From a virus, in the IMG/VR virus record IMGVR_UViG_3300035660_000001, positions 1-64,000 of that record: a stretch of DNA of 64,000 nucleotides; one strand, 5' to 3'. The translations under genes were made by a program, and so were the position numbers. Positions within the stretch are counted from its first letter, which is position 1; each line of letters starts with the position of its first letter. The notes under the pieces are model-generated. The model ran no database searches. It was not told the DNA's origin and saw nothing but the letters and a program-made list of their open reading frames with translations. Of the stretch, positions 1 to 64,000 are shown one piece after another.

Positions 1-8
1 CCAAAGAT

Positions 9-85
<77 letters not shown>

Positions 86-89
86 AGAT

Positions 90-166
90 CGGGGAGTAGC
101 TCAGATGGCAAGAGTTCCTGATTTGGGATCAGGAGGTCGCCGGTTCGAGTCCGGCCTCCCCGACCA
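90..166 (+). tRNA. tRNA-Pro (anticodon TGG)
   Basis: The acceptor stem CGGGGAG/CTCCCCG, anticodon arm CCTGA-TTTGGGA-TCAGG (anticodon TGG), T-arm CCGGTTCGAGTCCGG and encoded CCA make a complete tRNA. Both tRNAs are preceded by AAGATCGGGG, so they may be an old tandem duplication whose anticodons diverged. The final A of the CCA is also the A of the ATG that opens the next reading frame. Confidence 0.95.
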
Positions 167-552
167 TGAATGATCAGATTGTAAATCCGGAGGCAGTTCT
201 GGATCCGCAGGGATCGCAGAAGGAGTTCCTCGTCGCAATAACTACGGGCGTAAAAGGGGAGGTGGCCTGGAAGAGGGTCATCGGGGAGGAGATAACCGTT
301 CCTGGTCTCGAGGAGTTCCGGCTTTTTATCCAGAGATTGGCGCCGGATGAAGATGGTTTTCTTATCGTCGAGGTCACTACGGGCAGGATTCTGTTCGGCT
401 TGGAGGATGTAACTCAAGAAGAGATGTTTAGTTATATCAACAAGTTTATCGGGGCGCACGGAGGGGCTTTCAATCTGAGGTTTGCGATGGCATCCTATGC
501 TCCGGCTCCCTACGTCCCGGACGGAGAATTCAAAGTGAAGGAGCCAATCTGA
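166..552 (+). CDS. Unknown 128-residue protein
   Basis: I do not recognise this protein. It is acidic, without membrane segments or cysteine motifs, and ends in a proline-rich tail. The assigned ATG shares its A with the CCA end of the upstream tRNA, so any ribosome binding site would lie inside the tRNA gene and none is visible. The true start may be an in-frame internal codon near GGAG at 190, or the message may be leaderless after tRNA 3' processing. The stop overlaps the next start as TGATG, which suggests coupled translation. Confidence 0.7.
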   Translation: MNDQIVNPEAVLDPQGSQKEFLVAITTGVKGEVAWKRVIGEEITVPGLEEFRLFIQRLAPDEDGFLIVEVTTGRILFGLEDVTQEEMFSYINKFIGAHGGAFNLRFAMASYAPAPYVPDGEFKVKEPI

Positions 553-779
553 TGGATAATCCCAGTAAGATCCTATCGTTCATGAAGTCCGATGAGTTTG
601 AGAAACTCAGCAAGCACTTTATGGAGGAGATCATTCCCAGGGGTCTCCGGGGTGTGGTCGCTGAGGCGCCCATCCGGAAGTGCCAGAAGAAGAAGTTTCT
701 TCAGAAGATCAACAGGGGTCTTAACGTGGCGCAACCCGCTCGGGGATTTGTAGGCCAGTTTCTCAGGAGGAAAACATGA
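552..779 (+). CDS. Small basic unknown protein
   Basis: A 75-residue protein, basic in its C-terminal half (lysine/arginine clusters around residues 43-55 and 71-75). Its ATG overlaps the stop of the previous gene by one base, and its own stop overlaps the start of the methyltransferase gene as ATGA, so it sits in one translational unit with its neighbours. No family is recognised. The basic tail would fit nucleic-acid binding, but that is only inference. Confidence 0.65.
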   Translation: MDNPSKILSFMKSDEFEKLSKHFMEEIIPRGLRGVVAEAPIRKCQKKKFLQKINRGLNVAQPARGFVGQFLRRKT

Positions 780-1456
780 ACCCTGAGCTCGGTCGACTAA
801 GGGCCCGCTGTAACGTCGTCCCCCGATGGTTTCACAAGATTTCGATCAAGAAGATAGGCAACGATTGGTTTCAGACGCCCGGGACGGAGCCTGCCGAGTT
901 CTCCCTATGGAAGATTAAGGCCATCCCCGACGTGACCGGGAAGAAGTGCCTGGACGTCGGCGCCTGGGATGGCCTGTTTACGTTCTACCTTCGGGAGAAG
1001 GGGGCTACGGATATCCTGGCGATCGACTCCTACCAGAACAAGGCCGGGATGAAGGGCTTCGAGCTCGCCCGGGAACTCCTTGCCGAGGTGAAGAGGCCGG
1101 TGGACGGGATCCGTTACCTGCACATGGACGTCCGGGATCTACCGTCCCTCAAGGAGGAGTTCGACGTATCCCTCTTCTTCGGTACGATCCACCACCTAGA
1201 AGACCCCTACATGGCCATGAAAGTTCTCGCCCGCTTGACGAAGCAGTGCATGGTCTTTGAGGGGCATTTTATCAAGGGCGACGATCCGATCGGTTACTTC
1301 TACAACCCCGGGCAGTTAAATAACGACGACACCAATTACTGGGGGCTTACGGTCCCCTGTATCGTGCGGATGGCGATTCGGGCGGGGTTCAAGAAAAGCG
1401 AGATGGTGGACACCCGGGGTGACCGCTGTCTCCTTCGCTTTTTCAAGGAGCTATGA
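776..1456 (+). CDS. Class I SAM-dependent methyltransferase
   Basis: The 226-residue protein has a Rossmann-type methyltransferase core: motif I DVGAWDG at residues 60-66, an acidic ribose-binding position in LAIDSY, and motif IV-like FFGTIHHLEDP. The fold is the CmoB/UbiG-like group of small-molecule and tRNA methyltransferases. Its position directly before a sugar reductase and a glycosyltransferase (4-bp overlap on both sides) suggests it methylates a sugar or glycan precursor in this phage cluster. A tRNA or nucleotide substrate cannot be excluded. A GGAGG is present just before the start. Confidence 0.85.
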   Translation: MNPELGRLRARCNVVPRWFHKISIKKIGNDWFQTPGTEPAEFSLWKIKAIPDVTGKKCLDVGAWDGLFTFYLREKGATDILAIDSYQNKAGMKGFELARELLAEVKRPVDGIRYLHMDVRDLPSLKEEFDVSLFFGTIHHLEDPYMAMKVLARLTKQCMVFEGHFIKGDDPIGYFYNPGQLNNDDTNYWGLTVPCIVRMAIRAGFKKSEMVDTRGDRCLLRFFKEL

Positions 1457-2448
1457 TGAAGAGCATAGCTGTCTTAGGGCCTACGGGAATGCTCGGGTCG
1501 ATGGTTCTGGATTACTTCTATCGGGAAACGGAGGAGAAGGATCATCTGGTGGCCGTCGGTCGTTTCCCCATCCGGGAAGAGGATCCCGCCCCCGATCTTT
1601 ACGTTAAGCTGAAGGAGACCTATCCCGAGGTTGAATTCCGTCACCTGGATGCCGAGCGATGTCTGGCCGGGGACATTGAAGAGGCCCTTCGGGACGTGGA
1701 CTGGGTCGTAAATTGCATGGGAGTGATCAACAAGAAGATCGACGAGGACGACCGGGAGAGCGTCGAGCGGGCGGTCAGGGTGAATGCGATGTTCCCGTAC
1801 CTGCTGGCGATAGCCGCCGAGTGGAATGAATTTCGGGTGATTCAGATCACTACGGACTGCGTGTTCTCGGGGCAGTCCGGACTATACTCAGAGAACGCTC
1901 CTCATGATGCTACTGACGTCTACGGGAAAACCAAAAGTCTCGGGGAAGTCGGCTCGGATTATTTTATTAATCTCCGGTGTTCTATTGTCGGCCCGGAGCT
2001 CAGAACCCACCAATCCCTGCTCGACTGGTTCCGGAGCCAGGAGCGGGGAGCCAGTGTGAACGGCTATGTCGGTCATATCTGGAATGGGATAACGTCCCTG
2101 CACTTCGCCAAGATCTGCTGGGGTCTAATGTGGGACGACCGCACATTGAAGTTACGGAAGGTCCAGCACGTTGTTCCCCGGGATCGGATCAATAAGTTCG
2201 AACTCTTGAAGTGTTTTGCCACGGCCTATCATCGGGAGGATATCCAGATCGCCCCGAATCAAGGCAGGGCTCCACATGAGATGGGTTTGGACCGATCGCT
2301 GTCCACAGTGTATGCGAATATCAACCGTGAATTATGGAGGAACGCTGGCTACGAAGAGATTCCGACGATTCCGGAGATGGTGGAGGAGCTTGCTTCCTAC
2401 CATCCGAGTCTCCTGGATAAATCTCTCTCGGCAATCGTCATGCCATGA
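1453..2448 (+). CDS. NAD(P)-dependent sugar reductase/epimerase (RmlD-like SDR)
   Basis: An extended short-chain dehydrogenase of 331 residues. It has an N-terminal dinucleotide-binding GPTGMLG at residues 9-15, VVNCMGVIN at the end of strand 4, the ITTDCVFSG stretch typical of dTDP-4-dehydrorhamnose reductases, and catalytic YGKTK (YxxxK). The family reduces or epimerises nucleotide-activated keto-sugars in the cytoplasm. Neighbouring aminotransferase, acyltransferase and glycosyltransferase genes point to synthesis of a modified deoxysugar. The ATG overlaps the methyltransferase stop (ATGATGA). The exact substrate is not readable from sequence. Confidence 0.85.
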   Translation: MMKSIAVLGPTGMLGSMVLDYFYRETEEKDHLVAVGRFPIREEDPAPDLYVKLKETYPEVEFRHLDAERCLAGDIEEALRDVDWVVNCMGVINKKIDEDDRESVERAVRVNAMFPYLLAIAAEWNEFRVIQITTDCVFSGQSGLYSENAPHDATDVYGKTKSLGEVGSDYFINLRCSIVGPELRTHQSLLDWFRSQERGASVNGYVGHIWNGITSLHFAKICWGLMWDDRTLKLRKVQHVVPRDRINKFELLKCFATAYHREDIQIAPNQGRAPHEMGLDRSLSTVYANINRELWRNAGYEEIPTIPEMVEELASYHPSLLDKSLSAIVMP

Positions 2449-3491
2449 TTCCCGGCAGACCCCCCTTCGAGAACAAACTGCGGATCGACTCGCCTTTTGG
2501 AATCGATGACGGCTATGGCCATGCCGCAGAGAAGATTGTCTTGTGGTTGGATCGGCTCGGGGTCGACATGTATGCTACGACGGGCTGGGGGCATACCCGA
2601 TTCGACGGCGTCCATCCCCGGGTCCAGCAGATTGCCCAGCGGGGACTTCGGGCGGAGACGACCTACGGGATCCGCATGTCGACTCCCCCGAGCTTCAACA
2701 TCTGCCCGGGGAGCGTTAAGATCGGGTTTTCGATGTGGGAGTTCATTCCCTTCCCGCAAGCCTGGGTCGCCGGGACGAACATGGTAGCCGCGAACTTCGT
2801 TCCCTGCGAGCAGAACAAGCAATTATGGCTTGAGGCCGGATGCACTCAGCCCATCTACGTCGTTCACCTGGGTGCGGACGTGGAGGTCTACCAGTATTAT
2901 GAGCGGCCGCCACGGGAAACCTTCACCTTCGTCATGGCCGGGACGCTCTCGGAGCGGAAGAATCCCAACATGGTCGTGATCGCCTTCCACGAGCTGTTCA
3001 AGGACATAGACGACGTCTACCTGTATGTGAAGTCCTCTCCTTATCTCGCTCATGGCTTCGCGTCGGACAAGGTCAAGGTCGTGAACGATCTCTACGCCGA
3101 GGATGCGATGGCTGAGATGTATAAGTCCTGCGACGTATTCGTCTACCCATCGCAGGGGGAGGGTTGGGGGATGTCTCCGTGCGAGGCGATGGCGACGGGT
3201 CTCCCTGCGATCGCCCCGGCGCACTCCGGCATGGCCGAATACATGACCGATGAGATCGGATACCCCATACGCTTTGAGCCTACCCGGAACCTGATCGGGT
3301 CCGGCCCGGAGCTCAGGGGACAGCAGTTCGGGTTCGCCGTGATCAAGATCGAAGATTTGAAGGAGCTCATGTGGCACTGCTACAAGCATCGGGATGAGGT
3401 TCGTGAGAAGGGGAAGAAGGCCGCACAGAGGATGCGAGAACGTTTTACCTGGGAACACACAGCAAGGAGGATTTTGGAGGTGCTGAGATGA
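2445..3491 (+). CDS. GT-B glycosyltransferase (family 4-like)
   Basis: The 348-residue protein has a C-terminal GT-B donor domain: an FVMAGTLSERKNP strand-loop, then EGWGMSPCEAMATGLP near residues 238-255, the E-x7-E signature of retaining family 4 enzymes, followed by SGMAEYM. The N-terminal acceptor half carries GYGHAAEKIV. It would transfer a sugar from a nucleotide donor to a glycan, or possibly to phage DNA or a virion protein. It overlaps both neighbours by 4 bp and so belongs to the sugar operon. Confidence 0.88.
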   Translation: MIPGRPPFENKLRIDSPFGIDDGYGHAAEKIVLWLDRLGVDMYATTGWGHTRFDGVHPRVQQIAQRGLRAETTYGIRMSTPPSFNICPGSVKIGFSMWEFIPFPQAWVAGTNMVAANFVPCEQNKQLWLEAGCTQPIYVVHLGADVEVYQYYERPPRETFTFVMAGTLSERKNPNMVVIAFHELFKDIDDVYLYVKSSPYLAHGFASDKVKVVNDLYAEDAMAEMYKSCDVFVYPSQGEGWGMSPCEAMATGLPAIAPAHSGMAEYMTDEIGYPIRFEPTRNLIGSGPELRGQQFGFAVIKIEDLKELMWHCYKHRDEVREKGKKAAQRMRERFTWEHTARRILEVLR

Positions 3492-3865
3492 GTATGTTTC
3501 TCCTTCGGCTTCTGCCTCATGTAGCACGTCTGCATCCCAAGAACTGGCGGCCCGACAGGTGGCGGTATCCCCAGCTCTGGTATTGCGGCCCGAAGAGGTG
3601 GAAGAGAAACAAGCGGGGCGTGATCTTACGGAAGGCCAGACCGAGGCTGTTTCTCGAGTGGCTGTGCGGGGCGATGACGGGACACGAGTTGAGCAAGACG
3701 GAGTGGGGTTACGGGGGAGGGAAGTTTATAGACCGGAACTGCCGCTGGTGTGATAAGTTTGTTCAAGTTCCAAAGGATGAGGAGCCGACCAAGAGGGATC
3801 GTTTGCTGGATATTTACCTTAGTCATGGGGAAGGAGAGGAATGGAATACAAACCCGTCAACCTAG
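3488..3865 (+). CDS. Small protein with CxxC motif
   Basis: A 125-residue protein, highly basic and tryptophan-rich in the first 70 residues. A later section reads GHELSKTEWGYGGG, then CRWCDKF, resembling the short single-zinc proteins common in phages (GHxxxxTEWGYGGG...CxWC). No enzyme family is recognised. The start overlaps the glycosyltransferase stop (ATGA), and its 3' end overlaps the next small gene. Metal binding through H/C-C residues is inferred. Confidence 0.65.
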   Translation: MSMFLLRLLPHVARLHPKNWRPDRWRYPQLWYCGPKRWKRNKRGVILRKARPRLFLEWLCGAMTGHELSKTEWGYGGGKFIDRNCRWCDKFVQVPKDEEPTKRDRLLDIYLSHGEGEEWNTNPST

Positions 3866-3996
3866 ACGTTCTCCCGAAGGCGTTGCGGGAGAGGATTCTA
3901 AAGTCCCGGAAGTGGATAAGCCGGAACAGCCGGTGCATCTGCGGGAGTAGGAAGCGGTTCAAGCGGTGCTGTGCCAAGGGGATCAGGCTGAGATGA
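3841..3996 (+). CDS. 51-residue SEC-C-like zinc motif protein
   Basis: A short frame preceded by GGAGAGGA. It encodes a basic protein ending in RCICGSRKRFKRCCAKG. The CxCGSxxxxxxCC pattern is the SEC-C zinc motif found at the C-terminus of SecA and in many stand-alone bacterial proteins. The stop overlaps the following ATG as ATGA. The close fit to the motif and the tight spacing support a real gene. The function of stand-alone SEC-C proteins is not established. Confidence 0.65.
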   Translation: MEYKPVNLDVLPKALRERILKSRKWISRNSRCICGSRKRFKRCCAKGIRLR

Positions 3997-4679
3997 CTAT
4001 AAGGCAGACTCGGATTTGGATTCCCCGAACGAAACGCTTTGAGACCCTGTGGGCCGAGACGGTGTTCGGAGCAATCATCGCCCCGATCGTGCGGAAGTAT
4101 CGTGCGGGCCTGAAGTGGTTTTGGTTCTCCCGTTACGGCTGTCCTCCGGAGCTCGATTCCGGAGACAGCGACTTCTCCAAAGTACCCGCCGACTTTGGGG
4201 ATCCCGAGACCAGGGAGTTCCGGAGCGTCAAATTCCGCTACTGCCTGTCTGTGCGATCGCCCTATCTCTTGAAGCATCTGCCGAAGTCATTTGAGGCCAG
4301 GGTCCGGGCTCTGGTTGCGGAGGCCGGATGTCTGATCACGGACTTCAGAAACTACGACTATCTTGCCGACCTGGGAGGGCTAAGGCATCTTGAGCCGGAT
4401 CGGACGAAGGAGCGGATGAAGGAACGCGCCGACCTTGTTGCCGAGAACTACTGCTCGGTCGCGAAACTTATCCTGCATGCTTTGAAGGGGCCAGATAAAG
4501 CCTGGGGTCGATATTCTCTTCCGCACAGCTTCTGGGGGCCGTATGACGGGGAAACACCCTTCCACGTGATTCACCATATCCTTTGCAACATGACATTCCT
4601 CCCTCTGTATAATGCCTTCCCCGTTTATTTCAACAACGACAAGACCTACGAGGTCAGACTCTGTAAGGTGAGGTTCTAA
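3993..4679 (+). CDS. Unknown 228-residue protein
   Basis: I do not recognise it. The ATG at 3993 is preferred over an upstream in-frame GTG at 3966 because it makes an ATGA overlap with the SEC-C gene. The protein is rich in aromatic residues and arginine and has a histidine-rich stretch (FHVIHHILCNM) near the C-terminus. There is no signal peptide or obvious membrane helix. Its stop overlaps the next ATG by one base (TAATG). Confidence 0.65.
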   Translation: MTIRQTRIWIPRTKRFETLWAETVFGAIIAPIVRKYRAGLKWFWFSRYGCPPELDSGDSDFSKVPADFGDPETREFRSVKFRYCLSVRSPYLLKHLPKSFEARVRALVAEAGCLITDFRNYDYLADLGGLRHLEPDRTKERMKERADLVAENYCSVAKLILHALKGPDKAWGRYSLPHSFWGPYDGETPFHVIHHILCNMTFLPLYNAFPVYFNNDKTYEVRLCKVRF

Positions 4680-5140
4680 TGGATATCCTGGTGACGACGC
4701 CGAAGGCCGAGCACGAGACCGCCAAGATGGAGGGGGAGGCGCTCGCTGATGGCAACGGATTCTGGTTCAGGGTCTTCCCAAGAAGGCCGGACGTCAGGAG
4801 GGGAGATAAAGTTTACTTCGTGGACGGAGGGGTCATCCGGGGCTTCGGGACTGCCCTCTGCGACGTGGAGGAGCTAGAGGAGGGCGAGGAATGCGATTTA
4901 ACAGGCCGGATTTGGGGCAAGAGAGGCCACTGGGTGGTCAGATACCACGAATGGCAGTGGTTGCCTCACCCCGTCCCGATGAGGGGCTTCCAGGGCTTCC
5001 GGTACGTTTCCCGGATTCCTGGGCTTCCGGAGAGGCTTCGGCAGGGACCAGGGAAGGCGTTGGTGGCCGTTGATGAGGCTTTAGGAGGAGCCTTATCTCG
5101 GGGCATGAAGGCAGTGGTAGGAAGCCATGCTGGAAGTTAA
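4679..5140 (+). CDS. Unknown protein, possibly PUA/EVE-like fold
   Basis: A 153-residue protein. The arrangement MDILVTTPK ... FRVFPRRPDVRRGDKVYFVDGG ... GFQGFRYV resembles the small beta-barrel PUA/ASCH/EVE proteins, where a GDxVYF turn follows an N-terminal strand; those domains bind modified bases or RNA. The assignment rests on pattern only and is weak. It overlaps the following macro-domain gene by 14 bp, so the two may act together. Confidence 0.6.
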   Translation: MDILVTTPKAEHETAKMEGEALADGNGFWFRVFPRRPDVRRGDKVYFVDGGVIRGFGTALCDVEELEEGEECDLTGRIWGKRGHWVVRYHEWQWLPHPVPMRGFQGFRYVSRIPGLPERLRQGPGKALVAVDEALGGALSRGMKAVVGSHAGS

Positions 5141-5570
5141 GGGAGACATTTGGCGGTGCCACGGATCAGGGGAGTGGGTCGTCGTCACGACCAACGGGGC
5201 GACCCGCCGTGACGGAGCCTGCATCATGGGAAGAGGGGTGGCCCTGCAGGCCGCTCAGCTCTATCCCAAGCTTCCCTTCGAGCTCGGGGATCGGATACGG
5301 ATGTTCGGTAACCTTGTATTCCTCTTCGATGATCGAAAAATCGCATCCTTCCCCGTGAAGTATTCCTGGGAGCAGAAGGCCGATCTCAAGCTCATAGAGT
5401 CGTCGGCCCGGCAATTATCCGTCCATGTCCGCGAGAAGGAGATCCCGGTCATTTATCTGCCCCGCCCCGGGTGCGGTAACGGGCGGCTCGACTGGGAGAG
5501 AGAAGTGAAGCCCGTCCTATCGAAGATTCTGAATGACCGTTTCGTCGTCTTGGAGAAAGATGTATCCTGA
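5127..5570 (+). CDS. Macro-domain protein (ADP-ribose hydrolase-like)
   Basis: The 147-residue length is that of a single macro domain. Diagnostic stretches are VVTTNGATRRDGACIMGRGV (ADP-ribose-binding loop 1 with an Asn/Gly-rich turn) and YLPRPGCGNGRLDW (loop 2, GxGxGG-like), as in ADP-ribose-1''-phosphatase and TARG/DarG-type proteins. The family binds or hydrolyses ADP-ribose derivatives. In a phage this could reverse ADP-ribosylation by a host defence toxin or process tRNA-splicing by-products; the choice between them is inference. Confidence 0.85.
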   Translation: MLEVKGDIWRCHGSGEWVVVTTNGATRRDGACIMGRGVALQAAQLYPKLPFELGDRIRMFGNLVFLFDDRKIASFPVKYSWEQKADLKLIESSARQLSVHVREKEIPVIYLPRPGCGNGRLDWEREVKPVLSKILNDRFVVLEKDVS

Positions 5571-5606
5571 CGAAGAATTTGGCGCCTATTTGAAGGAGAG
5601 TGAATC

Positions 5607-5744
5607 ATGACTTTCTTCTGGAATGTCTTTTGGCCTGTCCTGGCCGCATCGCTGATCGTCCACGTCATCGGATGGATGTGGCATCAGGCGATTTATCTTT
5701 TGAGGTCGATCGGAATGAAGGGTCCCAAGAGGAGGGGAAGATGA
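5607..5744 (+). CDS. 45-residue single-pass membrane protein
   Basis: A short frame with AAGGAGAG upstream. One hydrophobic segment spans roughly residues 7-31 (FWPVLAASLIVHVIGWMW is its core), followed by a strongly basic tail (KGPKRRGR), so a C-terminus inside the cell is expected. The stop overlaps the next ATG (ATGA). Function is unknown; small membrane proteins like this are common as phage accessory or lysis-related genes. Confidence 0.65.
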   Translation: MTFFWNVFWPVLAASLIVHVIGWMWHQAIYLLRSIGMKGPKRRGR

Positions 5745-5956
5745 AGGTCGAGGTATCCGGAAAGATTAAATACGGCAAGAGGAAGAAGGCGATCGCCAAT
5801 CTCGCCAAAGACCTTACCGGAAGGTTCGATAGGGCCGTCGAGACAGCCAGGGGAGGGCTTGTTTCGGGAGAGCACTTCAAGACGTCCCCGATCCTTTCGG
5901 TAACTATGTCCGTGGAGATGGATGCCGAAATAAAAGCACAGGACTACGGGCCATGA
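5741..5956 (+). CDS. Unknown 71-residue protein
   Basis: The start at 5741 is chosen over longer in-frame options because GAGGGGAAG precedes it and it overlaps the upstream stop by 4 bp. The N-terminus alternates charged and hydrophobic residues (MKVEVSGKIKYGKRKK) and the C-terminus has a predicted strand (ILSVTMSVEMDAEI), suggesting a small alpha/beta protein. No family is recognised. The ATGA overlap continues into the next gene. Confidence 0.65.
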   Translation: MKVEVSGKIKYGKRKKAIANLAKDLTGRFDRAVETARGGLVSGEHFKTSPILSVTMSVEMDAEIKAQDYGP

Positions 5957-6468
5957 AGATCGATGCGATCGTGGCTTCCTCCGTTGTCGCGAACGGGACT
6001 GGGGCATGGACGCCCATTGAGGTGTTACGCCACGTCGCCCAGATGATTAAGGACACGGAGGTCTTTTTCCTCGAGAAGGATGAGTGGGGGCCCCCGGACG
6101 ATGATGGTGGGGCTCTTCCCGTGAGCATGGTGAAGGTCGGGATCGTGGACGACGCCTTCGTGAAGGAAGGCGATCTCGTGGCCAAGATCAATATGGACGA
6201 TTCAACCGAGCTCGCCCATGTCCTTGCGATCGCCCAGCCTTTCTCCCCGGCTCCGGAGCCGGTTTACAAGTTTCTTAAGATGGAGGCTCCGAAGGCGTAC
6301 CCCGGGATCCGGATGCTCTGTAAGATTAACCCCGATGGAGCCCTTTACATGCCCTACTGGGCCCGGGTCTGCTTCGCTACGGTCGTTCCCAACGAGCGGT
6401 GCGGGGTCTTCCGGAGGGACGGGACGAACATCTGGCACGGACCACCTCCCGTGCATGGGCAGGTGTAG
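5953..6468 (+). CDS. Unknown 171-residue protein
   Basis: Not recognised. It is mainly soluble and beta-rich, with an acidic patch (DEWGPPDDDGG) near residue 45 and no metal or nucleotide motif. It overlaps the preceding gene (ATGA) and ends two bases before the aminotransferase start, so it is co-translated with the sugar genes although a role there is not evident. Confidence 0.65.
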   Translation: MKIDAIVASSVVANGTGAWTPIEVLRHVAQMIKDTEVFFLEKDEWGPPDDDGGALPVSMVKVGIVDDAFVKEGDLVAKINMDDSTELAHVLAIAQPFSPAPEPVYKFLKMEAPKAYPGIRMLCKINPDGALYMPYWARVCFATVVPNERCGVFRRDGTNIWHGPPPVHGQV

Positions 6469-6470
6469 CC

Positions 6471-7559
6471 ATGATTCGGGTTGCGGAACCGTGCATGACC
6501 GGGAACGAGCAGGACTACGTCTGGGATTGTCTCAAGCAGATACGGAATCAAATTACGGTCGGCCCGTATGTCGCCCGGTTTGAGAAAGCCTTTGCGGAGT
6601 TCATCGGAACGAAGCATGCGGTGGCGACGATGAACGGCACGGTTGCCCTGCATCTGATCTTAAAAGCCTTGAGGGTCGGTCCAGGAGACGAAGTGATCGT
6701 TCCGAACCTGACCTACGTTGCCACAGCCAACGCCGTGACCTACTGCGGAGCGACGCCCGTCTTTGTCGACGTAGACGAGACATGGTGCATGGATCCCGGT
6801 AAAGTCAGAAGGGCTGTGACCGGGAGGACGAGAGTCATCCTGCCCGTCCACCTCTACGGACAGCCCGCCAACATGGATGAGCTCGAAAGGATTGCCCTCG
6901 AGAATAGAATTTTGGTCGTGGAGGATGCGGCGGAGTCGTTCGGGGCAACCTATCACGGGAAAAAGACTGGGAGCCTCGGCGTGGCCGGGACGTTCTCGTT
7001 CTTCGGGAACAAGACGATCACGACCGGGGAGGGCGGAATGATCACGACGGACAACGATGAGTTTGACCGAGAGATGAGGATTCTCCGGGGGCAGGGCGTG
7101 GATCCCGAACGGCGTTACTGGCATACCGTGATCGGATTTAACTACCGGATGACCGACCTTCAGGCCGCTATCGGGCTGGCGCAGTTAGAGCAGGCAGACT
7201 TCCACATCGGGAAGCGGAGGGGAGTGTTCAAGGCTTACTGGGATAACCTTGTCGGAGTCAGGGAGATAGAGTTCCAACCATGCCTTCCCAACACGGAGCA
7301 TGGCTACTGGATGGTCGTGGTCACATTTCCTTCGGGCTTCGACAGGGATCACATCGCCAAGAGGATGCTGGACTGCGGGGTAGAGACTCGCCCCGTGTTC
7401 CCCCCGATGGTCGATCTCCCGATGTATCACAGCGAGGTGCTGTATCCCATGTCTAAGTTTATCTCCCAGCAGGGTCTTTGCCTTCCGACTCATGCCAATC
7501 TCACCCGGAAGGACATCGATCTGGTCTGCGGATATTTGAGGGCTATCGTTCGTGAGTAA
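6471..7559 (+). CDS. DegT/DnrJ/EryC1-family sugar aminotransferase
   Basis: A PLP-dependent fold-type I aminotransferase of 362 residues, about the family's usual length. It has ATMNGTVALHL (phosphate-binding), VEDAAESFGA (Asp to the PLP pyridine nitrogen), and FSFFGNKTITTGEGGM with the Schiff-base lysine near residue 181, where GDP-perosamine synthase and related enzymes have FS..K....GEGG. It probably converts a nucleotide-linked 4-keto sugar to the amino sugar. The ATG at 6471 is preferred over a longer frame that would run into the previous gene. The acyltransferase at 9770 could N-acylate the product. Confidence 0.93.
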   Translation: MIRVAEPCMTGNEQDYVWDCLKQIRNQITVGPYVARFEKAFAEFIGTKHAVATMNGTVALHLILKALRVGPGDEVIVPNLTYVATANAVTYCGATPVFVDVDETWCMDPGKVRRAVTGRTRVILPVHLYGQPANMDELERIALENRILVVEDAAESFGATYHGKKTGSLGVAGTFSFFGNKTITTGEGGMITTDNDEFDREMRILRGQGVDPERRYWHTVIGFNYRMTDLQAAIGLAQLEQADFHIGKRRGVFKAYWDNLVGVREIEFQPCLPNTEHGYWMVVVTFPSGFDRDHIAKRMLDCGVETRPVFPPMVDLPMYHSEVLYPMSKFISQQGLCLPTHANLTRKDIDLVCGYLRAIVRE

Positions 7560-8250
7560 TCCCGCCGTCGCCATGATGAGCCTGTGGCGTAACGACGCAG
7601 GCCGGAAGATCAGAGAGAGGGCGTACCATCTCCTCGAGAAGAGCTACCCTAACCTGCGGTACGTCTGGGTCATCGGGGACAGCCAGGATCGGACTGTCGA
7701 CCTGCTTCACGATATCTGCTGGAAACAGCACAAGGAAGTGCAGTTCGTTAAGGCGAATACGGGGATCGAAGGGGAGGATGTTCACATCCACAGGAAGCGG
7801 TTAAGCGTCTCGGCCAATTTTGGTTTCGCGGCGGTCCGGGCCGAGGACGAATACTGGATGATTCACGAAAGCGATCTGATCACCCATGTCGATATTGTGG
7901 AGCGGTTTCTGGCTACACAGAAGTGCCCGATCGGGGGATGGCCTACTTTGACTTCGGGAGGCCGAACGATCTTTTACGATACTTGGAGTTACCGGAAGGA
8001 CGGCGTGAAGTTCATCAACGATCCGCCCTACCACGCCTGCTACAGGCCGAACGAGCTCTTTGAGGTCGATAGCGTCGGGTCGTGCTGGATGTTCTACGCT
8101 CAGGACCTCCGTGCCGGTGTGAGATGCTTCAACGAGGGTTGTGTTGAGCTCTGCGGGCAATTTAAGAGGTTAGGCCGGACGATCTGGGTCGACCCGAGGA
8201 TCCCGGTTGTCCAGCCGGAAGATTTGTGGATTCCCGCCCCCCATGACTAA
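7552..8250 (+). CDS. GT-A-like glycosyltransferase
   Basis: A 232-residue protein with a GTG start overlapping the aminotransferase stop. The layout MMSLWRNDAG ... YVWVIGDSQDRT ... YWMIHESDLI resembles Anp1/family 2-like GT-A enzymes, with HESDLI in the place of the metal-binding DxD/ExD motif after the nucleotide-binding half. It likely adds one sugar in the phage glycan pathway. The acceptor is unknown. The assignment is by pattern and context, so confidence is moderate. Confidence 0.72.
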   Translation: MSNPAVAMMSLWRNDAGRKIRERAYHLLEKSYPNLRYVWVIGDSQDRTVDLLHDICWKQHKEVQFVKANTGIEGEDVHIHRKRLSVSANFGFAAVRAEDEYWMIHESDLITHVDIVERFLATQKCPIGGWPTLTSGGRTIFYDTWSYRKDGVKFINDPPYHACYRPNELFEVDSVGSCWMFYAQDLRAGVRCFNEGCVELCGQFKRLGRTIWVDPRIPVVQPEDLWIPAPHD

Positions 8251-9115
8251 GCGAAGGGTTCTGTCGTTCTACCCGACCCACGACGTGATGATGAACTCGA
8301 TCGCCGGGAGTGTTCCGGATGTTCAGTTTGATCTGGCGAAGATTCGCGAGCTGGACTATCCCGCCCCGCTTTTATTAGCGAAGAACATCACCCTTCTGAA
8401 CGAGACCTGGAAAGAGGTCGACGAGAGCCGCTACGATCTGGTCATCTTCTGGTGGCAGATTTATCAGGTGGTCGGGGCAAGGAGATGGACCCTTCCCCGG
8501 ATAGCCTTAGTTCTCAACACCGGGGACCCGATTATTCCGGGTTGCGATGGGGTCGTCTACAATACGTGGCTTACCCAGGAGAGGAGCTCAACGCCCGGGA
8601 CGGTTATTCCGTTCTGCCTCAGCAGGAGCGTTCTCGGGGACTGGACCGGGGAGGACCCGAGGGCGTATTTTTGCAACCGGAAGTCCTTTTATGATAGGGC
8701 CGGGTCGGGATGGAATGTCCCCCTCTGGGAATCCTTCGTTAAGAACGTTCCCTTCTATGTTCCCGATACGTTCCAGTCTTGGAAAGAATATCTGGCCCAG
8801 CGGAAGAAGATGAGATGCTACGTCGAAATGTCGAATCGGGTAAATACCTGTGCCTTCTTCGAGGCCTTGATGATGGGACAGCCCACGATCGTTCCCGATC
8901 AAAGGGATTATAATCTGGTCATTAAGAGCGGCCAGAACGGGTTTGTTTATCGGAACACCAATGAGGCTGTGGTTATGGCCCGGGATTTGATATGGGATTT
9001 ATCGCTGGCCCGGAAGATCGGAGAGGCTGGGGCCCGGACGGCGCAGGAGCTCGCGGGCGACGATCTCAGGAATGGTTTGTGGGAGAGCATGTTTAGGGTG
9101 GCGGTAGAGACATAA
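8243..9115 (+). CDS. GT-B-like glycosyltransferase, divergent
   Basis: The ATG at 8243 overlaps the end of the previous gene by 8 bp. The 290-residue protein lacks a clear N-terminal signature but ends in a GT-B donor half: YVEMSNRVNTCAFFEALMMG, QPTIVPDQ and later GFVYRN, matching the E-x7-E region plus the following strand of family 4 enzymes in degenerate form. Placement between other glycosyltransferase and methyltransferase genes supports the call. Its stop overlaps the next start (TAATG). Confidence 0.72.
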   Translation: MTKRRVLSFYPTHDVMMNSIAGSVPDVQFDLAKIRELDYPAPLLLAKNITLLNETWKEVDESRYDLVIFWWQIYQVVGARRWTLPRIALVLNTGDPIIPGCDGVVYNTWLTQERSSTPGTVIPFCLSRSVLGDWTGEDPRAYFCNRKSFYDRAGSGWNVPLWESFVKNVPFYVPDTFQSWKEYLAQRKKMRCYVEMSNRVNTCAFFEALMMGQPTIVPDQRDYNLVIKSGQNGFVYRNTNEAVVMARDLIWDLSLARKIGEAGARTAQELAGDDLRNGLWESMFRVAVET

Positions 9116-9768
9116 TGTTTTACGGACAGTGGAGCCCGCCCGTAGATGAGGTTCTGTTCAGGAATTATTTCAGCGACAAGAAGGATGGCTTCTTTATTGA
9201 ATGCGGGGCGGGGGATGGTATCGGAGATAGCTGTTGCCTCTTCTTCGAACAGCAGGGATGGAGCGGCATTAACGTCGAAGCCTCGGACGTTAATTTCCAG
9301 CGCCTGGTCGCCAACCGTCCCCGGGCACACAACCTTCACATGGGCCTTGGAGACAGGGATCACTGGGCGAAGTTTTCTAAGGCCGTCAAGGGAGCCGACG
9401 CCGGGGGAGTGTTCGCATGGCATCCGAGACAGAAGCGGGAGTGTGCGGAGGCGGGCTACGCCTTCGTGGATATCGACGTTGAGATCATAACCTACCAGTC
9501 CCTGGTGGGTCACAAGGTCGATCTGTTCGTGCTCGACGTTGAGGGCTACGAGCTTCAGGTCATTAAGGGCATGACCGGGTCGGAGTTCCTGCCGGACGTT
9601 ATCTGTGTCGAGTATCCGTTTGTAACGCTGGGTTACCTGCAGGAGATGCTGTGCCCGAGGGGTTACCGATACGACTTCTTCTCGTTCAACAACGCCTTCT
9701 TCGCCAAGCCGGAGATCCCAGTGAGGCCGGAATGGTTCGGGCAAACGAAAACCCTGTTGGAGTATTAA
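9115..9768 (+). CDS. FkbM-family methyltransferase
   Basis: The 217-residue protein has the FkbM signatures: FFIECGAGDGIGDS (motif I), INVEASDVNFQ (acidic residue binding SAM ribose) and DLFVLDVEGYELQVIKGM, the family's hallmark DVEGxExxVLKG. FkbM enzymes O-methylate sugars or polyketides, so this probably methylates a sugar hydroxyl in the phage glycan. It is the second methyltransferase of the cluster and unrelated to the one at 776. Confidence 0.92.
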   Translation: MFYGQWSPPVDEVLFRNYFSDKKDGFFIECGAGDGIGDSCCLFFEQQGWSGINVEASDVNFQRLVANRPRAHNLHMGLGDRDHWAKFSKAVKGADAGGVFAWHPRQKRECAEAGYAFVDIDVEIITYQSLVGHKVDLFVLDVEGYELQVIKGMTGSEFLPDVICVEYPFVTLGYLQEMLCPRGYRYDFFSFNNAFFAKPEIPVRPEWFGQTKTLLEY

Positions 9769-9769
9769 T

Positions 9770-10270
9770 ATGAACGGCTTCGCCAAGATCGGGAAAGACT
9801 GCAAGATTTACAATGTCTTGATTCTCAGGCCGGAGATGGTCGAGCTCGGAGACGGTGTCCGGATCGACGACTGGGTGAAGATAGAGGGCGGGACGGGACT
9901 GAGGGTCGGGAACTACGTTCACATCGCCTCGTTTGCCAGCATCCTAGGTGGCGGTCGGACGTTGATCGGAAACTACGCAGGAATCGCCCAGGGCGCTCGG
10001 ATCATCACGGGGCGGGGTCATCCGTTCGCCGATCACTTCCCGCAGAAGCCGCCAGCCGGAGACCCCTATGATAACGAGCGATTGTTCGTTCAAATGCACG
10101 ACTACTCCTTTGTAGCGGCCAATGCCGTCATTCTACCCGGCACCGTTATCGGGGAGGGAGCTGTCATCGGAGCTGGGTCCGTTGCCTCTGGAATGATTAA
10201 ACCCTGGACGATCTATCTGGGATCTCCGGCCAAGCCAGTTAAACTACGAGGGAGGTTTGAGGCAAGATGA
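9770..10270 (+). CDS. Hexapeptide-repeat acyltransferase (sugar O/N-acetyltransferase-like)
   Basis: A left-handed beta-helix protein of 166 residues with recurring [LIV]GxxxxI hexapeptide turns: VELGDGVRIDDWVKI, LRVGNYVHIASFASI, TLIGNYAGIAQGARI, TVIGEGAVIGAGSVA. It then ends with the usual YLGSPAKPVKLR cap. The catalytic histidine is probably in the GRGHP loop. These trimeric enzymes use acyl-CoA. With a perosamine-synthase-like aminotransferase upstream, N-acetylation of an amino sugar is the likeliest role. Confidence 0.9.
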   Translation: MNGFAKIGKDCKIYNVLILRPEMVELGDGVRIDDWVKIEGGTGLRVGNYVHIASFASILGGGRTLIGNYAGIAQGARIITGRGHPFADHFPQKPPAGDPYDNERLFVQMHDYSFVAANAVILPGTVIGEGAVIGAGSVASGMIKPWTIYLGSPAKPVKLRGRFEAR

Positions 10271-10386
10271 GGATTATGTTTGTCGGAGAGAATACGTTCA
10301 TCGGAAGCGGGTTCGCCGCTCAGGGGTCTAAAATCCTGGAGGCCCTGTCGAAGAAACACGAAGTCCCCTTTACTTCTTTAGTTTAA
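10267..10386 (+). pseudogene. Truncated 5' end of glycosyltransferase gene, left by endonuclease insertion
   Basis: From ATG 10267 the first 33 codons encode nearly the same peptide as the intact glycosyltransferase starting at 11040 (31 of 33 residues identical; K/R and Y/F differences only), then run out of homology into six unrelated codons and TAA. The fragment keeps the GC-rich codon style and ATGA overlap of the operon, so it is the original gene start. The restored copy downstream carries the replaced 5' end. See the finding on recoding. Confidence 0.9.
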
Positions 10387-10398
10387 ATATGTTACAAT
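10369..10398 (+). promoter_or_regulatory. Probable sigma70-type promoter for the inserted endonuclease
   Basis: TTTACT (10369-10374), an 18-bp AT-rich spacer and TACAAT (10393-10398) lie just past the junction where homology to the glycosyltransferase ends. The GTTAxAAT -10 context and an AGTT in the spacer match the stronger promoters at 12272 and 27312. It would start a transcript near 10405, exactly where the pseudoknot-forming leader begins. Confidence 0.55.
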
Positions 10399-10404
10399 TA
10401 TTAT

Positions 10405-10512
10405 GTCGCTCGGAGAGTAGGGTTTTACTATTGGGAGTTATAAGCCCCCGAATCCGCAGGTTGAAGCTGGTGGAAGTTAACCCTTCTCCTGAGCGACCGG
10501 ATGAGGGGGCTT
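10405..10512 (+). ncRNA. Leader RNA with H-type pseudoknot
   Basis: Two interleaved helices can be drawn. Helix A pairs 10405-10416 (GTCGCTCGGAGA) with 10485-10497 (TCTCCTGAGCGAC, one bulge). Helix B pairs AAGCCCCC at 10442-10449 with GGGGGCTT at 10505-10512, and ATCCG at 10452-10456 with CGGAT at 10498-10502. The order A5'-B5'-A3'-B3' with abutting 3' strands is a classic stacked pseudoknot. It ends just before the GGGAG ribosome site of the endonuclease gene. Family unknown; a translational switch or a small ribozyme are possibilities. Confidence 0.6.
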
Positions 10513-10530
10513 TCAGTTTCGGGAGAAAAT

Positions 10531-11043
10531 ATGAAGATAATAGCTGGTTTGCCAGCGAGACAATACTTTCGGGAGTATTACCGTAATCATAAGAAGGGAA
10601 CTCTAAAATACAAGAGATATCTTCGGAGGCATCGTAAACAGAGGTTAGCTCAACAGAAAAAGCACTATCACGAAAATTTTGAGAGTGTTGCCGCTTATAG
10701 TAGGAATTATTACATAAATAATAGAGAACGTCTTTTAGAAAGGATTCGCATGTATAGAAGCGGACGCCACGGAAAGATGATGATGAGGGCAAACCACCTA
10801 AAGCGGAAGTATAATTTATCGCTCGAAGAATATAGAGCGATGGTTAAGAAGCTTAAGGGTCGGTGTCCTTCTTGTAAAAGAAAGATTAAGCTGTATGTAG
10901 ATCACGACCATAAAACCGGGAAGGTTCGTGGTCTTCTCTGTAGAAAGTGTAACCTCAGCATAGGTTATATTGGCGATGATTTAAAAGTTTTGAAGAGGCT
11001 CGTTAAATACCTTGAGAATTCCTTAAGGAGGACTGGAAGTTGA
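10531..11043 (+). CDS. Free-standing homing endonuclease, recombination endonuclease VII (HNH) family
   Basis: The ATG at 10531 with GGGAG upstream is preferred over the in-frame ATG at 10501, which lies in the leader pseudoknot. The 170-residue protein has a very basic N-terminal half (likely DNA-binding) and a C-terminal Endonuclease_7 domain: CPSCKRKI, VDHDHKTGKVRGLLC, RKCN, then IGDDLKVLKRLVKYLEN. The His-Asn metal site and paired CxxC zinc ligands are intact. The gene is visibly AT-richer than its neighbours. It interrupts a glycosyltransferase gene and carries a recoded start for it; its TGA overlaps the TTG start at 11040. Confidence 0.9.
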   Translation: MKIIAGLPARQYFREYYRNHKKGTLKYKRYLRRHRKQRLAQQKKHYHENFESVAAYSRNYYINNRERLLERIRMYRSGRHGKMMMRANHLKRKYNLSLEEYRAMVKKLKGRCPSCKRKIKLYVDHDHKTGKVRGLLCRKCNLSIGYIGDDLKVLKRLVKYLENSLRRTGS

Positions 11044-12275
11044 AAATAATGTATGTGGGTGAAAACACGTTTATTGGCTCTGGTTTTGCGGCACAAGGGT
11101 CGAAGATTTTAGAGGCTCTCTCAAAAAAACACGAGGTACATGCTTGTCTGTGGAGCTACAACGGGACGGACCCGATCATTGGGGCGCCCTATAAGTGCTA
11201 TCCCCTCTCGATGATCGACTACTGGGGAGTGCAGTTAATCCCCCGTTACTTGGACAGGATACGTCCCGATGCGGTCTTCACCTACGGCGATCCGCACTTT
11301 ATGAACGAGCGCGGGCATAACATTCTCCATGAGGCGAAGATCCGGGAACTCCCTGTGGCCGCCTATCTCGCCATTGATTCTGAGAATCATACCCTCGAGG
11401 TAAAGCACGTTCTCGATCAGATCGACTACCCTGTGTTCTTTACGAACTGGGCGAGGGAGATTATCGCAGGGGAGTTTCCTGAGACTGCACCGAAGCTCCG
11501 GACGATCTACCACGGGGTCAAGCCGATGAAGGTGGTCGACGACGACAAGAAGCTCGAGTTCAAATCCCTTAACGGATTTCAGGGCCGGTATATCGTGGGG
11601 TCGGTATTCCGGAACTGCATACGTAAGCACCCTGAGCGTCTCATGCGGGCGTTCCGGAAGGTCTTGGAGCAGATCCCGAACGCCATGCTCCTGCTTCACA
11701 CCCAACCCGTGGACGTGGCGAGGGACTGCCTGAATATAGTCCAGCTCGCCGATTACATGGGGTTTAAGAAGTCGGAGCTCTTTATCTCGAAGGTTCCCAA
11801 TCCTACCGATACGCAGAGGATGGCCACGGAGGAGGAGCTCAACAAAATCTACGGGATGATGGACGTCCACGTCCTGACCTCGGGCCGGGAGGGATGGGGG
11901 CTTCCGTTGATCGAAGCGGCGATGGCAGGTCGGGCGTCGATAGGGACGAACTACGCCTCGATGACGGAAATCCTTGCGGACGATCGGGGATGGCTTGTGG
12001 ACTACTCCGACTGGTATCCCCTGGACTCCTCGCTTAACTTCAAGGACGTCCTGATTGATATCGACAAGCTCGCCGATACGATCGTGGAGGTCTGGCGGTA
12101 TCCGAAGGAGGCCGCGCTCAGGGCCCAGAGGCTCCGCCGCTGGACGCAGGAGCATTGCGAGTGGGGGAACATTCAGAAGCAGTGGGTTACCCTTTTCGAT
12201 GAGATCGAAAAGAAACTGCCGCCCAAAGCGGTGGTCGTTCCATCTCCCGAGAAGGTAAATCCCAAGACCTCTTGA
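11040..12275 (+). CDS. GT-B glycosyltransferase (family 4-like), 5' end replaced
   Basis: The 411-residue protein has an N-terminal GENTFIGSGFAAQG nucleotide-loop-like motif and a C-terminal donor domain with SGREGWGLPLIEAAMAGRAS (E-x7-E), followed by NYASMTEIL. The start is TTG preceded by AAGGAGG supplied by the endonuclease gene. The first ~36 codons are AT-ending (AAA, GAA, TTA, TTT), then usage switches to the GC-rich style of the cluster, so the gene is a mosaic. It should be functional: no stop or gap occurs at the junction. Confidence 0.9.
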   Translation: MKIMYVGENTFIGSGFAAQGSKILEALSKKHEVHACLWSYNGTDPIIGAPYKCYPLSMIDYWGVQLIPRYLDRIRPDAVFTYGDPHFMNERGHNILHEAKIRELPVAAYLAIDSENHTLEVKHVLDQIDYPVFFTNWAREIIAGEFPETAPKLRTIYHGVKPMKVVDDDKKLEFKSLNGFQGRYIVGSVFRNCIRKHPERLMRAFRKVLEQIPNAMLLLHTQPVDVARDCLNIVQLADYMGFKKSELFISKVPNPTDTQRMATEEELNKIYGMMDVHVLTSGREGWGLPLIEAAMAGRASIGTNYASMTEILADDRGWLVDYSDWYPLDSSLNFKDVLIDIDKLADTIVEVWRYPKEAALRAQRLRRWTQEHCEWGNIQKQWVTLFDEIEKKLPPKAVVVPSPEKVNPKTS

Positions 12276-12300
12276 CAATCAAGTTGAGAACCGTTATAAT
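12272..12300 (+). promoter_or_regulatory. Strong consensus sigma70 promoter
   Basis: TTGACA at 12272-12277, a 17-bp spacer and TATAAT at 12295-12300 match the bacterial housekeeping consensus exactly. It lies at the boundary between the glycan module and the recombination genes, starting within the last codons of the glycosyltransferase gene. Transcription would begin around 12307 and read the genes from 12326 onward. Confidence 0.85.
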
Positions 12301-12325
12301 AAACAACCAACCATAGGAGGAAGAG

Positions 12326-12673
12326 ATGTCAGAGAACAGCCCAGGCGAAAATATCCTGTTTCGGATGCCCGAGAAGATGTTCACCGTCGCGGTGAAGGTT
12401 CGGACGCTCCTTCAGATGTATGAAGAGGCTCGGATGGCCTGCGTGGACTTCGAGACCCGCAGGGAGATGTTTCGGCAGATGAGCATGCTGGCTCAGGTTA
12501 AGGAGCTCAACATGCACATCGAAAAGCAGAAGGTCGCCGTCGACAAGACGATCTCCATGATGGCCTCTCTTCTGAATCTCCCCGACGTCGTTCTTCCGGA
12601 GGAGCCGAAGATTGAGACTGCGGGAGCGGGAGCCGAGACGTTGATTTTCAGGCCGCCGGGCGTGAATGAATAA
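12326..12673 (+). CDS. Unknown coiled-coil-like protein
   Basis: A 115-residue protein behind AGGAGGAAGAG and a consensus promoter, so it should be well expressed. Residues 15-90 are almost wholly helical in pattern, with many methionines and heptad-like hydrophobics (MSMLAQVKELNMHIEKQ). A flexible acidic/glycine-rich tail follows. No enzyme motif. Being first in the recombination operon, it may be a small DNA-metabolism or takeover factor, but this is inference from position only. Confidence 0.7.
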   Translation: MSENSPGENILFRMPEKMFTVAVKVRTLLQMYEEARMACVDFETRREMFRQMSMLAQVKELNMHIEKQKVAVDKTISMMASLLNLPDVVLPEEPKIETAGAGAETLIFRPPGVNE

Positions 12674-12693
12674 CTGATCAGGAGGTGGTTAGT

Positions 12694-13215
12694 TTGGTTC
12701 CGCAATCAGTAGCCGACAGGAAGAAATACTACCGGAAGTGGTATAAGAATAACCGGGATGACCTTCTGGACAGACGCCGTGATAAACGGGTGGAGTTCAG
12801 GAGGGATCACCCGGATTACAAAGCCCCATCCGTCGTGCGAAGGCTTCTGGACCGGCGACTCGAGTTTAACAAGAAACGACAGGAGCTGATCGCCAAGGCT
12901 CCGTTGGGTCGGACGCGCCGTCCCGTCATTAGGGATGGCGTGACCTATTTTCACAGCAGTTTCCTGTCGCACATTCTCGGGGTCCGGAAGGTAACGATAG
13001 CCAAGTGGGAGCGGCTGGGGGTGCTTCCCAAGACTCCCTTCCGTCGCCGGGGGGCAAGGCTTTACACGGTGGAGATGATCGAGGCCGTCCAGGTGGCCGC
13101 TCCATGCGTGATCGGGCTTCCCCGGGGGAAGAAGGATAGGGCTCTCTTCTATCGTCTGGTTGTGGACAGGTGGAAAGCGTTGGGTGTCAAGATTACTAAA
13201 CCCGTAGAGATTTAG
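12694..13215 (+). CDS. MerR/excisionase-like helix-turn-helix protein
   Basis: Start TTG at 12694 is chosen because AGGAGG lies eight bases upstream; a GTG at 12685 would overlap that site. The first 75 residues are highly basic. The second half reads FLSHILGVRKVTIAKWERLG then a GARLYTVEMIEAV strand-helix, the layout of MerR-type winged-helix DNA-binding domains. A role as a phage transcription regulator or DNA architectural protein is plausible. It follows the consensus promoter by one gene. Confidence 0.7.
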   Translation: MVPQSVADRKKYYRKWYKNNRDDLLDRRRDKRVEFRRDHPDYKAPSVVRRLLDRRLEFNKKRQELIAKAPLGRTRRPVIRDGVTYFHSSFLSHILGVRKVTIAKWERLGVLPKTPFRRRGARLYTVEMIEAVQVAAPCVIGLPRGKKDRALFYRLVVDRWKALGVKITKPVEI

Positions 13216-13221
13216 GAGGAA

Positions 13222-13740
13222 ATGAAGATGCGAGCAAAACCGAAGAAGGACGATACCATCGAGAAGTTCTTGAAGGGGATGTCGAAGGTATCAAGCGTAT
13301 TCCTCAAGGGATTTGAGGCTGTTCTTCGCAGGAGTTTCCAATCGGGTATCCCCGCAGTTACACCCCAGCCCGACGCCCGGGCGGTCCCGTCGACCATCAT
13401 CGTAGAGCGTTCCTACCCCGGTGGCGATCCGGTCACTGAGCGCACTCTCGAGATCAAGCCATTCGTTACGTCACCCGCCAGCGTAACGGCGGGTTTCGGT
13501 TTGACGATCCCTCTGGCCGCCTATGCCTCGGGACGTGTCTACGTCCAGGTCACGCTTCCTTGCTACAAGGAGGAGCTGGATGCCACTCTGCTCGTGGCAA
13601 AGGGGATGGTGGAGAGGGAGGTCACTGTGGAGGCCGAGAAGATTTACTCCAAGAGGGATGAGCTTTCCGGCCAGGCTCGGCCCGGAGGCGGTCCCAGCGC
13701 CCCCGGCGAAAGCCATACTCCGGAAGTTCCTGGGGCGTAA
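13222..13740 (+). CDS. Unknown protein upstream of RecA
   Basis: A 172-residue protein with TAGGAGGA before two tandem in-frame ATGs (13222 and 13228). The middle (residues 85-135) is a beta-rich domain, GLTIPLAAYASGRVYVQVTL, ending in VAKGMVEREV. The C-terminal 25 residues are a Gly/Pro/Ser-rich tail. No known family is recognised. Its place right before the RecA-like gene suggests a recombination accessory such as a mediator or single-strand binding helper, but nothing in the sequence proves it. Confidence 0.65.
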   Translation: MKMRAKPKKDDTIEKFLKGMSKVSSVFLKGFEAVLRRSFQSGIPAVTPQPDARAVPSTIIVERSYPGGDPVTERTLEIKPFVTSPASVTAGFGLTIPLAAYASGRVYVQVTLPCYKEELDATLLVAKGMVEREVTVEAEKIYSKRDELSGQARPGGGPSAPGESHTPEVPGA

Positions 13741-13752
13741 GGAGTTTTTCCG

Positions 13753-14901
13753 ATGGCAAAAGAGAATGCCGAGAAGGAAGCTCCCAAAACAAACAGAAGC
13801 CTCAAGACCGTAATCTCCGATCTGAACGAGAAATTCGGGGATATTACTGCCGCTGGTTCGGAAGCGTTGGAGGTGGACATTCCGAGACTATCGACAGGAG
13901 TTTTTGTGCTCGATTTTGCAACGGGCGGCGGGATTCCCATGTGGCGGTTCTCCGAGGTCTACGGAATGAAGTCGTCCGGAAAGACGACCATGTCCTTGAG
14001 GGTATGTGCCGAGGCCCAGAGAACATGTCGGAATTGTTACCACTCTCTCGTGACTTGCAAGTGCGGAAAACGGGAGCCCATGAGAGTTGTCTACGTGGAC
14101 GTCGAGGGGAAGCTCGATGAAGCCTGGGCGATCCGTCTCGGGGTGGATATGGATAAGAACCATCCAAATCCCTGCTACATATCGAAGCCGGACTCCGCAG
14201 AGCAGACAGGGAACATCGTGGAGGAGTTCATCAAGTCGACCGCCGTGGATGTTCTGGTGGTGGATAGTCTGGCCGCCATGATGCCTTTCGATGAGGGACA
14301 GCAGGCGATGGAGAAGCAGTATCAGGGTCTTGCGGCACGAATACTCAACAAGGCCATTCGGAAGTGGACCTCGGCTTTTAATCACTCTTGGACGACGAAC
14401 CGGCGAAGCCCGGCAGTTATCCTGCTCAACCAGATCCGTCACAAGGTGGGAGTTATCTGGGGTGACCCTACGGTAACTCCCGGGGGATTCGGGCATCGGT
14501 TCGCAACCGGGATTGAGCTCCGGATGTGGGGCGGGAAGGTCGAGTATGATGACGACTCGAAAACCGGACTCAAGTTTCCTCTGGCTACTACGATGGGTTT
14601 TGAGGTAAAAACGTCCTCCCTCACGACACCCTACATGCAGGGCGAGTACAAAATGGTTTTGGCAAATACCCAGACCAAGAAGATCGGAGACATATTCGAT
14701 GAGGATCGGGTGTTCGCTATCGCCATGCGTTACGCGATTATTACCCGGAGCGAGGGAAACCTCCTCTTCGATGGTGCGCCCTATTCCCCCGAAGGAACTC
14801 CCTTTAGGTCGGAGGGGAGCGTCGTCGACTACTGGATGTCCCATCCCGAGGAATACGCCAGGGTGAAGAAGGCCCTTCTCGAGAAGGTGAGGCTGAAGTA
14901 G
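13753..14901 (+). CDS. RecA/UvsX-type recombinase with inserted zinc ribbon
   Basis: A 382-residue RecA-fold ATPase. Walker A is GMKSSGKTT near residues 71-79; VVYVDVEGKLDEAW carries the catalytic glutamate; VDVLVVDSLAAMMP is Walker B; ILLNQIRHKVG followed by DPTVTPGGFGHRF is the L2/DNA-binding region. Right after the Walker helix sits CRNCYHSLVTCKCGK (residues ~92-107), a four-cysteine ribbon absent from E. coli RecA but seen in some phage homologues. It should form filaments for strand exchange together with the SSB and nucleases encoded next. Confidence 0.95.
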   Translation: MAKENAEKEAPKTNRSLKTVISDLNEKFGDITAAGSEALEVDIPRLSTGVFVLDFATGGGIPMWRFSEVYGMKSSGKTTMSLRVCAEAQRTCRNCYHSLVTCKCGKREPMRVVYVDVEGKLDEAWAIRLGVDMDKNHPNPCYISKPDSAEQTGNIVEEFIKSTAVDVLVVDSLAAMMPFDEGQQAMEKQYQGLAARILNKAIRKWTSAFNHSWTTNRRSPAVILLNQIRHKVGVIWGDPTVTPGGFGHRFATGIELRMWGGKVEYDDDSKTGLKFPLATTMGFEVKTSSLTTPYMQGEYKMVLANTQTKKIGDIFDEDRVFAIAMRYAIITRSEGNLLFDGAPYSPEGTPFRSEGSVVDYWMSHPEEYARVKKALLEKVRLK

Positions 14902-15102
14902 ATGACCGAAGGCGAGATTCACGTCTACGATCGTGTCTGTAGGGGATGTGGATTTCCCTTTAAGCTTTATACTCGAAATGTTGTCCCGGAGCATAGACGA
15001 TCTAACTTCTGCGATTCGAATTGCTATGCTCGTTACTTTAAGGGACAGAAACTCAAACGAAAGCGAGCGAAGAGATGTCCTTCGACACTATCTTTAAAGT
15101 AG
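14902..15102 (+). CDS. Small zinc-finger protein
   Basis: A 66-residue protein starting directly after the recombinase stop. Cysteines are arranged as CRGCGF ... FCDSNCYARYF, the two-knuckle pattern of treble-clef fingers often seen in phage nucleases and recombination helpers. The C-terminus is very basic (KLKRKRAKR). It overlaps the following nuclease gene by 28 bp, so it is likely co-translated with it. Nucleic-acid binding is probable but unproven. Confidence 0.65.
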   Translation: MTEGEIHVYDRVCRGCGFPFKLYTRNVVPEHRRSNFCDSNCYARYFKGQKLKRKRAKRCPSTLSLK

Positions 15103-15965
15103 GTGGTATCCGGGATCTGGTTCAGGCCGATCTGGCGGCAAAGCCGAAGAAGGAGAGGAAGCCCGAGGCGCCCGTTGAGAGGTCGGACGTGGCGGCCGCT
15201 CTCGAGACGTGGACGAGGGTTCAGACCATGAAGCCGCTTACCCCGGAGGATTATCTCAGGGTGTCCAATATCGTAAACCAGGACTTCTGCGCCCGGGCGG
15301 TTGTCTTGGCCTCTCTGAACAGGATAAGCCTGACTAGGACGGTGGAAATCCATAGTGCCTACATCATGGACCTCGGGACGAAAATTCACGAACTGGTCCA
15401 GGTCTACCTGGGGGAGCTCGGGATCCTGATCGGGGACTGGCAGTGTTCGGAATGCCTCACGATCACAGAGAACACCTACTACCCCGGGAAGTGCGTCTGT
15501 GATCACGGAAACTGGCGGTACGTGGAAAAGACGATCGAGAGCAAGGAATATCGCCTGCGGGGGCATTACGATGGCCTGCTGATGCCCGTTCGGAAGACCG
15601 AAGGGGTTGCCGGGGTGGACCGCCTTTTGGAAATCAAGACCGTCGACGCCCAAGTGTTCCATCGGATGACTGCCCCAAAGGTTCCCGCCGTTCACCAGAC
15701 CCAGATTTACATGAAGTTAAGGGGAATGCCGAAGGGTCACATCTTATACGCTCCCCGGGGGAAGCCGAAGGACGTCGCCCTGTTCAAGGGATTTGACGTG
15801 GATCTCGATTCCAATATCGTCCAGCCCTATCTCGACATGAGCAAGAGGATTTTCGACGCCATCACCGGAGCCGGCCCGGTTCCGGACTGCGCCTGCTCTC
15901 CCATGCAGAAGAACTCTTGTCAGGTCATAAGGCAGTGCGTTGATACGGCGTGGAAGAGGCCATGA
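15075..15965 (+). CDS. Cas4/RecB-like PD-(D/E)XK nuclease
   Basis: The 296-residue protein shows the nuclease motifs in order: DLGTKIHELVQ (motif I with His), GHYDGLL (the Asp), LLEIKTV (E-x-K) and HQTQIYM (the RecB-family Q-Y motif). A CxxC...CxC ribbon lies before motif II (CSECLTI ... CVCDHG), and cysteines near the C-terminus (DCACSP ... SCQ ... RQC) recall the iron-sulfur cluster of Cas4/AddB enzymes. It probably resects DNA ends for the adjacent RecA-like protein. Its TGA overlaps the next ATG. Confidence 0.85.
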   Translation: MSFDTIFKVGGIRDLVQADLAAKPKKERKPEAPVERSDVAAALETWTRVQTMKPLTPEDYLRVSNIVNQDFCARAVVLASLNRISLTRTVEIHSAYIMDLGTKIHELVQVYLGELGILIGDWQCSECLTITENTYYPGKCVCDHGNWRYVEKTIESKEYRLRGHYDGLLMPVRKTEGVAGVDRLLEIKTVDAQVFHRMTAPKVPAVHQTQIYMKLRGMPKGHILYAPRGKPKDVALFKGFDVDLDSNIVQPYLDMSKRIFDAITGAGPVPDCACSPMQKNSCQVIRQCVDTAWKRP

Positions 15966-16510
15966 AGACCTCTTTTACGGGTGCCAAGCGGGATTGTGTC
16001 ATGGGGATCGACCTGAGCTTGCGATCGACGGGGATAGTCCTGCTCTCTTTGGATAATAATGAGTTCCACCAATACGGAGCGGGGTGCGAAGTCAAGAAGG
16101 ACGACGAGGAGGGTCGGTTTCAAAGGCTTATCGATATTACCTGTGAGATCAGAACCCATATCGGGAGTTACTCTCCCGTGATGATCGGGGTGGAGGGACC
16201 GGCCTACTCAAAGTTCCAGGGGCCTCAGTTCAGCCTCGGCAGGCTTCTGGGCTGGGTGGAATCTACGATCTGGGAGAACTTCCAGAAGAAGATCGTGGTC
16301 ATCGGGTCGACCTCGGCCAGAAAGTTCCTAATCGGAACGAAGGGCGGGGGAGCGATCAAGAAGGATCGCCTCTGGGAGTTTCTGACCAGCCGGGGAATGA
16401 AATTTGAAAATAAAGATATGATGGATGCTTGGGTGATCGCCATCTACTTGAAGGGCAAGCTGTTGGATAGAAAAATCCCACGCATGGTTTTAAAGCTGGA
16501 GGGGCTATAA
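15962..16510 (+). CDS. RuvC-like Holliday junction resolvase
   Basis: A 182-residue RNase H-fold protein. Its acidic residues fall at the RuvC positions: MGIDLSLRSTGIV (first Asp), VMIGVEGPAY (Glu) and DMMDAWVIAIYL (C-terminal Asp). The GAIKKDRLWEFL section matches the helix before the last acidic motif. It would cleave four-way junctions made by the recombinase or before packaging. ATG 15962, making an ATGA overlap with the nuclease gene, is preferred over an in-frame GTG 12 bases earlier. Confidence 0.88.
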   Translation: MKTSFTGAKRDCVMGIDLSLRSTGIVLLSLDNNEFHQYGAGCEVKKDDEEGRFQRLIDITCEIRTHIGSYSPVMIGVEGPAYSKFQGPQFSLGRLLGWVESTIWENFQKKIVVIGSTSARKFLIGTKGGGAIKKDRLWEFLTSRGMKFENKDMMDAWVIAIYLKGKLLDRKIPRMVLKLEGL

Positions 16511-16534
16511 GGGCATAGGGTTTCCTCTCCCCTC

Positions 16535-16565
16535 TTGAAATCAGTAAACCCTTATGGTGTATCAT
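16535..16565 (+). promoter_or_regulatory. Probable promoter upstream of SSB
   Basis: CCCTCTTGAAATCAGTAAA contains TTGAAA (16535-16540), followed after 19 bases by TATCAT (16560-16565). The same CCCTCTTGAwwTCrGTAA block occurs at 39545-39560 with the same 19-base spacing to TAAGAT, so the long spacer is probably genuine. It lies in the only sizeable gap between the resolvase and SSB genes. Confidence 0.55.
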
Positions 16566-16569
16566 TATC

Positions 16570-16593
16570 GGGATGTCTTTGACGGAGACACCC
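16570..16593 (+). promoter_or_regulatory. Leader hairpin before SSB
   Basis: GGGATGTCT-TTGACGG-AGACACCC folds into a stem of eight pairs with one bulged A, starting at the predicted transcription start and ending 18 bases before the SSB ATG. It has no U-tract, so it is more likely an mRNA-stabilising or protein-binding 5' hairpin than a terminator. Autoregulation by SSB would be an obvious possibility, not shown. Confidence 0.45.
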
Positions 16594-16611
16594 TAACATG
16601 AGGAAACCCTA

Positions 16612-17022
16612 ATGCTCGGAATTAACAACGTCGTCGTCGCGGGAAACGTAGCCAGGGACCCGATGTTCGACAAGACGAAGGAGGGAATGGACGCCTGCTC
16701 CTTCGTGATCGTGATCAATGAGAAGGGCTCGAGAGCGGAGGACATCGTAACGTGGGTCCGGATAAACATGTTCGGAGACGTCGTTGCGATCGTCCGGGTG
16801 AAGGTCAAGCAGGGGGACTACGTGATCATCCGGGGGGAGCTTATGAACCGAGCCGCCTCAGAGGATCCCGGAAAATCTCTTGGAGCCAGAAACCTTCTCG
16901 AGATAAGAGGACGGGGGTTTGTAGCTCTCCGAAAGCCGAGGGCCAACCATGCAGGAAAGGCTCCTGCAGGAGAGGCCGAAGAAAAGGAAGTGGATTTGAA
17001 GGGGCCGTTAATTCCCGAGTAG
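16612..17022 (+). CDS. ssb: Single-stranded DNA-binding protein (OB fold)
   Basis: The 136-residue protein begins MLGINNVVVAGNVARDPM, the standard opening of bacterial-type SSB, followed by FVIVINEKG, TWVRINMFGDVVAIV and GDYVIIRGEL, which complete the OB barrel. The C-terminal 40 residues are a flexible linker. The tail ends DLKGPLIPE instead of the usual DDDIPF-type tip, so partner binding may differ. It has its own promoter and leader hairpin and lies among RecA, resolvase and nuclease genes. Confidence 0.92.
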   Translation: MLGINNVVVAGNVARDPMFDKTKEGMDACSFVIVINEKGSRAEDIVTWVRINMFGDVVAIVRVKVKQGDYVIIRGELMNRAASEDPGKSLGARNLLEIRGRGFVALRKPRANHAGKAPAGEAEEKEVDLKGPLIPE

Positions 17023-17056
17023 ATGCAATCCAAAACGATCAGAAGGGAGAAGGTTC

Positions 17057-17773
17057 ATGCTGGAAGTAGCCAAGATTCAAAAGGCTGTGGACGGCCTTTC
17101 CAGGGCCGAAATCAGGCGTCGAGTGGTGCAGTTAAAGGATCGTGTCGATGAGTCTTATTTTGAGATGGCCGGGCTTCTCTATCGGATTTACAAGGAGGAG
17201 CTCTATCGGGCGTGGGGATACAACGGGTTCGAGCCTTACGTCGAAGCGGAGATGGGGTTCAAGGGCCGGAAGGCGTGGTATCTCGTCGGGGTCTACGAAC
17301 ATTACTGCGTTAAGAATAAGGATCACCCCGAGATGATCAAGGCGGCTTCTGATATCGGGTATGAGAAAGCGAAGGAACTCGTGGGCGTAGCCACTCCGGA
17401 GAACATCGGGAAGTTCGTCACCCTCGCAGAGAAGACGAACGTCATTCAGTTCAAGGAGCACGTCAAGAAAGAGGCCGGGGTCACCCCGCAGGTGGAAGAG
17501 GTGTTCCGGTCCTCCTTCGTCCTCTACCGGGATCAGCACCAGTCTGTGATGGAAGCGATTGAGATGGCGAAGAAGATGGGCGAGACGGAAAAGCCCTCTC
17601 ACGCCCTCTCGTTGATCTGTCTAAACTTCGTGGCAACCAACATCGGCAAGGAGAAGTCTGCGTCCCTGGTTGTTCCCATGCTGAAGCGTTGGGAGAAGCA
17701 GGAGGAGTTACGGTTCCTCGTCGTCAATTCCAAAGATAAGGTCGTCTACAAGAGCCGAGGCCTTCCGGAGTAA
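17057..17773 (+). CDS. Unknown helical protein
   Basis: A 238-residue protein, largely alpha-helical in pattern and basic. The region RRRVVQLKDRVDESYFEMAG ... WGYNGFEPYVEAEMG resembles N-terminal parts of phage and plasmid regulator-like proteins, and IGKFVTLAEKTNVIQFKEHV looks like a helix-turn-helix pair. There are no catalytic motifs. GAAGG precedes the start. It follows SSB in the replication and recombination operon. Function unknown. Confidence 0.65.
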   Translation: MLEVAKIQKAVDGLSRAEIRRRVVQLKDRVDESYFEMAGLLYRIYKEELYRAWGYNGFEPYVEAEMGFKGRKAWYLVGVYEHYCVKNKDHPEMIKAASDIGYEKAKELVGVATPENIGKFVTLAEKTNVIQFKEHVKKEAGVTPQVEEVFRSSFVLYRDQHQSVMEAIEMAKKMGETEKPSHALSLICLNFVATNIGKEKSASLVVPMLKRWEKQEELRFLVVNSKDKVVYKSRGLPE

Positions 17774-17777
17774 TGCC

Positions 17778-18083
17778 ATGGCTCAAGCTCGACGGATCAA
17801 GGTGGATGAGTGGGAGATCGATTCCCTCACGAATCCCGGGACGATCTACATCGTGGTTTCCGGGACGTGGTCTTGCACGTGCCCGAGCTTCGTGTTCCAA
17901 CATGTCCGGCAGTGCAAGCATATCCTGTTGATTCAGGATATCATGACGAGGGTTTTCCCGATGTTCGTGGCCGCAGGAGGCCCTCCCCCGAACGAATACG
18001 ATATCAAGGAGTTCGGGCAGGCGGGGGTCGGAAGGGGAGGGCATGTCCTTCGGGCCGTTGACGAACACGATCAGGCGATTTAA
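17778..18083 (+). CDS. SWIM zinc-finger protein
   Basis: The 101-residue protein has WSCTCPSFVFQHVRQCKHIL, which fits the SWIM pattern CxCxnCxH exactly. SWIM domains bind DNA or proteins and occur in recombination partners such as Sws1. Here the protein is only the finger plus a short helical tail, and it sits between recombination genes, so a role in strand exchange or regulation is plausible. The start is an ATG five bases after the previous stop. Confidence 0.78.
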   Translation: MAQARRIKVDEWEIDSLTNPGTIYIVVSGTWSCTCPSFVFQHVRQCKHILLIQDIMTRVFPMFVAAGGPPPNEYDIKEFGQAGVGRGGHVLRAVDEHDQAI

Positions 18084-18091
18084 GGAGAGAG

Positions 18092-18298
18092 ATGGATAAT
18101 TATGTTGGGAAGTCGATTTGCTTCATCTGTAACGGGGAGGTCCTGTTGAGGGACGACCGGGACTTCACGGGGGGCGTTGCGGTATGCCCGAAGGATGCCC
18201 GGAAGGTCTTTCGATCCCTCATGGCAGTCCAGAGGGCGAACGTTCATAAATGTCTCGAGGCATCCATTGGGAATAGCCCACGAGAAGAAACTCGCTAA
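18092..18298 (+). CDS. Small CxxC protein
   Basis: A 68-residue protein with AAGGAGAGAG upstream of ATG. CFICNGEVLL near the N-terminus and AVCPKD further on suggest one zinc knuckle (CxxC...C). The remainder is helical. It overlaps the next gene by 32 bp. No family recognised. Confidence 0.6.
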   Translation: MDNYVGKSICFICNGEVLLRDDRDFTGGVAVCPKDARKVFRSLMAVQRANVHKCLEASIGNSPREETR

Positions 18299-18839
18299 GG
18301 AGCTGGGGGGTCGTCCCCAGCCCGGTTCCGGATCGGGAGCCTTCCGGAAGGAGGATGTGTTCTTCCCTGGCTTTTTATGCCAGGAGAAGGAGACTGCAAA
18401 GTCCTTCATGTCGGTCCAGGCGAGGTGGCTCCGTCAGCTCGATGAGCATGCGATGGGGAGGAGCAAGATTCCTCTCCTTAATATTTGTTTCACCCGTCCG
18501 GATGGGGTTCGGGAGTGGATGGGGTTTCCCGAGAACGACGTCGAGAAGGTCTTGCACTATAACGTGGAATCGTGGCAACTAGGTATCGCCCAGCACCCGC
18601 CGTTTCACACCCCGAACAAGAGCCTCCGGGTCCAGGTGTGTCACCTTGATGAGGCTATCCGGGACCGCAAAAGGGAAGGGGATTATGATTATACTCTTGT
18701 CCGGCTCGACTTTCCCATCCTTCGTCCTCCGGCGCCTCGGATGTGGTATCTGATGCCGCTGGATGATTTTAAGAGGGTCGTCGATCCGTCACTCCTAGGA
18801 AAGAAAGCACAGTTAGGGCATGCCGGAAGCAAATCCTAA
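18267..18839 (+). CDS. Hjc-like small PD-(D/E)XK nuclease
   Basis: The TTG at 18267 (GAGG six bases upstream) gives a 190-residue protein. Its start resembles small phage and archaeal resolvase-like nucleases: HEKKLAKELGGRPQPGSGSG, then RKEDVFF (acidic motif) and LCQEKETAKSFM, where the E-x-K core would be QEK. A helix of the WLRQLDEHAM type follows, then the strand PLLNICF. The replacement of GD by ED and EcK by QEK makes activity uncertain. It could process junctions or ends beside the RuvC- and Cas4-like enzymes. Confidence 0.65.
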   Translation: MGIAHEKKLAKELGGRPQPGSGSGAFRKEDVFFPGFLCQEKETAKSFMSVQARWLRQLDEHAMGRSKIPLLNICFTRPDGVREWMGFPENDVEKVLHYNVESWQLGIAQHPPFHTPNKSLRVQVCHLDEAIRDRKREGDYDYTLVRLDFPILRPPAPRMWYLMPLDDFKRVVDPSLLGKKAQLGHAGSKS

Positions 18840-19065
18840 GTGCGACTCGTGCGGGACGGAGACCGTTCCGTTCGCCGACGATGGAAGGGTGAGGACTTAC
18901 TACTGCATGCAATGTAATGTAGAAACCAATAACCGAGGAATAGCGATATGGAGTTTGAGTTCGATTCCGGATCCCGCCCTGGTCGAAGAAGAAGGGCCTC
19001 CGGACGTGATTTCAACCGAGGATTTGCTGATGGAGGAAGAGGTTGGAAGTCGTGACGATTCTTGA
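18820..19065 (+). CDS. Small zinc-ribbon protein
   Basis: An 81-residue acidic protein with two cysteine pairs, CDSCGTE and CMQCN, separated by 17 residues. This is a rubredoxin-like zinc ribbon. The acidic C-terminal third (EEEGPPDVISTEDLLMEEE) may mimic DNA or mediate protein contacts. It overlaps the upstream nuclease gene by 20 bp. Function not known. Confidence 0.62.
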   Translation: MPEANPKCDSCGTETVPFADDGRVRTYYCMQCNVETNNRGIAIWSLSSIPDPALVEEEGPPDVISTEDLLMEEEVGSRDDS

Positions 19066-19096
19066 TTTACTCGTCCCCCTAATGTTGGGAGGTTTT

Positions 19097-19471
19097 ATGA
19101 AGACCCTCACCGCCTCGGTGATCATGCTGGTGGCCTTATGGGTCGGCGTGACCATCTCGGAAGAACTTAACGGGCCAAACGCCCAGGAAATTGCCTCCCG
19201 GTTTCAATATGCCGGGAAAGTCAGATTAACCCACTACGTCTACGGGAAGGTTACCTCGAGCGGAGCCAAGGCTTGCTCAAGCATCGTAGCAGTGGATCCC
19301 GCCCTCTTCGCAGAGGGGACGATCCTTTACATCGAAGGCGTCGGGTTCCGCTGGTGCGGGGACAAGGGAGGCCTCGTCAAGGGCCGCCGGGTCGACTTGC
19401 GGGGTCACCACGTGGACCCGCCGGACTCGGTAAACGTCTGGGTGGTGTTCGATCCCCCGAAGAAGAAATAA
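19097..19471 (+). CDS. Secreted 3D-domain protein (possible cell-wall enzyme)
   Basis: From ATG 19097 (GGGAGG upstream) the 124-residue protein has a signal-peptide-like N-terminus (MKTLTASVIMLVALWVGV) and then a 3D domain. The three conserved aspartates lie in AVDPALF, CGDKGG and RVDLRG, as in the double-psi-barrel domain of MltA-type lytic transglycosylases and resuscitation factors. It probably acts on peptidoglycan outside the membrane. A longer TTG start at 19043 would bury the signal sequence. The next gene is a membrane protein, so the pair may be a lysis cassette. Confidence 0.78.
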   Translation: MKTLTASVIMLVALWVGVTISEELNGPNAQEIASRFQYAGKVRLTHYVYGKVTSSGAKACSSIVAVDPALFAEGTILYIEGVGFRWCGDKGGLVKGRRVDLRGHHVDPPDSVNVWVVFDPPKKK

Positions 19472-19478
19472 GGTTGGG

Positions 19479-19826
19479 ATGACGAGGGACGACTGGAAGG
19501 AGGCGATCCTCGGATGGTCGATCAAAATACTTGCCGGGACAATGGGGGTCGTGATTATGAAGGCTATGCATCGTCTAACCGGATTAGACATTTTCTCCTT
19601 CCCGAACCTTTCATCTGTGGATCAGGTGGGGTCGTTCGTAGGGATGTGGGTGGCGGGCGTGTGGATACTCGAAAGACCCATTCAGAGTTTCGTAAAGTTA
19701 TTCCGGCATGAGGATCCCGAACCAGATGGAAGAGAGCAGTGGCTAGCTGAGGAGAGGAGGAAGGAAAAGGCGAAGGAGGAGGAGCCTCCGGACGACGGCA
19801 AGATCAGGGTGATAGGTTATCTATGA
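19479..19826 (+). CDS. Two-helix membrane protein, holin candidate
   Basis: A 115-residue protein with two hydrophobic segments, about residues 9-29 (ILGWSIKILAGTMGVVIM) and 49-66 (VGSFVGMWVAGVWILE). A long charged cytoplasmic-type tail follows (EERRKEKAKEEE). The size, two spans and charged C-terminus fit a class II-like holin, and it follows the secreted 3D-domain protein by seven bases. No holin family is recognised, so the role is inferred from context. The last residues, RVIGYL, resemble the C-terminal tail shared by several other proteins here. Confidence 0.6.
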   Translation: MTRDDWKEAILGWSIKILAGTMGVVIMKAMHRLTGLDIFSFPNLSSVDQVGSFVGMWVAGVWILERPIQSFVKLFRHEDPEPDGREQWLAEERRKEKAKEEEPPDDGKIRVIGYL

Positions 19827-19915
19827 AACGGCTAGCCCGTTCGACAGGGGCGTTTGATGGGCGAGATCCTTTTATCAAGAGCAAACCATCGGCGGGCTGG
19901 CCGCTACTTGGGTGA
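19823..19915 (+). CDS. Possible 30-residue protein
   Basis: The start overlaps the membrane-protein stop (ATGA) and the stop overlaps the next start (TGATG), the same coupling used throughout the window, and this is the only support. The peptide is basic at the N-terminus and has no motif. It may instead be spacer that maintains coupling. Confidence 0.35.
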   Translation: MKRLARSTGAFDGRDPFIKSKPSAGWPLLG

Positions 19916-20127
19916 TGGCAGTCTACACGGACGGGAAGCACCTGGTGGCGGATACCCTGGATGAGCTCCACCGTTTTGCAGAGAAGATGAATTTGAAGAG
20001 ATCGTGGTTTCAGGATCATCGGCATCCGCACTACGATCTCACAACCAAGAGAGCAGTCATGCGGGCAATATCCGGAGGGGCTACGATGATTACCCCTCGG
20101 GAGGCGGCCAGCGTAATGACTATCTAA
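19915..20127 (+). CDS. DUF4031-like protein
   Basis: The 70-residue protein reads MAVYTDGKHLVADTLDELH, FAEKMNLKRSWFQ, HRHPHYDLTTKRA and ISGGATMI. This is the pattern of the small DUF4031 family common in phages (strand, HLVADTxxELHxFA helix, WFQ...PHYDL). The conserved H and D residues could form a metal site, but no activity has been established for the family as far as I know. The start may be the GTG three bases earlier. Confidence 0.78.
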   Translation: MAVYTDGKHLVADTLDELHRFAEKMNLKRSWFQDHRHPHYDLTTKRAVMRAISGGATMITPREAASVMTI

Positions 20128-20136
20128 GGAGGAACC

Positions 20137-20337
20137 GTGGATGCAATTCTGAGGTTCGTCGTTGATCACCCGCAAGTTCACGATGCCTTGTTCTGGATCC
20201 ACGTGATCAGCGGGCTCGTGGTCTTTCTGGTGGCCGTGGCCGCCCTTACGCCGCTTTTATGGTTTCTCGTCGATTCATGGCTTCGGGAGAACATCAAATA
20301 CACCTACAGCCGGAAGTCCAATGAGTATATTGGATGA
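20137..20337 (+). CDS. Single-pass membrane protein
   Basis: A GTG start after AAGGAGG gives a 66-residue protein with one long hydrophobic segment (residues ~19-47, core ISGLVVFLVAVAALTPLLWF) and a short charged C-terminus (RENIKYTYSRKSNEY). It overlaps the next gene by 17 bp. It could be a lysis accessory (spanin- or holin-like) given the nearby 3D-domain gene, but no signature confirms it. Confidence 0.65.
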   Translation: MDAILRFVVDHPQVHDALFWIHVISGLVVFLVAVAALTPLLWFLVDSWLRENIKYTYSRKSNEYIG

Positions 20338-20521
20338 AGATAAGGTCATTTCGCTCGGAGAGGACGCCATCAGGGAGTGCGCCGCTGAAGGCCACCAGGA
20401 TAAGATGAAGTATTTTGGCTGGGATCGATGCCGTTGCGGAGAGGTATTTTACTGTCCCAAGTGTGGGCAGTCTGTTGTCCCGATCGGAGAATTTGTGGGA
20501 GGATGCGAGGAGCACAAATGA
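20321..20521 (+). CDS. Small zinc-ribbon protein
   Basis: A 66-residue protein with CRCGEVFYCPKCG, two closely spaced cysteine pairs (CxC and CxxC), plus C and H residues at both ends (RECAAEGH, GGCEEH) that could serve as extra ligands. It is acidic. The last base pairs overlap the next ATG (ATGA). Function unknown. Confidence 0.62.
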   Translation: MSILDEDKVISLGEDAIRECAAEGHQDKMKYFGWDRCRCGEVFYCPKCGQSVVPIGEFVGGCEEHK

Positions 20522-20898
20522 AGAGCTTTATCAATGCGATCAGGGGGGTGTTTGGCTGGCGGGAGCGGATGGTTCCCGTCCAGCCGTTGTGCCACGTTTT
20601 GGAGATAGTCGGCAAGGCCGGACGAGGTCGGAAGCTGGACGGCGGGAGCATCCACTACGTCACGATTGACCGTGTGGTTTTCAAGTGCTCGGTATGCGGG
20701 GTGAAGAAGGAATACGCCACGCTTCCCGTCAACCGCTACAGTGAGGAATATATCGACCTTATCAATCAAGTCCACAGGACCGCCTTCGGAGACGATCCGA
20801 GCGACTTTGGATTTGATACCAATGAGGTTATCCGGACGGTTTTCGATGCGATCATCACCAGGGGAAAGATTCCCGTTTCGATGGGGGTAACGAGATGA
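20518..20898 (+). CDS. Unknown protein with one CxxC pair
   Basis: The ATG at 20518 makes an ATGA overlap and is preferred to longer in-frame starts lying inside the previous gene. The 126-residue protein has VVFKCSVCGVKKEYATLPV, a zinc-knuckle strand, with C and H residues earlier (PLCHVLE, GSIHYV) as possible ligands. No known family. It overlaps the ParB-like gene by 4 bp. Confidence 0.65.
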   Translation: MKSFINAIRGVFGWRERMVPVQPLCHVLEIVGKAGRGRKLDGGSIHYVTIDRVVFKCSVCGVKKEYATLPVNRYSEEYIDLINQVHRTAFGDDPSDFGFDTNEVIRTVFDAIITRGKIPVSMGVTR

Positions 20899-21923
20899 AG
20901 AAGCACGTGAGAAAGATATTCGGGAAGAGGCCAAAGGGACGGACGCCCGACCCGGTCAAAGAAGCCCTTAAGGGCGGGGAGAGCCCGAGTGAGGCTACTA
21001 CCCCTCCCCAGGCTGGTGAAAGCCCCCCAGAAGCCCCTGTAGCCCCCCTGGAAGCCCCCCAGGTGGAGCCTCAGACGTCTGTGACCGCTCCCGGAGAGGG
21101 AGTTACCCATCCGGAGGGGATCCAGGGGGTCACTGCCGTCCCGGGCGTGGTCCAGATGGTCGACCCGGACAAGCTCGTGGCCAACGACTGGAATCCCAAC
21201 CAGATGACGGACGATGAGTTCGATACCCTCGTGGAGCAGATCGCCACGGTGGGGTATATCGATCTGGCTCAGGTCATTCCCCTCGAGGATGGAACTTACC
21301 GCATTCTGGGCGGGGAACACCGGATCAGGGCGATTAAGGTTCTGCGGGAGAGGGATCCCGAGAAGTGGTGCCAGATCCCCGTGAACGTTTTGACGGAAAC
21401 CAGGTTCCAGGACGTGGACCTCCAGAAGTTTCTGACTGTCCGGCTGAACGTCCTGAAGGGGAAGATGAACCCCGTGAAGTTCAAGAAGCTCTACGAGGAC
21501 ATGGCCGTCCGGTACGGCGATGAGGCTCTGCAGAAACTGTTCGCCTTTACCGATCGTTCGAGGTTTGAAGAGCTCTTGAAGAACGTCGGGGAAGGCTTGG
21601 AGCATTCGGGGGCCCCCAAGAGGGTTGTCGATGAGTTCGCCCGCATGTCCAAGAACGTCAACTCGATGGAAGGATTGTCTGCTCTCCTCCGGAAGCTGTT
21701 CCTAGAGCACGGGGATCAGCTCCGGTCGAATTTCATGGTCTTTTCGTACCGGGGGAGCGACAAGAAGATTCTATTCGTAGTGGCCAATGATGCCGTCTTT
21801 GATCTTGCCGAGCAAATCGCTACCCGTGCCTACGATCATGGGCAGGATGTGAACGAGCCCTTTGAGCAGGCTTTCCGCTGGTTTCAGACTCAGAACCCGG
21901 TGCCTGCGGCAGAAACTCTTTAG
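20895..21923 (+). CDS. ParB/Srx-domain protein
   Basis: A 342-residue protein. After a Pro/Glu-rich linker (residues ~20-80, repeating PPEAP/PLEAP units) it has the ParB N-terminal fold: VDPDKLVANDWNPNQMTDD, VEQIATVGY, and YRILGGEHRIRAIKVL, the GGEHRxxA signature that binds nucleotide (CTP in ParB). The rest is helical, without a clear HTH. Stand-alone ParB-like proteins in phages may act as nucleases or transcription factors. Its position shortly before the terminase genes could also suggest a role in replication or packaging. Confidence 0.85.
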   Translation: MKKHVRKIFGKRPKGRTPDPVKEALKGGESPSEATTPPQAGESPPEAPVAPLEAPQVEPQTSVTAPGEGVTHPEGIQGVTAVPGVVQMVDPDKLVANDWNPNQMTDDEFDTLVEQIATVGYIDLAQVIPLEDGTYRILGGEHRIRAIKVLRERDPEKWCQIPVNVLTETRFQDVDLQKFLTVRLNVLKGKMNPVKFKKLYEDMAVRYGDEALQKLFAFTDRSRFEELLKNVGEGLEHSGAPKRVVDEFARMSKNVNSMEGLSALLRKLFLEHGDQLRSNFMVFSYRGSDKKILFVVANDAVFDLAEQIATRAYDHGQDVNEPFEQAFRWFQTQNPVPAAETL

Positions 21924-21946
21924 GCAAAGCAGAAGGAGACCCATCC

Positions 21947-22789
21947 ATGATGAAGATCGAAGAAGTGGAAGTCCTGCGGAACAAGAAGCGGGACTTTCTC
22001 GACCGTCTCGAGAAGTTCATAGCCGTGTCCCACCTGAACGGCGCCCGATCGGCGGGACTCCGGGCTAAGGTGGATTGGCTTTACGAGCTTCGCCGCCAGA
22101 AGAGCGACGAGGTGAACGACGTAGTCGAGTCGTTCATGAAGTCGCTCGAGTCCACCAGGGACATGTGCGGAAGGGCCGTGGAGTTCCTGCAGGGCTACAA
22201 GGATGTCGCCCAGAGGACGCAGGAGACGGCCTCGGCCATGATGGAGCGTGGGATGATCAAGATGATCACCGACGACGACATCGGCTTTAACTTCTCCGGA
22301 GATTCCTTCCTCCTTAATTGGGAGAAGGGCGTCTCGATGATCAACGACGCCTCGGAGGAGTTCTTCTACTACATCCTCGTCCTGCTCTTCCCGGCCTGGG
22401 TCGATCCGGCCATCACGAGCGGACAGATGGAGATCGTGCGGACGTTCGGGGCATCTCTGGCCCGGACGAGACCATCCAAGCATGAGGAGGATCGCCTTCT
22501 CAACCCGACCGACCTGAGCATGGCCTACGTGACGGACCTTTCGGTCAGCCTCGAGAACCTCACCCTCGAAGATCTGAAGAGCAAGTATATCGCATCGCTC
22601 GTAAACTCCATCAGTGACATGGAGCGGAAGATGATGGAGTTCCGGGGGCAGGTCGCCGACGAATGTAAGCGACTGCGGGAGCTCGAACGGACGTTGCAGT
22701 TGGCTCCCCTCCCGGAGGTGCCGGTTCCTCCGGCTGTGGAGTCCCCGACCGTTCCCGAACCGCCAGCCCCCCAACCGCCCGCCGTTTAA
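21947..22789 (+). CDS. Unknown helical protein with proline-rich tail
   Basis: The 280-residue protein is almost wholly helical in pattern, with coiled-coil-like stretches at residues 1-25 and 205-240 (ISDMERKMMEFRGQVADE). It ends in a disordered Pro/Val/Glu tail (PEVPVPPAVESPTVPEPPAP). One short hydrophobic helix (FFYYILVLLFPAWV) is near the middle. CAGAAGGAGACC precedes the start. Lying between the ParB-like gene and the terminase, it may be structural or regulatory. No family recognised. Confidence 0.65.
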   Translation: MMKIEEVEVLRNKKRDFLDRLEKFIAVSHLNGARSAGLRAKVDWLYELRRQKSDEVNDVVESFMKSLESTRDMCGRAVEFLQGYKDVAQRTQETASAMMERGMIKMITDDDIGFNFSGDSFLLNWEKGVSMINDASEEFFYYILVLLFPAWVDPAITSGQMEIVRTFGASLARTRPSKHEEDRLLNPTDLSMAYVTDLSVSLENLTLEDLKSKYIASLVNSISDMERKMMEFRGQVADECKRLRELERTLQLAPLPEVPVPPAVESPTVPEPPAPQPPAV

Positions 22790-22804
22790 CCCGGGAGGTG
22801 CACC

Positions 22805-22984
22805 GTGGGACCGGTAACTAAAACCGTTGTCCTCAAGATCATGCTTAAGGAGGGGGAGCCGGATACGGCGATCCCCGAGTTCCTTGACGCCCTCCGGACG
22901 GGAAAATCAGAGGGAGTTCAAACCATGATGAAGGGAATGAGCTTTGAGGTCTTTGAGGACATTAGAAGCGTTTCCATTTCCTGA
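22805..22984 (+). CDS. Unknown 59-residue protein
   Basis: A GTG start eight bases after GGGAGGTG. The peptide starts MGPVTKTVVLKIMLKEGEP, a beta-hairpin-like opening, then DTAIPEFLDALRTG, a helix, and later FEVFEDIRSVSIS, a strand: a small alpha/beta fold that looks like a genuine protein. The following 30 bases to the next gene hold nothing notable. Function unknown. Confidence 0.6.
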   Translation: MGPVTKTVVLKIMLKEGEPDTAIPEFLDALRTGKSEGVQTMMKGMSFEVFEDIRSVSIS

Positions 22985-23014
22985 TTTACGCCGTTCAACA
23001 CCTGGAACGAATGG

Positions 23015-23794
23015 ATGCCAAAACATTTTCGCGGTAGAGTCAATAGCGGGGGAAGGACGTTCATCAAGAGGGCTATTCCTCGAGCGAAGATTGAACGTCT
23101 TCGCGGTCTGCTCTGCTTTCCCGAGATAGACCGTCGGGTTAGAGAGGGACAGCCCGCACTTAAGATAGCGGAGTTCGTCCAGTCTCAGGGCGAATACAAC
23201 GACGTTAAGCTCGAAAGCCTTCGCCGGGTCGTGGACGCCTACCGAGAGGCCATCCCGCCCGGTGAGCTTATCTCGACCCGGATCCCGCCCGCCATAACCA
23301 AAGCCATTGAGAGCCTCGAGAGCGGAATCTATTCCATCAAGAAGCTGAAGGAGCTCTACGCCAAGCAGGAAGAGCGTCTGGATATCGATCTCGCTACCGA
23401 GCGGCAGATTCACAAGATTTTCAAGAATGCCCTTGAGTTTGAGGTCGCCAGAAAGATTCTCGTATCGATCATTGAGAAGGAGATGGACCTCGGGATTTTC
23501 AGGCGCCATGTTCCCTGGATGGAAGGTGGCGGGGCAGATGACATGAGCAAGATCATGACCAACGCCGAGCGGCAGTTCGGGCACAGCCGGGCGCTCATGG
23601 CGGTCCTCTCGACGCCGGAGAAGCGGACCCGGGTGCTGAGCGTCATTCGGAAGCTCCGAAGCCTCGGGCCTGAAGGCATGACTAAGCTGATCGGCTTGAA
23701 GTCGTCCATCGACACGGTGCAGAGAACGGAGGGCCAGGATGACGGCGGCGGGCGGAGACGGGGCAGTGCTGAGGTTCGGGTCGAGGTTGAATGA
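23015..23794 (+). CDS. Candidate small terminase subunit / DNA-binding protein
   Basis: The 259-residue protein directly precedes and overlaps (4 bp) the large terminase gene, where many phages place the small subunit. The N-terminal part, FPEIDRRVREGQPALKIAEF and then LRRVVDAYREAI, looks like a helix-turn-helix pair. The middle holds coiled-coil-like helices (KLKELYAKQEERLDIDLATE) as in small-terminase oligomerisation domains. The C-terminus is charged and low-complexity. Direct sequence similarity to known subunits is not evident to me, so the role rests on context. Confidence 0.6.
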   Translation: MPKHFRGRVNSGGRTFIKRAIPRAKIERLRGLLCFPEIDRRVREGQPALKIAEFVQSQGEYNDVKLESLRRVVDAYREAIPPGELISTRIPPAITKAIESLESGIYSIKKLKELYAKQEERLDIDLATERQIHKIFKNALEFEVARKILVSIIEKEMDLGIFRRHVPWMEGGGADDMSKIMTNAERQFGHSRALMAVLSTPEKRTRVLSVIRKLRSLGPEGMTKLIGLKSSIDTVQRTEGQDDGGGRRRGSAEVRVEVE

Positions 23795-25788
23795 TTGAAA
23801 CCTCCGGAGGTCATAGCCGGAGCGTCCGGACGGTCGATGAGGCTCTCCTCGATGCCCTCCCCGAGTTAAAGGGGTTGGATCCCGATGAAGTTGCCGCCAT
23901 CATGGAGTATGTCCGGAACCTCGATGTTATTGGGGAGGACTACGAGAAGACCCTGAGCAGTTTGGAATACACTAGCCAGCCCGTAGATATCGAAACCTTC
24001 CTGACCAACGATTACTTCTTCGGGCGGTTGGGGATCCAGGTTTTTCCTAAGCTCATCGACGATCTCTTTGAGCTATTTTCCGGGGAGTATTATGAAGCCC
24101 TGGTGACAGGAGCGATCGGATGGGGTAAGACCACGATCGTGGACATCGCCGAGCTTTATTCTCTTTATCAGACTTCCCTCCTGCGGAGCCCGCAGAAGAC
24201 CTACGGGCAGATGGAGACCACGTCGATCGTTATGGCCTTCATCTCGATCACCCTCAAGCTCGCCAAGCACGTGGTGTTTGGAGAGCTTGCCGCCATGCTG
24301 AACGCCATCCCCTACTTCCGGGAGCAATTCCCGTTTGCGGAGACGCAGGAAGAGCTTAGGTTCCCGAGCAATATTTACCTCTCCGTCGCCAGCTCCCAGG
24401 ACACTTCCGTCCTCGGGCAGAACGTCATATCGGCTGTCGTGGACGAGACGAACTTCATGGACTACGGCCCGAAGAATAAGGGCGTTCCGATTTTCGGGTC
24501 GAGGATTTACGGGAAGGCCGAGGGCCTTTACTACGCCCTGAGCCGTCGTATGCAGTCCCGTTATCTGAAGCATGGGAAGCTCCCCGGCATCCTGTTTCTG
24601 GTGTCGTCCAAACGAAGCAAGACCGACTTCCTGGACCGGAAGATTTCAGAGGTCAAGAACGATCCCCATGTGTTCGTGCGGGATTATTCGCTGTGGGATA
24701 CTCGGGAGCAGGTCTTTCTGCAGAGCAAGCGGTTCCGGGTGTTCGTCGGAAACGAGCGGATCCCGTCCCGGATTCTGTCTCCGGGCGAGGAGCCCCTTCT
24801 CGAGGAGGGGTGTTTTATCATTGAAGTCCCGGAAGACTTCCGGAAGAACTTTGAGGACGATATCGATGGTTCTCTTAGGGACTTTGCCGGGATCTCCACG
24901 ACGGCGATCAACCCGTTCATTCACCGGCGTGAGAAGATCGCCCAAGCCTTCGATCGTGGCCGGGAGAGGAAGAACCCCTTCCGTTGCGGAGGAAGCCTTG
25001 TCCACATGAGCGGGGAGCGATACACGATCGACTGGGACTATCTCTGCACGACCAACGAGCGGGGAGAGAGGGTCCCACGGGAGTGCCCAGATGCCCCACG
25101 GTTCGTTCACATCGACACCTCGAAGTCCGGCGACCGGACGGGTGTGGTCATTGCTCACTCTGCGGGGAAGGTGCGGGTCGCGAGACAGAAGAGGGAAGAG
25201 TCCGAGGAGAACGTCCTCATGGAATACTTCGAGGAGGTTCCCGTCATCCGGGCCGACCTTACTTTGGCTGTCCAAGCTCCTCCGGGCGGGGAGATTAGCT
25301 TTGCGGAGATCAGGGGTATCATCTACGACTTCATAGAGCACGGGTTCCACATCCTGAAGATCACGATGGATACCTACCAGAGTGCGGACTCCATCCAGCA
25401 ATTCAACGCCCGGGGCATTGAGGCTACCATCCAGTCCGTGGACACGACGCCGGAGCCCTACCGGGCCTGCCGGACGTCCCTCTACGAAGATCGGGCGATT
25501 CTTTACCACTACTACATTCTCGAGAAGGAACTTCGGGAGCTTCAGTATGACGTCGCCAAACAGAAGATCGACCACCCCGAAGGGGGAAGCAAGGACGTCG
25601 CCGACGGGCTGGCCGGGGTGACCTTCCAGATCGACCTGCACACCGTGTCCGGGGCAGAGCTTCCAGAGCCACGGCTGGGGATCAGCGAGTCGCCCGAGCC
25701 GGAGGATGAGGGGCCCAAGGGGGATGCTTGGGTGATCGGGGGATTGATACCGAAGGAGCAAGAGAGGGGAGGAGGATGGCGAAGATGA
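23791..25788 (+). CDS. terL: Terminase large subunit
   Basis: The 665-residue protein has an N-terminal packaging ATPase: Walker A TGAIGWGKTT near residue 107 and Walker B AVVDETNFM near 215, with an SSKRSKTD coupling-type motif after it. The C-terminal RNase H-like nuclease has its acidic residues in FVHIDTSKSGDRTGV, ITMDTYQSADS and GSKDVADGLAGV. It drives DNA into proheads at the portal and cuts concatemers. Its end overlaps the next gene by 13 bp. The full-length family architecture is present. Confidence 0.96.
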   Translation: MIETSGGHSRSVRTVDEALLDALPELKGLDPDEVAAIMEYVRNLDVIGEDYEKTLSSLEYTSQPVDIETFLTNDYFFGRLGIQVFPKLIDDLFELFSGEYYEALVTGAIGWGKTTIVDIAELYSLYQTSLLRSPQKTYGQMETTSIVMAFISITLKLAKHVVFGELAAMLNAIPYFREQFPFAETQEELRFPSNIYLSVASSQDTSVLGQNVISAVVDETNFMDYGPKNKGVPIFGSRIYGKAEGLYYALSRRMQSRYLKHGKLPGILFLVSSKRSKTDFLDRKISEVKNDPHVFVRDYSLWDTREQVFLQSKRFRVFVGNERIPSRILSPGEEPLLEEGCFIIEVPEDFRKNFEDDIDGSLRDFAGISTTAINPFIHRREKIAQAFDRGRERKNPFRCGGSLVHMSGERYTIDWDYLCTTNERGERVPRECPDAPRFVHIDTSKSGDRTGVVIAHSAGKVRVARQKREESEENVLMEYFEEVPVIRADLTLAVQAPPGGEISFAEIRGIIYDFIEHGFHILKITMDTYQSADSIQQFNARGIEATIQSVDTTPEPYRACRTSLYEDRAILYHYYILEKELRELQYDVAKQKIDHPEGGSKDVADGLAGVTFQIDLHTVSGAELPEPRLGISESPEPEDEGPKGDAWVIGGLIPKEQERGGGWRR

Positions 25789-25994
25789 TCGTTCAAGCTG
25801 TTTTGATCGATGCGGATATGTCCACGATAACAGGGATGGGCTTTAACCCGAAGGGGCTTCAGGCTCTCGCCACGAAGATTATGGGCACGGAGGTGACTAT
25901 CGCCGGTGAGGGTGCGGGCAAGGTTATTGCCTCGAAGGTCGAAGGTCGAAGGGTGATTGTGGATATCCGGATGAAGAAAGGGCTGTGGTTATGA
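25776..25994 (+). CDS. Unknown 72-residue protein
   Basis: The ATG at 25776 lies after GAGGGGAGG; a second in-frame ATG at 25785 has better spacing from GGAGG and may be used instead. The small alpha/beta sequence (MIVQAVLIDADMS ... KVEGRRVIVDIRMKKG) has no recognised motif. It overlaps the terminase end and the following gene (ATGA), so it is co-translated with both. Confidence 0.62.
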   Translation: MAKMIVQAVLIDADMSTITGMGFNPKGLQALATKIMGTEVTIAGEGAGKVIASKVEGRRVIVDIRMKKGLWL

Positions 25995-26443
25995 GTGTCC
26001 TTCCACGTCTCCCCCGGAATTACGAAGAGGATCCCGATCTGATATATATGTGGAGTAAGATATGCGAGGCGTTCAAACTGAAGAACATGTTTTACGTCAC
26101 GTGCCCGGAATGCCACCAGCAGACCGTCGTTCGTCTCGGCATGCGGAAGTGCCAGATCAAGCACCTTCTCGATTGCTGTCTGCATGCCGTTTCGGGAAGC
26201 CTGACGAGGGAGGTTCTAGATCGGGCGTTCAGGGAGGCCAATAAATATACCGGAAGGAACCCGGACGTCTGGGTAATTGGTCATGGGGAAGATCATGCCC
26301 GTCAGGAATGGGAGAGAATAGTTCGGGCAAACGGGTTGGAACCTGGGGTCCCGTCGAGGCCAGCCTACGGTGGTGTCGTGAGGCAAGTTCCAGACCGTCC
26401 GGTTCTCGTTCCACCTGAAGGTCTAACTTACGATATAGAGTAG
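25991..26443 (+). CDS. Unknown protein with zinc-ribbon half
   Basis: A 150-residue protein. YVTCPECHQQTVVRLGMRKC, then LLDCCLH, supplies a CxxC...C...CC set that could hold one zinc. The second half is helical with a proline-rich tail (PSRPAYGGVV ... PPEGL). The next gene, at 26446, has a related layout (CPSCVRKI ... LRKCSKKKMIADCL), so the two may be diverged copies. Function unknown. Confidence 0.65.
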   Translation: MSVLPRLPRNYEEDPDLIYMWSKICEAFKLKNMFYVTCPECHQQTVVRLGMRKCQIKHLLDCCLHAVSGSLTREVLDRAFREANKYTGRNPDVWVIGHGEDHARQEWERIVRANGLEPGVPSRPAYGGVVRQVPDRPVLVPPEGLTYDIE

Positions 26444-26445
26444 CC

Positions 26446-26682
26446 GTGCCCGAACTGGTCTATGATAAACTTCTCGAGGCTCTTCCTCTCTGCCCTTCCT
26501 GTGTCCGGAAGATCAAGCACAATAAGAACCGGGGTCTGAGGAAGTGCTCCAAGAAGAAGATGATCGCCGACTGCCTGAACGATCGTGGCCATGACACCCG
26601 CCGCTGGCCAGCTCTAGGCGATGCCCGGAAAGTGCTTCGGAGGATGGGAATTGCGACGTCTAGTTTGACCGAGATAACTTAA
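26446..26682 (+). CDS. Small zinc protein related to its upstream neighbour
   Basis: A GTG start two bases after the previous stop gives 78 residues. LCPSCVRKIKHN, RKCSKKKMIADCLND resembles residues 38-65 of the preceding protein (CPECHQQ ... RKCQIKHLLDCCLH): CxxC, then R-K-C, then a CL helix. This suggests tandem duplication followed by loss of the C-terminal domain. The shared role is unknown. Confidence 0.6.
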   Translation: MPELVYDKLLEALPLCPSCVRKIKHNKNRGLRKCSKKKMIADCLNDRGHDTRRWPALGDARKVLRRMGIATSSLTEIT

Positions 26683-26703
26683 CCCTTAATGCGAGGAGGA
26701 AAC

Positions 26704-27297
26704 GTGAGAGGAAGCGTGGAACACGGATTTGGTCATTGGCTGGTCGATCTCAAGATGAACGTTGGGAAGGACGTTGCCGTGGTCTTGAAGGAGACGAAGG
26801 TGTGCGTTCTCGAAACCGTAATTGGGCGCCTTATCGCGGTGGACACGGACAAGAGGGTCGTCCACATCGAAGGAGGCGCCGTTTTCAATGCGAGCGTTCC
26901 GCAGATTGTCCCGGATCATCCAGCAAAGAAGATTCGGGTGAAGCCGACTTATAACTACGTCGGCCTGGGGGCGGTCGAGCCGATCCGTCCCGGCAAAGCC
27001 TGGGCCGTGAACTGGATCGCGCTGGCGTCGATCCCCGGAGAGCTCATTCAGGAGGTCGTCGTTAGGGATAACGGTCTCGGCCCGGGATCCAATGATCCGC
27101 TGGGTGATCTCAAGAGGGGCATGGAGAAGATTCTAAATACTCCTTACCAACCCCCGGTAGACGTTCCCTTTAATGAGCCCTACAGCAAGAGGTTCTGGGA
27201 TGCCTTCTTCAGGTCCATGCGAACGTCGTCCCGTAGAGCTACGAGGCGCTCATTCTTGGCGTGGGTAAAGGTTCGGGCGAGAAGAATAATTCCGTGA
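26704..27297 (+). CDS. Unknown 197-residue protein
   Basis: The GTG at 26704 is chosen because GAGGAGG lies just before it; an ATG at 26689 would include that site in the gene. The first half is beta-rich with a short-barrel feel (VVLKETKVCVLETVIG, DKRVVHIEGGAVF). The C-terminal 40 residues are strongly basic (RTSSRRATRRSF). It is the last gene before the structured RNA locus. A nucleic-acid-binding role is conceivable. No family recognised. Confidence 0.62.
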   Translation: MRGSVEHGFGHWLVDLKMNVGKDVAVVLKETKVCVLETVIGRLIAVDTDKRVVHIEGGAVFNASVPQIVPDHPAKKIRVKPTYNYVGLGAVEPIRPGKAWAVNWIALASIPGELIQEVVVRDNGLGPGSNDPLGDLKRGMEKILNTPYQPPVDVPFNEPYSKRFWDAFFRSMRTSSRRATRRSFLAWVKVRARRIIP

Positions 27298-27311
27298 ATC
27301 CAAAATACCAC

Positions 27312-27340
27312 TTGACTGTGAAGTTCAGATACGTTATAAT
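27312..27340 (+). promoter_or_regulatory. Strong sigma70-type promoter for structured RNA
   Basis: TTGACT at 27312-27317, a 17-bp spacer and a perfect TATAAT at 27335-27340. Seven bases later the GGCGGGC that opens the structured RNA begins, so the promoter seems dedicated to it. Spacer and flank resemble the promoter at 12272 (AAGTTnAGAnnCGTTATAAT is shared). Confidence 0.85.
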
Positions 27341-27346
27341 GATTTC

Positions 27347-27683
27347 GGCGGGCGTGGGAAGTGGGCTGGGGGATAGGCTATCCTGTCCGGCTGAATCCTA
27401 AGCCCGGAAGCCAGGGGATAGGTACTGCTTCCTCCCTGCCCGCCGTAGAACTTATTGAGTTCGTGTGGGTGAATAAAATCTCACGGTGAGGTGCCACCAC
27501 CCTCGGAAGGGAAGCACCAAGGTAAACCCCCGAGCGGGCTCGTGAACTTACTAAACTGGCGGTGCGGTGTGGTGGGAACACGCCCGATGACCGAATGTAG
27601 GCGTTGCACGCTGTCGGGAGCGGGTTCCGTATGAACCCCTATAAAAGCGAAACACGTAAGCCGGTTCGAATCCGGCCCCGCCC
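27347..27683 (+). ncRNA. Structured non-coding RNA with tRNA-like 3' T-arm
   Basis: About 340 bases without a credible reading frame but dense with hairpins. A long first domain closes with 27347-27353 (GGCGGGC) pairing 27438-27444 (GCCCGCC), enclosing GGATA-GGC-TATCC. Then come GAACT-TATTG-AGTTC, GGTGC...GCACC around CCCT-CGGA-AGGG, CGAG-CGGG-CTCG, CCCGA...TCGGG and GGGTTC-CGTAT-GAACCC. It ends in a perfect T-arm, GCCGG-TTCGAAT-CCGGC, followed by CCCGCC, which could alternatively pair with the 5' GGCGGG. No encoded CCA, no tmRNA tag frame and no RNase P core are visible. Family unassigned. Confidence 0.7.
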
Positions 27684-27709
27684 TGAACTTATGATGCGAG
27701 GAGAAGCCG

Positions 27710-27919
27710 ATGGATGAGGAGAAGAAGGAAGTCAAATACGACTGGTCCGATGCGATGGAGAAGTGCCCGAAGTGCCGTAGCAAGGTCATCCAGATCGGGG
27801 GATGCGGCCACGGGCACTGCTTGGCCTGCGGGTTCACGTGGGATTATCGATCGGAGACGCCCGTGGACGACGAGATGTTCGACGAAGGGAAGAAGGACAG
27901 AGGGAGGAAGCATGTTTGA
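27710..27919 (+). CDS. Small zinc-ribbon protein
   Basis: A 69-residue acidic protein with two cysteine pairs, KCPKCRSKV and HCLACGFTW, plus histidines between them (GGCGHGHC), forming a standard zinc ribbon. GAGGAGAAG precedes the ATG. It overlaps the next gene by 8 bp. Many such short ribbons occur between 25991 and 33725. Function unknown. Confidence 0.65.
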   Translation: MDEEKKEVKYDWSDAMEKCPKCRSKVIQIGGCGHGHCLACGFTWDYRSETPVDDEMFDEGKKDRGRKHV

Positions 27920-28277
27920 CCTCGGCCACATCGTTCTGAACGCTACGACGGGGAAGAAGGGACTCGTCGTTCCCGACATGATGGGATGCTGTGCGGAATA
28001 CGAAGTGCCCGTTCTTTATGAAGGGTCCCCCGGGTTCTGCGGGACGAACAAAGAGGAGCTCGAAGATCTGGGTCCGGAGAACCCGATCCCGGACTTCAAC
28101 AAGTGCGGGGGAGGCAAGGGAGCGGAGTGCTGTATTTTCCTGACGGCGGGAGCGAATGGTTTCGGGTGCGAGCGTTCCTCGGAGTTAAGGAATGCCCTTA
28201 TCTTTAGGACGATGAGCTCCAAGCGGAATCCCACGGCTCTCTTCCCGAAGTGCCAGCTCAACGGGAAGGCTTCATGA
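27912..28277 (+). CDS. Cysteine-rich unknown protein
   Basis: The ATG at 27912 follows GGGAGGAAG, giving 121 residues. Cysteines are spread through the chain (GCCAEYE, GFCGTN, NKCGGGKGAECCIFL, GFGCERS, PKCQLNG), a pattern similar to proteins that hold more than one metal or an iron-sulfur cluster. No match to a family I know. It overlaps the next gene (ATGA). Confidence 0.62.
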   Translation: MFDLGHIVLNATTGKKGLVVPDMMGCCAEYEVPVLYEGSPGFCGTNKEELEDLGPENPIPDFNKCGGGKGAECCIFLTAGANGFGCERSSELRNALIFRTMSSKRNPTALFPKCQLNGKAS

Positions 28278-28474
28278 CCCGGACGGAGTGGATCCCGTTT
28301 GCCCGGAGGTGCAAGCACCGGGCGTGTAGCAGGTCCCGAGAGGAGCTAAGGCAGGGCGCCTTTAAGGGAAATCCTATCTGCATATGGAGCATCGTAGGGA
28401 TGCGTTGTATGTTCGCTAAATGCCCTATTTTAAGGTTTGGGAAGGTGAAGGATTTTGGGAAGGTGAATAATTGA
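28274..28474 (+). CDS. Small basic cysteine-containing protein
   Basis: A 66-residue protein whose ATG overlaps the previous stop. Cysteines fall as RRCKHRACS, NPICIW and MRCMFAKCP, similar to the cysteine-rich protein encoded just upstream. This suggests the two work together or share a metal cluster type. The C-terminus repeats FGKVKDFGKVN. The next gene starts across its stop. Confidence 0.58.
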   Translation: MTRTEWIPFARRCKHRACSRSREELRQGAFKGNPICIWSIVGMRCMFAKCPILRFGKVKDFGKVNN

Positions 28475-28647
28475 GAGAGACGATTCTGTTTCCTAATACA
28501 CCCTACGAGATCCGCCTCATGGAGGCCGAGTGGATGGCTGTCGGTAAAACGCTCGTCACTGACCACATGAGATCGTTTTTAATTGTCAACACCGAGTTCG
28601 ACGTGGATGTCTCCAAAGAACAATTCTGCGTGATCGGAGGTCTGTGA
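28471..28647 (+). CDS. Unknown 58-residue protein
   Basis: A TTG start overlaps the upstream stop (AATTGA), and the TGA overlaps the next ATG, so it is tightly coupled at both ends. The peptide (PYEIRLMEAEWMAVGKTLVT, then FLIVNTEFDVDV) looks like a helix-strand small domain. AAGGTG lies five bases upstream as a weak ribosome site. Unknown function. Confidence 0.52.
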   Translation: MRETILFPNTPYEIRLMEAEWMAVGKTLVTDHMRSFLIVNTEFDVDVSKEQFCVIGGL

Positions 28648-28877
28648 TGCCTGGTTACTCAGATGAAGTGCATGGAATATGGATAGCCCATGCAGGAGCC
28701 CACAGCGAACCTTGGCTCAAAGGGAAAGTTGATGGCGGGCTTCCAGTAGCTCGGGTAGACCTACCCCGAGATTTGCAACCGATCTATTCTACAACCAGAA
28801 GTGAGGGATACCACCTTTTGAGAGAGATGCTTATCGATATGGGCTATACGGAGGAGGGAGGCTATGCGAGACGTTAA
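28647..28877 (+). CDS. Unknown 76-residue protein
   Basis: TGATG overlap with the previous gene; CGGAGG lies upstream. No motif is recognised. The sequence is mixed polar with several histidines in the first half (HGIWIAHAGAHSE). It overlaps the following gene by 14 bp, where GGAGGGAGG serves as that gene's ribosome site. Confidence 0.55.
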   Translation: MPGYSDEVHGIWIAHAGAHSEPWLKGKVDGGLPVARVDLPRDLQPIYSTTRSEGYHLLREMLIDMGYTEEGGYARR

Positions 28878-29397
28878 GGAGCTGTTGACGGTGGCCAAGC
28901 GGGCGTATGAGCCGGTGGCCGCTACGATGTCTGCCGATACACTTCAGAAGCATATGATCGATGCCGAGAAAATGAAGGCCATGATCAAGAAAAAGCTCGG
29001 CTTCGATGCGGAGATCGTTCAGGTTGATCACTGGCGAGACCAACACGATCTGAAGTATGCCGGGAAGATCGTCGTGGCTAAAGAGCCCATTTACGCCGGT
29101 CCAGCCTTCATCGTGAATTCAGTCGTGCGGATACTGCTCGTGAAGGACAATTGGCCGACCGGAAGGCTGACTGAAGGTTTAAATGCCAAGTATGAAGGAG
29201 TCAGGGGAGACTACTTGATCGGGGCGAATACGCTCGGGTACATCTCAGGGATGCCGTCGACTTACTCTCAGACCAATATCCTGGTCAATTCGCTGGCCGA
29301 CCTCGGGGGCTTCGTCGAAGAAAGCAAGACCCTCGAGGAGTGGGTCGGGAAGCACGGTGGGATGAAGCTGTTTGTCGATCGGGACAAGAAGAGATGA
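28864..29397 (+). CDS. Unknown 177-residue protein
   Basis: GGAGGGAGG just before the ATG indicates strong translation. The first 50 residues are helical; the rest alternates strands and loops (AGKIVVAKEPIYAGPAFIVN, RGDYLIGANTLGY). No recognisable catalytic motif. Its N-terminus (MRDVKELLTVAKRAYEPVAA) is loosely like the helix shared by head-region proteins further right, but not close enough to include. Overlaps the next gene (ATGA). Confidence 0.65.
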   Translation: MRDVKELLTVAKRAYEPVAATMSADTLQKHMIDAEKMKAMIKKKLGFDAEIVQVDHWRDQHDLKYAGKIVVAKEPIYAGPAFIVNSVVRILLVKDNWPTGRLTEGLNAKYEGVRGDYLIGANTLGYISGMPSTYSQTNILVNSLADLGGFVEESKTLEEWVGKHGGMKLFVDRDKKR

Positions 29398-29534
29398 GGA
29401 AATGGTTTTGGTTAGCCGTGCAGGTTCTGGCTGTCCTGCTTTTCTTCGTCGGGATGATCGCCGTCCGCTACTGGGCCTTCAGGGTAGGGCATCCCCATGT
29501 TCCGTGGTGGGTTTTTCTGTTTCATGGTGGTTGA
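29394..29534 (+). CDS. 46-residue membrane protein
   Basis: An ATGA overlap start. One transmembrane helix of about 20 residues (WLAVQVLAVLLFFVGMIAV) after a basic N-terminus (MRKW), followed by an aromatic, possibly re-entrant second segment (VPWWVFLFHGG). The positive N-terminus suggests it stays inside. Function unknown. Confidence 0.62.
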   Translation: MRKWFWLAVQVLAVLLFFVGMIAVRYWAFRVGHPHVPWWVFLFHGG

Positions 29535-29537
29535 CCG

Positions 29538-29783
29538 ATGGGACGTTATCCCTGGTGCATGACGCCGACCCGAGAGAACGTTCTCGGGTATCTGGAGCCC
29601 CAAGGGAAACCCGTCCCGCTCTCGGAGATCTGCTTCTGCCTGGACGCCGTCCACGGGTGCGTCTGGTCGGAGAGCCGGGTTCTGCGGGTTCTCGTATCCC
29701 TCGAGGAGGACGGGTTGGTTAAACGGATGGAGAAGGACGAATGGCTAAGTTTGAAACAATCCTCGGCATCACCGACATCGTAG
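29538..29783 (+). CDS. Small winged-helix-like protein
   Basis: An 81-residue protein: TRENVLGYLEPQGKPVPLSE (helix 1 and turn), SESRVLRVLVSLEEDGLVKR (recognition helix) and MEKDEWLSL (wing). This is the layout of a winged helix-turn-helix of the kind found in small regulators. It overlaps the next gene by 43 bp. A DNA-binding role is inferred from this pattern only. Confidence 0.6.
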   Translation: MGRYPWCMTPTRENVLGYLEPQGKPVPLSEICFCLDAVHGCVWSESRVLRVLVSLEEDGLVKRMEKDEWLSLKQSSASPTS

Positions 29784-29944
29784 AGCACTGCGGGTATTGC
29801 TTCTACTGCCAGGTGCCGCTCGGAGATCATTCTCCGCTCTGTTCCCGGAGGGTCTTTCTTCCCGTTATACCCTATGCTCCTCCCCCACCGAGATGCCCTC
29901 TGCGGGACGTAATTCCCGGGAATATTGACGTTCATAGCGTATAG
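29741..29944 (+). CDS. Small zinc-knuckle protein
   Basis: GGAGAAGG precedes the ATG. The 67-residue product has HCGYCFYCQVPLGDHSPLC, a C-x2-C-x2-C...H...C cluster that may bind zinc, then a proline-rich tail. The 43-bp overlap with the upstream gene is longer than usual here, so the call is moderate. Confidence 0.52.
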   Translation: MAKFETILGITDIVEHCGYCFYCQVPLGDHSPLCSRRVFLPVIPYAPPPPRCPLRDVIPGNIDVHSV

Positions 29945-29995
29945 GTATCGATTTGACCAACCCGCTTTTTACAAGGATTGCTATTTCAGTGACTT

Positions 29996-30082
29996 ATGAA
30001 ACACGACCCCGCATCCTCATGCACTCACGAGCATCGATGGATACGGGAATATGGATTTTGGATAGCCCTAAATAGGCCATGA
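29996..30082 (+). CDS. Possible 28-residue protein
   Basis: A minimal frame in an otherwise gene-free 134-base stretch (29945-30078). Its stop overlaps the next ATG (ATGA). The peptide contains CTHEHRW, the kind of C/H pair seen in other small phage zinc peptides. No ribosome site is obvious. The rest of the gap shows only an AT-rich segment with an unconvincing promoter. Confidence 0.3.
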   Translation: MKHDPASSCTHEHRWIREYGFWIALNRP

Positions 30083-30384
30083 AAGAGAAACGAATTACCC
30101 GGCAGTGGATTGAGGTCGAGCCCCACACCTATTCGGGGTCCCTTACCGACTACGGTTGGGAGGATGCGGCCCGCAGGCTTACCGAGCTTCTGGCCGAGCA
30201 CGATGCGTTCAAGAGGGATCGGGTCGAGCTCATGAAGGAAGAGGAGGATATCTGCTCGTTCTGTCACTGCGAGTGGGAGACGGACCCGGACGGATGCCCG
30301 GTCTGTTGCGAGAAGGCACAGAAGGAGTATGAGGCCGAGGAAGAGCGGAAGCGTCGGGCGATCTCCGTGGTTGGGAGCCTATGA
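30079..30384 (+). CDS. Small zinc protein with charged helix
   Basis: A 101-residue protein. CSFCHCEW and CPVCCEK form a four-cysteine cluster, flanked by charged helices (EAEEERKRRA at the end). The final residues ISVVGSL weakly resemble the C-terminal FGIRGAI/FGVRGYL tail of neighbouring proteins. It overlaps the following gene by 4 bp. Function unknown. Confidence 0.6.
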   Translation: MKEKRITRQWIEVEPHTYSGSLTDYGWEDAARRLTELLAEHDAFKRDRVELMKEEEDICSFCHCEWETDPDGCPVCCEKAQKEYEAEEERKRRAISVVGSL

Positions 30385-31259
30385 TAGACGATCAAGGCAA
30401 CAGCTGGGAGCCAGGGGTGTTCCCGAGGCGTAGCCATAAGGCTATCAGGGGAGCGGATGGAGTGCTGAGGCTCGTAGACCAGGAGGGGAACGTGATCATC
30501 CCTCCCGACCCTCTTACTGCTCCCGACGATGGGCCTTACTCGGTTGGTTTCCGAGGGGATGTCGTCCGGGCCCAAGACGGAACGGTCGTTAGGGATCGGG
30601 GAAGCTACGGAACGCAAAGATGCGGGCGATGCAGTGGAGTGTTCAGTCCCCATCGAGATATCGGGACTCCTTTATGCCCGTATTGTGGTTCGAATGATAC
30701 CATCCCAACGGTTGCCTCGGCTGGGGTCAGCCTCGAGCAGGTATACCGGGCGGTCGATGCGATGGATTCCGGCCAGTTTATGGACATCTGTATTGCCCGG
30801 GAGGTTTTCGTAATGGAGGTCTTTGAATCCCGGGAGGAGTTCGAAGCGAGATATCCCCGTTATACCGGTGCTCATCGACAACTCGAGTATTCGGCGGGTT
30901 ACCCCGTCTGCGTGGGAATCGCGACCCCAGACGGGTGGCCCGTTCATCCGCATCCCCTGCGTCTTTATTCTACCAGCGAGGAAGATGCCTGGCGGGTCGT
31001 CTCGATGATGATGGCCTACACGGACAAGTTCTCTCTGTCCCGGGAAGGGCGGCTTTACAAGTCGAGCTTTATCGATGTCGCAGACGGCGTCCATTTCGTC
31101 TTCCCGCTGGCCGGGGAGTTCTCGAATGCGAACCTTCCGGAGGCCATCTGCAAGGCCGCACTCTACGCCATCCGATCGGGACTGGTGAGGCCGCAGAACG
31201 AACCGGCGATACCAGCGACGCCCGAGAATGAGAAGTTCGGGATCCGGGGGGCAATCTGA
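30381..31259 (+). CDS. Unknown protein, zinc ribbon plus domain shared with next gene
   Basis: The 292-residue protein has a central zinc ribbon (QRCGRCSGVF ... PLCPYCGSND, residues ~81-105). Its C-terminal ~150-residue domain is repeated in the next gene: both contain an AREVF/DREVF start, PLRLYSTSEEDAWRVV versus PLYSSIGEELVWEIV, and a LPEAICKAALYAIR versus VPEAVCKAALFCVR helix. Both also end in the same short tail (FGIRGAI here). Enzymatic residues are not apparent. Confidence 0.65.
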   Translation: MIDDQGNSWEPGVFPRRSHKAIRGADGVLRLVDQEGNVIIPPDPLTAPDDGPYSVGFRGDVVRAQDGTVVRDRGSYGTQRCGRCSGVFSPHRDIGTPLCPYCGSNDTIPTVASAGVSLEQVYRAVDAMDSGQFMDICIAREVFVMEVFESREEFEARYPRYTGAHRQLEYSAGYPVCVGIATPDGWPVHPHPLRLYSTSEEDAWRVVSMMMAYTDKFSLSREGRLYKSSFIDVADGVHFVFPLAGEFSNANLPEAICKAALYAIRSGLVRPQNEPAIPATPENEKFGIRGAI

Positions 31260-31261
31260 TT

Positions 31262-31705
31262 ATGGAATACTACGATGTCATCCGAGGGGAGGAGCGGGAG
31301 AGGTTGGCTCATCTCGCCCCGGGCGGGATTATGGATGCTGAGGTAGACCGAGAGGTCTTTGGCTACGCCGGGAGCGATAATGTGAGAGGGGCTATTCCTC
31401 TCTACTCGAGCATCGGCGAGGAGCTTGTTTGGGAAATCGTCGTGGCCATGAGGCGCCACTCGAGACGCTTTTATATGGACCATGGATTTGGCTGGTGTGC
31501 GGTCAGTTTTACCGATGCGGCTACTTTCGGAAAGTTTAACTCGCAGAATGTTCCCGAGGCCGTTTGCAAGGCCGCCCTATTCTGCGTCCGGACGTTGAAG
31601 CGGGAGAGGGAGGTCGCGGAGACATTGAAAACCATCGCGGATTCGGACAGTGCATCGTTCTTCCAGTCCAAAGAGGAAGCCTTTGGAATCCAGGGGGCGC
31701 TATGA
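31262..31705 (+). CDS. Paralogue of upstream gene's C-terminal domain
   Basis: A 147-residue protein, beginning two bases after the previous stop, that matches the C-terminal half of that protein along its length, without the zinc ribbon. Shared landmarks are DREVFGYAG, PLYSSIGEELVWEIV, VPEAVCKAALFCVR and the final FGIQGAL. Tandem duplication with domain loss is the simplest reading. Function unknown. Confidence 0.65.
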   Translation: MEYYDVIRGEERERLAHLAPGGIMDAEVDREVFGYAGSDNVRGAIPLYSSIGEELVWEIVVAMRRHSRRFYMDHGFGWCAVSFTDAATFGKFNSQNVPEAVCKAALFCVRTLKREREVAETLKTIADSDSASFFQSKEEAFGIQGAL

Positions 31706-32013
31706 GGACGGGTCACATAGCGATCTGCGTCCCGGCGACCAAGAAGTGCTATGCCTTTATGTGGAGCTACGGGGAGATCTGCGTCCACTGTAACTGTTGC
31801 GGGGTGATGCAGAAGGGCCTGCCTATGTGGATCGCCCGGGCTCGCTACCACATCCACGAGATAGCCGAGGCCTGCGAGAAGGCGATCAAAGACCCGAAAT
31901 GGTATCTGGACCGAACGAAGGCTGTTTACTTTCATCCCAATTTAAGGCATACTATAAGGGAGTACCGCTACACCCTTCAGAAGGTGGGGGAATGGGAAAC
32001 GAGAAGAAGCTGA
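31702..32013 (+). CDS. Unknown protein with cysteine cluster
   Basis: ATGA overlap with the upstream gene. The 103-residue product has EICVHCNCCGVMQKG, four cysteines in seven residues, then a helical, basic second half (YHIHEIAEACEKAIKDPKWY). A metal site is probable. It overlaps the next gene by 22 bp. Not recognised. Confidence 0.58.
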   Translation: MRTGHIAICVPATKKCYAFMWSYGEICVHCNCCGVMQKGLPMWIARARYHIHEIAEACEKAIKDPKWYLDRTKAVYFHPNLRHTIREYRYTLQKVGEWETRRS

Positions 32014-32168
32014 CCGTAGACGTCACGGAAATGATCACGGATGAGATTCAGCGTTGCGAGGCGAACGCCAAGACCTGGGCCCACTGCAAGTGCGCCACCT
32101 GCCAGGGGATGGCGAAGGCGTTCCGTGCAAGGGCCGATCGCTTGCGGGACAAACTGAAGGGGCTGTGA
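31992..32168 (+). CDS. 58-residue protein with CxxxC pair
   Basis: GGTGGGGG precedes the ATG. The protein is a charged helix with HCKCATCQGMAKAF in its middle (CxC-xx-C) and a basic C-terminal helix (RARADRLRDKLKGL). It may bind zinc through the cysteines and RCEANAKTWAHC. Unknown function. Confidence 0.55.
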   Translation: MGNEKKLTVDVTEMITDEIQRCEANAKTWAHCKCATCQGMAKAFRARADRLRDKLKGL

Positions 32169-32199
32169 TGCGGAAGAAGAACAAGCGGGGGAAACGGAG

Positions 32200-32355
32200 A
32201 TGACGGACTTCACGCTCAAGTTCATGGACTGGACGCCGGTGCCTCCGGAGTATATGGAGAAGCTCGCCCCGCTCATTTCAGCGGCCGCCCGGTCCCAGGA
32301 ACTCATGACCCCGGAGGAACTTGATGAGCTCGAAAAGACGATCCCCCGAAGCTGA
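32200..32355 (+). CDS. Unknown 51-residue acidic protein
   Basis: The ATG follows GGGGGAAACGGAG. The peptide is acidic and helical (PPEYMEKLAPLISAAAR, then LMTPEELDELEKT). It overlaps the next gene by 32 bp, and its own sequence supplies GGAGG for that gene's start. The 30 bases before it could encode only an 11-residue peptide, which I do not call. Confidence 0.5.
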   Translation: MTDFTLKFMDWTPVPPEYMEKLAPLISAAARSQELMTPEELDELEKTIPRS

Positions 32356-32641
32356 GGCTTTGCTCATGGAGGCTACTTTGGCGACCCTTACGCCCAAGCA
32401 GAAGCAAGCCCTGGCGATCGTGCGGGCCAACCCCGGGATCCGGCCTCAGCGGTTTGCGAAGCTGATGTGGCCGAACTCGGAGTGCTGGGAGAAGCGGTAT
32501 CGGTGCGGGAACGGGACCCACAAGGGAGGCGGGATGCACACGGCGGGCGGAGCCTATCTCGGGAAGCTCCGGAAGCTCAGACTGGTTCATCTCGAAGGGG
32601 AGTGGGGACATGAGGGCTACTATGTCTCGAGGAAGAGATGA
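32324..32641 (+). CDS. Winged-helix-like protein
   Basis: The ATG at 32324 has GGAGG six bases upstream. The 105-residue protein reads LTPKQKQALAIVRANPGIRP, QRFAKLMW, a glycine/histidine-rich loop (GTHKGGGMHTAGG), then YLGKLRKLRLVHLEGEWGHE, ending in a wing-like strand. This is the layout of small winged-helix DNA-binding proteins. A CGNGTH motif could bind metal. Its stop overlaps the next ATG. Confidence 0.6.
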   Translation: MSSKRRSPEAEALLMEATLATLTPKQKQALAIVRANPGIRPQRFAKLMWPNSECWEKRYRCGNGTHKGGGMHTAGGAYLGKLRKLRLVHLEGEWGHEGYYVSRKR

Positions 32642-33120
32642 AAAATCTACTTATAGATATTGCTAAATATTTTAATCTCAATGACCATTCCGATACGGTC
32701 TTTTCCCGCTGGGCCCCCGGAATAGCTCAGGCTGTCATCTACGCCTATTTCACCGTGATGTTTTCCCGGGAGTATTTCGTGAGCCATAAGCCGTGGTATT
32801 ATCTTCTTCTGTCCGCCGTCTGTTGCCTCGTTTCTGCTGGGATGATATCCCTCGCAATTTATAAGACCGTGTTGGAGGATAAGCTAAAGAACGTCCGCCG
32901 AGCGATCGATGAGGCTTGCACTCGCTGTGGCGGTCTCGGTTATGTCGGGTTGGACGGCGATCCTTGTCCCGTCTGTCATCCGACCGATGATTTCGGATGG
33001 GTTGCGGATGGATGCGGGGACTGGATCATAGCTCGGGTTTTTAGGAGAAAGAAACGGGTCGTTCTTTCGGAGGACGATGGATCTCGGGAAGAGCAGTTCG
33101 GAGTGCGAGGGTATTTATAA
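32638..33120 (+). CDS. Membrane protein with cytoplasmic zinc ribbon
   Basis: The 160-residue protein has two hydrophobic segments (residues ~28-42, WAPGIAQAVIYAYFTV; ~55-77, YYLLLSAVCCLVSAGMISLA), then a charged linker and a ribbon CTRCGGLGYV ... PCPVCHP. A second basic stretch and the tail FGVRGYL end the chain. That tail is shared with the proteins ending at 31259 and 31705. The first ~200 bases are AT-richer than their surroundings. Function unknown. Confidence 0.65.
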   Translation: MKNLLIDIAKYFNLNDHSDTVFSRWAPGIAQAVIYAYFTVMFSREYFVSHKPWYYLLLSAVCCLVSAGMISLAIYKTVLEDKLKNVRRAIDEACTRCGGLGYVGLDGDPCPVCHPTDDFGWVADGCGDWIIARVFRRKKRVVLSEDDGSREEQFGVRGYL

Positions 33121-33135
33121 ACGGAGGGATGCACG

Positions 33136-33588
33136 ATGGATATCAAGATGTTCGAGATCAGGGACGTGGGGACGCTTATTCCCGCAATCGGGATCCGGCT
33201 GAACCCCACCGATGGAGGCGAGCGATGGCTTCTGGCTCGGGCCGGATTCGGGCAAGACGTGGAAGGAGTGGATGGGCAGGGTTCTTACGTCCTTCTCATT
33301 TTTCTCACCAGGGACATAGCTCATTACGATCCGGCCCAGTGGGGAGACCGGACGATGCTTCAAGCCCACCTGTTCATCCGTGATAAGTGGTTTGCATTAA
33401 GGACCGGTGACGTGGTCGACGTGCAGTTCGTTTTGGGCGAGACGGATCATCCCAAAACTGCGGAACGGTGGGACCCATCCCTGTTGGAGCTTGCGGGGAA
33501 AGACATGCCTCGCCTTGAGAGAGCTTCGGCGTCTCCTGCGCCTCGGGCGGGACTTTCCGATGACAGTATAATCCCAGATCTTTTATAG
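33136..33588 (+). CDS. Unknown 150-residue protein
   Basis: AACGGAGG precedes the start. It is predominantly beta-strand in pattern (SYVLLIFLTRDIAHYD, DVVDVQFVLGETD), with a disordered C-terminal tail ending SDDSIIPDLL. No metal or nucleotide motif and no family recognised. Confidence 0.62.
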   Translation: MDIKMFEIRDVGTLIPAIGIRLNPTDGGERWLLARAGFGQDVEGVDGQGSYVLLIFLTRDIAHYDPAQWGDRTMLQAHLFIRDKWFALRTGDVVDVQFVLGETDHPKTAERWDPSLLELAGKDMPRLERASASPAPRAGLSDDSIIPDLL

Positions 33589-33599
33589 GCGATGGGAGA

Positions 33600-33725
33600 A
33601 TGAGCCTGTCTGAGGTCAGCGAGGTCCGCCGGTGCAACAGGTGTAAGTATGAGTGGGAGGACGAGGGAGAGGAAAAATGTCCTCGCTGTGGATCGGAGGA
33701 TACCGAGGTTGTCCGGAGCGATTAA
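33600..33725 (+). CDS. 41-residue zinc-ribbon protein
   Basis: The ATG is preceded by GATGGGAGA. The minimal protein RRCNRCKYEW ... KCPRCGSED has two CxxC knuckles 13 residues apart, a complete stand-alone zinc ribbon. It ends 13 bases before the next gene. Translation is supported by the intact motif and codon style. Confidence 0.6.
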   Translation: MSLSEVSEVRRCNRCKYEWEDEGEEKCPRCGSEDTEVVRSD

Positions 33726-33738
33726 CGGAGGAGACCGC

Positions 33739-34191
33739 ATGAAGAAGAGGAAGAGCCGAGAATACGTTCATTCCAACGTGGATGCCCTCCGGTTCCGGCT
33801 ACCCGAGCGGGGATCGGATGTTCCCTACGTCGGGCCCGCCTTTGCCCCTCAGTATGCCCGGCAAATCCCCCCCAAAGCCCCAGAATATGCCCTACGGCCC
33901 CTCTTCGTGACGGGTCCAGGGAGTAAGGCCTCCGACAAGGCCTACCCCCTCAAAGCCATCCCCGTGATGGAGATCGATGCGGGAGGCCGGGGCGTGTCGA
34001 TCTACGGGGCGGAGTTCAAGGTCTGCAAGCATTTCAAGAGCCGGGGGGACGTCCGGGTCGAGGTGAACGTATTCGACGTGAACGGGGCGTTCCGGACGAT
34101 CCCGTTCCTGCTGGACGAGGACGAGCCGGTCTACCGGATCAATTCCCGGCTTCCCGGCAAGGTCGTGCGGATCGGGGTAGTGGACATTTAA
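33739..34191 (+). CDS. Unknown 150-residue protein
   Basis: The start ATG after ACGGAGGAGA is preferred to an upstream in-frame ATG that would overlap the zinc-ribbon gene. The N-terminus is basic (MKKRKSREYVH) and proline-rich. The second half is a beta-rich domain (RGVSIYGAEFKVCKHFK, DVRVEVNVFDVNGAF, GKVVRIGVVDI). No family recognised. ACCAGGAGG follows for the next gene. Confidence 0.62.
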   Translation: MKKRKSREYVHSNVDALRFRLPERGSDVPYVGPAFAPQYARQIPPKAPEYALRPLFVTGPGSKASDKAYPLKAIPVMEIDAGGRGVSIYGAEFKVCKHFKSRGDVRVEVNVFDVNGAFRTIPFLLDEDEPVYRINSRLPGKVVRIGVVDI

Positions 34192-34207
34192 CCAGGAGGA
34201 TGCAGAC

Positions 34208-34369
34208 GTGGGACCGAACCAGATGACGGGACGGGTGAAGGCAGTCTCCTTCTCGATGGTGCAGGAAGGAGACAAGGAGGTCGTGAAGGCGAAGATCGCG
34301 TTCGAGTCTACGGCCTCGGAGGGATGGCAGACTATCTTACGTCCCTGCTCAAGAAGGAATGCCTCATGA
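34208..34369 (+). CDS. Upstream part of a probable frameshifted small gene
   Basis: A GTG start after CCAGGAGGATG. The first 38 codons (TGRVKAVSFSMV, KEVVKAKIAFES) look like the first strands of a small beta domain. The in-frame continuation (GWQTILRPCSRRNAS) does not look like protein core, whereas the -1 frame continues smoothly as DYLTSLLKKECLMTLQPVQ. A -1 frameshift near 34315-34325, a sequencing error, or two overlapping genes would each explain it. Confidence 0.5.
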   Translation: MGPNQMTGRVKAVSFSMVQEGDKEVVKAKIAFESTASEGWQTILRPCSRRNAS

Positions 34370-34497
34370 CTCTTCAGCCCGTGCAGTTATCCTTTGTGGG
34401 AAGTCCGGCCGCTCCGGAGCCACCGAAGGAGGAGAAGAAACCCGAAACCAAGCCGGGGGAGAAGGCGCCCCCAAAGGAGAAGGCTAAGAAGAAATAG
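34324..34497 (+). CDS. Downstream part of the frameshifted small gene
   Basis: The 57-residue frame is -1 relative to the GTG frame at 34208. It continues what looks like the same domain (DYLTSLLKKECLMTLQPVQLSF) and ends in a Lys/Pro/Glu tail (PPKEEKKPETKPGEKAPPK). If translated separately, ATG 34324 has GGAGG too close to it, while ATG 34366 has AAGGA at normal spacing but would lose the first helix. A fused product would be about 96 residues. Confidence 0.5.
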   Translation: MADYLTSLLKKECLMTLQPVQLSFVGSPAAPEPPKEEKKPETKPGEKAPPKEKAKKK

Positions 34498-34512
34498 CCG
34501 AGCAAGGAGGAT

Positions 34513-34540
34513 CCCGCCCACCGAGGGCGGGTTCTCTCTT
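34513..34540 (+). terminator. Possible rho-independent terminator
   Basis: CCCGCC-CACCGA-GGGCGGG forms a six- to seven-pair GC stem (34513-34531) followed by TTCTCTCTT. The pyrimidine tract is weak for a terminator, but the site lies between two operon-like groups. It overlaps the region just before the membrane-protein gene at 34554. Confidence 0.5.
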
Positions 34541-34553
34541 GGGAAAGGAGAAC

Positions 34554-34874
34554 GTGAACGACGTGCTTTTCAGGATTATGTTTTCCGGGTGCGGTTTGGG
34601 CCTCGGGCTCGTGGGAGTCATCACGATGCTCGTGATGCCCTGGGCCTTCAGGTTCGACAAGGACGAGATACACCACTTCTATGGCGGCTGGCTGATGACG
34701 ATCGTCGCCCCGATCCACCTCACCGTGTGGCCGGACTGGGTCGTCTGGACGGTCTACGGACTCGGCTTCTGGCTCATGGCGGACGACTGGTATCAGCACT
34801 ACCGACAGGTCAAGGATCCCGAATACCGGAGCCTCTGGCACAGAATTCTGTGGAGGCTGTGGTTGGTCTTTTGA
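34554..34874 (+). CDS. Polytopic membrane protein
   Basis: A GTG start close behind AAAGGAG; a TTG at 34539 or a GTG at 34563 are alternatives. The ~106-residue protein has three hydrophobic stretches (GLGLGLVGVITMLVMPWAF; WLMTIVAPIHLTVW; WVVWTVYGLGFWLM) separated by histidine-containing loops (DEIHHFYGG). The C-terminus is basic and aromatic. No holin or transporter family is recognised. Confidence 0.62.
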   Translation: MNDVLFRIMFSGCGLGLGLVGVITMLVMPWAFRFDKDEIHHFYGGWLMTIVAPIHLTVWPDWVVWTVYGLGFWLMADDWYQHYRQVKDPEYRSLWHRILWRLWLVF

Positions 34875-34895
34875 CGATAAATTACGGGAGGGGTA

Positions 34896-34925
34896 TTGAC
34901 AAAGGTAAACGATTTTAAGTAAACT
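34896..34925 (+). promoter_or_regulatory. Probable promoter of the head-gene region
   Basis: TTGACA (34896-34901), an 18-base spacer starting AAGGTAAAC, and TAAACT (34920-34925). It lies just after the membrane-protein gene. The GTAAA motif downstream of the -35 box also occurs at 16545 and 39556. About 100 bases of leader follow before the next gene; it can form CCGA...GACC/GGTCGG pairing but has no terminator. Confidence 0.6.
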
Positions 34926-35022
34926 TATACCCATCAGCCGAAATGACCACAATATATTGAGGTCGGTTCTACGGAGAATACAAGCGGTGTGAACCCTCAG
35001 TCATTGAACGGAGGAGGAGCCA

Positions 35023-35184
35023 ATGGATACGTCCAGCGGTCATCCTCCGTTTTATCGCTGTCCGCATGCACAATCGGGGTGTCTCATTGTCTACTGCGAG
35101 CCGACGACGCGGGTGCCCTCGGTGGGCGTCCTGTTAAATCCGGAGAGTGATCTCACCGGAACAAAATGCGGGCCAACGCAGTAG
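35023..35184 (+). CDS. 53-residue cysteine-containing protein (or structured RNA)
   Basis: ATG preceded by GGAGGAGG. The peptide includes YRCPHAQSGCLIVYCEPT and a distal C, enough for a zinc site (C, H, C, C). However, a perfect 10-base inverted repeat, GTCTACTGCG (35089-35098) and CGCAGTAGAC (35177-35186), encloses the second half including the stop codon, with smaller hairpins inside (CCGG-AGAGTGATCTCA-CCGG). The segment may therefore also act as an RNA element. The strong ribosome site favours translation. Confidence 0.55.
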   Translation: MDTSSGHPPFYRCPHAQSGCLIVYCEPTTRVPSVGVLLNPESDLTGTKCGPTQ

Positions 35185-35200
35185 ACCTTAAAGGAGTTAT

Positions 35201-35440
35201 GTGGAGACGTTAGTCGACATCATCCAGAGTGTGATCGAAAACATCTCGTCCCGAAAAGAGAGGGTTAACTGGACGTGGCAGGGGAAGATAAACGACCTGC
35301 CCGATTGGGTCGTTGAGAAGCTCAAGGAGTCAGAACGCCCGATCCATTTGACCGGGACGATCTGGGTCTGGGACGACAACGGGACCATCCGCTTGGGGAC
35401 GACGGGTTCTTATAGCGTCAGTCCCAAGAACCTGTCGTAG
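35201..35440 (+). CDS. Small head-region protein with shared N-terminal helix
   Basis: A GTG start after AAAGGAG. The 79-residue protein opens METLVDIIQSVIENISSR, the amphipathic helix that recurs on about twenty proteins in this part of the genome. A small Trp-rich domain follows (VNWTWQGKI ... IWVWDDNGTIRLG). The next gene starts almost identically (MDSLVDILQSTIRSLSSR). Internal head protein is the suggested role, based on the shared helix and the portal/protease neighbourhood. Confidence 0.65.
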   Translation: METLVDIIQSVIENISSRKERVNWTWQGKINDLPDWVVEKLKESERPIHLTGTIWVWDDNGTIRLGTTGSYSVSPKNLS

Positions 35441-35444
35441 CATT

Positions 35445-35903
35445 ATGGACTCTTTAGTCGACATCCTTCAGAGCACGATCCGGAGCCTCTCCTCCCGGGC
35501 GGAGGTCGATTGGGACATCATGGGGTCGAAGCCGAACTTCCTCGACTTCGTTAAGAAACTAATCCGCACGGACGACGTCGAGGACGGGTTGCGGAAGGCG
35601 CTCGAGCGGGACGGATGGAAGCACACCTTTGCCTTTCTGCACCTGCAGTCGAGGAAGCCCGGAGTGCCCCGCTGGTCTGTGAAGGTCAAGTCGGACTTCC
35701 GGAGGGACGGAAAGAAGTGGACGGGCATTCGGGAAGACCGGGGAGAGATGGACGCCCTGGACCGGACGATCGCCAAGTTCTTTAAGCGTTATCCTACCCT
35801 GCGGTGGGCGGGCCTCGGGGCCCCCGGCCAGGGTTATCCCGGGTACGTCGATACGCAATTCGGGAACTTTGAAACCACAGGCGACTTGGAGGTGGACGAA
35901 TGA
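35445..35903 (+). CDS. Head-region protein with shared N-terminal helix
   Basis: A 152-residue protein whose first 18 residues match those of the preceding gene at most positions. The body is basic and mixed alpha/beta (AFLHLQSRKPGVPRWSVKV ... FKRYPTLRWAGLG). No enzyme motif. Its stop overlaps the truncated start of the deoxyribosyltransferase-like gene, where an endonuclease has inserted. Confidence 0.68.
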   Translation: MDSLVDILQSTIRSLSSRAEVDWDIMGSKPNFLDFVKKLIRTDDVEDGLRKALERDGWKHTFAFLHLQSRKPGVPRWSVKVKSDFRRDGKKWTGIREDRGEMDALDRTIAKFFKRYPTLRWAGLGAPGQGYPGYVDTQFGNFETTGDLEVDE

Positions 35904-35950
35904 TTTACGTTGAGAGTCCGAACGAGTGGGATGAATATTCTGGAAGCTGA
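35900..35950 (+). pseudogene. Truncated 5' end of deoxyribosyltransferase-like gene
   Basis: From ATG 35900 (ATGA overlap, GGAGG upstream) the first 11 codons encode MIYVESPNEWD, versus MIYIESPTEWD at the restored gene start (36637). After five more codons the frame stops. The fragment is the original gene start, left after insertion of the endonuclease at 35931. Seven of the 11 codons differ from the restored copy although nine residues are the same. Confidence 0.85.
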
Positions 35951-36650
35951 AAAGTTATATCTCCGGGATCTCTGGTCGATCAAGAAGATCGGTGACCATT
36001 TTGGCGTTGGTTATAAGGCCGCTCGGAATGCTCTATTGCGGGCGGGTGTTTCTCTTCGGAAACGAAATACATTGGGGCTTCATGAATTAAGTCGGATTAC
36101 CCGAGATAAGATACGGCAATCCTGCTTGGGAGACAAGAATCCCAATCATCGTAGTAGGCTCTCAGCTGAAAGGTGGGAACGTCTTCGTTCTATATTAAAT
36201 AGCATCCGTCCAAAGGAACGTTCTACTGAGGCAAGACAACATACAAGCCAAACTAGGATAGAGCGTGGTTTGGCTAAGGGCAACCGCAATCCCATGAGTA
36301 ATCCGGAGGCGATACGAAGGTGGGCGTTGTCAAACCGCCTTAGTCCTAATAGGGCGGAGCAAAGAATGAAGGTAATTCTCGATTCCGTAGCTCCCGGGGA
36401 CTATGCTTTCAATGTGGATGGAAGCGTCCTGATCATCGGCGGGAAGATTCCGGATTTCGTGAATATCAATGGACAAAAGAAGGTGGTCGAACTCTATGGG
36501 GATTTTTGGCATAAAGGAGAGAATCCCGATGACCGTAAATCATTGTTCCGGGGATTGGGTTATGATGCTTTAATTGTCTGGGAAAGTGAGCTCAAAAATC
36601 GGGAGTCCGTAATCCAGAAAGTAAAGGAGTTCCACTGTGATTTACATTGA
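35931..36650 (+). CDS. Free-standing homing endonuclease, EDxHD (Vsr-like) family with NUMOD3 repeats
   Basis: The ~239-residue protein has an N-terminal helix-turn-helix (LRDLWSIKKIGDHFGVGYKA), two NUMOD3-like DNA-binding repeats (GDKNPNHRSRLS; KGNRNPMSNPEA) and a C-terminal Vsr/EDxHD nuclease: NRAEQRM, KIPDFVN, VVELYGDFWHKGENPDDRK, ALIVWESEL. The E, D, H and D catalytic positions are present. ATG 35931 is used; a TTG at 35910 is possible. It is AT-richer than its surroundings and disrupts the gene restarted at 36637, as the unrelated insert at 10531 does. Confidence 0.88.
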   Translation: MNILEAEKLYLRDLWSIKKIGDHFGVGYKAARNALLRAGVSLRKRNTLGLHELSRITRDKIRQSCLGDKNPNHRSRLSAERWERLRSILNSIRPKERSTEARQHTSQTRIERGLAKGNRNPMSNPEAIRRWALSNRLSPNRAEQRMKVILDSVAPGDYAFNVDGSVLIIGGKIPDFVNINGQKKVVELYGDFWHKGENPDDRKSLFRGLGYDALIVWESELKNRESVIQKVKEFHCDLH

Positions 36651-37080
36651 ATCACCTACAGAATGGGACGGAGACCGACCAGCAGTATTTTTGGCTGGCG
36701 GCATTACGGGATGTGTTGACTGGCAGAAGGAGGTCGTCGCCGGACTGGCGGATCTCGATATCGCCGTCCTGAATCCCCGGAGAGAGAATTTCCCGATCAG
36801 CGACCCGACCGCCGCCCGTGCCCAGATCGAGTGGGAGTTCCGCCACTTGAGGAAGGCTCAGGCGATTTCGTTTTGGTGCCCTGCGGAAACCGCCTGCCCG
36901 ATCGTGCTGTATGAACTTGGGTCGTGGATCAGGACGAGCAAGAAGCTCTTCGTGGGCGTCCATCCGGACTACAAGCGGAAGCAGGACGTAGAGATCCAGA
37001 CGCTTCTGGTCCGGCCCAAGCTTGCGATCGTCTACTCCGTGGGCGATCTGATCGCCCAGATCAAGGAGCACTTCGCCTGA
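36637..37080 (+). CDS. Nucleoside 2-deoxyribosyltransferase-like protein, 5' end replaced
   Basis: A 147-residue protein with VFLAGGITGCVDWQ (nucleotide-binding turn), LNPRREN and FWCPAETACPIVLYELGSW (catalytic-type Glu in a YELG helix), the pattern of the Nuc_deoxyrib_tr2/DUF4406 group. The family exchanges bases on deoxynucleosides or cleaves N-glycosidic bonds. The GTG start has AAAGGAG upstream, inside the endonuclease gene. The first ~30 codons are AT-ending, then the style switches to GC-rich, so the gene is mosaic. Confidence 0.82.
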   Translation: MIYIESPTEWDGDRPAVFLAGGITGCVDWQKEVVAGLADLDIAVLNPRRENFPISDPTAARAQIEWEFRHLRKAQAISFWCPAETACPIVLYELGSWIRTSKKLFVGVHPDYKRKQDVEIQTLLVRPKLAIVYSVGDLIAQIKEHFA

Positions 37081-37082
37081 GC

Positions 37083-37535
37083 ATGTATGCCACGATCTTG
37101 ATTCACCGGGTGTTGGTCTACGCCTGGGGTCTGCTCGGGATAGTGATCGACATGAACTTCCGGTATCACCTGTATCTCGAGAGCCTCAAGAAGGGCGGTC
37201 AGGATCCCGCCAACGGGGACACCCTCAAGAAGTATGACGTCTGGCTGAAGGAGCATACCTTCGATCTGTGGACTGCGCTCGGGGTCTACACGGCCCTCTA
37301 CGGGATCTGGGCGGTCGGGATCCTCCCGGATATGCTCAAGCTCGTGGGATCGTTCTTCGGGTCGAGCGCCTACTGGCAACCGAAGGTGGATATGGTGGTT
37401 GGATGGTTCTCGGGGACTCCGAACTTCGCAACCATTTTCCTGGGGATGGGAGCCCTCGAGCTCTTTGAGTGGTGCGGACGTATCTGGAACACGAAAGTGA
37501 TGGGGCTGATAAACTCCCGGATGAAGAAACCATGA
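37083..37535 (+). CDS. Polytopic membrane protein
   Basis: ATG 37083 lies two bases after the previous stop. The 150-residue protein has three hydrophobic stretches: residues ~5-24 (ILIHRVLVYAWGLLGIVID), ~63-82 (WTALGVYTALYGIWAVGILP) and ~115-132 (FATIFLGMGALELFEW). Its C-terminus is basic. It is followed directly by the zinc-ribbon protein and portal genes. Role unknown. Confidence 0.65.
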   Translation: MYATILIHRVLVYAWGLLGIVIDMNFRYHLYLESLKKGGQDPANGDTLKKYDVWLKEHTFDLWTALGVYTALYGIWAVGILPDMLKLVGSFFGSSAYWQPKVDMVVGWFSGTPNFATIFLGMGALELFEWCGRIWNTKVMGLINSRMKKP

Positions 37536-37867
37536 GCCAGTCCAACGATGCGTTCCTGAAAATGGTAGATGCAACGAAGTATGCGGTAGGTTCTGGTTAC
37601 CAACCGACCGTGAGCAGGACCGACCCGGACGACCCGCCCCGGGGAATCTCGGGCGTCCCTTCCTTGGCTCCGGTCGAGACGTCCCTGCAGGCCCTCCGTT
37701 GCCCTAACTGCGGGGCCCCACTGAACGTGAAGGGTCGGGCTCCTTATAACTGCGACTACTGCCATTGCACGATCGTCGTAGGAGGGTATGTCCCTCCCCG
37801 TCCCGCAGAGCACGTCGTTTTGCTCAAGCCAGACGAGAACCTTCCAATGGGGACCATTTTAGCGTAA
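37532..37867 (+). CDS. Zinc-ribbon protein next to portal
   Basis: The start overlaps the upstream stop (ATGA). The 111-residue protein has a flexible N-terminal half and then RCPNCGAPLNVKGRAPYNCD YCHC (two CxxC pairs, split here for length), a classic zinc ribbon, and an extended tail ending MGTILA. It lies four bases before the portal gene and so is likely made with it; a head-assembly role is only inferred. Confidence 0.65.
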   Translation: MSQSNDAFLKMVDATKYAVGSGYQPTVSRTDPDDPPRGISGVPSLAPVETSLQALRCPNCGAPLNVKGRAPYNCDYCHCTIVVGGYVPPRPAEHVVLLKPDENLPMGTILA

Positions 37868-37871
37868 TCCT

Positions 37872-39518
37872 ATGGCCTTTGATTTCCTAAAAAAGTGGTG
37901 GTCGGCAGAGAAGGGTAAGCAGGTCCCGACCGCTCGGGAAAAGCTTATCAAGATGTGGGACTTCCTCTCTGCCCTTGCGATGGGCGGGTATGATCTCTCG
38001 ACCATTCTCAAGATGGAGGAGGATCTCGTAGGCCGCTACATGGACTACGAGGATATGAACGACTACCCAGACCTCTCCTCTGCTCTGGACATCTATGCCG
38101 ACGAAACCAGCCAACCGAACATAATTTCCGGCGAGACGGTCTGGGTGGAGTCTGACGACGAGAACCTCGCTGGCGAGCTGAACGACATGTTCTCCAAGAT
38201 TTACTTGGATGACCACATCTGGTCGATCGCCCGGGGCGTCTGCATGTATGGGAACGAATATCACGAACTGCTCCTCAAAGAAAACGAGGGGCTTTGCGGT
38301 TTGTCCTTCCTTGCACAGCCGACGATGCGGTGTGTGATCGACCTGCGGGGCGATGTGATCGGCTTCATCCAGAACATCCGGGGGCAGTTCTCCCCCATGA
38401 CGGAGAAGGAGTTCCGGGCCAAGGTCGAAGGCAAGCAGACGATGGGGGACGGGGAGATCGTCTTTGAGGACTGGCAAGCCGTCCACTTCAAGCTCGGGGC
38501 CCGCCAACGCTGGGACGTCTACGGACGTGGCGTTCTGGATCCTGCCCGATGGATATGGAGGCGGCTGGTGCTGATGGAGGACGCCGCTCTTATCTACCGT
38601 CTTACCCGGGCGCCCGCCCGGTTCGCATTCTACATCGATGTCGGGAAGCGGTCCCCCGCCGAGGCCGAGAACTACATTCAACGCCAGATCGCCCAGTTCA
38701 GGAAGAAGAAGTTCGTGAACCCCAATACCGGGAAGCTCGACACTCGCTATAACCCTCTTGCCTCGGACGAGGACTTCTTCGTGGCTACCCGGGACGGGAA
38801 GAAGGCCACGGAGATCGAGTCCATCGGCGGCCTCGAGTGGAACAACATAGAGGATATCGAGTACTTCAAGGATAAGCTCTATGCCGCCATCAAGATACCT
38901 AAGTCGTACCTTGGCTTCGAGGAAGATGTGTCGGCGAAGAACATCCTGGCCTCGGAGGACGTCCGGTTTGCCCGCACGATCCTGCGGATCCAGCGATCGC
39001 TCCGGGAGGGCTTCAACCACATGTGCAAGATCCACCTGGCCGCCCGGGGGATCGATCCGGACAAGACCGCCGAGTTCGATTCCTACATGTCCGTCCCGTC
39101 GCTCGTGTTCGAGAAGAACTACATGGACGTGCTCTCCGTGCGGGCGAACGTCGCCTCGCAGATGAGGGAGTATGTCTCGATGGAGTGGATTCTCAAGAAC
39201 ATATTCCACTTCAGCGACGAGGAGATCAGGGACTACGCTGTGGCCAAAGGCGGAGCCACCGGCGAGATTCCCCCGGAGGAGTGGAAGAGCAAGACTCCCC
39301 CGCAGACGGAGGTCGACTTCCAGAAGCAGTCCGAGCGCATTCTCGGGGTTCACGGGACGAACCGTCAAAACCTCATGCTCGAGACCAAGATGCGCCGGGC
39401 GTTACTCGAAAACAAGGAGCTACAGCAGACCGTCAAGGTATTGAAGCCTCTCATGCTTGAGATCAGGGAAACCGTGAGGGGTTATGGTAAATACATGGCG
39501 AAGGGCGGTCGCAGATGA
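37872..39518 (+). CDS. Portal protein (gp20-like)
   Basis: At 548 residues this is close to T4 gp20. Typical portal features are the N-terminal YEDMNDYPDLSSALDIYADE (the D-Y-P-x-hydrophobic-x-ALDIYADE motif of gp20-type portals), an acidic clip region, GMYGNEYHELLL-like central strands and the YLGFEEDVSAKNILASEDVRF helix. Twelve copies would form the packaging and connector ring, docking the large terminase. The neighbours (protease, capsid) fit the T4-type order. Confidence 0.93.
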   Translation: MAFDFLKKWWSAEKGKQVPTAREKLIKMWDFLSALAMGGYDLSTILKMEEDLVGRYMDYEDMNDYPDLSSALDIYADETSQPNIISGETVWVESDDENLAGELNDMFSKIYLDDHIWSIARGVCMYGNEYHELLLKENEGLCGLSFLAQPTMRCVIDLRGDVIGFIQNIRGQFSPMTEKEFRAKVEGKQTMGDGEIVFEDWQAVHFKLGARQRWDVYGRGVLDPARWIWRRLVLMEDAALIYRLTRAPARFAFYIDVGKRSPAEAENYIQRQIAQFRKKKFVNPNTGKLDTRYNPLASDEDFFVATRDGKKATEIESIGGLEWNNIEDIEYFKDKLYAAIKIPKSYLGFEEDVSAKNILASEDVRFARTILRIQRSLREGFNHMCKIHLAARGIDPDKTAEFDSYMSVPSLVFEKNYMDVLSVRANVASQMREYVSMEWILKNIFHFSDEEIRDYAVAKGGATGEIPPEEWKSKTPPQTEVDFQKQSERILGVHGTNRQNLMLETKMRRALLENKELQQTVKVLKPLMLEIRETVRGYGKYMAKGGRR

Positions 39519-39547
39519 CGTTCCGGTAAACATTTTCCCGAGCCCTC

Positions 39548-39578
39548 TTGATTTCGGTAAGTGGTTTTGTGGTAAGAT
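39548..39578 (+). promoter_or_regulatory. Probable promoter after the portal gene
   Basis: TTGATT (39548-39553), 19 bases, then TAAGAT (39573-39578). The upstream block CCCTCTTGATTTCGGTAA matches the SSB promoter block CCCTCTTGAAATCAGTAA closely, in a non-coding gap of 166 bases. This pair-wise conservation is the main support, since the spacer is longer than ideal. Confidence 0.5.
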
Positions 39579-39620
39579 AGTTAAGTAACTCGATTCACCA
39601 ACCGTCGATTCTAGCGCGAA

Positions 39621-39656
39621 AGTCCATGATGGATTATTATCCTGGGCTGTCTTTTT
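39621..39656 (+). terminator. Terminator-like hairpin in the leader (attenuator candidate)
   Basis: AGTCCA...TGGGCT with inner GGA...TCC (39621-39648) is followed by GTCTTTTTG. It lies downstream of the probable promoter at 39548 and upstream of the gene at 39685, so it could either terminate read-through from the portal operon or attenuate the new transcript. The stem is not GC-rich, so efficiency is uncertain. Confidence 0.5.
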
Positions 39657-39684
39657 GTGAGAAAAACGGAGGTCGGAGTCATCG

Positions 39685-40551
39685 ATGAAAATTTTACGGT
39701 TCACAGGTTCGGCGAACGAGTATCAGTCTGCTCTCATGGCTAGCATCGGGGGGTCGATCGAAGAGTTCATCGAGAACGTCGGTCTGGCCGTCGAGCGGGC
39801 GGGGTATCAGGATCCCGCCCTGGTGGCTACGACCACGAAGGACGTGATCTTCTCGAGCGGCGATCTGTGCTACAAGGCGGTGCTCCTGTGGAATGACTCC
39901 GGCAGACCAACGCTCGGGGATGTGAAGCCGCTCTCGGAGGAAACGAAGAAACTCGGGGAGGAAGTGAAGCTCGTGAAGGACAACGTCGAGGTGGTTACCC
40001 GGATCATGAGCTCGATCAAGTCGAGCGCCCCCTGGACGCAGTATTATCAGACCAACGAGAGTCGGATTCGCGACTATCTCCGGGACGACCTTCTGGACCT
40101 CGACAGCAATCGCCTGCGTCCGAAGTATCAGGCGATCTGCGATGAGGGGATCCCGGAGGTCTATGCTTCCTGGTGGGGCAAGCAGATCCGGGGCAGTCTG
40201 AGCTCTGCAGTGAAGCGGCTGAAGGACCTCTACGACGGGGTGGCCGGGCTGACGGCGGAGTTCGAGGAGAACTACTCGATCAAGCCGTTCATGAGCGTGG
40301 AGCGGGACACGGTGATTCAAGCGGTGACGAAGTTTGGGCATGACTATCTGAATAACGTAGAGGAGGTGATCGAAAGCTTCGACGAGTTGGGCTTGGATGA
40401 TGAAGGGGACAATCAACAGGTCTCCTCAAAGGCGATTGGCAAACTTCACGATGAGTTTGTTAATTGGCTCTACTCCGCAGAGGTAGTAGGGCGTTTGATC
40501 AGTAAGTTAGTTAAGAAACCGATATCCGTCGACATCAGGTTTCTGCGGTAA
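39685..40551 (+). CDS. Unknown head-module protein
   Basis: A 288-residue acidic, helical protein between portal and protease genes, preceded by AACGGAGG. Coiled-coil-like segments include LSEETKKLGEEVKLVKDNVE and the C-terminal FVNWLYSAEVVGRLISKLVK. No cysteine or nucleotide motifs. T4 encodes prohead core proteins (gp67, gp68) in the equivalent place, though no similarity is evident. A structural or core role is the best guess. Confidence 0.65.
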   Translation: MKILRFTGSANEYQSALMASIGGSIEEFIENVGLAVERAGYQDPALVATTTKDVIFSSGDLCYKAVLLWNDSGRPTLGDVKPLSEETKKLGEEVKLVKDNVEVVTRIMSSIKSSAPWTQYYQTNESRIRDYLRDDLLDLDSNRLRPKYQAICDEGIPEVYASWWGKQIRGSLSSAVKRLKDLYDGVAGLTAEFEENYSIKPFMSVERDTVIQAVTKFGHDYLNNVEEVIESFDELGLDDEGDNQQVSSKAIGKLHDEFVNWLYSAEVVGRLISKLVKKPISVDIRFLR

Positions 40552-40578
40552 CCGTTTAACACGATAGGAGGACAAGCA

Positions 40579-41301
40579 ATGCCTTACAAGACGGGAAGAC
40601 TCTCCACGCTCGAGGAGGACTTGAAAGTTCTCGGGCTGGGTAAACTGCTGGTCGCAGAGGACCGGCAGGAAGAGCCCGGCATCGATCCGCCGAAGCCGGG
40701 GGAAGAGCACGACGATCCCCCGAAAGGGCGGACGGAGATCGAGCAGAGCCCGGCGCTGAATAACGCCGCCGAGCGGAAGGCCTGGCTGGCCAGCGACTTC
40801 GGTCGTGCGGCCTGTGCCCGGGCGGCCAAGCGGCTGGAGCTGGGGTCCAGCGAACAGCGCGAGACGATGTGGCGTCTCGAGGCGGCAAGGGTGCGCCTCG
40901 GTCGTCGCCTCGAAGGCGCGTCCGTGAAGGACAAGCCCGAAGACGTCATCGTCAACGTCAAGAAGATGATCGGCGTCCTGTCCAGCAAGTTCCGCATCCT
41001 GTCGGAGGAGGGGGTCATCGACAAGAAGGACGCGACGATGGCCACCGACGATCTCGACACGGCGGACAAGGAACTCACCAAGCAGGCGGCCGCTCAGAAG
41101 CCCGAGGAAGAGGAGATCAAGTCCTCGACCCAGGACGTGCTGGCCGTGATGGATCGGTTCCTGCAGGTGGCCCAGGAGGTCGACCAAGCGCTCGGCCCGG
41201 GGCCCCAGGCGGGGACCAGCAAGAAGCTCCACGACACCGACGATCCGGACAACCCGACCCTGGTCGACAAGAAGCCCAATCCGGAAGACATCCCGGTCTA
41301 A
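40579..41301 (+). CDS. Unknown charged head-module protein, possible core/scaffold
   Basis: The 240-residue protein is extremely hydrophilic, with acid/proline-rich ends (EEPGIDPPKPGEEHDDPP; DDPDNPTLVDKKPNPEDIPV) and helical charged centre sections (ERKAWLASDFGRAACARAAK). Its first 20 residues include LSTLEEDLKVLGLGKLL, helical and loosely like the helix shared by the small head proteins. AGGAGGACA is upstream. Composition and placement directly before the protease suggest a prohead core component. Confidence 0.62.
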   Translation: MPYKTGRLSTLEEDLKVLGLGKLLVAEDRQEEPGIDPPKPGEEHDDPPKGRTEIEQSPALNNAAERKAWLASDFGRAACARAAKRLELGSSEQRETMWRLEAARVRLGRRLEGASVKDKPEDVIVNVKKMIGVLSSKFRILSEEGVIDKKDATMATDDLDTADKELTKQAAAQKPEEEEIKSSTQDVLAVMDRFLQVAQEVDQALGPGPQAGTSKKLHDTDDPDNPTLVDKKPNPEDIPV

Positions 41302-41336
41302 GCCGGGAGTAACCCGGTCTTAGGGAGAGGCTCGAC

Positions 41337-42860
41337 ATGGAGAAGTTACTCTTAACCACAGTCTACGACGCCCCAGGCTTGCAGTTAGTTGAGCAGGATG
41401 CGCCTGGCGGTGGGGCTCGCAAGGTGATCATGCGAGGGGAGTTCGCTTTGGCGGACAATCCAAACAAGAACAACCGAGTGTACCCCCATGCGCTCTGGGA
41501 GCGTGAGATCTCGAGACTAAGACCGTTGATGAAAGATCGGAAGCTCTTCGGATGCCTGGACCACCCCGCCGATGGCCGGACCCGCCTGAACGAGGTCTCG
41601 CACATCATTACGGACCTCCGCTGTGACGGCGGCAAGGTCATCGGAGAGGCCGAAGTCCTGGATACCGAGCGAGGGAACAACCTCCGGAGCATCCTTAAGT
41701 CGGGTGCGAAGGTGGGGATCTCGAGCCGTGGATTCGGGTCGTTGGCCCAAGAGGGTGACACATTTAACGTGAACGACGATTTCAGGCTCCTGACATTCGA
41801 TGCAGTATCCGAGCCCGCTGATTCTACCTGGCCAGAAGAGATCATCTTTAACGAGGAGATGTTGATGGGAAATGACGAACTTCGGAAAAAGCTGGTCGAG
41901 GAGATTACGGGCAAGATGAAAGAGATGCTCCACGAGGAAGTCGCGGCAAGCGTTAAGCTTAATCAAGTCGCACCTCTTGGCGATCCGGTCGTGTCGGAAG
42001 CGGAGAAGGACAAGGCCGTTGCTTCGTTGAAGGCAGAGATCGAACGGGTCACCAAGCTCGCTAACACCTACCGCTCCGAGTACAAGAACCTGGGCTTCAA
42101 GCTCTTCCTGAATCAGCAATATGGCCGGAGTCCGAAGGCTGGGGCTCTCATGGCCGCCCTGGGTGACCTGGGGAGATTCTCGGATATCAACGAGCTGACC
42201 AAGACCGCCCAGCAGGTCGCCGAAGCGATGGGGATCGAGAAGACGGACGAGGTGGACGAGAAGGACAAGACGGATGCCGCCGAGACCAAGAAAAAGCTGG
42301 AGGTCGAGCTCACGGGCAAGAACGCCGAGTTAGAGCAGGCCAAAGGCGTGATCGCCAAGGCCCAAGAACAGCTCGAGGTCATCAAGCGGGGTGTGGGGGA
42401 GGCCGACGAGAAGGAAGCCGAACTTACGTCCGAGGTGTCCCGGCTGACGAGGGAACTGAAGGTCGCTCGTGGGGATGTGGAAATTCTCAGGAACCAGGTG
42501 GCCGTCGAGAAGGAGAGTGCCACGTCTGCGCTGGGACGTGCCAAGAAGGCGCAGTTAATGTTGGAAGCTGAGAAGCAGATCTCTCATCGGTCTGACGTAA
42601 TCAACCTTCGAAACAAGCTGGGGATGCTCGTCGAGTCTGGCGACGTCTCCACGAACGTGCAGTTGCGGGAGTGGGTCAACCGTTCCCCGGACACCCCCGG
42701 ACCCCTTCTCTCGAGGGTCCAGCAAGGCATGCGGAGAGGGGTCACGTTGCTGAACGAGGACGTCGTTCTCGAGACTCGCGGTACGGGTCGAGGGACGGCG
42801 ATCGAACAGCTTACGGGGATGTCGATGGAGAGGCTCGCCCAGTTATCGGGCGAAGATTAG
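41337..42860 (+). CDS. Prohead protease (S80/gp21-like) fused to a scaffold domain
   Basis: Residues ~25-185 match the T4 gp21 protease group: MRGEFALADNPNKNNRVYP, FGCLDHPADG (catalytic-type His), ITDLRCDGGKVIGEAEVLDT, and AKVGISSRGFGSL (catalytic-type Ser in SSRG). T4 gp21 is about 210 residues; here the chain continues to 507 with long coiled coils (residues ~300-420, KKKLEVELTGKNAELEQAKG), as in a scaffold protein. The prohead core and its protease thus seem to be one polypeptide. MCP follows immediately. Confidence 0.88.
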   Translation: MEKLLLTTVYDAPGLQLVEQDAPGGGARKVIMRGEFALADNPNKNNRVYPHALWEREISRLRPLMKDRKLFGCLDHPADGRTRLNEVSHIITDLRCDGGKVIGEAEVLDTERGNNLRSILKSGAKVGISSRGFGSLAQEGDTFNVNDDFRLLTFDAVSEPADSTWPEEIIFNEEMLMGNDELRKKLVEEITGKMKEMLHEEVAASVKLNQVAPLGDPVVSEAEKDKAVASLKAEIERVTKLANTYRSEYKNLGFKLFLNQQYGRSPKAGALMAALGDLGRFSDINELTKTAQQVAEAMGIEKTDEVDEKDKTDAAETKKKLEVELTGKNAELEQAKGVIAKAQEQLEVIKRGVGEADEKEAELTSEVSRLTRELKVARGDVEILRNQVAVEKESATSALGRAKKAQLMLEAEKQISHRSDVINLRNKLGMLVESGDVSTNVQLREWVNRSPDTPGPLLSRVQQGMRRGVTLLNEDVVLETRGTGRGTAIEQLTGMSMERLAQLSGED

Positions 42861-42916
42861 GTCGGCTATCTCGGATAGCTGATTGTCTTTACACTAAGCA
42901 CATAAGGAGTTAGAGC

Positions 42917-44362
42917 ATGGAACAGTTTCTGACAGCCTGGAAGACTCCCGAGGCCCAGGCCCTGATGAGCAAGTGGAACCGTCTCACGAAGTCGATCGTG
43001 GAGCCGTACCGGAAGTTCTGCGTTTCCCGGCTCCTCGAGAACGAGATGGACCACCTGATCTATCTGGCCAGCGCCGGGAGCACGACAACCGGAGATGCGG
43101 GCTACTACACCAAGCACGTGTTCCCGGTGGTTCGGAGGGTCTGGCCGTTCCTGATCTCCAACGAGATCGTTTCGGTCCAGCCTATGAACGCCCCTGTGGG
43201 TGCCGTGTCCTACTTCAAGGTCAAGTATGGGACCGAGAAGGGACAGACCACGAAGGGCACGGAGATGATCGCGAACTTCGACATGTATTACTCGTCGGAG
43301 ACCGTGAGCGGAGAGGCAGTCGGAGCGTCGACCGCAGGGTCGGGGGCCGACAAGCTTTTCACCGGATCGCTGAACTTCTCCCCCGTGAAGAAGGCGACGG
43401 ATGCCGGGGCCGCCGCTCCGATCATCACCGTCGTGACCAACGAGACGTCCCCCCGGACGATCAAGTATACCGACCCGAACGGGTCGGGTACGCTGATCGG
43501 TGACACCGCCGGGGCATCGGGGTCGATCAATTACACCAACGGCTACCTCTTCGTGACGATCCCGACCCTGGAATCGCTGAAGGTGGGCGTGGTGACCGCG
43601 ACCTACGAATACAACAGCGAGCTCAACACGGCTGTCCCGGAAGTGGACGTGGCCGTGGAGATCGCCGAGGTTCGTGCGCGGAGCCGCAAGCTCAAGGCCG
43701 TCTGGTCGACCGAGTCCGCAGAAGACCTGCGGGCGTTGCACGGCATCGATGTGGAGTCGGAGCTCGTGGCCGGGGTTTCCAGCCAGATCGGCTTGGAAGT
43801 CGACCGCGAGATCATCAACGACATCTACACCCACGTCGATGCGGTCGTGAAGTATGCCTGGGATCGCACCGTGCCGTCCGGCATCTCCGACATCGACCAC
43901 ATCCGTTCGATCCTAACCGTCCTCTCGACGGCGTCGAATGCGGTCCACAAGCGGACGCTCCGTTCGCCCGCGAACTGGATCGTGACCTCGCCCGACGTGG
44001 CGGCTCTGTTCGATCAGTTCGCGACGCACCAGCTGTTCCGGCCAGCGGTGGGTTCCGTTCCCGAGACCGGGGTGCCCGTGACCCCGCCTCGGAGACCCGG
44101 GATCTACTTCGCCGGGACTCTGCAGTCCAAGTGGGCGGTCTACGTCGACCCCTACTTCACCTCGACGAAGATCCTGATGGGCCTGAAGGGGGATTACTGG
44201 ATGGATGCGGGCTACGTTTACGCCCCGTATATCCCGATCCAGATGACCCCGACGTTCATGGACCCGTCGGACTTCGGGTTGAAGAAGGGCCTGCGTACCC
44301 GGTACGCCACGAAGCTGATCTACACCGAGTACTACGCCCTGGTGACCGTCCTCAACCTGTAA
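42917..44362 (+). CDS. Major capsid protein (gp23-like)
   Basis: The 481-residue length is close to T4 gp23. N-terminal helices (PYRKFCVSRLLENEMDHLIY) are followed by YYTKHVFPVVRRVWPFLISN and IVSVQPMNAPVGAVSYFKVKYG, the conserved VQPMxxPxGxxxxLKxxYG stretch of gp23-type capsids. Late motifs such as WIVTSPDVAALFD and GIYFAGTL also fit. AAGGAGTTAGAGC is a strong ribosome site. The capsid lattice subunit is presumably cleaved by the adjacent protease. Confidence 0.94.
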   Translation: MEQFLTAWKTPEAQALMSKWNRLTKSIVEPYRKFCVSRLLENEMDHLIYLASAGSTTTGDAGYYTKHVFPVVRRVWPFLISNEIVSVQPMNAPVGAVSYFKVKYGTEKGQTTKGTEMIANFDMYYSSETVSGEAVGASTAGSGADKLFTGSLNFSPVKKATDAGAAAPIITVVTNETSPRTIKYTDPNGSGTLIGDTAGASGSINYTNGYLFVTIPTLESLKVGVVTATYEYNSELNTAVPEVDVAVEIAEVRARSRKLKAVWSTESAEDLRALHGIDVESELVAGVSSQIGLEVDREIINDIYTHVDAVVKYAWDRTVPSGISDIDHIRSILTVLSTASNAVHKRTLRSPANWIVTSPDVAALFDQFATHQLFRPAVGSVPETGVPVTPPRRPGIYFAGTLQSKWAVYVDPYFTSTKILMGLKGDYWMDAGYVYAPYIPIQMTPTFMDPSDFGLKKGLRTRYATKLIYTEYYALVTVLNL

Positions 44363-44395
44363 TCACGAGGGACTAGAGAGAACTCTAAAAGGAAC

Positions 44396-44453
44396 CTGGC
44401 GGGGCCGTCCAAAGCTCTGCGATAAGAAGGGGCCTGTAACACGGCCCCGCCAG
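44396..44453 (+). terminator. Long inverted repeat after the capsid gene
   Basis: CTGGCGGGGCCGT (44396-44408) and ACGGCCCCGCCAG (44441-44453) are perfect 13-base complements around a 32-base loop. This GC-rich hairpin follows the capsid gene by 34 bases. It has no U-tract, so it may be a rho-dependent or processing/stabiliser element rather than a standard terminator. The remaining ~80 bases to the next gene show nothing else apart from TAGGAGG. Confidence 0.65.
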
Positions 44454-44533
44454 TCTAAGAAAATCATCATCATGCTTCCCCAGAGACCTGCCGAAAACAG
44501 GGCTTGGGGATTCTTGTCTTTATAGGAGGGCTC

Positions 44534-44941
44534 ATGAGTAAGGTTCTGATGAATGCGATATCGGAACTCGAGGGTTTTCTGAACGCCAGACCGCCCGTGA
44601 CGTCCCAGCGGGGATCGGGATTCGATCAGGAAATGTCGGATCTCGTCGCGAAGCTCGCCACAGAGATGGCGATCAAAATAGAAGCCGAGAAGGGCGACTT
44701 CTATACGATGCTTATGGAGGCGATCGGGGAGCGGTGGGAAGGAGCCATGAAGAAGGCCGGGCTCAGAGACGATGTCGATATCCTGGCGATCACGGAGAAC
44801 ATAGTCGATTGGCAGGCCGAGCATACTCAGGGAGGCATGGAGGCCGCGCTCTATGGTGTCCTCGACCGGCTCATCTCGGCTTGCAAGGCTACCGCACAGA
44901 ATCCCGTCTCGATGGCGAAGCGGGCGGGCGTCACTTTATAA
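44534..44941 (+). CDS. Head-region protein with shared N-terminal helix
   Basis: TAGGAGGG precedes ATG 44534. The 135-residue protein opens MSKVLMNAISELEGFLNARP, a variant of the shared helix (hydrophobic at 4-5, 8, 12, 16, ending AR). The rest is helical and acidic, ending in a short basic tail (KRAGVTL). First of the uninterrupted series of small genes behind the capsid gene. Candidate internal head protein. Confidence 0.65.
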   Translation: MSKVLMNAISELEGFLNARPPVTSQRGSGFDQEMSDLVAKLATEMAIKIEAEKGDFYTMLMEAIGERWEGAMKKAGLRDDVDILAITENIVDWQAEHTQGGMEAALYGVLDRLISACKATAQNPVSMAKRAGVTL

Positions 44942-44950
44942 GGAGGCTCT

Positions 44951-45379
44951 ATGGACTATCTTTTGAACGTCATTAACTCCTGCCTCGTATCCCTGTCCGG
45001 AGAACCCAAGAGGGTCCGTCTCTCGAGTGCCACAAGCCTCAAGGACGTCTACGGGATGGGGCGGGGCGATCTCAAGCGGACGAAGGAGGTCTACGAGTGG
45101 CGCGACTCGACGTGGTATTCCATCGATGAAGCCGCTCGGCGTTTTGAACAAGCTGGGATCACAGAATACAACGAGTTCACCCCGAACAGCATCCGAGCCC
45201 TGAAGCGGATCGACCCACAGCTCGAGGTCCAGCTTGCCCGGGAGGGATCGCCGTGCGTTTACGTCAGGAAAGATGGGGCAGACCTCGAAGCGATTTCCGA
45301 GATGATCGAGGACTCCAAGAAGGTCGGGGCCGACGAGGTTCACGTTCGGAACAACGAGATCCGCCTCTGGTGGGACTGA
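44951..45379 (+). CDS. Head-region protein with shared N-terminal helix
   Basis: A 142-residue protein opening MDYLLNVINSCLVSLSGEP, the shared helix ending SGE instead of SAR. The body has a predicted helix-strand fold (WYSIDEAARRFEQAG ... EVHVRNNEIRLWWD). AAGGAGGC upstream. The ATG of the next gene lies one base after its stop. No function recognised beyond the common N-terminus. Confidence 0.65.
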   Translation: MDYLLNVINSCLVSLSGEPKRVRLSSATSLKDVYGMGRGDLKRTKEVYEWRDSTWYSIDEAARRFEQAGITEYNEFTPNSIRALKRIDPQLEVQLAREGSPCVYVRKDGADLEAISEMIEDSKKVGADEVHVRNNEIRLWWD

Positions 45380-45380
45380 C

Positions 45381-45743
45381 ATGAAGAACCTTCTCGAGTC
45401 TCTGCGGAGCCTTGCGAGATCCCTTACGTCGGGGAAGCAGATTCTAACTTCCGGCCTCGAGAAGCACCTTACGGAGATTCTCGATGACGCCGGAATCGAA
45501 CGGAGCAGGTACGACTTCGATTGGTCGGATATCCCTGGGATAACGGTTTCCACCCCGAAGGATGCCGACGCCCTCATGAAGGTTATCGATGCCTCCAGGG
45601 AGATCGGGCCGACGAGGTGGAACCGGAGGAAAAAGAAAATTGAGCTGGGAACCCATGAGTCGCTCTTTAAGTCGACGACGGATGCCAAGACGATGACCTT
45701 CGACGAGTACGTGAAGAAGTTCAAGAACTTCGAGGTCGACTAA
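45381..45743 (+). CDS. Head-region protein with shared N-terminal helix
   Basis: A 120-residue protein opening MKNLLESLRSLARSLTSGK, one of the clearest copies of the shared helix. The C-terminal part is lysine-rich (TRWNRRKKKIELG ... YVKKFKN). Both this protein and the one upstream have a KVIDASREIGP / MIEDSKKVGAD helix followed by a strand (KKIELG / EIRLWW), so their second halves may be related. Candidate internal head protein. Confidence 0.65.
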   Translation: MKNLLESLRSLARSLTSGKQILTSGLEKHLTEILDDAGIERSRYDFDWSDIPGITVSTPKDADALMKVIDASREIGPTRWNRRKKKIELGTHESLFKSTTDAKTMTFDEYVKKFKNFEVD

Positions 45744-46010
45744 GTGGACCTGCTTCTGTCCTCCGTTGATCGCCTGGGAAGGCTTCTAATCAACCAGGAG
45801 ATATCGCAGGCGATCGCCCAGCAGGTGCTTGAGGATATCGCCCCGGACTTCGACGTCGATCCGGAGCAGTTCCGGATGGGGCTTGCGGACGAGCTTGAAC
45901 ACTACGACGTCACCGGCGGGGATCTCGTGACCACGGGGCAGATCGCCCTGGCGCACCTCAAGGAGCATCCCGACTACTACACCAGGCTCAAGCAAGCGGG
46001 ACTGGATTGA
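45744..46010 (+). CDS. Head-region protein with shared N-terminal helix
   Basis: GTG start immediately after the preceding TAA. The 88-residue acidic helical protein opens MDLLLSSVDRLGRLLINQ. A helical body follows (AIAQQVLEDIAPDFDVDPEQ), then GDLVTTGQIALAHLKEHP. The stop overlaps the next start (TTGA). Confidence 0.62.
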   Translation: MDLLLSSVDRLGRLLINQEISQAIAQQVLEDIAPDFDVDPEQFRMGLADELEHYDVTGGDLVTTGQIALAHLKEHPDYYTRLKQAGLD

Positions 46011-46327
46011 ATTGTCTCCTCGTATGCACACGGAGGGTCTGTTCAGCGGTCGATCTGGCTCCGGCGAAGGCAGTCAAGGCCGTGGCCTTCGAGATAGACG
46101 GTCGGGTCTACGAGGGAAGGCCGGGAGAGACACACGCCCGGCTGTTAGCCCGGCTTCCCGCCAGCGTGGTGGATCGGTACTACGATCTGATGGAGGATCC
46201 CGATGAGGCGGGTTTCGTCGACGGGTTCGTCATGAAGAACGGGGAGTTCCTTACCCGAGGGGACGTGATGGTGAGAACGGGCAAGCCTGGGGAGTCAACC
46301 GCTCTCGGAGTGTCTCCCCGGCGATGA
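46007..46327 (+). CDS. Head-region protein, degenerate shared N-terminus
   Basis: TTG start overlapping the upstream stop; 106 residues. The opening MNCLLVCTRRVCSAVDLA fits the shared pattern loosely. The body is beta-rich (VAFEIDGRVYEGRPGETHA ... GEFLTRGDVMVRTG). No strong ribosome site except the coupling overlap, so the start is less sure. ATG of the next gene overlaps its end. Confidence 0.55.
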   Translation: MNCLLVCTRRVCSAVDLAPAKAVKAVAFEIDGRVYEGRPGETHARLLARLPASVVDRYYDLMEDPDEAGFVDGFVMKNGEFLTRGDVMVRTGKPGESTALGVSPRR

Positions 46328-46791
46328 ACGGCCTCCTCCTGTTGGTCGGACAGATCGGGGATGAGCTCCGGTTTCAGGCCCGGACTGTGAAGCGTTCAGA
46401 AGACGAGCCGGACAAGAGGGTTGCTGGATGGCCCAATGCCGCCCGGGTCCCGTCGAGGGTGGAGTCCAAGAGCGAGTTTGAAGAAATCCTCGAGATGCTT
46501 CAGGAGCTCGGGAAGTCCGGGGAGTTCGAATTTACGTCACGCTATGGAGACCTGGACGATATCCCGAGGACGATAGAATCCCTGAAGCTTCAAGGCCGTG
46601 CGAATCCAGCGAGAGTCGACAAGACCGCCCAGGACATCATCCAGCAATACAAGGCCTATGGTTTCCCGACCGACTTCTATGGAATTCAGGACATGCTCCG
46701 CGACGCCGACTGGCCGGACGATGCGATCGTCCACGTGTGGGAGCGGGTGCGGGAGCTCGGCAAGAAACAGGGCATTCACTTTGTGGAGTGA
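46324..46791 (+). CDS. Head-region protein with shared N-terminal helix
   Basis: A 155-residue protein opening MNGLLLLVGQIGDELRFQAR, hydrophobic/charged spacing as in the shared helix, ending in AR. The rest is helical with an arginine-rich segment (EDEPDKRVAGWPNAARVPSR) near residue 35. Its start overlaps the stop of the gene before it (ATGA-type). No catalytic motif. Confidence 0.62.
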   Translation: MNGLLLLVGQIGDELRFQARTVKRSEDEPDKRVAGWPNAARVPSRVESKSEFEEILEMLQELGKSGEFEFTSRYGDLDDIPRTIESLKLQGRANPARVDKTAQDIIQQYKAYGFPTDFYGIQDMLRDADWPDDAIVHVWERVRELGKKQGIHFVE

Positions 46792-46797
46792 GGAATT

Positions 46798-47184
46798 ATG
46801 AAAGACCTGCTCGGTTTGGTCAATGCCGCAATGCCATCTCTGGCTCCGATGTCTCCGGCCTCCCCGACGAAGGACGTGCCGGACGACGAGTCCCGGAGGC
46901 GGATGGAGAAGAGGGACAATGAGAAGAAGGATGCCGTCCGGTCGGGGCATCTAACCTCGTCCTTCACTTATGCGAAACCGGAAAGGCATTATGATGTCGA
47001 AGATCTCCGAGGAAATACGTCCGGCTACATCGGCGGGGCGAACGTAGCCCGGAAGGCCTCGGACGATGAGCTTATCCTGATCGCCCAGCTCAAGGACGAG
47101 GCCGCAGGCTTCGCTAACCATGCGAAGGAGTTCTCGGATCGGGCCGAGTCGATCATGAGAGACATCGAAAGAAGGAAGGGATGA
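46798..47184 (+). CDS. Head-region protein with shared N-terminal helix
   Basis: A 128-residue highly charged protein opening MKDLLGLVNAAMPSLAPMSP. A helical, low-complexity body follows (DDESRRRMEKRDNEKKD) and a C-terminal coiled-coil-like segment (LIAQLKDEAAGFANHAKEFS). GTGAGGAATT lies before the ATG. Overlaps the next gene (ATGA). Confidence 0.62.
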   Translation: MKDLLGLVNAAMPSLAPMSPASPTKDVPDDESRRRMEKRDNEKKDAVRSGHLTSSFTYAKPERHYDVEDLRGNTSGYIGGANVARKASDDELILIAQLKDEAAGFANHAKEFSDRAESIMRDIERRKG

Positions 47185-47411
47185 AAAACCTACTGAGTGC
47201 AGTCGAAGCCCTGCAGTCCAAGGTGGACGAAGCTGATTTTTTAAGAAAGGCGCAGGATGCCTTCGACAATACCGAAGCGGCGGCGGGCGGGCTCATTGGC
47301 CTTCAGGACCATTTCAAGAGGGACAGTAGCGTGAAGAGGGAGCTGGAGAGGGACGTCGAAGAACTCGATCGGATCGCCAAGTTCATTACCAAAATCGCGG
47401 GGGTGAATTGA
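47181..47411 (+). CDS. Small head-region protein with shared N-terminal helix
   Basis: A 76-residue all-helical protein opening MKNLLSAVEALQSKVDEADF. The whole chain could be one or two long helices (KRELERDVEELDRIAKFITK). AAGGAAGGG precedes the ATG, which overlaps the upstream stop. It ends one base before the next gene. Confidence 0.62.
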   Translation: MKNLLSAVEALQSKVDEADFLRKAQDAFDNTEAAAGGLIGLQDHFKRDSSVKRELERDVEELDRIAKFITKIAGVN

Positions 47412-47412
47412 G

Positions 47413-48291
47413 ATGGATAACTTGCTTCAAGCGGTCAAGAACGTAGCCTCCCAGGTGGGCCTGCAGTCTGCACGTGGTGGCGTAGACGATGACACCGCCC
47501 GGAGGTGGACGCATTCCTTCTACGCCCAGTTCGGCGGCATCACCTTCATAGTCATGAAGGACGAGAGCCCGTATGTGAAGATGGGCGATACCCTTACGGT
47601 CTCCACGGGCGGGGTTGTTCCGGAGGACATCACGGGGCCCAACAGCTACGTTTATCTTGAGCATGAGCTGGGGAGCGAAGAGCAGTGGGAGCAGTTTAAG
47701 ATCACGATCCCCGATCAGGAGAAATACTTCGCCCGCAAGACGGTCGGCAGGGATCAGTGGCAACTCCAATTCATAGCCGAGAACCTCAGTAAGGGAAAGT
47801 ATGTCATCGATGACGACCACCCCGACCGGATCAAACGGGAGTTCATCCAGTTTGTTGAGAGCATCGAAGAGCAGGACGACGATGACTTGGAGGACTCCCG
47901 GATCAGGCGTGGCCGGAGGCTGAACTCGGCCAGGGGTGACATTTGGCTGGACTCCGACGATGAGGTGAAGGCCCTCGGGAACTACGCTGAGGGATACGCC
48001 AAAGCCTTAACCGATCCGGAAATGGTCGATGCCATCAAGGATGCTTACGGCGAAGCCGTAGGCAAGCTTTCCGATGAGCTGATGCCTCCGTCGAAGGGTG
48101 ATATCGGATGGTCGGGTCTGGCCGACGTGTTCTACTATATCCTGAACCGTCAGACGGGAGGGGAGAATGGACAGCTCCGCAGGATCAAGGAGTTTCTCAA
48201 GGGTGAATTGGATGTCGCCAAGCAGATCGCCAAGAACCCGAGAAAAATGTTCGATGAAGCGGGCGGGATTATCAAGCCGAGGGGAGAATAG
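47413..48291 (+). CDS. Head-region protein with shared N-terminal helix
   Basis: A 292-residue protein, one of the larger in the series, opening MDNLLQAVKNVASQVGLQSAR. The central part is a beta domain (FGGITFIVMKDESPYVKMGD, ISGP-type turns), followed by a charged arginine-rich linker (DSRIRRGRRLNSARG) and helices. No enzyme motif is recognised. Possible ejected protein given its size and the common leader. Confidence 0.65.
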   Translation: MDNLLQAVKNVASQVGLQSARGGVDDDTARRWTHSFYAQFGGITFIVMKDESPYVKMGDTLTVSTGGVVPEDITGPNSYVYLEHELGSEEQWEQFKITIPDQEKYFARKTVGRDQWQLQFIAENLSKGKYVIDDDHPDRIKREFIQFVESIEEQDDDDLEDSRIRRGRRLNSARGDIWLDSDDEVKALGNYAEGYAKALTDPEMVDAIKDAYGEAVGKLSDELMPPSKGDIGWSGLADVFYYILNRQTGGENGQLRRIKEFLKGELDVAKQIAKNPRKMFDEAGGIIKPRGE

Positions 48292-48294
48292 GTC

Positions 48295-48645
48295 GTGAAT
48301 AAGGAATTCAACGAAGCCTTCGGACGGTTGGAGCAGATTCTCTTCCCCGGAGTAGCCGCAGAGAAGAAGGGCGAGTTTCCTGGGGTGGACGTTACCGATC
48401 CGGTAGCTTCCGCTGTAGCCCCCGTCGAGACCAAGCAGGTCGTCCAGTCTGCCGGGGAGCCCTTGTTCATGTGCCAGGAGTGCGGGAAGAAGTTCTACAC
48501 GACAGCTTCTGCCGAGCGGGCGACGAATAACGGTTGCCCGAAGTGCGGGGGTGTGGATATTGACACCTACGTCAAGAGCTCGAAAATCGGGCCGATGAAC
48601 GATCTGGTGGCGTCTCTGCGGTCAATCGAAAGGAGCCTCAGATGA
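48295..48645 (+). CDS. Head-region zinc-ribbon protein
   Basis: GTG start; 116 residues. The N-terminal MNKEFNEAFGRLEQILFPG is a weaker version of the shared helix. A zinc ribbon follows: MCQECGKKFY ... GCPKCGGVD. The C-terminus again has helix-like LVASLRSIERSL, reminiscent of the same motif placed at the other end. Overlaps the next gene (ATGA). Confidence 0.6.
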   Translation: MNKEFNEAFGRLEQILFPGVAAEKKGEFPGVDVTDPVASAVAPVETKQVVQSAGEPLFMCQECGKKFYTTASAERATNNGCPKCGGVDIDTYVKSSKIGPMNDLVASLRSIERSLR

Positions 48646-48911
48646 GAACCTTACTGGAAGCTATGCAGGCCGTCGAGACGGGACTAGTCTCCGCCCGGTC
48701 AACGGACACGTTGCGGGGAGACTTCGCCGTCCGGGCCGAGAAGTGCAAGGGCATCCTCGTCCAGGTCGACAAGCTCCTCGACCAGATTGAAAAGTATGAC
48801 CCCTACGGGGACATGATCGAGAACTTCGCCGATCCCGACGCGGACAGTAAGCGCGACCGGGTAACGACGAGGTTGATCGGCCAGATCAACGGAGACCTGG
48901 GACGTAAATGA
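48642..48911 (+). CDS. Small head-region protein with shared N-terminal helix
   Basis: An 89-residue helical protein whose MRTLLEAMQAVETGLVSAR is close to the consensus of the family. The body is a charged helix pair (KCKGILVQVDKLLDQIEKY). GAAAGGAGCC upstream. The next gene starts with nearly the same residues, and its DNA is still recognisably similar over the first 30 bases, so the two starts are recent copies. Confidence 0.66.
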   Translation: MRTLLEAMQAVETGLVSARSTDTLRGDFAVRAEKCKGILVQVDKLLDQIEKYDPYGDMIENFADPDADSKRDRVTTRLIGQINGDLGRK

Positions 48912-49264
48912 GAACCCTGCTGGAAGCAACCCGGGCGGTCGAGCGGGGTCTGGTGCTCTCGGCATTTCCGAGGCCCTCGGACTCGGAGCTACAGCGGAAG
49001 TGCGAGGAATATGCGAAGATGGCCGAACAGTTTCCAGAGTTTATGGACGAGGCTTACTTCGGGGAAGCCATCTTTAAATCCGAGCTGGGCAAGGATCACG
49101 ATGTGGCGATGGAGGTAGCGGAGATCTTCTGGTGGGCTCTCAGGGAAACGCCTCTAGGGAAGGGGCTCATGAGGAGAATAAACAGCCTTTCCAAGGAGAT
49201 GGCATCCTTCTGGCGGGATCTACAATCGAACGTCGCTAGCTGGCGGTCCAAGACAGGTCAATAA
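48908..49264 (+). CDS. Head-region protein with shared N-terminal helix
   Basis: A 118-residue protein opening MRTLLEATRAVERGLVLSAF, twin of the previous gene's opening, but with an unrelated helical body (CEEYAKMAEQFPEFMDEAYF ... VAEIFWWALRE). This is the clearest case of one leader attached to two different proteins. ATGA overlap at its start. Confidence 0.66.
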   Translation: MRTLLEATRAVERGLVLSAFPRPSDSELQRKCEEYAKMAEQFPEFMDEAYFGEAIFKSELGKDHDVAMEVAEIFWWALRETPLGKGLMRRINSLSKEMASFWRDLQSNVASWRSKTGQ

Positions 49265-49272
49265 GGAGAATC

Positions 49273-50223
49273 ATGAATACCCTTTTGGAATCTTTGGACT
49301 CCCTCCGCAAGATGCTCGTCCTCTCGAGGTTTGAGGACGACCTGGAACCCGAAGAGGAAGATGTCTTCATCCAGGACACCCGGGGTGGCGGGACGGAAGC
49401 GAACCAGGGCGGGAAGACGATCGCTACCTTGGATGACGACTGGGACAAGTTCTACAAGGACATCCTGGGCTGGATGAATAAGAGCAAGTTCTGGCCGACC
49501 GTCTGGGTGGTCAGCGATCACGGGAACACGGAGGTCGACACCGACTTCATCACCTACTCGAGGAAGCACGGGGGGATGAGGGCCGCCGGGGTCGAAGGCA
49601 TCTACTCGAAGGTCGGGCCCACCGGCGACCTCGAGAGCCCTTCCTACCGGGAGGTCGACCATGAGTTCATGCGGATCGAAACCATGAGCATCCCAGCTCT
49701 CCGGACCCGTATCACGAAGATAGGGAAGCCGGAGAAGATGTATGCCTTTATCTACGCCCTCGAGAAGCAGGTCGACATCTACGGGGCAAATAGCCCGCAG
49801 GGTCAGGACTACAAAGAGCTGGCGGACTCAGCCCGGAACTACCTGAAGATCTGGGGCTACGACACGAGGGGCCGGGTCATGTCCGAGAAGCTCACCAACG
49901 CCGGGGAGGACCCGACGGCTACTCACAAGGAAGAGCTCTACACCCTGGCCGGGTTGATGACGGGGGCCGTCATGCCAGGCGATCTCCGGCAGGATATCCT
50001 CTCTGTGATCAAGGAGAAGGTGTGGCCGGAGATCGATGAGAAGGCCCGGATGATCAACAAGAGTAACCCGAAGGATTTGGCCCGGATAGCCGGAGACGCA
50101 TTCGAAGAGACGATGGGAGGAAGAACGTCGGCTTCCGGGGAGCTCGGCAACGCCCTTCGGTCCATCCAGGATGCCGTCGATGAAGTGTGGCATGCTCTCG
50201 CAAGAGAATGGGGGAAGAAGTGA
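49273..50223 (+). CDS. Large head-region protein with shared N-terminal helix
   Basis: A 316-residue protein opening MNTLLESLDSLRKMLVLSRF, followed by an acidic linker (EDDLEPEEEDVF). The body has a beta-containing domain (FWPTVWVVSDHGNTEVDTDF) and a long helical C-terminus. HGNTEVDTDF contains H and D residues that could suggest an enzyme, but no family is recognised. AAGGAGAATC upstream. Confidence 0.65.
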   Translation: MNTLLESLDSLRKMLVLSRFEDDLEPEEEDVFIQDTRGGGTEANQGGKTIATLDDDWDKFYKDILGWMNKSKFWPTVWVVSDHGNTEVDTDFITYSRKHGGMRAAGVEGIYSKVGPTGDLESPSYREVDHEFMRIETMSIPALRTRITKIGKPEKMYAFIYALEKQVDIYGANSPQGQDYKELADSARNYLKIWGYDTRGRVMSEKLTNAGEDPTATHKEELYTLAGLMTGAVMPGDLRQDILSVIKEKVWPEIDEKARMINKSNPKDLARIAGDAFEETMGGRTSASGELGNALRSIQDAVDEVWHALAREWGKK

Positions 50224-50576
50224 TGGAGAATTTCAAAGAATCGGCTGACTGGCTGGGCGTTCTCTGCGGGGAGAGCGACGGGACGGAGATCGGGGACAAG
50301 CTGATGTCCGTCCGGGGTGGTGAGCCTGCGGCCTTTATGGACGACCAGGACCAGGAGAAGCTCGGAGAGACAATCAAGTGGGGCAAGGCCTCCGAGCAGT
50401 TCTTGGCGGAGCTGGCGAGCAACATCCGGTATGCCATAGCGTCCTACGATCCCAAGCACAAGTCGGAGATGGAGGATGTCGTGAGGCTTCTGCAGAAGGC
50501 CGCGACCGCTGGGGAGGAAATGTCGCATCAGGTCAAGAAGGCCGTGGAAATTCTCGAGAACAGGGACTGGGCTTAG
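50223..50576 (+). CDS. Head-region protein, LCGE-type N-terminus
   Basis: ATG 50223 (TGATG overlap) is preferred over a longer in-frame option in the previous gene. The 117-residue protein opens MENFKESADWLGVLCGESDG, sharing the LCGE core with three genes at 51085, 52266 and 52565. The body is helical and acidic (LAELASNIRYAIASYDPKHK). Probable member of the same set of head proteins. Confidence 0.62.
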   Translation: MENFKESADWLGVLCGESDGTEIGDKLMSVRGGEPAAFMDDQDQEKLGETIKWGKASEQFLAELASNIRYAIASYDPKHKSEMEDVVRLLQKAATAGEEMSHQVKKAVEILENRDWA

Positions 50577-50584
50577 GAGGGATC

Positions 50585-50887
50585 ATGAGAGATCAGGTGA
50601 TCAAAGCCCTGCAGGCGCTCGAGGCCACGATGAAGAAGGAGAGCAACATCATCGAATGGGTTTCCACTACCCTGCACAATGATGAGGCGTCATCGGATTC
50701 CGAGATGGCAGACCATTTCAAGAAAGAAGGTAAGGTCTCCAACGAGACGGCCTGGGATTTTGTCAGGCTCCGACAGAAGGCACTGAAGGGCCGCGATGTC
50801 ACTTCCGAGATCGCACAGATCCTCGAGAGGGGGGGGTTGGCCGATGGGGAGCTCTCGAGAGGGGAAGCCGTTGGAGAGTGGTCTTAG
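50585..50887 (+). CDS. Head-region helical protein, weak shared N-terminus
   Basis: TAGGAGGG precedes ATG 50585. The 100-residue protein opens MRDQVIKALQALEATMKKES, helical with similar hydrophobic spacing but without the LL at 4-5. The rest is charged and helical (FVRLRQKALKGRDVTSEIAQ). A -frame alternative is ruled out by the start site. Confidence 0.6.
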   Translation: MRDQVIKALQALEATMKKESNIIEWVSTTLHNDEASSDSEMADHFKKEGKVSNETAWDFVRLRQKALKGRDVTSEIAQILERGGLADGELSRGEAVGEWS

Positions 50888-50903
50888 GAACACGAAGGTT
50901 CTC

Positions 50904-51083
50904 ATGAAGACCCTGATGGACGATCGGAGCAAGCCGAACCTGCAGTATGTGGAGGAGACCCTTTCAGACGGATCGAAGGCCTATAATATCATCGTCGGGG
51001 CTTTTGAATATGCCGCCAAAGACCGGGACGATGCGGATGCGGTCTACGAGGCGATCTACACCGCCGTGGGCGAGAAAGGATAG
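50904..51083 (+). CDS. Small head-region protein
   Basis: ATG 50904 with GAAGG upstream gives 59 residues: MKTLMDDRSKPNLQYVEETL, a short opening with only part of the shared helix, then a strand-helix (NIIVGAFEYAAKDRDDADAV). A longer form from ATG 50844 is possible because GAGAGGGGGG lies before it, but would overlap the previous gene in another frame. Confidence 0.52.
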   Translation: MKTLMDDRSKPNLQYVEETLSDGSKAYNIIVGAFEYAAKDRDDADAVYEAIYTAVGEKG

Positions 51084-51084
51084 C

Positions 51085-51459
51085 ATGAGCCAAGAGAATA
51101 AAGCCGTTTTAATCCTTGCCGAGCTTTGCGGAGAACCGATCGCGTCCGCAGGGCCCCGGGTCTTGGGCTACAAAGGCGTGGATCCCGCCGTCCTTCAGAA
51201 GACTGCCCTTCAGATAGCGAACGGGGGCGTTCTGGGTGATTCCCGGAAGCTCTTCGAGTATGTGCTGAAGTTCGTCAAGGATGCGGTCGGCCATTCCGGG
51301 GATGCCAAAGCCACTGCCGAGATCAATGACGTGCTCTTCCAGTACCTGCGGGACAATTCCGACTGCAAAGAGGGCATGGGATTGATCACGAATAAATTGC
51401 AGGAGGTCGTCCGTGAGATCGCAGAGAGCGACGACCCATTCGGTTTAAAGGGGACGTGA
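51085..51459 (+). CDS. Head-region protein, ELCGE-type N-terminus
   Basis: A 124-residue protein opening MSQENKAVLILAELCGEPIA, the second variant of shared N-terminus (KAV-LL-ELCGEP). A helical body follows (LQKTALQIANGGVLGDSRKL). It ends SDDPFGLKGT, reminiscent of the FGIRG tails at 31259-33120. The stop overlaps the next GTG. Confidence 0.63.
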   Translation: MSQENKAVLILAELCGEPIASAGPRVLGYKGVDPAVLQKTALQIANGGVLGDSRKLFEYVLKFVKDAVGHSGDAKATAEINDVLFQYLRDNSDCKEGMGLITNKLQEVVREIAESDDPFGLKGT

Positions 51460-52085
51460 GAGACTTGCTCGAAGCTGTTCGAACCCTATCCAGCGGGATC
51501 TTCCTGGGGCTCTATCTCGATCCCAACCGGGAGAAGGAGTTTCAGGACCTCGAGCCGTCTACGCAGTTTATGATGATGGAGCTCTTCCGAAGGGATCGGG
51601 TCTACGGGGACTACGATCGGAACGTGAAGCCGGACTTCCGGAGCCGCTTGTCGGACTACGGGATCCAATGCGAGGACGTCCTCTGGGTGAGCCCGAAGAT
51701 GAGCTGGAAGGATGAAGAGGGAGACAGCCCGGACTACTACTTCAGGCCCGAGCGCCTCGTTCTCAAGAACGCAGTGGTCAAGGACGTCAGGCTCTTTCTC
51801 AAGGAGGCCGGGGCGAATCCGAACGATCCAGAGGTCCAGAAAGCACTGAACGATCGTCGGTCTCCGGTGAGCATCTCATTCTCGACCCGGGGCTACGCCT
51901 GTGTTCCCCCGACGATCGGCGGGGCCGACCTGACGGAATTCATCCAGGGGGTCGTAGAGGAACTGCTCGGGACCCTGCAGGACGAGTACGGGGATATGAT
52001 TGCCAACAACGACGTGGCCGATATTCTGGTGGACGGGGATACCTGGAAACAATACGCCCGGCAGGTGGGGTTGAAGGCCGCATGA
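51456..52085 (+). CDS. Head-region protein with shared N-terminal helix
   Basis: GTG start overlapping the previous stop. The 209-residue protein opens MRDLLEAVRTLSSGIFLGLY. The body is mixed alpha/beta and strongly charged (FFRR-type DRVYGDYDRNVKPDFRSRLS) with no recognised motif. Its TGA overlaps the next ATG (ATGA). Confidence 0.65.
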   Translation: MRDLLEAVRTLSSGIFLGLYLDPNREKEFQDLEPSTQFMMMELFRRDRVYGDYDRNVKPDFRSRLSDYGIQCEDVLWVSPKMSWKDEEGDSPDYYFRPERLVLKNAVVKDVRLFLKEAGANPNDPEVQKALNDRRSPVSISFSTRGYACVPPTIGGADLTEFIQGVVEELLGTLQDEYGDMIANNDVADILVDGDTWKQYARQVGLKAA

Positions 52086-52264
52086 AGGAATTATTGAACG
52101 CCATTACCGATCTCTCGCAGAATCTCAAGCTCGTGAACGTCTCCCCTCCGGGCTGGGGCGGGACCGTCCGGGCGATGAAGAAGCATAAGGACATCGACAA
52201 TCCCTTCGCCCTCGGCTGGTGGATGAAGAACCGGGGCGACAAACCGCACCACAAGGAGGACTGA
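52082..52264 (+). CDS. 60-residue head-region protein with NPFALGWWMK motif
   Basis: Opens MKELLNAITDLSQNLKLVN (shared helix). It then carries KKHKDIDNPFALGWWMKNRG, which resembles a short conserved block (H-x-x-I-x-NP-[WF]-AL-x-W-x-MK) that I recall from other phage head-region proteins. The same leader on so short a protein suggests that the C-terminal block is the functional cargo. ATGA overlap at its start. Confidence 0.65.
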   Translation: MKELLNAITDLSQNLKLVNVSPPGWGGTVRAMKKHKDIDNPFALGWWMKNRGDKPHHKED

Positions 52265-52265
52265 C

Positions 52266-52550
52266 ATGAAAAAGGAAACTCGAGCCGTTCAGCTTCTGTC
52301 AGAACTTTGTGGCGAGGGTCAACCCTTGTCGAGCGTCCGGATGGGCAAGGTCGAGTTCGAAGCCTCGCCGGACAACAAGACCGTCGACATTATTTCCCGA
52401 TTTATCAAGGAACTCACCCAATACGGCTGGGTCATTGTAGATGGGGTCGTGCAGGATGCCGGAACGACGACCCTCGGTCATGATGGCACGAAGCGCGCCG
52501 TGCTGGGGATCACCATCAGCATTGTCAGGCCGAGCGATACCACGATTTAA
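52266..52550 (+). CDS. Head-region protein, ELCGE-type N-terminus
   Basis: A 94-residue protein opening MKKETRAVQLLSELCGEGQP, nearly the same as the next gene's start. A beta-rich domain follows (TVDIISRFIKELTQYGWVIV ... RAVLGITISIVRPSD), suggesting a compact two-layer fold. It is in frame with a good ACAAGGAGG region upstream. Not recognised. Confidence 0.63.
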   Translation: MKKETRAVQLLSELCGEGQPLSSVRMGKVEFEASPDNKTVDIISRFIKELTQYGWVIVDGVVQDAGTTTLGHDGTKRAVLGITISIVRPSDTTI

Positions 52551-52564
52551 AGGAGGATAGTGAC

Positions 52565-53005
52565 ATGAATAGAGAAACTCGTGCCGTCCAGCTTCTGTCC
52601 TCGATGTGCGGGGAGCCGCTCCTTGACGCCCGGGGGACGTCGGTCTGGGATGTCAAGAACAAGCTCTCCACGAGGGACTTCCTGAAGGCTGGCCGTTACA
52701 TCTCGGGAGGGTTCGGATTTTGGGCCCATTCTGCTCTCGCTACGAACCCCGAGCTGGCCGATGCGTGGATCGAAGCCCTCCGGCAGAAGGGCTACTCCGA
52801 TCTCGAGATCGTTCTCTACGGGGACTTCAAGGACGGAAGGATGATCGGGGACGAGCTGGAACCCGACGACATGACCAAAGAGAAGGCTATCCAGATCATC
52901 AAGAAGCGGTCGATCAGCCCGAAGGAAGTTCGTCGGATCGCAGAGGGCGAGGGAACTTACCAGAACGCTCTCGAGGATCCCGACTTCACGAAGTTCTTCG
53001 TGTAG
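52565..53005 (+). CDS. Head-region protein, ELCGE-type N-terminus
   Basis: A 146-residue protein opening MNRETRAVQLLSSMCGEPLL, close to the preceding gene's opening but with an unrelated helical body (DFLKAGRYISGGFGFWAHSA ... ISPKEVRRIAEGEG). AAAGGAGGA upstream. This is a second example of one leader with different bodies. Function unknown. Confidence 0.64.
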   Translation: MNRETRAVQLLSSMCGEPLLDARGTSVWDVKNKLSTRDFLKAGRYISGGFGFWAHSALATNPELADAWIEALRQKGYSDLEIVLYGDFKDGRMIGDELEPDDMTKEKAIQIIKKRSISPKEVRRIAEGEGTYQNALEDPDFTKFFV

Positions 53006-53008
53006 ACC

Positions 53009-53440
53009 ATGAGAGCCTTACTCGAATCCATCCGATCCCTTGCCGGGCTCTTCTCGGTAGGACAGGGTTCGGCTGGGAGAGTCAGGACGCCGGACGACCT
53101 CGGGGAGTCCCCGTTCTACGCCCGGCTGAAGGATACGCCACAGCGGGACAAGAAGCTGGCGACCGATCTCATGAAGATCGACGAGGACATCTGGCGGAGC
53201 AAGGGTTGGGATGACGCCTCGGGTCCCTGGGGGAACTGGGATGACTACAAAGAGAATGTCGAGGTTGCCGTCCGGAGGATCGGGATCCGACCGGGCACTC
53301 TCTCGGAGCGGGTGTGGGAGATCCTCGAGAACGAGAACTACCATTCGATCAACGGGGCCCTCGATGACCTCGCGATGTATAAGGTCAAGCACTACACTGA
53401 CGCCCAGATCAAGAAGCTGTTTCGGAGCAAATCCCAATGA
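53009..53440 (+). CDS. Head-region protein with shared N-terminal helix
   Basis: A 143-residue protein opening MRALLESIRSLAGLFSVGQ, then a glycine/serine linker (GSAGR). The body is helical and charged (WDDYKENVEVAVRRIG ... YKVKHYTDAQIKKLFRSKS), with a basic end. It starts three bases after the previous stop and has no separate strong ribosome site. Confidence 0.64.
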   Translation: MRALLESIRSLAGLFSVGQGSAGRVRTPDDLGESPFYARLKDTPQRDKKLATDLMKIDEDIWRSKGWDDASGPWGNWDDYKENVEVAVRRIGIRPGTLSERVWEILENENYHSINGALDDLAMYKVKHYTDAQIKKLFRSKSQ

Positions 53441-53449
53441 GGGGGTGCT

Positions 53450-53725
53450 ATGGACATAACACCGGAGGAAGCAAGGGTCGTTCAGAAGGTCGAGCATTAC
53501 CTTCGGGGTATCGACTATCACAACATCGTGGGGATGCTCTCCGGAGGGATTTCCAACGATCTCAGGTTCGCCGGGGTTGATCAGAAGGTGAGCGCGAAAT
53601 TATCCCATCGGTTGGTAGCACTTATAGACGTGCAGTACCTGGAAGGGACCCGGCAGAAGCTCCATGATCTGTCGAATAACCAGGCCCTGCTTCTGGACCT
53701 CGTTCGGGCCTCAATGACGGCATAG
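53450..53725 (+). CDS. Small helical protein in the head-protein series
   Basis: A 91-residue protein starting MDITPEEARVVQKVEHYLRG, so it lacks the common leader although its neighbours have it. All-helical, slightly basic (LSNNQALLLDLVRASM). GAGGGGGTGCT lies before the ATG. It may be an assembly factor rather than cargo. Not recognised. Confidence 0.58.
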   Translation: MDITPEEARVVQKVEHYLRGIDYHNIVGMLSGGISNDLRFAGVDQKVSAKLSHRLVALIDVQYLEGTRQKLHDLSNNQALLLDLVRASMTA

Positions 53726-53733
53726 GAGGACTT

Positions 53734-54051
53734 ATGAAGGAACTTCTCTTGGCGGTAACCTCGATTGATCAGATGGTTGGAGGGGCAAGGTTTCTCGGGT
53801 ATCCCGTGAAGGAGAAGCCGGTCCAGAGTGCCGTGGACGTTAACTCTATCTTGCGGTGGCTCGCCTCTCCCGACTCCGTGAAGATATGGATCGCCTCGGG
53901 GATCGGCTATCATCTCGAGGGCGTGGATGAGCTCCGTGGAAAGTCGAGACGGATCGGGGATCGGGTTGCAGAGAAGATTCCCCGTTCGGACATCCAGGCG
54001 ATTGCCGATGCCGTGAAGGACATACTACCCGATGTGATAGAAAGGGTGTAG
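53734..54051 (+). CDS. Head-region protein with shared N-terminal helix
   Basis: TAGGAGGAC precedes the ATG. The 105-residue protein opens MKELLLAVTSIDQMVGGARF. The body is helical (SILRWLASPDSVKIWIASG, then VADKIP-like basic end). The leader ends in AR like several others. Candidate internal head protein. Confidence 0.63.
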   Translation: MKELLLAVTSIDQMVGGARFLGYPVKEKPVQSAVDVNSILRWLASPDSVKIWIASGIGYHLEGVDELRGKSRRIGDRVAEKIPRSDIQAIADAVKDILPDVIERV

Positions 54052-54054
54052 AGG

Positions 54055-54672
54055 ATGAGATACTGGAAGAAGAATCCGAAATACGGTCAGATCTCCTGCG
54101 GGGGAAACATGTTCAGCTCCGGCTCGGTCATCGAAGGTGACCACTGGGCGATCTACGCCGCTCCCCCGGACGACCGTTTAATAGAGTGCGACGCTGGCGG
54201 TAATCCCTTATCGGCACCACCTCCACTTCCTGTGCTACATGCGCCGGTGTCCGACGCGCCGGTGCCTGGTCCAGCCGAAGGGATAATCTCCTCTGTGGCG
54301 TCGCCTGCCTCTCAGCCAGCGCCTCCGGAACCGGCTCCCGCCATGTCGCCTGCGCCCGAACCTCCGCAGGAAGCTGTTTTAGGAGTCGGGGATGGTCTTC
54401 AGTCGGAGACGACTGAGGCTGTGGAAGTACCTCTCCACACGATCGCCCCGGAGGCGCTCAAGGCTGAGGGCGAAAAGCCGCCCAAGGCGGGTCAACCCGA
54501 GCGGGAGGGGTCTGTGGCCGGATCGGAGGCCAAAGCCCCACCTGAAGCCCCTGGCGAAGCCCAGGGGGGCAAGAAGGAGGCATCCAAGCCCTCCAAACCC
54601 GGGTCGAAGCCCGTCCAGGTAGCATCCAAGACCCCCGGCAAGAAGGGCGGGCGGGGAACGGCGTATGTCTAA
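54055..54672 (+). CDS. Proline/alanine-rich low-complexity protein
   Basis: A 205-residue protein. The first 45 residues are a small folded piece (YGQISCGGNMFSSGSVIEGD, then WAIYAAPP). The remaining ~150 are Pro/Ala/Glu then Lys/Pro-rich (PAPPEPAPAMSPAPEPP; KPSKPGSKPVQVASKTPGKK), probably disordered. The first 45 residues resemble those small phage structural proteins that read W-A-I-Y after a Gly-rich turn. A virion linker or head-surface role is plausible. Confidence 0.6.
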   Translation: MRYWKKNPKYGQISCGGNMFSSGSVIEGDHWAIYAAPPDDRLIECDAGGNPLSAPPPLPVLHAPVSDAPVPGPAEGIISSVASPASQPAPPEPAPAMSPAPEPPQEAVLGVGDGLQSETTEAVEVPLHTIAPEALKAEGEKPPKAGQPEREGSVAGSEAKAPPEAPGEAQGGKKEASKPSKPGSKPVQVASKTPGKKGGRGTAYV

Positions 54673-54681
54673 CCTCCGCAT

Positions 54682-55407
54682 GTGCCTGCGGACATGACCG
54701 AAGCCGAACTCAAAGCGGAAGTTTTCACCAACCTCGGGTTCGGGACGAAAGTCCAGGTCGAGCTCGAGGACGATCACTGGGCGGCCGCTTTGCAGAACAG
54801 CCTGCGCTGGTTTAACTCGAGACTGGGGTCGGAGGTCCTGGCTCGGGAGATCCCGGTTACAAGCTGGGAGTATGAAGAGCATGTCCTGCCGAGCGGGACG
54901 ATCGGGGTGAGCGAAGTATACGCCGGGCTGGATTACCTCGGTCAATTCTCGTTTGATATGCCCGGGTTTGTCCTCTGGCAGGTGGGGCACGACTACCGGA
55001 GGTTGGGGCATCGGTTTTCCGCTCTCGTTCTCTACCTTCAGCACTCGGAGACGCTCGGACGGATTGCCGGAGGCTACGGATGGGAGTATGAGCCTGGGAC
55101 CAGGATTCTGCGGACGTGGAAGCTCCCGCAGACGATCAGCTCTCTTTTCTACGATGCCTGGGTCGTAGCCAACAAGATCGAGGATGTTCAGGCCGTGGCG
55201 GATATCGATCTCATCGTTCGGAGGGTGACGGCACGATGTAAGCAGACGCTTGGAAGGATCAGGGGGAAGTATAAGCAGTATCCCGGACCCGGCGGTCCGG
55301 TCGAGATGGACGCCGACAAGCTGTTGGATGAAGCCGCTGAGGAGATCAAAGAGACGGATGAGTATATCCTGAGTAGGGCTTCGCAAATCCCGTTCGTGAC
55401 GGGTTAA
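54682..55407 (+). CDS. Unknown structural protein, possible neck/connector
   Basis: GTG start after TAACCTCCG; 241 residues. It opens with an acidic helix (MTEAELKAEVFTNLGFGTKV), then a Trp/Tyr-rich alpha/beta domain (NSLRWFNSRLGSEVLAREIP ... YGWEYEPGTRILRTW), and ends in charged helices. Similar layouts (helical N-terminus, central jelly-like region) occur in head-completion proteins of T4-like phages, but no direct signature is seen. Confidence 0.6.
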   Translation: MPADMTEAELKAEVFTNLGFGTKVQVELEDDHWAAALQNSLRWFNSRLGSEVLAREIPVTSWEYEEHVLPSGTIGVSEVYAGLDYLGQFSFDMPGFVLWQVGHDYRRLGHRFSALVLYLQHSETLGRIAGGYGWEYEPGTRILRTWKLPQTISSLFYDAWVVANKIEDVQAVADIDLIVRRVTARCKQTLGRIRGKYKQYPGPGGPVEMDADKLLDEAAEEIKETDEYILSRASQIPFVTG

Positions 55408-55434
55408 CGTTTAACGCTAGAGGAGGAATCTAAA

Positions 55435-55779
55435 ATGACGTTCGCAGTGACGCAGGGTCAGATCAAAGAGCATTACGCCCCGGGCGGCGCGTATCAGGCC
55501 GTCCACACCGCCGAGGAGACGTTGGACTTCAGGCTCGGCGACCTCGTTCCGGCTGTCAAGGAGTACCTGGCGCCGGACGACTTGTCCGCCGTGGCAAACC
55601 TGGCCGCTCTCCTGGTGGCGATCGACGCCACCGTGACGGGCGCTCTCAAGACGTACCTGGACGCCGTCATCGCCGCTCAGATGCCGATCATGTTCTCGGG
55701 GCGGGACGGCTTCGCCGGGACGATGTCCTTCGTGATCGCCATTCTGATCATGTCGGGCTACTACCTCAACATCACCTAA
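55435..55779 (+). CDS. Small virion-like protein, hydrophobic C-terminus
   Basis: AGGAGGAATC precedes the ATG. The 114-residue protein is alanine/leucine-rich in its middle (LSAVANLAALLVAIDATVTG), ending in an aromatic/hydrophobic stretch (MSFVIAILIMSGYYLNIT) that could pass as a membrane anchor. It lies between connector-like genes and the last leader-bearing genes. Not recognised. Confidence 0.6.
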   Translation: MTFAVTQGQIKEHYAPGGAYQAVHTAEETLDFRLGDLVPAVKEYLAPDDLSAVANLAALLVAIDATVTGALKTYLDAVIAAQMPIMFSGRDGFAGTMSFVIAILIMSGYYLNIT

Positions 55780-55806
55780 ACTGTTTCGGGGCGGGGGGTC
55801 TTCTTC

Positions 55807-56607
55807 ATGGTTTCCATTGCTCCGGCTCTCACCTCCCTTCGAGAGCTCCTTGAAACCCCGGCCAAGCTCCCCGCCCCCGCAGTTAGGTTCGTCGACAAGG
55901 CTGATGAGGTAGGGCACAAGCCAGCAGATGAAGATCTGCCGGGAATTGGTTTCGGGGTTAGAGCTCGAAGGGGAGGTGGAAGCGGTGTTGGAGATAGAGG
56001 AGGTGGGGTCGAGAGCATGAAGGAGTTAATGGCGGACATCCTGGGCGTTCTAGACACGATCAAACAGCGTCCCCATGCCATGAGGGTGACGGACGATGAG
56101 AAGCTCGAGAACCTCGTGACGAGGGATGCCTTCGGGAATCGCCTGCGTGGTCAGGATCAGTATATGGTCCGGCTTATCGGGCGGGGGCTGTGGCTTACCC
56201 CGAAGGGGCCGGGTAACTACACGGAGGATCCCGAGGACGCCTATCTCATGACTGGCTTCGAGGCCGAGCGATACATTCGGGGGAATTCCAACCTGGAAGC
56301 GATCTCCTACGAATCCTACGAGAAGCGGGGCTTGCGGTCGGATCGTCTGGATCCGAGGGATTCAGAAGGAACGCCTTTGAGGGAGGGTGATTACATCATT
56401 CGGAAGGCAGGCTCTTTCGGTCCAAGCAAGAGGACGGGGTTTGGTCTCCGGGCCGACAATGTTTATGCGGTGAAGAGCCTTTACGAAATGTCTGGGATAA
56501 CCTACGTTAATGCGTGGCCCATTACTCCTGGCCGGACGAAGACCGTTAACCCGGCTGTGATGTTCACCAAGATCACCGATGATGAAGTCCGGGCTTTGGA
56601 GAAATAA
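55807..56607 (+). CDS. Head-region protein with leader-like N-terminus
   Basis: The 266-residue frame begins MVSIAPALTSLRELLETPAK, helical and leader-like, and contains at 56017 an internal ATG followed by MKELMADILGVLDTIKQRP, an even better leader with a possible ribosome site (GGAGGTGG upstream). Either could be the real start, giving 266 or ~196 residues. The C-terminal domain repeats in the next gene (SFSVRLIEPD versus QYMVRLIGRG), so the two look like paralogues. Confidence 0.6.
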   Translation: MVSIAPALTSLRELLETPAKLPAPAVRFVDKADEVGHKPADEDLPGIGFGVRARRGGGSGVGDRGGGVESMKELMADILGVLDTIKQRPHAMRVTDDEKLENLVTRDAFGNRLRGQDQYMVRLIGRGLWLTPKGPGNYTEDPEDAYLMTGFEAERYIRGNSNLEAISYESYEKRGLRSDRLDPRDSEGTPLREGDYIIRKAGSFGPSKRTGFGLRADNVYAVKSLYEMSGITYVNAWPITPGRTKTVNPAVMFTKITDDEVRALEK

Positions 56608-57198
56608 GTGGAGCCCGAAGGACTTACCCTCCACGACGTCGGGACGGACAGCAAGGGCTGGTTCGTCGTCCTGCAGGATAAGGAGGGCGGGCTTGCCAAA
56701 TACTGGTTTCCAAGCCAGCGGTATACGAAGGCGTTCCTCGACGACTTCCGGTTCGATAAGAAGAAGGGAGTCGAGACCCTCGAGAAGCGTTCGACTGGCA
56801 CCGAGACGATCGGGGATAATCTCAAGGCCGAGGATTCGTTCAGCGTCCGTTTGATAGAGCCCGACAAGGGCGATCCGTTCTTTGAAGTTCAGCGGGGCGA
56901 CAAGAAGCGATACCGCTACTACGTTCCGAAGAAGGACATGATAGAGATTGCCCGGGAGCTTTCCGACCAGACGTCCACGGAGCAGTTTAATCGTGTTCTC
57001 GGTATGTTGAACGATGTCGCCTATCTCGTGCAGGTGGAGAAGGCCACGGGGACGGGAGACTGGGAGACCGTCCGGCAGGACAAGGAGCAGACTTACGATG
57101 ACCCCGTCCACCTGAAGCCGATCGACAGCCCCTACTTTACGGTAACCGTTTCGCATCATCTCGAGCACATGCTGGGACTGCTTTCTCATGGCCGATAG
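56608..57198 (+). CDS. Unknown protein related to upstream gene
   Basis: GTG start directly after the previous TAA; 196 residues. It has the same MVRLI/SVRLI core and an acid/aromatic-rich beta domain (FFEVQRGDKKRYRYYVPKKD), then helices. It lacks the leader, so it may be made only through coupling. Overlaps the next gene by 11 bp. Not recognised. Confidence 0.58.
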   Translation: MEPEGLTLHDVGTDSKGWFVVLQDKEGGLAKYWFPSQRYTKAFLDDFRFDKKKGVETLEKRSTGTETIGDNLKAEDSFSVRLIEPDKGDPFFEVQRGDKKRYRYYVPKKDMIEIARELSDQTSTEQFNRVLGMLNDVAYLVQVEKATGTGDWETVRQDKEQTYDDPVHLKPIDSPYFTVTVSHHLEHMLGLLSHGR

Positions 57199-57670
57199 AT
57201 TCTTTGAAAATCCCCGTGACCGGAGAATGTTCGACGGCGTCGCACAGGAGGTTCCGGCCCTCAGCGGGTTCCACATCAGTTACTACTCCCTCAATCGTGC
57301 GGCCTCGATTCAGGACCCGCTGTATCAGGAGCCCACGACGGAGTCTGATTTCGTCTTTCTCGGACCTTACGACATCATCGGGAATCTCGAAGTCCCGACC
57401 TGGACGTGGGAGGAGAACGAGGTCGGAGGGATCGGGGAGATCGATGCGCTCGCCCACCTGCCCCGGAAGAGCATTGAGGACAATCACTGGCCTCTCCCGA
57501 AGCGGGGAGATATCCTGTTAGTTTGGAATACGCCACAGCCTTTATTTACGAAGTATGATATCGTGAAGGTCACGCCGACGGAGTTCTACTGGGGGACGGG
57601 TGACCACATGTTCTGGACTTGTGAACTTAAACGGCATGCCGATGCGCCAGGGGAGCAGAAAATACCATGA
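57188..57670 (+). CDS. Unknown structural protein, possible head-tail joining
   Basis: A 160-residue protein, acidic and beta-rich (SDFVFLGPYDIIGNLEVP; WPLPKRGDILLVWN), with aromatic residues typical of T4-like neck or tail-completion proteins. It has no leader helix. Placement between leader-bearing genes and the connector/tail block suggests a virion protein. No direct match is recognised. It overlaps the next gene by 4 bp (ATGA). Confidence 0.58.
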   Translation: MADRFFENPRDRRMFDGVAQEVPALSGFHISYYSLNRAASIQDPLYQEPTTESDFVFLGPYDIIGNLEVPTWTWEENEVGGIGEIDALAHLPRKSIEDNHWPLPKRGDILLVWNTPQPLFTKYDIVKVTPTEFYWGTGDHMFWTCELKRHADAPGEQKIP

Positions 57671-58002
57671 GCTTAAAAGTTCTGTTAAATGAAGTGCAGG
57701 CGTTGGAGGCGGCGATCGTCTCCGGAGCGAAGACGCCGCTCAAGCAGTGGAAGCGAGTTCCTTACCGGAGGGTGCCCGTGACGTCTGGCAAGGTAGTATC
57801 CCCGTTCAGCAGGGACGCCCGCAGGGCTACCAAGAGGGTCGTGAAGTCCGATCTGGGCCTCACCATGCGCTCGAAGTCCCGCAAGGACAAAGAGCACAGG
57901 CTTCACCGGAAGGCCGTGGAGGGCGGACACACCCTGGCCGGACAGGTGAAGGGCCTCATGGACATTTTCAACTCGGTTGATCTCAAGGTGAGGGCGACAT
58001 GA
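57667..58002 (+). CDS. Basic head-region protein with shared N-terminal helix
   Basis: The 111-residue protein opens MSLKVLLNEVQALEAAIVSG and then is strongly basic (KQWKRVPYRRVPVTSGK; DARRATKRVVKSDLG; RSKSRKDKEHRLHRK). This is the composition expected of a DNA-binding internal head protein that would be packaged with the genome, which makes it the best single support for the cargo idea. Overlaps the next ATG (ATGA). Confidence 0.65.
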   Translation: MSLKVLLNEVQALEAAIVSGAKTPLKQWKRVPYRRVPVTSGKVVSPFSRDARRATKRVVKSDLGLTMRSKSRKDKEHRLHRKAVEGGHTLAGQVKGLMDIFNSVDLKVRAT

Positions 58003-58304
58003 ACGATCTGCTTAAGTCTGTCGCATTGACAGAGGAGACCTTGAAGTCCGCCATCTCTCCCGGGGAAGCCGGGCTCAGGAGTGGGGATCCCGAGAAGCAA
58101 CAGGCCGAGATTGCAGAGAACGTCTCGAAGCTCGTCGGGGTCGTCGGGGAGATGAAGAAGCTCGCCAACGATCTCTATAACGAACAGGTGAAGGGGGATG
58201 GGGATACCAGGCGGATCGGGCGGCTCGCAAATAATTTCAAAGACGCCGTCCGGAGAGCCAGCGTTATGATCGTCGCCCTTACCGATATCACCGATCAGTG
58301 GTAG
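57999..58304 (+). CDS. Head-region protein with shared N-terminal helix
   Basis: A 101-residue protein opening MNDLLKSVALTEETLKSAIS, the last of the run. A Gly/Ser-containing linker (PGEAGLRSGDPEKQQ) is followed by helices (VSKLVGVVGEMKKLANDLYN). It overlaps the previous stop and ends ten bases before the next gene. Confidence 0.63.
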   Translation: MNDLLKSVALTEETLKSAISPGEAGLRSGDPEKQQAEIAENVSKLVGVVGEMKKLANDLYNEQVKGDGDTRRIGRLANNFKDAVRRASVMIVALTDITDQW

Positions 58305-58313
58305 GGTCTGTGA

Positions 58314-58700
58314 GTGCCAGGAGAGATCAAGTATCCAGGGTCGGACGTTACCTTCGCTTACCTCAAGAAGCTCAGGAAGGTTCCTCCTCTTCTGGCTCAC
58401 ATGATCAGGGCGATCTTCTTAACGGCGAAGGCCTTGAAAGGGGAGCCCTATCTCGAGCGGCTTCAGGCGGCCCAGAAGATAACGTTTGCTCAGCTTCTGA
58501 AATATGGATACCTTAAAAACTACGGGGGTCGTATCTTGTTGACCTGGAAGGGGATCAAGCGTAATCAATACCACTGGCGGGAAGGCTCTTTCAAGGACTA
58601 CCAGCTTTGGATGATCATCACGGCCGCTGAGAACAGGCTCCGTATGCTTCATAGGGCAAAGGAGCTCGAGCTCATGGGAAGCGTCCCGGGGCTGAGGTAG
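58314..58700 (+). CDS. Unknown 128-residue structural protein
   Basis: GTG start ten bases after the previous stop. The protein is basic and helical (VPPLLAHMIRAIFLTAKALK ... ENRLRMLHRAKELELMG), without motif. It precedes a larger connector-like gene by three bases. Head-tail connector or neck component is inferred from position only. Confidence 0.58.
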   Translation: MPGEIKYPGSDVTFAYLKKLRKVPPLLAHMIRAIFLTAKALKGEPYLERLQAAQKITFAQLLKYGYLKNYGGRILLTWKGIKRNQYHWREGSFKDYQLWMIITAAENRLRMLHRAKELELMGSVPGLR

Positions 58701-58703
58701 CCG

Positions 58704-59510
58704 ATGCCTGTCAAGTTCTTGGGTCCAGATCACGCTCGGATCGCCGCCTTCTTCCAGGAGGCCGACCAGCGTTTCGATGCGTTCAAGAGACGCTTCATCC
58801 GGGAGATCGCCAAGGAGTGTCTCGTCGTTTTGAAGCGGGCTCTTCCGGAGGGGGAATTCGACCTTTACCGAAATGCGTTTTCGGTGCGGGACATAGAGCC
58901 GGATAGGGAGATGGACGACGATAACATCATCGCCGCTGGGATTTATGGCGAGGCGAAAGAGGAGAATATCAATGACAAAGACGCCGTCACAACCCTCCTC
59001 TACTTCGATCTCAAGGGAGTCACGGTCCCTCCGTGGGGAGGAGTCTACGAACAGAACGAGCCATGGACGATGGATCAAGTTCCTGTTATCCCTGACCTCG
59101 AATTTTACCATATCATCTATCGTAACACGACGCCGGACGACGTGGTCGCCCGGAGAGAACAGCTCATCCCGATCGCCAAAGACGTAGCCGACCTGCTGTT
59201 CATGAATAACGTTCCTCTTCACTGGGGGCTGATCGGGTCGGGCCGTCCGGTCTACATGGACCTCGGCTTTAAGGCTGTTCAGACCGAGTTCGGGCTAGCC
59301 GGGGAGCGGTACATCGATCACTGGAAGCTGATGGTCTCGATGGTCCCGATCATCGTTCGCAGGGTGCTCTCTCGGGATCCTAAAATCCGGTCCAGGATTT
59401 TAGAGGATGGTTCTTACACGATGCATGACCTTAGAATAGAACCTAATGCGGTTCCGACCGAGCTGATGAGGGAGTCTGAGGAGTTCGTTAAAATGCTGAT
59501 CGGAGCGTAG
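58704..59510 (+). CDS. Unknown structural protein, probable connector or neck
   Basis: A 268-residue mixed alpha/beta protein, acid-rich in the middle (DREMDDDNIIAAGIYG). Segments like VPPWGGVYEQNEPWTMDQVP and MDLGFKAVQTEFGLAG have the aromatic/Gly feel of T4-like neck proteins (gp13/gp14 type), but there is no clear signature. It lies three genes before the tail sheath, the usual place for neck and sheath-terminator genes. Confidence 0.58.
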   Translation: MPVKFLGPDHARIAAFFQEADQRFDAFKRRFIREIAKECLVVLKRALPEGEFDLYRNAFSVRDIEPDREMDDDNIIAAGIYGEAKEENINDKDAVTTLLYFDLKGVTVPPWGGVYEQNEPWTMDQVPVIPDLEFYHIIYRNTTPDDVVARREQLIPIAKDVADLLFMNNVPLHWGLIGSGRPVYMDLGFKAVQTEFGLAGERYIDHWKLMVSMVPIIVRRVLSRDPKIRSRILEDGSYTMHDLRIEPNAVPTELMRESEEFVKMLIGA

Positions 59511-59520
59511 GAGATAGAAC

Positions 59521-60267
59521 GTGCCGTGGGCGCCAACAGACCCGCACATCATCGGGAACAGGATCGGGGAAGTATTTTTAAGGCACTTCGACGAGGGTGT
59601 GGCGAGGAGCCTTGGGGGAACGGTCGTGACGATGACTCCGGCCAGGGCCGCCGGGATGGGGATCGACCTGGCCAGGACTCCGGTCGTTCCTTCGGGGGGA
59701 GCGTGTTACACGGTAGTCGTTCCAGGTCTGGGGCAGGCCGCGTCGCCTCTCGAGGTTTTGGTTCACATCACCAATCCGGAGACATCCCTGCGGGATTACA
59801 TCATTCCCTCTTATGTGATCAAGCGAGGGAGCCCGACTCTGGCGATGGATCGGTTCGAGGTCGGGAAGCTGTCCTTCAGGGTTCCGGCCTCGGGATCCAC
59901 GCCTTCCGGAGTGGGCTACTCTGCCTACGCCGAGAGGGACGCCCCGTATCAGTGGGACATTCCCTACAGCATCCAGGGGCATGCGAGGAATCAGGGGCAG
60001 GGAGCGATCATGTTCCGCTTCATGCTCAGGAAGTTTCATCCTCTCGGGGCGATCTCCGTGTGGGATTCTCTCGGCATGGAGCGGGGCTACGACTTCGTTC
60101 TCGAGGGCGTTGAGGACTTGACCAACCTCGTGTCGTTAGCCAAGAGGGATGTTGCTTTCGGGGCGAGCATCCGAGTGTTAGGAGAGTTTGATCTTCATCC
60201 GGAAAGAGAGGAGAGGAGCGTGTGGGGCGAGGTTTTAACCTTTGATCAGGGAGTTCAACCGTCATGA
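59521..60267 (+). CDS. Unknown tail-completion-like protein
   Basis: GTG start; 248 residues, the gene two before the sheath. Mainly beta-strand (AMDRFEVGKLSFRVPASGS; GAIMFRFMLRKFHPLGAISV), with HNPET-like loops. In T4-type phages, tail-completion and sheath-stabiliser genes occupy this region, so such a role is plausible. No conserved signature is visible. Overlaps the next gene by 4 bp. Confidence 0.58.
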   Translation: MPWAPTDPHIIGNRIGEVFLRHFDEGVARSLGGTVVTMTPARAAGMGIDLARTPVVPSGGACYTVVVPGLGQAASPLEVLVHITNPETSLRDYIIPSYVIKRGSPTLAMDRFEVGKLSFRVPASGSTPSGVGYSAYAERDAPYQWDIPYSIQGHARNQGQGAIMFRFMLRKFHPLGAISVWDSLGMERGYDFVLEGVEDLTNLVSLAKRDVAFGASIRVLGEFDLHPEREERSVWGEVLTFDQGVQPS

Positions 60268-60635
60268 AAGAATATCGCTACACTTCGACGACGCCGCAAG
60301 TTATCAAGTTTGCGGAGAAGAACGGGACGGTTGTTTATATCCGGCATTATGGCAACCACCAGACCACAACGCCGCCGTCCTTTCATCTCAACAAGCCCCT
60401 GCTCGAGAGTGGTCGACTCGTGTATGTCGGGGAATTTGAGAATGAAATCTTGGTGGTCGGCGTTGCCGAGCACGTGACGCACGAGAAGAAGCCGGACGTA
60501 CCGCCTCCTCCGAGGCCCACACCGCCGCCCGAGCCGAAGGTCGATCCGGGTGCTCTGAAGGCTGAGGAGACCAGGAGGGTAGAAGTCCCGCAATCCAGAC
60601 CCATGAAACAGCAAAGACCGAGAACGGATAACTGA
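60264..60635 (+). CDS. Small protein with proline-rich tail before the sheath
   Basis: A 123-residue protein. The first 75 residues form a beta-rich domain (VIKFAEKNGTVVYIRHYGNH), and the rest is disordered and proline-rich (PPPPRPTPPPEPK). A similar arrangement, a short proline-tailed protein before the sheath, fits a virion accessory. ATGA overlap with the upstream gene. Function not known. Confidence 0.6.
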   Translation: MKEYRYTSTTPQVIKFAEKNGTVVYIRHYGNHQTTTPPSFHLNKPLLESGRLVYVGEFENEILVVGVAEHVTHEKKPDVPPPPRPTPPPEPKVDPGALKAEETRRVEVPQSRPMKQQRPRTDN

Positions 60636-60649
60636 GAGGAGGATAAGTC

Positions 60650-62221
60650 ATGCCCGAATATTTGAGCCCTGGAATTTTCATCCAGGAGAAGAGTGAGGGC
60701 GCCCGGGCGATCGCTGGTGTCGGGACGTCTACGTGCGTTTTCCCTGGCATCGCAGAGCGGGGCCCTGTCGACGGGGCGAATGCGAACGTCCCGTACCCAC
60801 TGTTCATCGTGGGCTATGCCGACTACGAGACCAAGTTCGGCAGGATGAACCGCTACACCGACGGCGGGTCGGTCTACGAGTTCTTCGATCTGCCCCAGTC
60901 GGTGGCCATGTTCTTCAACAAAGGCGGTCTGCGGGCGTATATCGCCCGACTGATCGGAGCCGATGCCGCGACGGCCAAGATTGTCACCGGAGCCAACGAG
61001 TGGACGATCTGGTCCGGGAAGTGGTACGGGAAGAACACAATCAAGGAGCCCGGGAAGTGGGGCAACCGGGTGTCTGTGACCGTCACCCCAAATCTGGACT
61101 ACAGCCCGCTCAAGCATGACGTGGCTGTGTTCTACCAGGACACCCCGACCTCGGACGTCGTGCAGGTCGAGGCGTTCACGGCGGTCGACTTCCTGGATGC
61201 CGCATCCCCGTCTTATTTCCCGGAAGTGATCAATGCCGGGTCCAATTTCATTTGGGCGGCAAAGGGAATCGGGGGAGTTCCGGCGGCCCTTCCTTCCGGA
61301 ACGTCCTGCTCGGGCGGGACGGAGGGGACGGCGATCACCCAGGCCATCTGGGGGAGTTCGCAGTCCGGGGCGCTCGCAACCCTCAACATCATCGACGAGA
61401 TGTTCATGATCGTCGCTCCCGACGAGATGTGGTATTCCGATGGCGCCACAGCGGCGGCGGTCCAGGGAGCCCTGATCGACTACGCCGACTACCGGAAGTA
61501 TGTCTTCGCCATCTGCACACCTCCGAGCGGCCTTTCTCCGCAGGATGCCCTGTCGTGGATGCGGACGACACTCAACAAGAACTCCCAGAGATATGCCGTC
61601 TACTATCCCTGGGTGAAGATCCAGGACCAGCTCAACCTCGGCAGGCCGAAGCTCTTCCCGAACGTCGGCTTGGTCGCCGGGGTCTATGCCGCGACGGACA
61701 ACAACCGGAACGTGGCGAAGGCGCCTGCCGGGATCACGGACGGGGCATTGTCCGGGATCATTGACCTCGAGCGGACGCTGACGAAGGCCGAGCGGGATCT
61801 GATTTACCCCGCACGGATCAACCCCCTGATCAGCACCCCTCAGACGGGCCGCTGTGTCTGGGGCGCCCGGACCGGATCGCTCGATTCTCTCTGGCGTTAC
61901 GTGCCTGTCGTGCGGACGTTCCAGTTCCTCGAGAAGAGCACGTTCGACGCCACGCACTGGATCGTGTTCGAGAACAACGACGCCGGGACCCGGCTGAAGG
62001 CCAAGCTCCAGATGGAGAGCTTCCTGCTCTTCTACTACAACGAGGGCTACTTCGCCGGAAACACCCCGGAGGAAGCCTTCTTCGTGGTCTGCGACGACAC
62101 CAACAATCCACCGGAGGCTGTGGAGGCCGGATTCCTCTACATCAAGGTGGGGGTCGCCCCGCAGAGGCCAGCCGAATTCGTCGTGTTCCAGTTCATGCAG
62201 AAGACGACGAAAGCCCAATAG
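60650..62221 (+). CDS. Contractile tail sheath protein
   Basis: A 523-residue protein opening MPEYLSPGIFIQEKSEGARA, the PGVYxxE-type start of phage sheath proteins. It continues GVGTSTCVFPGIAERGPVDG (small-residue-rich GVxTSxxAFxGxAxRGP block) and SVYEFFDLPQSVAMFFNKGG. The C-terminal sheath fold includes RFLEKSTFDATHWIVFENND-like FQFLEKSTFDATHWIV and RRPAEFVVFQFMQK-type ending. These are diagnostic of contractile tails. AGAGGAGGATAAGTC is upstream. Confidence 0.95.
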   Translation: MPEYLSPGIFIQEKSEGARAIAGVGTSTCVFPGIAERGPVDGANANVPYPLFIVGYADYETKFGRMNRYTDGGSVYEFFDLPQSVAMFFNKGGLRAYIARLIGADAATAKIVTGANEWTIWSGKWYGKNTIKEPGKWGNRVSVTVTPNLDYSPLKHDVAVFYQDTPTSDVVQVEAFTAVDFLDAASPSYFPEVINAGSNFIWAAKGIGGVPAALPSGTSCSGGTEGTAITQAIWGSSQSGALATLNIIDEMFMIVAPDEMWYSDGATAAAVQGALIDYADYRKYVFAICTPPSGLSPQDALSWMRTTLNKNSQRYAVYYPWVKIQDQLNLGRPKLFPNVGLVAGVYAATDNNRNVAKAPAGITDGALSGIIDLERTLTKAERDLIYPARINPLISTPQTGRCVWGARTGSLDSLWRYVPVVRTFQFLEKSTFDATHWIVFENNDAGTRLKAKLQMESFLLFYYNEGYFAGNTPEEAFFVVCDDTNNPPEAVEAGFLYIKVGVAPQRPAEFVVFQFMQKTTKAQ

Positions 62222-62228
62222 GTGAATC

Positions 62229-62405
62229 GTGGATAAGGAACGCGCCGCACAGAGCCCGGACGGTAAGCCCGCAGAGTGGACGCCCGTAGAGAGCGCCACA
62301 ACGACGGGTAACGTCCCCCCGCACTTGGGGGTCCCGCCGTTTCCGCTGGTGATGGTGCGGCGCGTCCCCCCGCGAGAAAAAGACGACGAACGAGACGACG
62401 AATAG
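62229..62405 (+). CDS. 58-residue linker gene between sheath and tube
   Basis: GTG start just after the sheath stop. The peptide is proline-rich with a charged end (PPREKDDERDDE) and no folded-domain features. Its stop lies just before the tube gene's AGGAGG. A short gene here could be a chaperone or an unstructured accessory; the coding case rests on open frame and position. Confidence 0.5.
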   Translation: MDKERAAQSPDGKPAEWTPVESATTTGNVPPHLGVPPFPLVMVRRVPPREKDDERDDE

Positions 62406-62417
62406 GAGGACTTAAAC

Positions 62418-62945
62418 ATGGGCGCAAGAGCACAAGTAACGGACTTCCTCCAAGCATATCGCTTCCACGTGACGTGCGATGCGGGGGCCCCCGGCTACAT
62501 CAAGGACGCCTTCGGACCGCCTCATGGTGGCTTCCGGACCTGTAACTTCCCAGAGTTCAGCACGGATGCCGTGGTCTACAAGGAAGGCATCTGGCGGATG
62601 GAGAGGAAGTATCCTGGGAACACGACCGTTTCGGACTGCACCCTCGAACGGGGTGTGGTGAAGAGCAACAACGGGTTCTACGACTGGATCGTGAAGAAGA
62701 TCAACGGCCAGGACTACCGTGTCGACATCAACATCCTGCACTTCCACCGGGACGACTGGAAGAGCGACGCCAAGCATCCGGACCCCTGGCAGGTCAACAC
62801 CGGGTCGGCCAACCGGAGGGTCATCCTTCACGAGGCGTTCCCGATCCGTTGCAAGCTGGCGTCGGACTTCGACGCCACATCTGGGGAGATTTCCGTGGAG
62901 TCCCTGGACCTCGCCTTCGAGTGGATGCAACTCGACGTCGGGTAA
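62418..62945 (+). CDS. Tail tube protein (gp19-like)
   Basis: A 175-residue protein, the length of T4 gp19 (163). It begins with a helix then beta domain FHVTCDAGAPGYIKDAFG, GGFRTCNFPEFSTDAVVYKE, and WRMERKYPGNTTVSDCTLER, which is the tube-type 'E-Y-x-E-G ... R-x-x-P-G-x-x-x-x-x-x-x-L-x-x-G' block. Two copies of this fold (see 62978) follow the sheath, the standard order in contractile tails. TAGGAGGAC upstream. Confidence 0.88.
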   Translation: MGARAQVTDFLQAYRFHVTCDAGAPGYIKDAFGPPHGGFRTCNFPEFSTDAVVYKEGIWRMERKYPGNTTVSDCTLERGVVKSNNGFYDWIVKKINGQDYRVDINILHFHRDDWKSDAKHPDPWQVNTGSANRRVILHEAFPIRCKLASDFDATSGEISVESLDLAFEWMQLDVG

Positions 62946-62977
62946 TCGATATTCCGAGTAGAGGCCGGAGGTGACCG

Positions 62978-63559
62978 TTGGCAAGGAAGCATCGCTTTAC
63001 CGAGTTTCTTCAACCGAACGTTTTCTATGTCTTGGACTACTCGCTGGGAGAAACCAGCATGCTGGCCCAGCTCGTCCAGGCGGGCTTCCGGAGCATCAGT
63101 GCGCCGGAGCTCACCTTAGAGACAGCGGAAATCAAGGAAGGGAATTGGCCGTTCAAACGCAAGCTCATTACGGGGGCCGCAGTCAATACCCTGACTCTCT
63201 CGAAGGGGGTCACGTTCTTCGACAGCGACTTCTGGCGGTGGGCAAGCAGGGCCTCGGTAGGCGCGAAGACCTTCGGCCTCGATATCGGGATGTTAGGGCT
63301 CAAGAGCGGGTTTCGAAAGGACCTGTTCCTGATTCAGTTCCTGCGGGGCGTTCCGAACGCCATGAAGTTCTTCCTTCCCTTCGGGGGATGGGATCGTGGA
63401 TTGAATGTTTTTCCAGCCAAGATATGGATGCTCGAGAACACGATCCCAACCCGCTACAAGGTGGGAACGGATTTCGACGGATCGACGGGGGAGATATCGA
63501 TAGCCGAAATTGAGCTATCGATGGAAAACTTCGACGAAATAGCGATCGCTTCTCTCTGA
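62978..63559 (+). CDS. Second tail-tube-like protein
   Basis: TTG start with GGAGGTG upstream; 193 residues. It shares the tube outline with the gene before it: a helix then ELTLETAEIKEGNWPFKRKL, LTLSKGVTFFDSDFWRW and an ISIAEIELSMENF end strand (compare EISVESLDLAFEWM in the first copy). A second, diverged tube-fold protein could be a tail terminator, a baseplate-proximal tube or a capping ring. Moderately sure of the fold, not of the role. Confidence 0.72.
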   Translation: MARKHRFTEFLQPNVFYVLDYSLGETSMLAQLVQAGFRSISAPELTLETAEIKEGNWPFKRKLITGAAVNTLTLSKGVTFFDSDFWRWASRASVGAKTFGLDIGMLGLKSGFRKDLFLIQFLRGVPNAMKFFLPFGGWDRGLNVFPAKIWMLENTIPTRYKVGTDFDGSTGEISIAEIELSMENFDEIAIASL

Positions 63560-63586
63560 TTTTTTTTGAACGGAGGTGTGTAACTC

Positions 63587-63943
63587 ATGGCGTATATAGA
63601 TGAGGAAACTTTTTACCAGATCAAGGCGGAGGTGGTCGCCAGGGACAAGGTCTGCCAGCACTGCGGGGGAGATCAGAACCTGGTGATGCACAAGGTCGAC
63701 CCGGAGGCCAATGGGCAGGCCATCGGGTACGTTCTGCTCTGCGAGTACTGCGACTTTGTCGCCGAGAGTGAGAAGGGGAGGAAGCGGTTCGGGGATAAGA
63801 TCCCAGTGCGGGCGAACTTCCTGCTTTCCCGGGGTCAGAGAGACCTGCTCATCGAAACCGCCCGTGCCCAAAACATCAGCGCCAGCGAGTTCGTCCGGGA
63901 TTTGCTTGACCGGGAGCTCAGGCCAGCGCACCTGCGGAGATAA
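63587..63943 (+). CDS. Zinc-ribbon plus ribbon-helix-helix-like protein
   Basis: A 118-residue protein. N-terminal half is a zinc ribbon with CQHCGGDQNLVMHKVDP and LLCEYCDF. The C-terminal third, RANFLLSRGQRDLLIETARA ... SASEFVRDLLDREL, has a strand then two helices like Arc/CopG ribbon-helix-helix regulators. A DNA-binding role is likely, for example regulation of late genes. GGAGGTGTGTAACTC precedes the ATG. The window ends 57 bases later with no further gene start visible. Confidence 0.65.
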   Translation: MAYIDEETFYQIKAEVVARDKVCQHCGGDQNLVMHKVDPEANGQAIGYVLLCEYCDFVAESEKGRKRFGDKIPVRANFLLSRGQRDLLIETARAQNISASEFVRDLLDRELRPAHLRR

Positions 63944-64000
63944 CCTTTAGTCTGGATGGGATTGACTCTATGACTTCCTTCGGCCCGTTTAGCCCAGCTT

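Follow-up and report, generated by a model that had tools for sequence, protein, structure and literature searches.

In the head module of this phage, 19 small proteins with otherwise unrelated sequences carry a common amphipathic helix at their N-termini, and we consider it quite probable that these leaders are T4-style capsid-targeting propeptides, cut after a small residue by a protease with a changed P1 preference. From sequence comparisons we infer a model of docking, cleavage, packaging and ejection, in which the helix (residues 2 to about 17) would dock the small proteins onto the scaffold core during head assembly, and the gp21-type protease encoded at 41337–42860 would cut at the leader end after one of the small residues Ala, Ser and Gly, frequently with Arg on the other side of the bond; this bond resembles the one that it is predicted to cleave in the capsid protein of the same phage (YLASA|G). 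Once released, the bodies would remain in the head and would probably be delivered with the DNA. The P1 preference of the protease in this lineage may have moved from Glu to Ala or another small residue, with the leaders following.

The window analysed here is a 64,000-nt stretch within a phage genome of ~160 kb, and 234 genes were compared genome-wide. The original prediction described about twenty small proteins near the head genes that share an N-terminal amphipathic helix and named 19 of them; all 19 starts belong to ORFs, a leader-blind independent gene caller returned the same starts, and the leader is present on 19/19. The strict leader pattern that had been proposed fits three genes only (45381, 47181 and 49273) and was dropped as too tight, whereas its looser core, M[KRDN]xLL, holds: it is found in 16/43 genes in 35.0–58.4 kb versus 3/191 elsewhere (Fisher p=8e-11), and in shuffled N-termini it occurs 0.14 times on average, with a maximum of 2. 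When N-termini are clustered blindly, 26 window genes fall into one cluster, whereas the largest cluster under the null has 5. Under a leave-one-out (LOO) profile, 16/19 members score at least 7.4, above every non-member among the 234 genes; the best non-member (3.8) itself lies inside the head module and the best gene outside the module reaches 3.0, while 44534 (3.1), 46798 (1.5) and 46324 (-6.7) are weak members. A scan of all ORFs of the genome produced no convincing further member outside the module. By these sequence measures the leader is confined to the head module rather than equally common elsewhere, and the count of leader proteins is, if anything, low, as a second leader type is found on four more genes, and [LM]CGE at residues 14–17 is present in these four and nowhere else in the proteome.

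All genes described here are on the plus strand. Two leader proteins, of 79 aa at 35201..35440 (METLVDIIQSVIENISS|R; LOO 16.4) and 152 aa at 35445..35903 (MDSLVDILQSTIRSLSS|R; LOO 16.7), lie ahead of a gp20-type portal protein (37872..39518; Portal_T4 1.7e-70, phrog_213 4.9e-64), a gp21-type prohead protease, whose protease part spans residues ~30–170 and is followed by a long C-terminal part (41337..42860; Peptidase_S77 1.9e-16, PDB 5jbl 5.7e-10), and a gp23-type major capsid protein (42917..44362; Gp23 5.7e-68), in which the site alignment places the propeptide site at YLASA|GSTTTGD. Next come leader proteins of 135 aa (44534..44941; MSKVLMNAISELEGFLNA|R, with the site motif retained), 142 aa (44951..45379; MDYLLNVINSCLVSLSGE|P or SG|E; LOO 7.8), 120 aa (45381..45743; MKNLLESLRSLARSLTS|G; LOO 25.8), for which the sister locus has no match, and 88 aa (45744..46010; LOO 9.7), whose body is DUF5661 (PF18905, 8.7e-15). 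The 155-aa protein at 46324..46791 is leader-like, ends its leader in RFQA|R and is found in the sister cluster; it is followed by leader proteins of 128 aa (46798..47184), 76 aa (47181..47411; LOO 7.4) and 292 aa (47413..48291; LOO 9.2), the last with LQSA|RG and a second copy, LNSA|RG, at residue 170. A 116-aa protein with a weak zinc ribbon below the Pfam cut-off (48295..48645) has a leader-like C-terminus (GPMNDLVASLRSIERSLR*) that is retained in the sister. Leader proteins of 89 aa (48642..48911; LVSA|RS; LOO 21.5), 118 aa (48908..49264; VLSA|F, in the sister VVSA|R with a diverged body; LOO 22.5) and 316 aa (49273..50223; VLS|R; LOO 19.7) precede the stretch with the second leader type, which begins proteins of 117 aa (50223..50576; MENFKESADWLGVLCGE), 124 aa (51085..51459; MSQENKAVLILAELCGE), 94 aa (52266..52550; MKKETRAVQLLSELCGE) and 146 aa (52565..53005; MNRETRAVQLLSSMCGE). 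Leader proteins of 209 aa (51456..52085; LOO 17.2) and 60 aa (52082..52264; LOO 18.4), the latter interrupted by an intein in the sister copy, are interspersed among these, and two more, of 143 aa (53009..53440; LOO 12.7) and 105 aa (53734..54051; VGGA|R; LOO 14.2), lie ahead of a neck or head-tail adaptor gene (54694..55407; phrog_211 3e-7) that ends the head block. Beyond it are a very basic leader protein of 111 aa (57667..58002; VSGA|K; LOO 11.3) and one of 101 aa (57999..58304; LKSA|I; LOO 9.3).

At the capsid propeptide site, Glu is found within two alignment columns in 134/134 relatives with a readable site (FLTE|A in T4), whereas this phage and its sister both lack Glu there and are the only ones with Ala at the aligned site (YLASA|G). 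The leader ends of the two phages, such as LVSA|R, LQSA|R and FLNA|R, resemble the capsid site: LxSA| and FLNA| match LASA| and LANA|, a partial agreement, as a small-residue site is not clear in 4/19 leaders (45744, 46798, 47181 and 52082). The motif hydrophobic-x-[SNGT]-A occurs at leader ends in 7/19 cases versus 10/214 other genes, with site motifs picked after the leaders had been seen and the cut position taken from alignment and by eye. In the sister homologue of 48908, a protein only 39% identical as a whole, ...SA is kept at the junction. Most leaders end in Ala, Ser or Gly rather than in the hydrophobic-x-(x)-Glu of T4-type leader ends; exceptions are 44951 and the four leaders of the second type, whose [CSA]GE ends leave room for some residual cutting after Glu. 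These five were first weighed as refuting a specificity switch and were retained as an exception. In the protease, the catalytic His and Ser are retained (DHP, GISSRG), and 88 relatives and T4 gp21 have Glu at residue 73, beside the catalytic His, where only this phage and its sister have Cys; the putative switch counts as one event in evolution, seen in two or three almost identical contigs, and its match with Cys73 is therefore one co-occurrence and no trend. The apparent cutting after Ala or another small residue, not Glu, is a point absent from the original prediction.

A search of relatives revealed analogous clusters with other leaders. The closest relatives have Glu-ending leaders of similar length on unrelated small proteins encoded next to the head genes or in an adjoining structural module: MDIExxNxVLxKAI.GLQE| on six genes soon after the capsid gene in L193, MS.LSE..E.GR.LL.E| on five genes in the same position in L202, and MNKRINRLLEGIRRELGE|A on several genes beside the tail sheath gene in L105. 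The tail genes of L105 resemble those of L178, from the same clade. Glu stands at both the leader end and the capsid site in L193, L202 and L178. No leader cluster was seen in the 18 kb of L084, the relative whose capsid protein is the most similar (50% identity across the alignment). Capsid identity is 91% inside the lineage of this phage and 43–50% to the neighbouring ones. The DUF5661 body of 45744 (55.3 bits, cut-off 27) shares 51% identity with a protein of L105 that starts with another leader, and elsewhere this body stands behind MKTFSEWLEA, MISFRTFIAEA or MKSFSSFITE, which are T4-like and Glu-ending, or has no leader at all.

The leaders, 17–19 residues long, have a hydrophobic moment at 100 degrees of 0.452, versus 0.236 in shuffled leaders (p=2.5e-9 versus other genes), and their helical amphipathicity is real. 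Beyond residue 22, BLASTP of the 19 bodies found no matches to one another, as had been claimed for the bodies. PHROG and Pfam searches of the bodies returned nothing solid except DUF5661 and the weak zinc ribbon of 48295, tblastn in 50,697 phage records gave no match for 49273, 51456, 47413 or 52082, AlphaFold models from two sequences were poor (pLDDT 54 for 49273 and 37 for 47413), and the open-access literature held no report of DUF5661 or of such a leader type. An origin of the common starts at the DNA or RNA level, either as an element of the region where translation begins or through recent duplication of a single gene start, is suggested by their position directly behind the start codons of closely packed operon genes and by the likeness of some neighbours (48642 and 48908 agree in 12/16 leader residues). 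Residues common to two leaders, however, use the same codon in 28% of 664 comparisons, against 30% expected from codon usage; this contradicts such an origin and indicates that leader similarity is selected in the protein rather than the product of recent DNA copying. Together with the helical periodicity in the protein and the lack of mutual matches among bodies, it makes this explanation highly improbable.

Two further readings accept a protein-level leader. It could dock onto a different late structure (the scaffold, the neck or the tail), or be a working helix in assembly factors that are not packaged, which would suit the two leader genes beyond the neck gene and the helix at the C-terminus of 48295, where there is no cut site. 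We regard this as improbable, given that the leader looks like a module that can be detached, being found on unrelated bodies and swapped between lineages on DUF5661, that junctions in relatives end in Glu, and that T4 internal proteins have been shown experimentally to act as packaged proteins with a leader that is a removable packaging signal (PMC9026906). The leaders could also be capsid-targeting with no switch in specificity: Glu cutting would persist at other sites, or the leaders would stay uncut, and Ala at the capsid site would reflect a moved cut site. The [CSA]GE ends, the leaders lacking a clear small-residue site and the unchanged catalytic residues all fit this, as does SPN3US, in which the majority of head proteins are uncleaved (PMC10052503). 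We nevertheless judge it rather unlikely, as the aligned capsid site has lost a Glu found in every readable relative, the leader ends look like that site, and the protease is altered at an otherwise invariant residue adjoining the catalytic His.

The favoured reading, propeptides cut after a small residue, extends the proposed comparison with T4 internal proteins, which stands for the T4-type module, the module-confined leader, the match between leader and capsid sites, the body swaps and the relatives' clusters, and fails for the Glu cut site. As here, T4 IPI, IPII, IPIII and Alt share a short N-terminal leader on otherwise different small proteins (IPIII starts MKTYQEFIAEA and the core protein gp67 MEGLIEAIKSND...), with hydrophobic positions 4 and 7/8, a gp21-family protease and a T4-type portal and capsid. 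T4, however, has a handful of leader proteins versus about 23 here, a 10-residue IPIII leader versus 17–19 residues, and cuts after Glu, whereas the apparent cut here follows Ala, Ser or Gly; most leader genes here also form one cluster after the capsid gene, unlike in T4. Because the Glu cut site is missing, plain filing as T4 internal proteins was rejected and the set is placed as a variant. The gp21-family proteases of T4, phiKZ, 201phi2-1 and SPN3US cut after Glu. In the herpesviruses, the maturation protease assemblin has a homologous fold and Ala at P1 (it cuts Ala|Ser), a likeness that is presumably convergent. In phiKZ-like phages (SPN3US, phiKZ, 201phi2-1), gp245-type proteases cut head proteins at A-X-E or S-X-E, and many propeptide proteins, with up to 19 protease substrates, are packaged and ejected (PMC5694885, PMC10052503); unlike here, cutting is after Glu, propeptides are often longer than 100 residues and no single helix is common to many unrelated bodies. 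In phage P1, which lacks a separate T4-type scaffold, the N-terminal 30 residues of DarB are enough for loading a reporter into the capsid, and no common consensus was found among Dar N-termini (PMC9024508). The new element seems to be the cut site, an apparent departure from a Glu rule otherwise universal among relatives.

On balance we lean, by a small measure, towards a wider reading: that a gp21-family protease switched its P1 preference from Glu to Ala or another small residue, linked to the change of an invariant active-site Glu to Cys, with about two dozen packaged effectors and the capsid protein switching along, and that, more broadly, large tailed phages use leader codes particular to each lineage to bring rapidly changing sets of unrelated proteins into the head. 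If the protease is indeed a natural variant that cuts after Ala or another small residue, with residue 73 under suspicion, it makes gp21-family specificity directly testable. If the proposal is true, about two dozen uncharacterised proteins are delivered by a single phage in each infection, and the leader flags delivered proteins directly in raw sequence. The same approach, looking for common N-termini near head genes whose ends match the capsid cut site, also turned up further leader codes in related phages and could therefore become a general tool for finding packaged effectors; leader clusters would be usable for discovering injected proteins, if they are indeed such codes.

Genes were called in stretches over the whole IMG/VR virus record (160,139 bases; the window spans its initial 64 kb), and all 19 starts listed for the leader set are genuine ORF starts that were also picked by a gene caller blind to the leader. 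The motif M[KRDN]xLL opens 16 of 43 genes in 35.0-58.4 kb, compared with 3 of 191 elsewhere (p = 8e-11) and an expectation of 0.14 from shuffled N-termini. Blind clustering of N-termini grouped 26 window genes into a single cluster, where the null gave at most 5, and in leave-one-out scoring 16 of the 19 leader genes, here named by start coordinate, outranked all non-member genes, the weak members being 44534, 46798 and 46324. The original prediction, many small proteins near the head genes with a common N-terminal leader, is thereby confirmed; it would have been undermined by leaders equally common outside the module, and a genome-wide scan in every frame found no convincing member there. Four adjoining genes (50223, 51085, 52266 and 52565) share a second leader, in which [LM]CGE occupies residues 14-17 and which is absent from the rest of the proteome.

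The leader has its maximal helical moment at 100 degrees (0.452, compared with 0.236 for shuffled sequences). Identical leader residues use identical codons at a frequency of 0.28, where codon usage predicts 0.30 (664 comparisons); sharing is no higher than predicted, so it is the protein that is under selection. Beyond residue 22 the bodies have no matches among themselves and are thus, as proposed, unrelated.

Between the two leader groups lie a T4-type portal (Portal_T4, 1.7e-70), the predicted gp21-type protease (41337-42860; Peptidase_S77, 1.9e-16) and the capsid protein (Gp23, 5.7e-68). Slightly 5' of the head genes, 36637-37080 encodes a nucleoside 2-deoxyribosyltransferase-like protein (PF15891, 7.6e-20). 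T4 internal proteins enter the core via an N-terminal targeting sequence, in which residues 4 and 7 serve targeting and 8 and 10 processing, and which is later removed by gp21 (PMC9026906); the proteases of T4, phiKZ, 201phi2-1 and SPN3US all cleave after Glu (PMC5694885). The T4 sequences read for comparison were the starts of IPIII (MKTYQEFIAEA) and gp67 (MEGLIEAIKSND) and the gp23 site (FLTE↓A; arrows mark predicted cuts).

In an alignment of 137 capsid proteins, one of them a fragment ending short of the propeptide site, Glu lies within two columns of this site in 134 of the 136 that span it (e.g. RLMNE↓VSTD, LLLE↓DATT and LNE↓ETRT). The sole exceptions are this phage and its sister, which shares 91% capsid identity (L008; also L007); judging by the alignment, the cut would fall at YLASA↓GSTTTGD and YLANA↓GSTTTGD, respectively. 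Several leader ends resemble the phage's own capsid site: LVSA↓R, LQSA↓R, FLNA↓R, VLSA↓F, VGGA↓R, VSGA↓K and LKSA↓I. A hydrophobic-x-[SNGT]-A motif starting at residues 10-20 is present in 7 of 19 leader proteins and 10 of 214 others (p = 9e-5), and a small residue followed by [RKFG] in 9 of 19 and 12 of 214 (p = 3e-6), both p-values being indicative because the motifs were picked after inspection. A second LNSA↓RG, identical in the sister, lies within the 47413 body; five leaders end in [CSA]GE, and four of the 19 are missing a clear small-residue site. The protease retains the catalytic DHP and GISSRG motifs, and its residue 73, three positions N-terminal of the catalytic His and possibly shaping the P1 pocket, is Glu in 88 of 88 alignable relatives and in T4 gp21 (GELNHP) and Cys in this phage and its sister only. 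The change from Glu to Ala is a single event, known from two or three contigs that are close relatives. The proposed likeness to T4 internal proteins is upheld overall, as the leader set probably works alike, but not for the Glu cut site of the exact T4 type; the system is apparently a variant with changed protease specificity.

L193, L202 and L105 carry leaders of similar length and amphipathic character, but with a different sequence and a Glu end. Among phages with capsid proteins 43-48% identical, MDIE[KR]xNxVLxKAI.GLQE↓ opens six small proteins in L193 and MS.LSE..E.GR.LL.E↓ five in L202, both 3' of the capsid gene and with bodies mostly unrelated within each set (two in L202 are 27% identical). 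In L105, several proteins adjoining the tail sheath gene start with MNKRINRLLEGIRRELGE↓A; the stretch examined is without its own capsid gene, and its tail genes are near-identical to those of L178, a member of this clade. Glu also stands at the capsid sites of L193, L202 and L178, matching the leader ends. Further leaders are MK[TS]F.E[WY]L.E in more distant T4-type phages and MRL[IV][RK]L.E in Streptococcus phage GXN1. One L202 leader protein (16187-17128) matches a Sigma54 DNA-binding domain (Sigma54_DBD, 5.1e-9), which hints at host takeover. This protein and the 27% identical leader protein on the opposite strand (17125-17874) each have an HExxH motif (HEITH, HELTH), and could be packaged metalloproteases or sigma-54 binding effectors. 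In L102 (7148-11721), MKITK[ST]QLK.MI.EAV...L, common to six unrelated proteins close to a DUF5661 gene, is another lineage-specific leader, and a strand-like leader, xxIxVxGxxY[KR]xA/VEA, on up to seven proteins around a DUF5661 gene (L154 3750-11185, L163 2022-8253, L150 6893-10567) is apparently of a different, beta type.

The gene 45744 itself encodes a DUF5661 protein (8.7e-15). Its homologue in the huge phage LR756511 starts MKTFSEWLEAD, others start MISFRTFIAEA, MKSFSSFITEK, MRTYFQFITES or MKSFRNYLLTE, one with a 51% identical body (E = 3e-16) starts MNRKINRLLESVRRAL, and some are wholly without a leader, as predicted for a detachable, lineage-specific address tag.

At the other terminus, a zinc-ribbon-like protein (48295-48645) has a leader-like helix, MNDLVASLRSIERSLR, retained in the sister and possibly a C-terminal, uncut form of the targeting helix. 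Several unrelated small proteins share a C-terminal [DE]xFG[VIL][RK] tail (e.g. REEQFGVRGYL, KEEEFGVRGGL), namely 30381-31259, 32638-33120 and 51085-51459 in the window, 133380-133733 and 143717-144082 in the same genome, and 31-753, 2224-2673 and 2791-3000 in L094. FG[VLI][KR] occurs ten times across the proteome, half of them at C-termini, and the tail may be a docking peptide. Tandem tRNA-Pro genes (9-85 and 90-166; anticodons CGG and TGG) stand at the window start.

Gene content differs even from the sister: 45381 has no match at its locus there, and the 48908 homologue keeps the ...SA junction in a protein 39% identical overall. The gene 52082-52264 is uninterrupted in the window, whereas the sister copy (L008 18867-20012) is split by an intein that carries an HNH endonuclease (Intein_splicing, 3.5e-9; HNH_3, 3.5e-6). 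The overlapping genes 50585-50887 and 50844-51083 match one 167-residue sister gene (L008 17355-17858), from which a gene split or fusion is inferred. By analogy with T4, the leader proteins would be ejected into the host, and the turnover between phage and sister is consistent with an accessory protein set that changes quickly.
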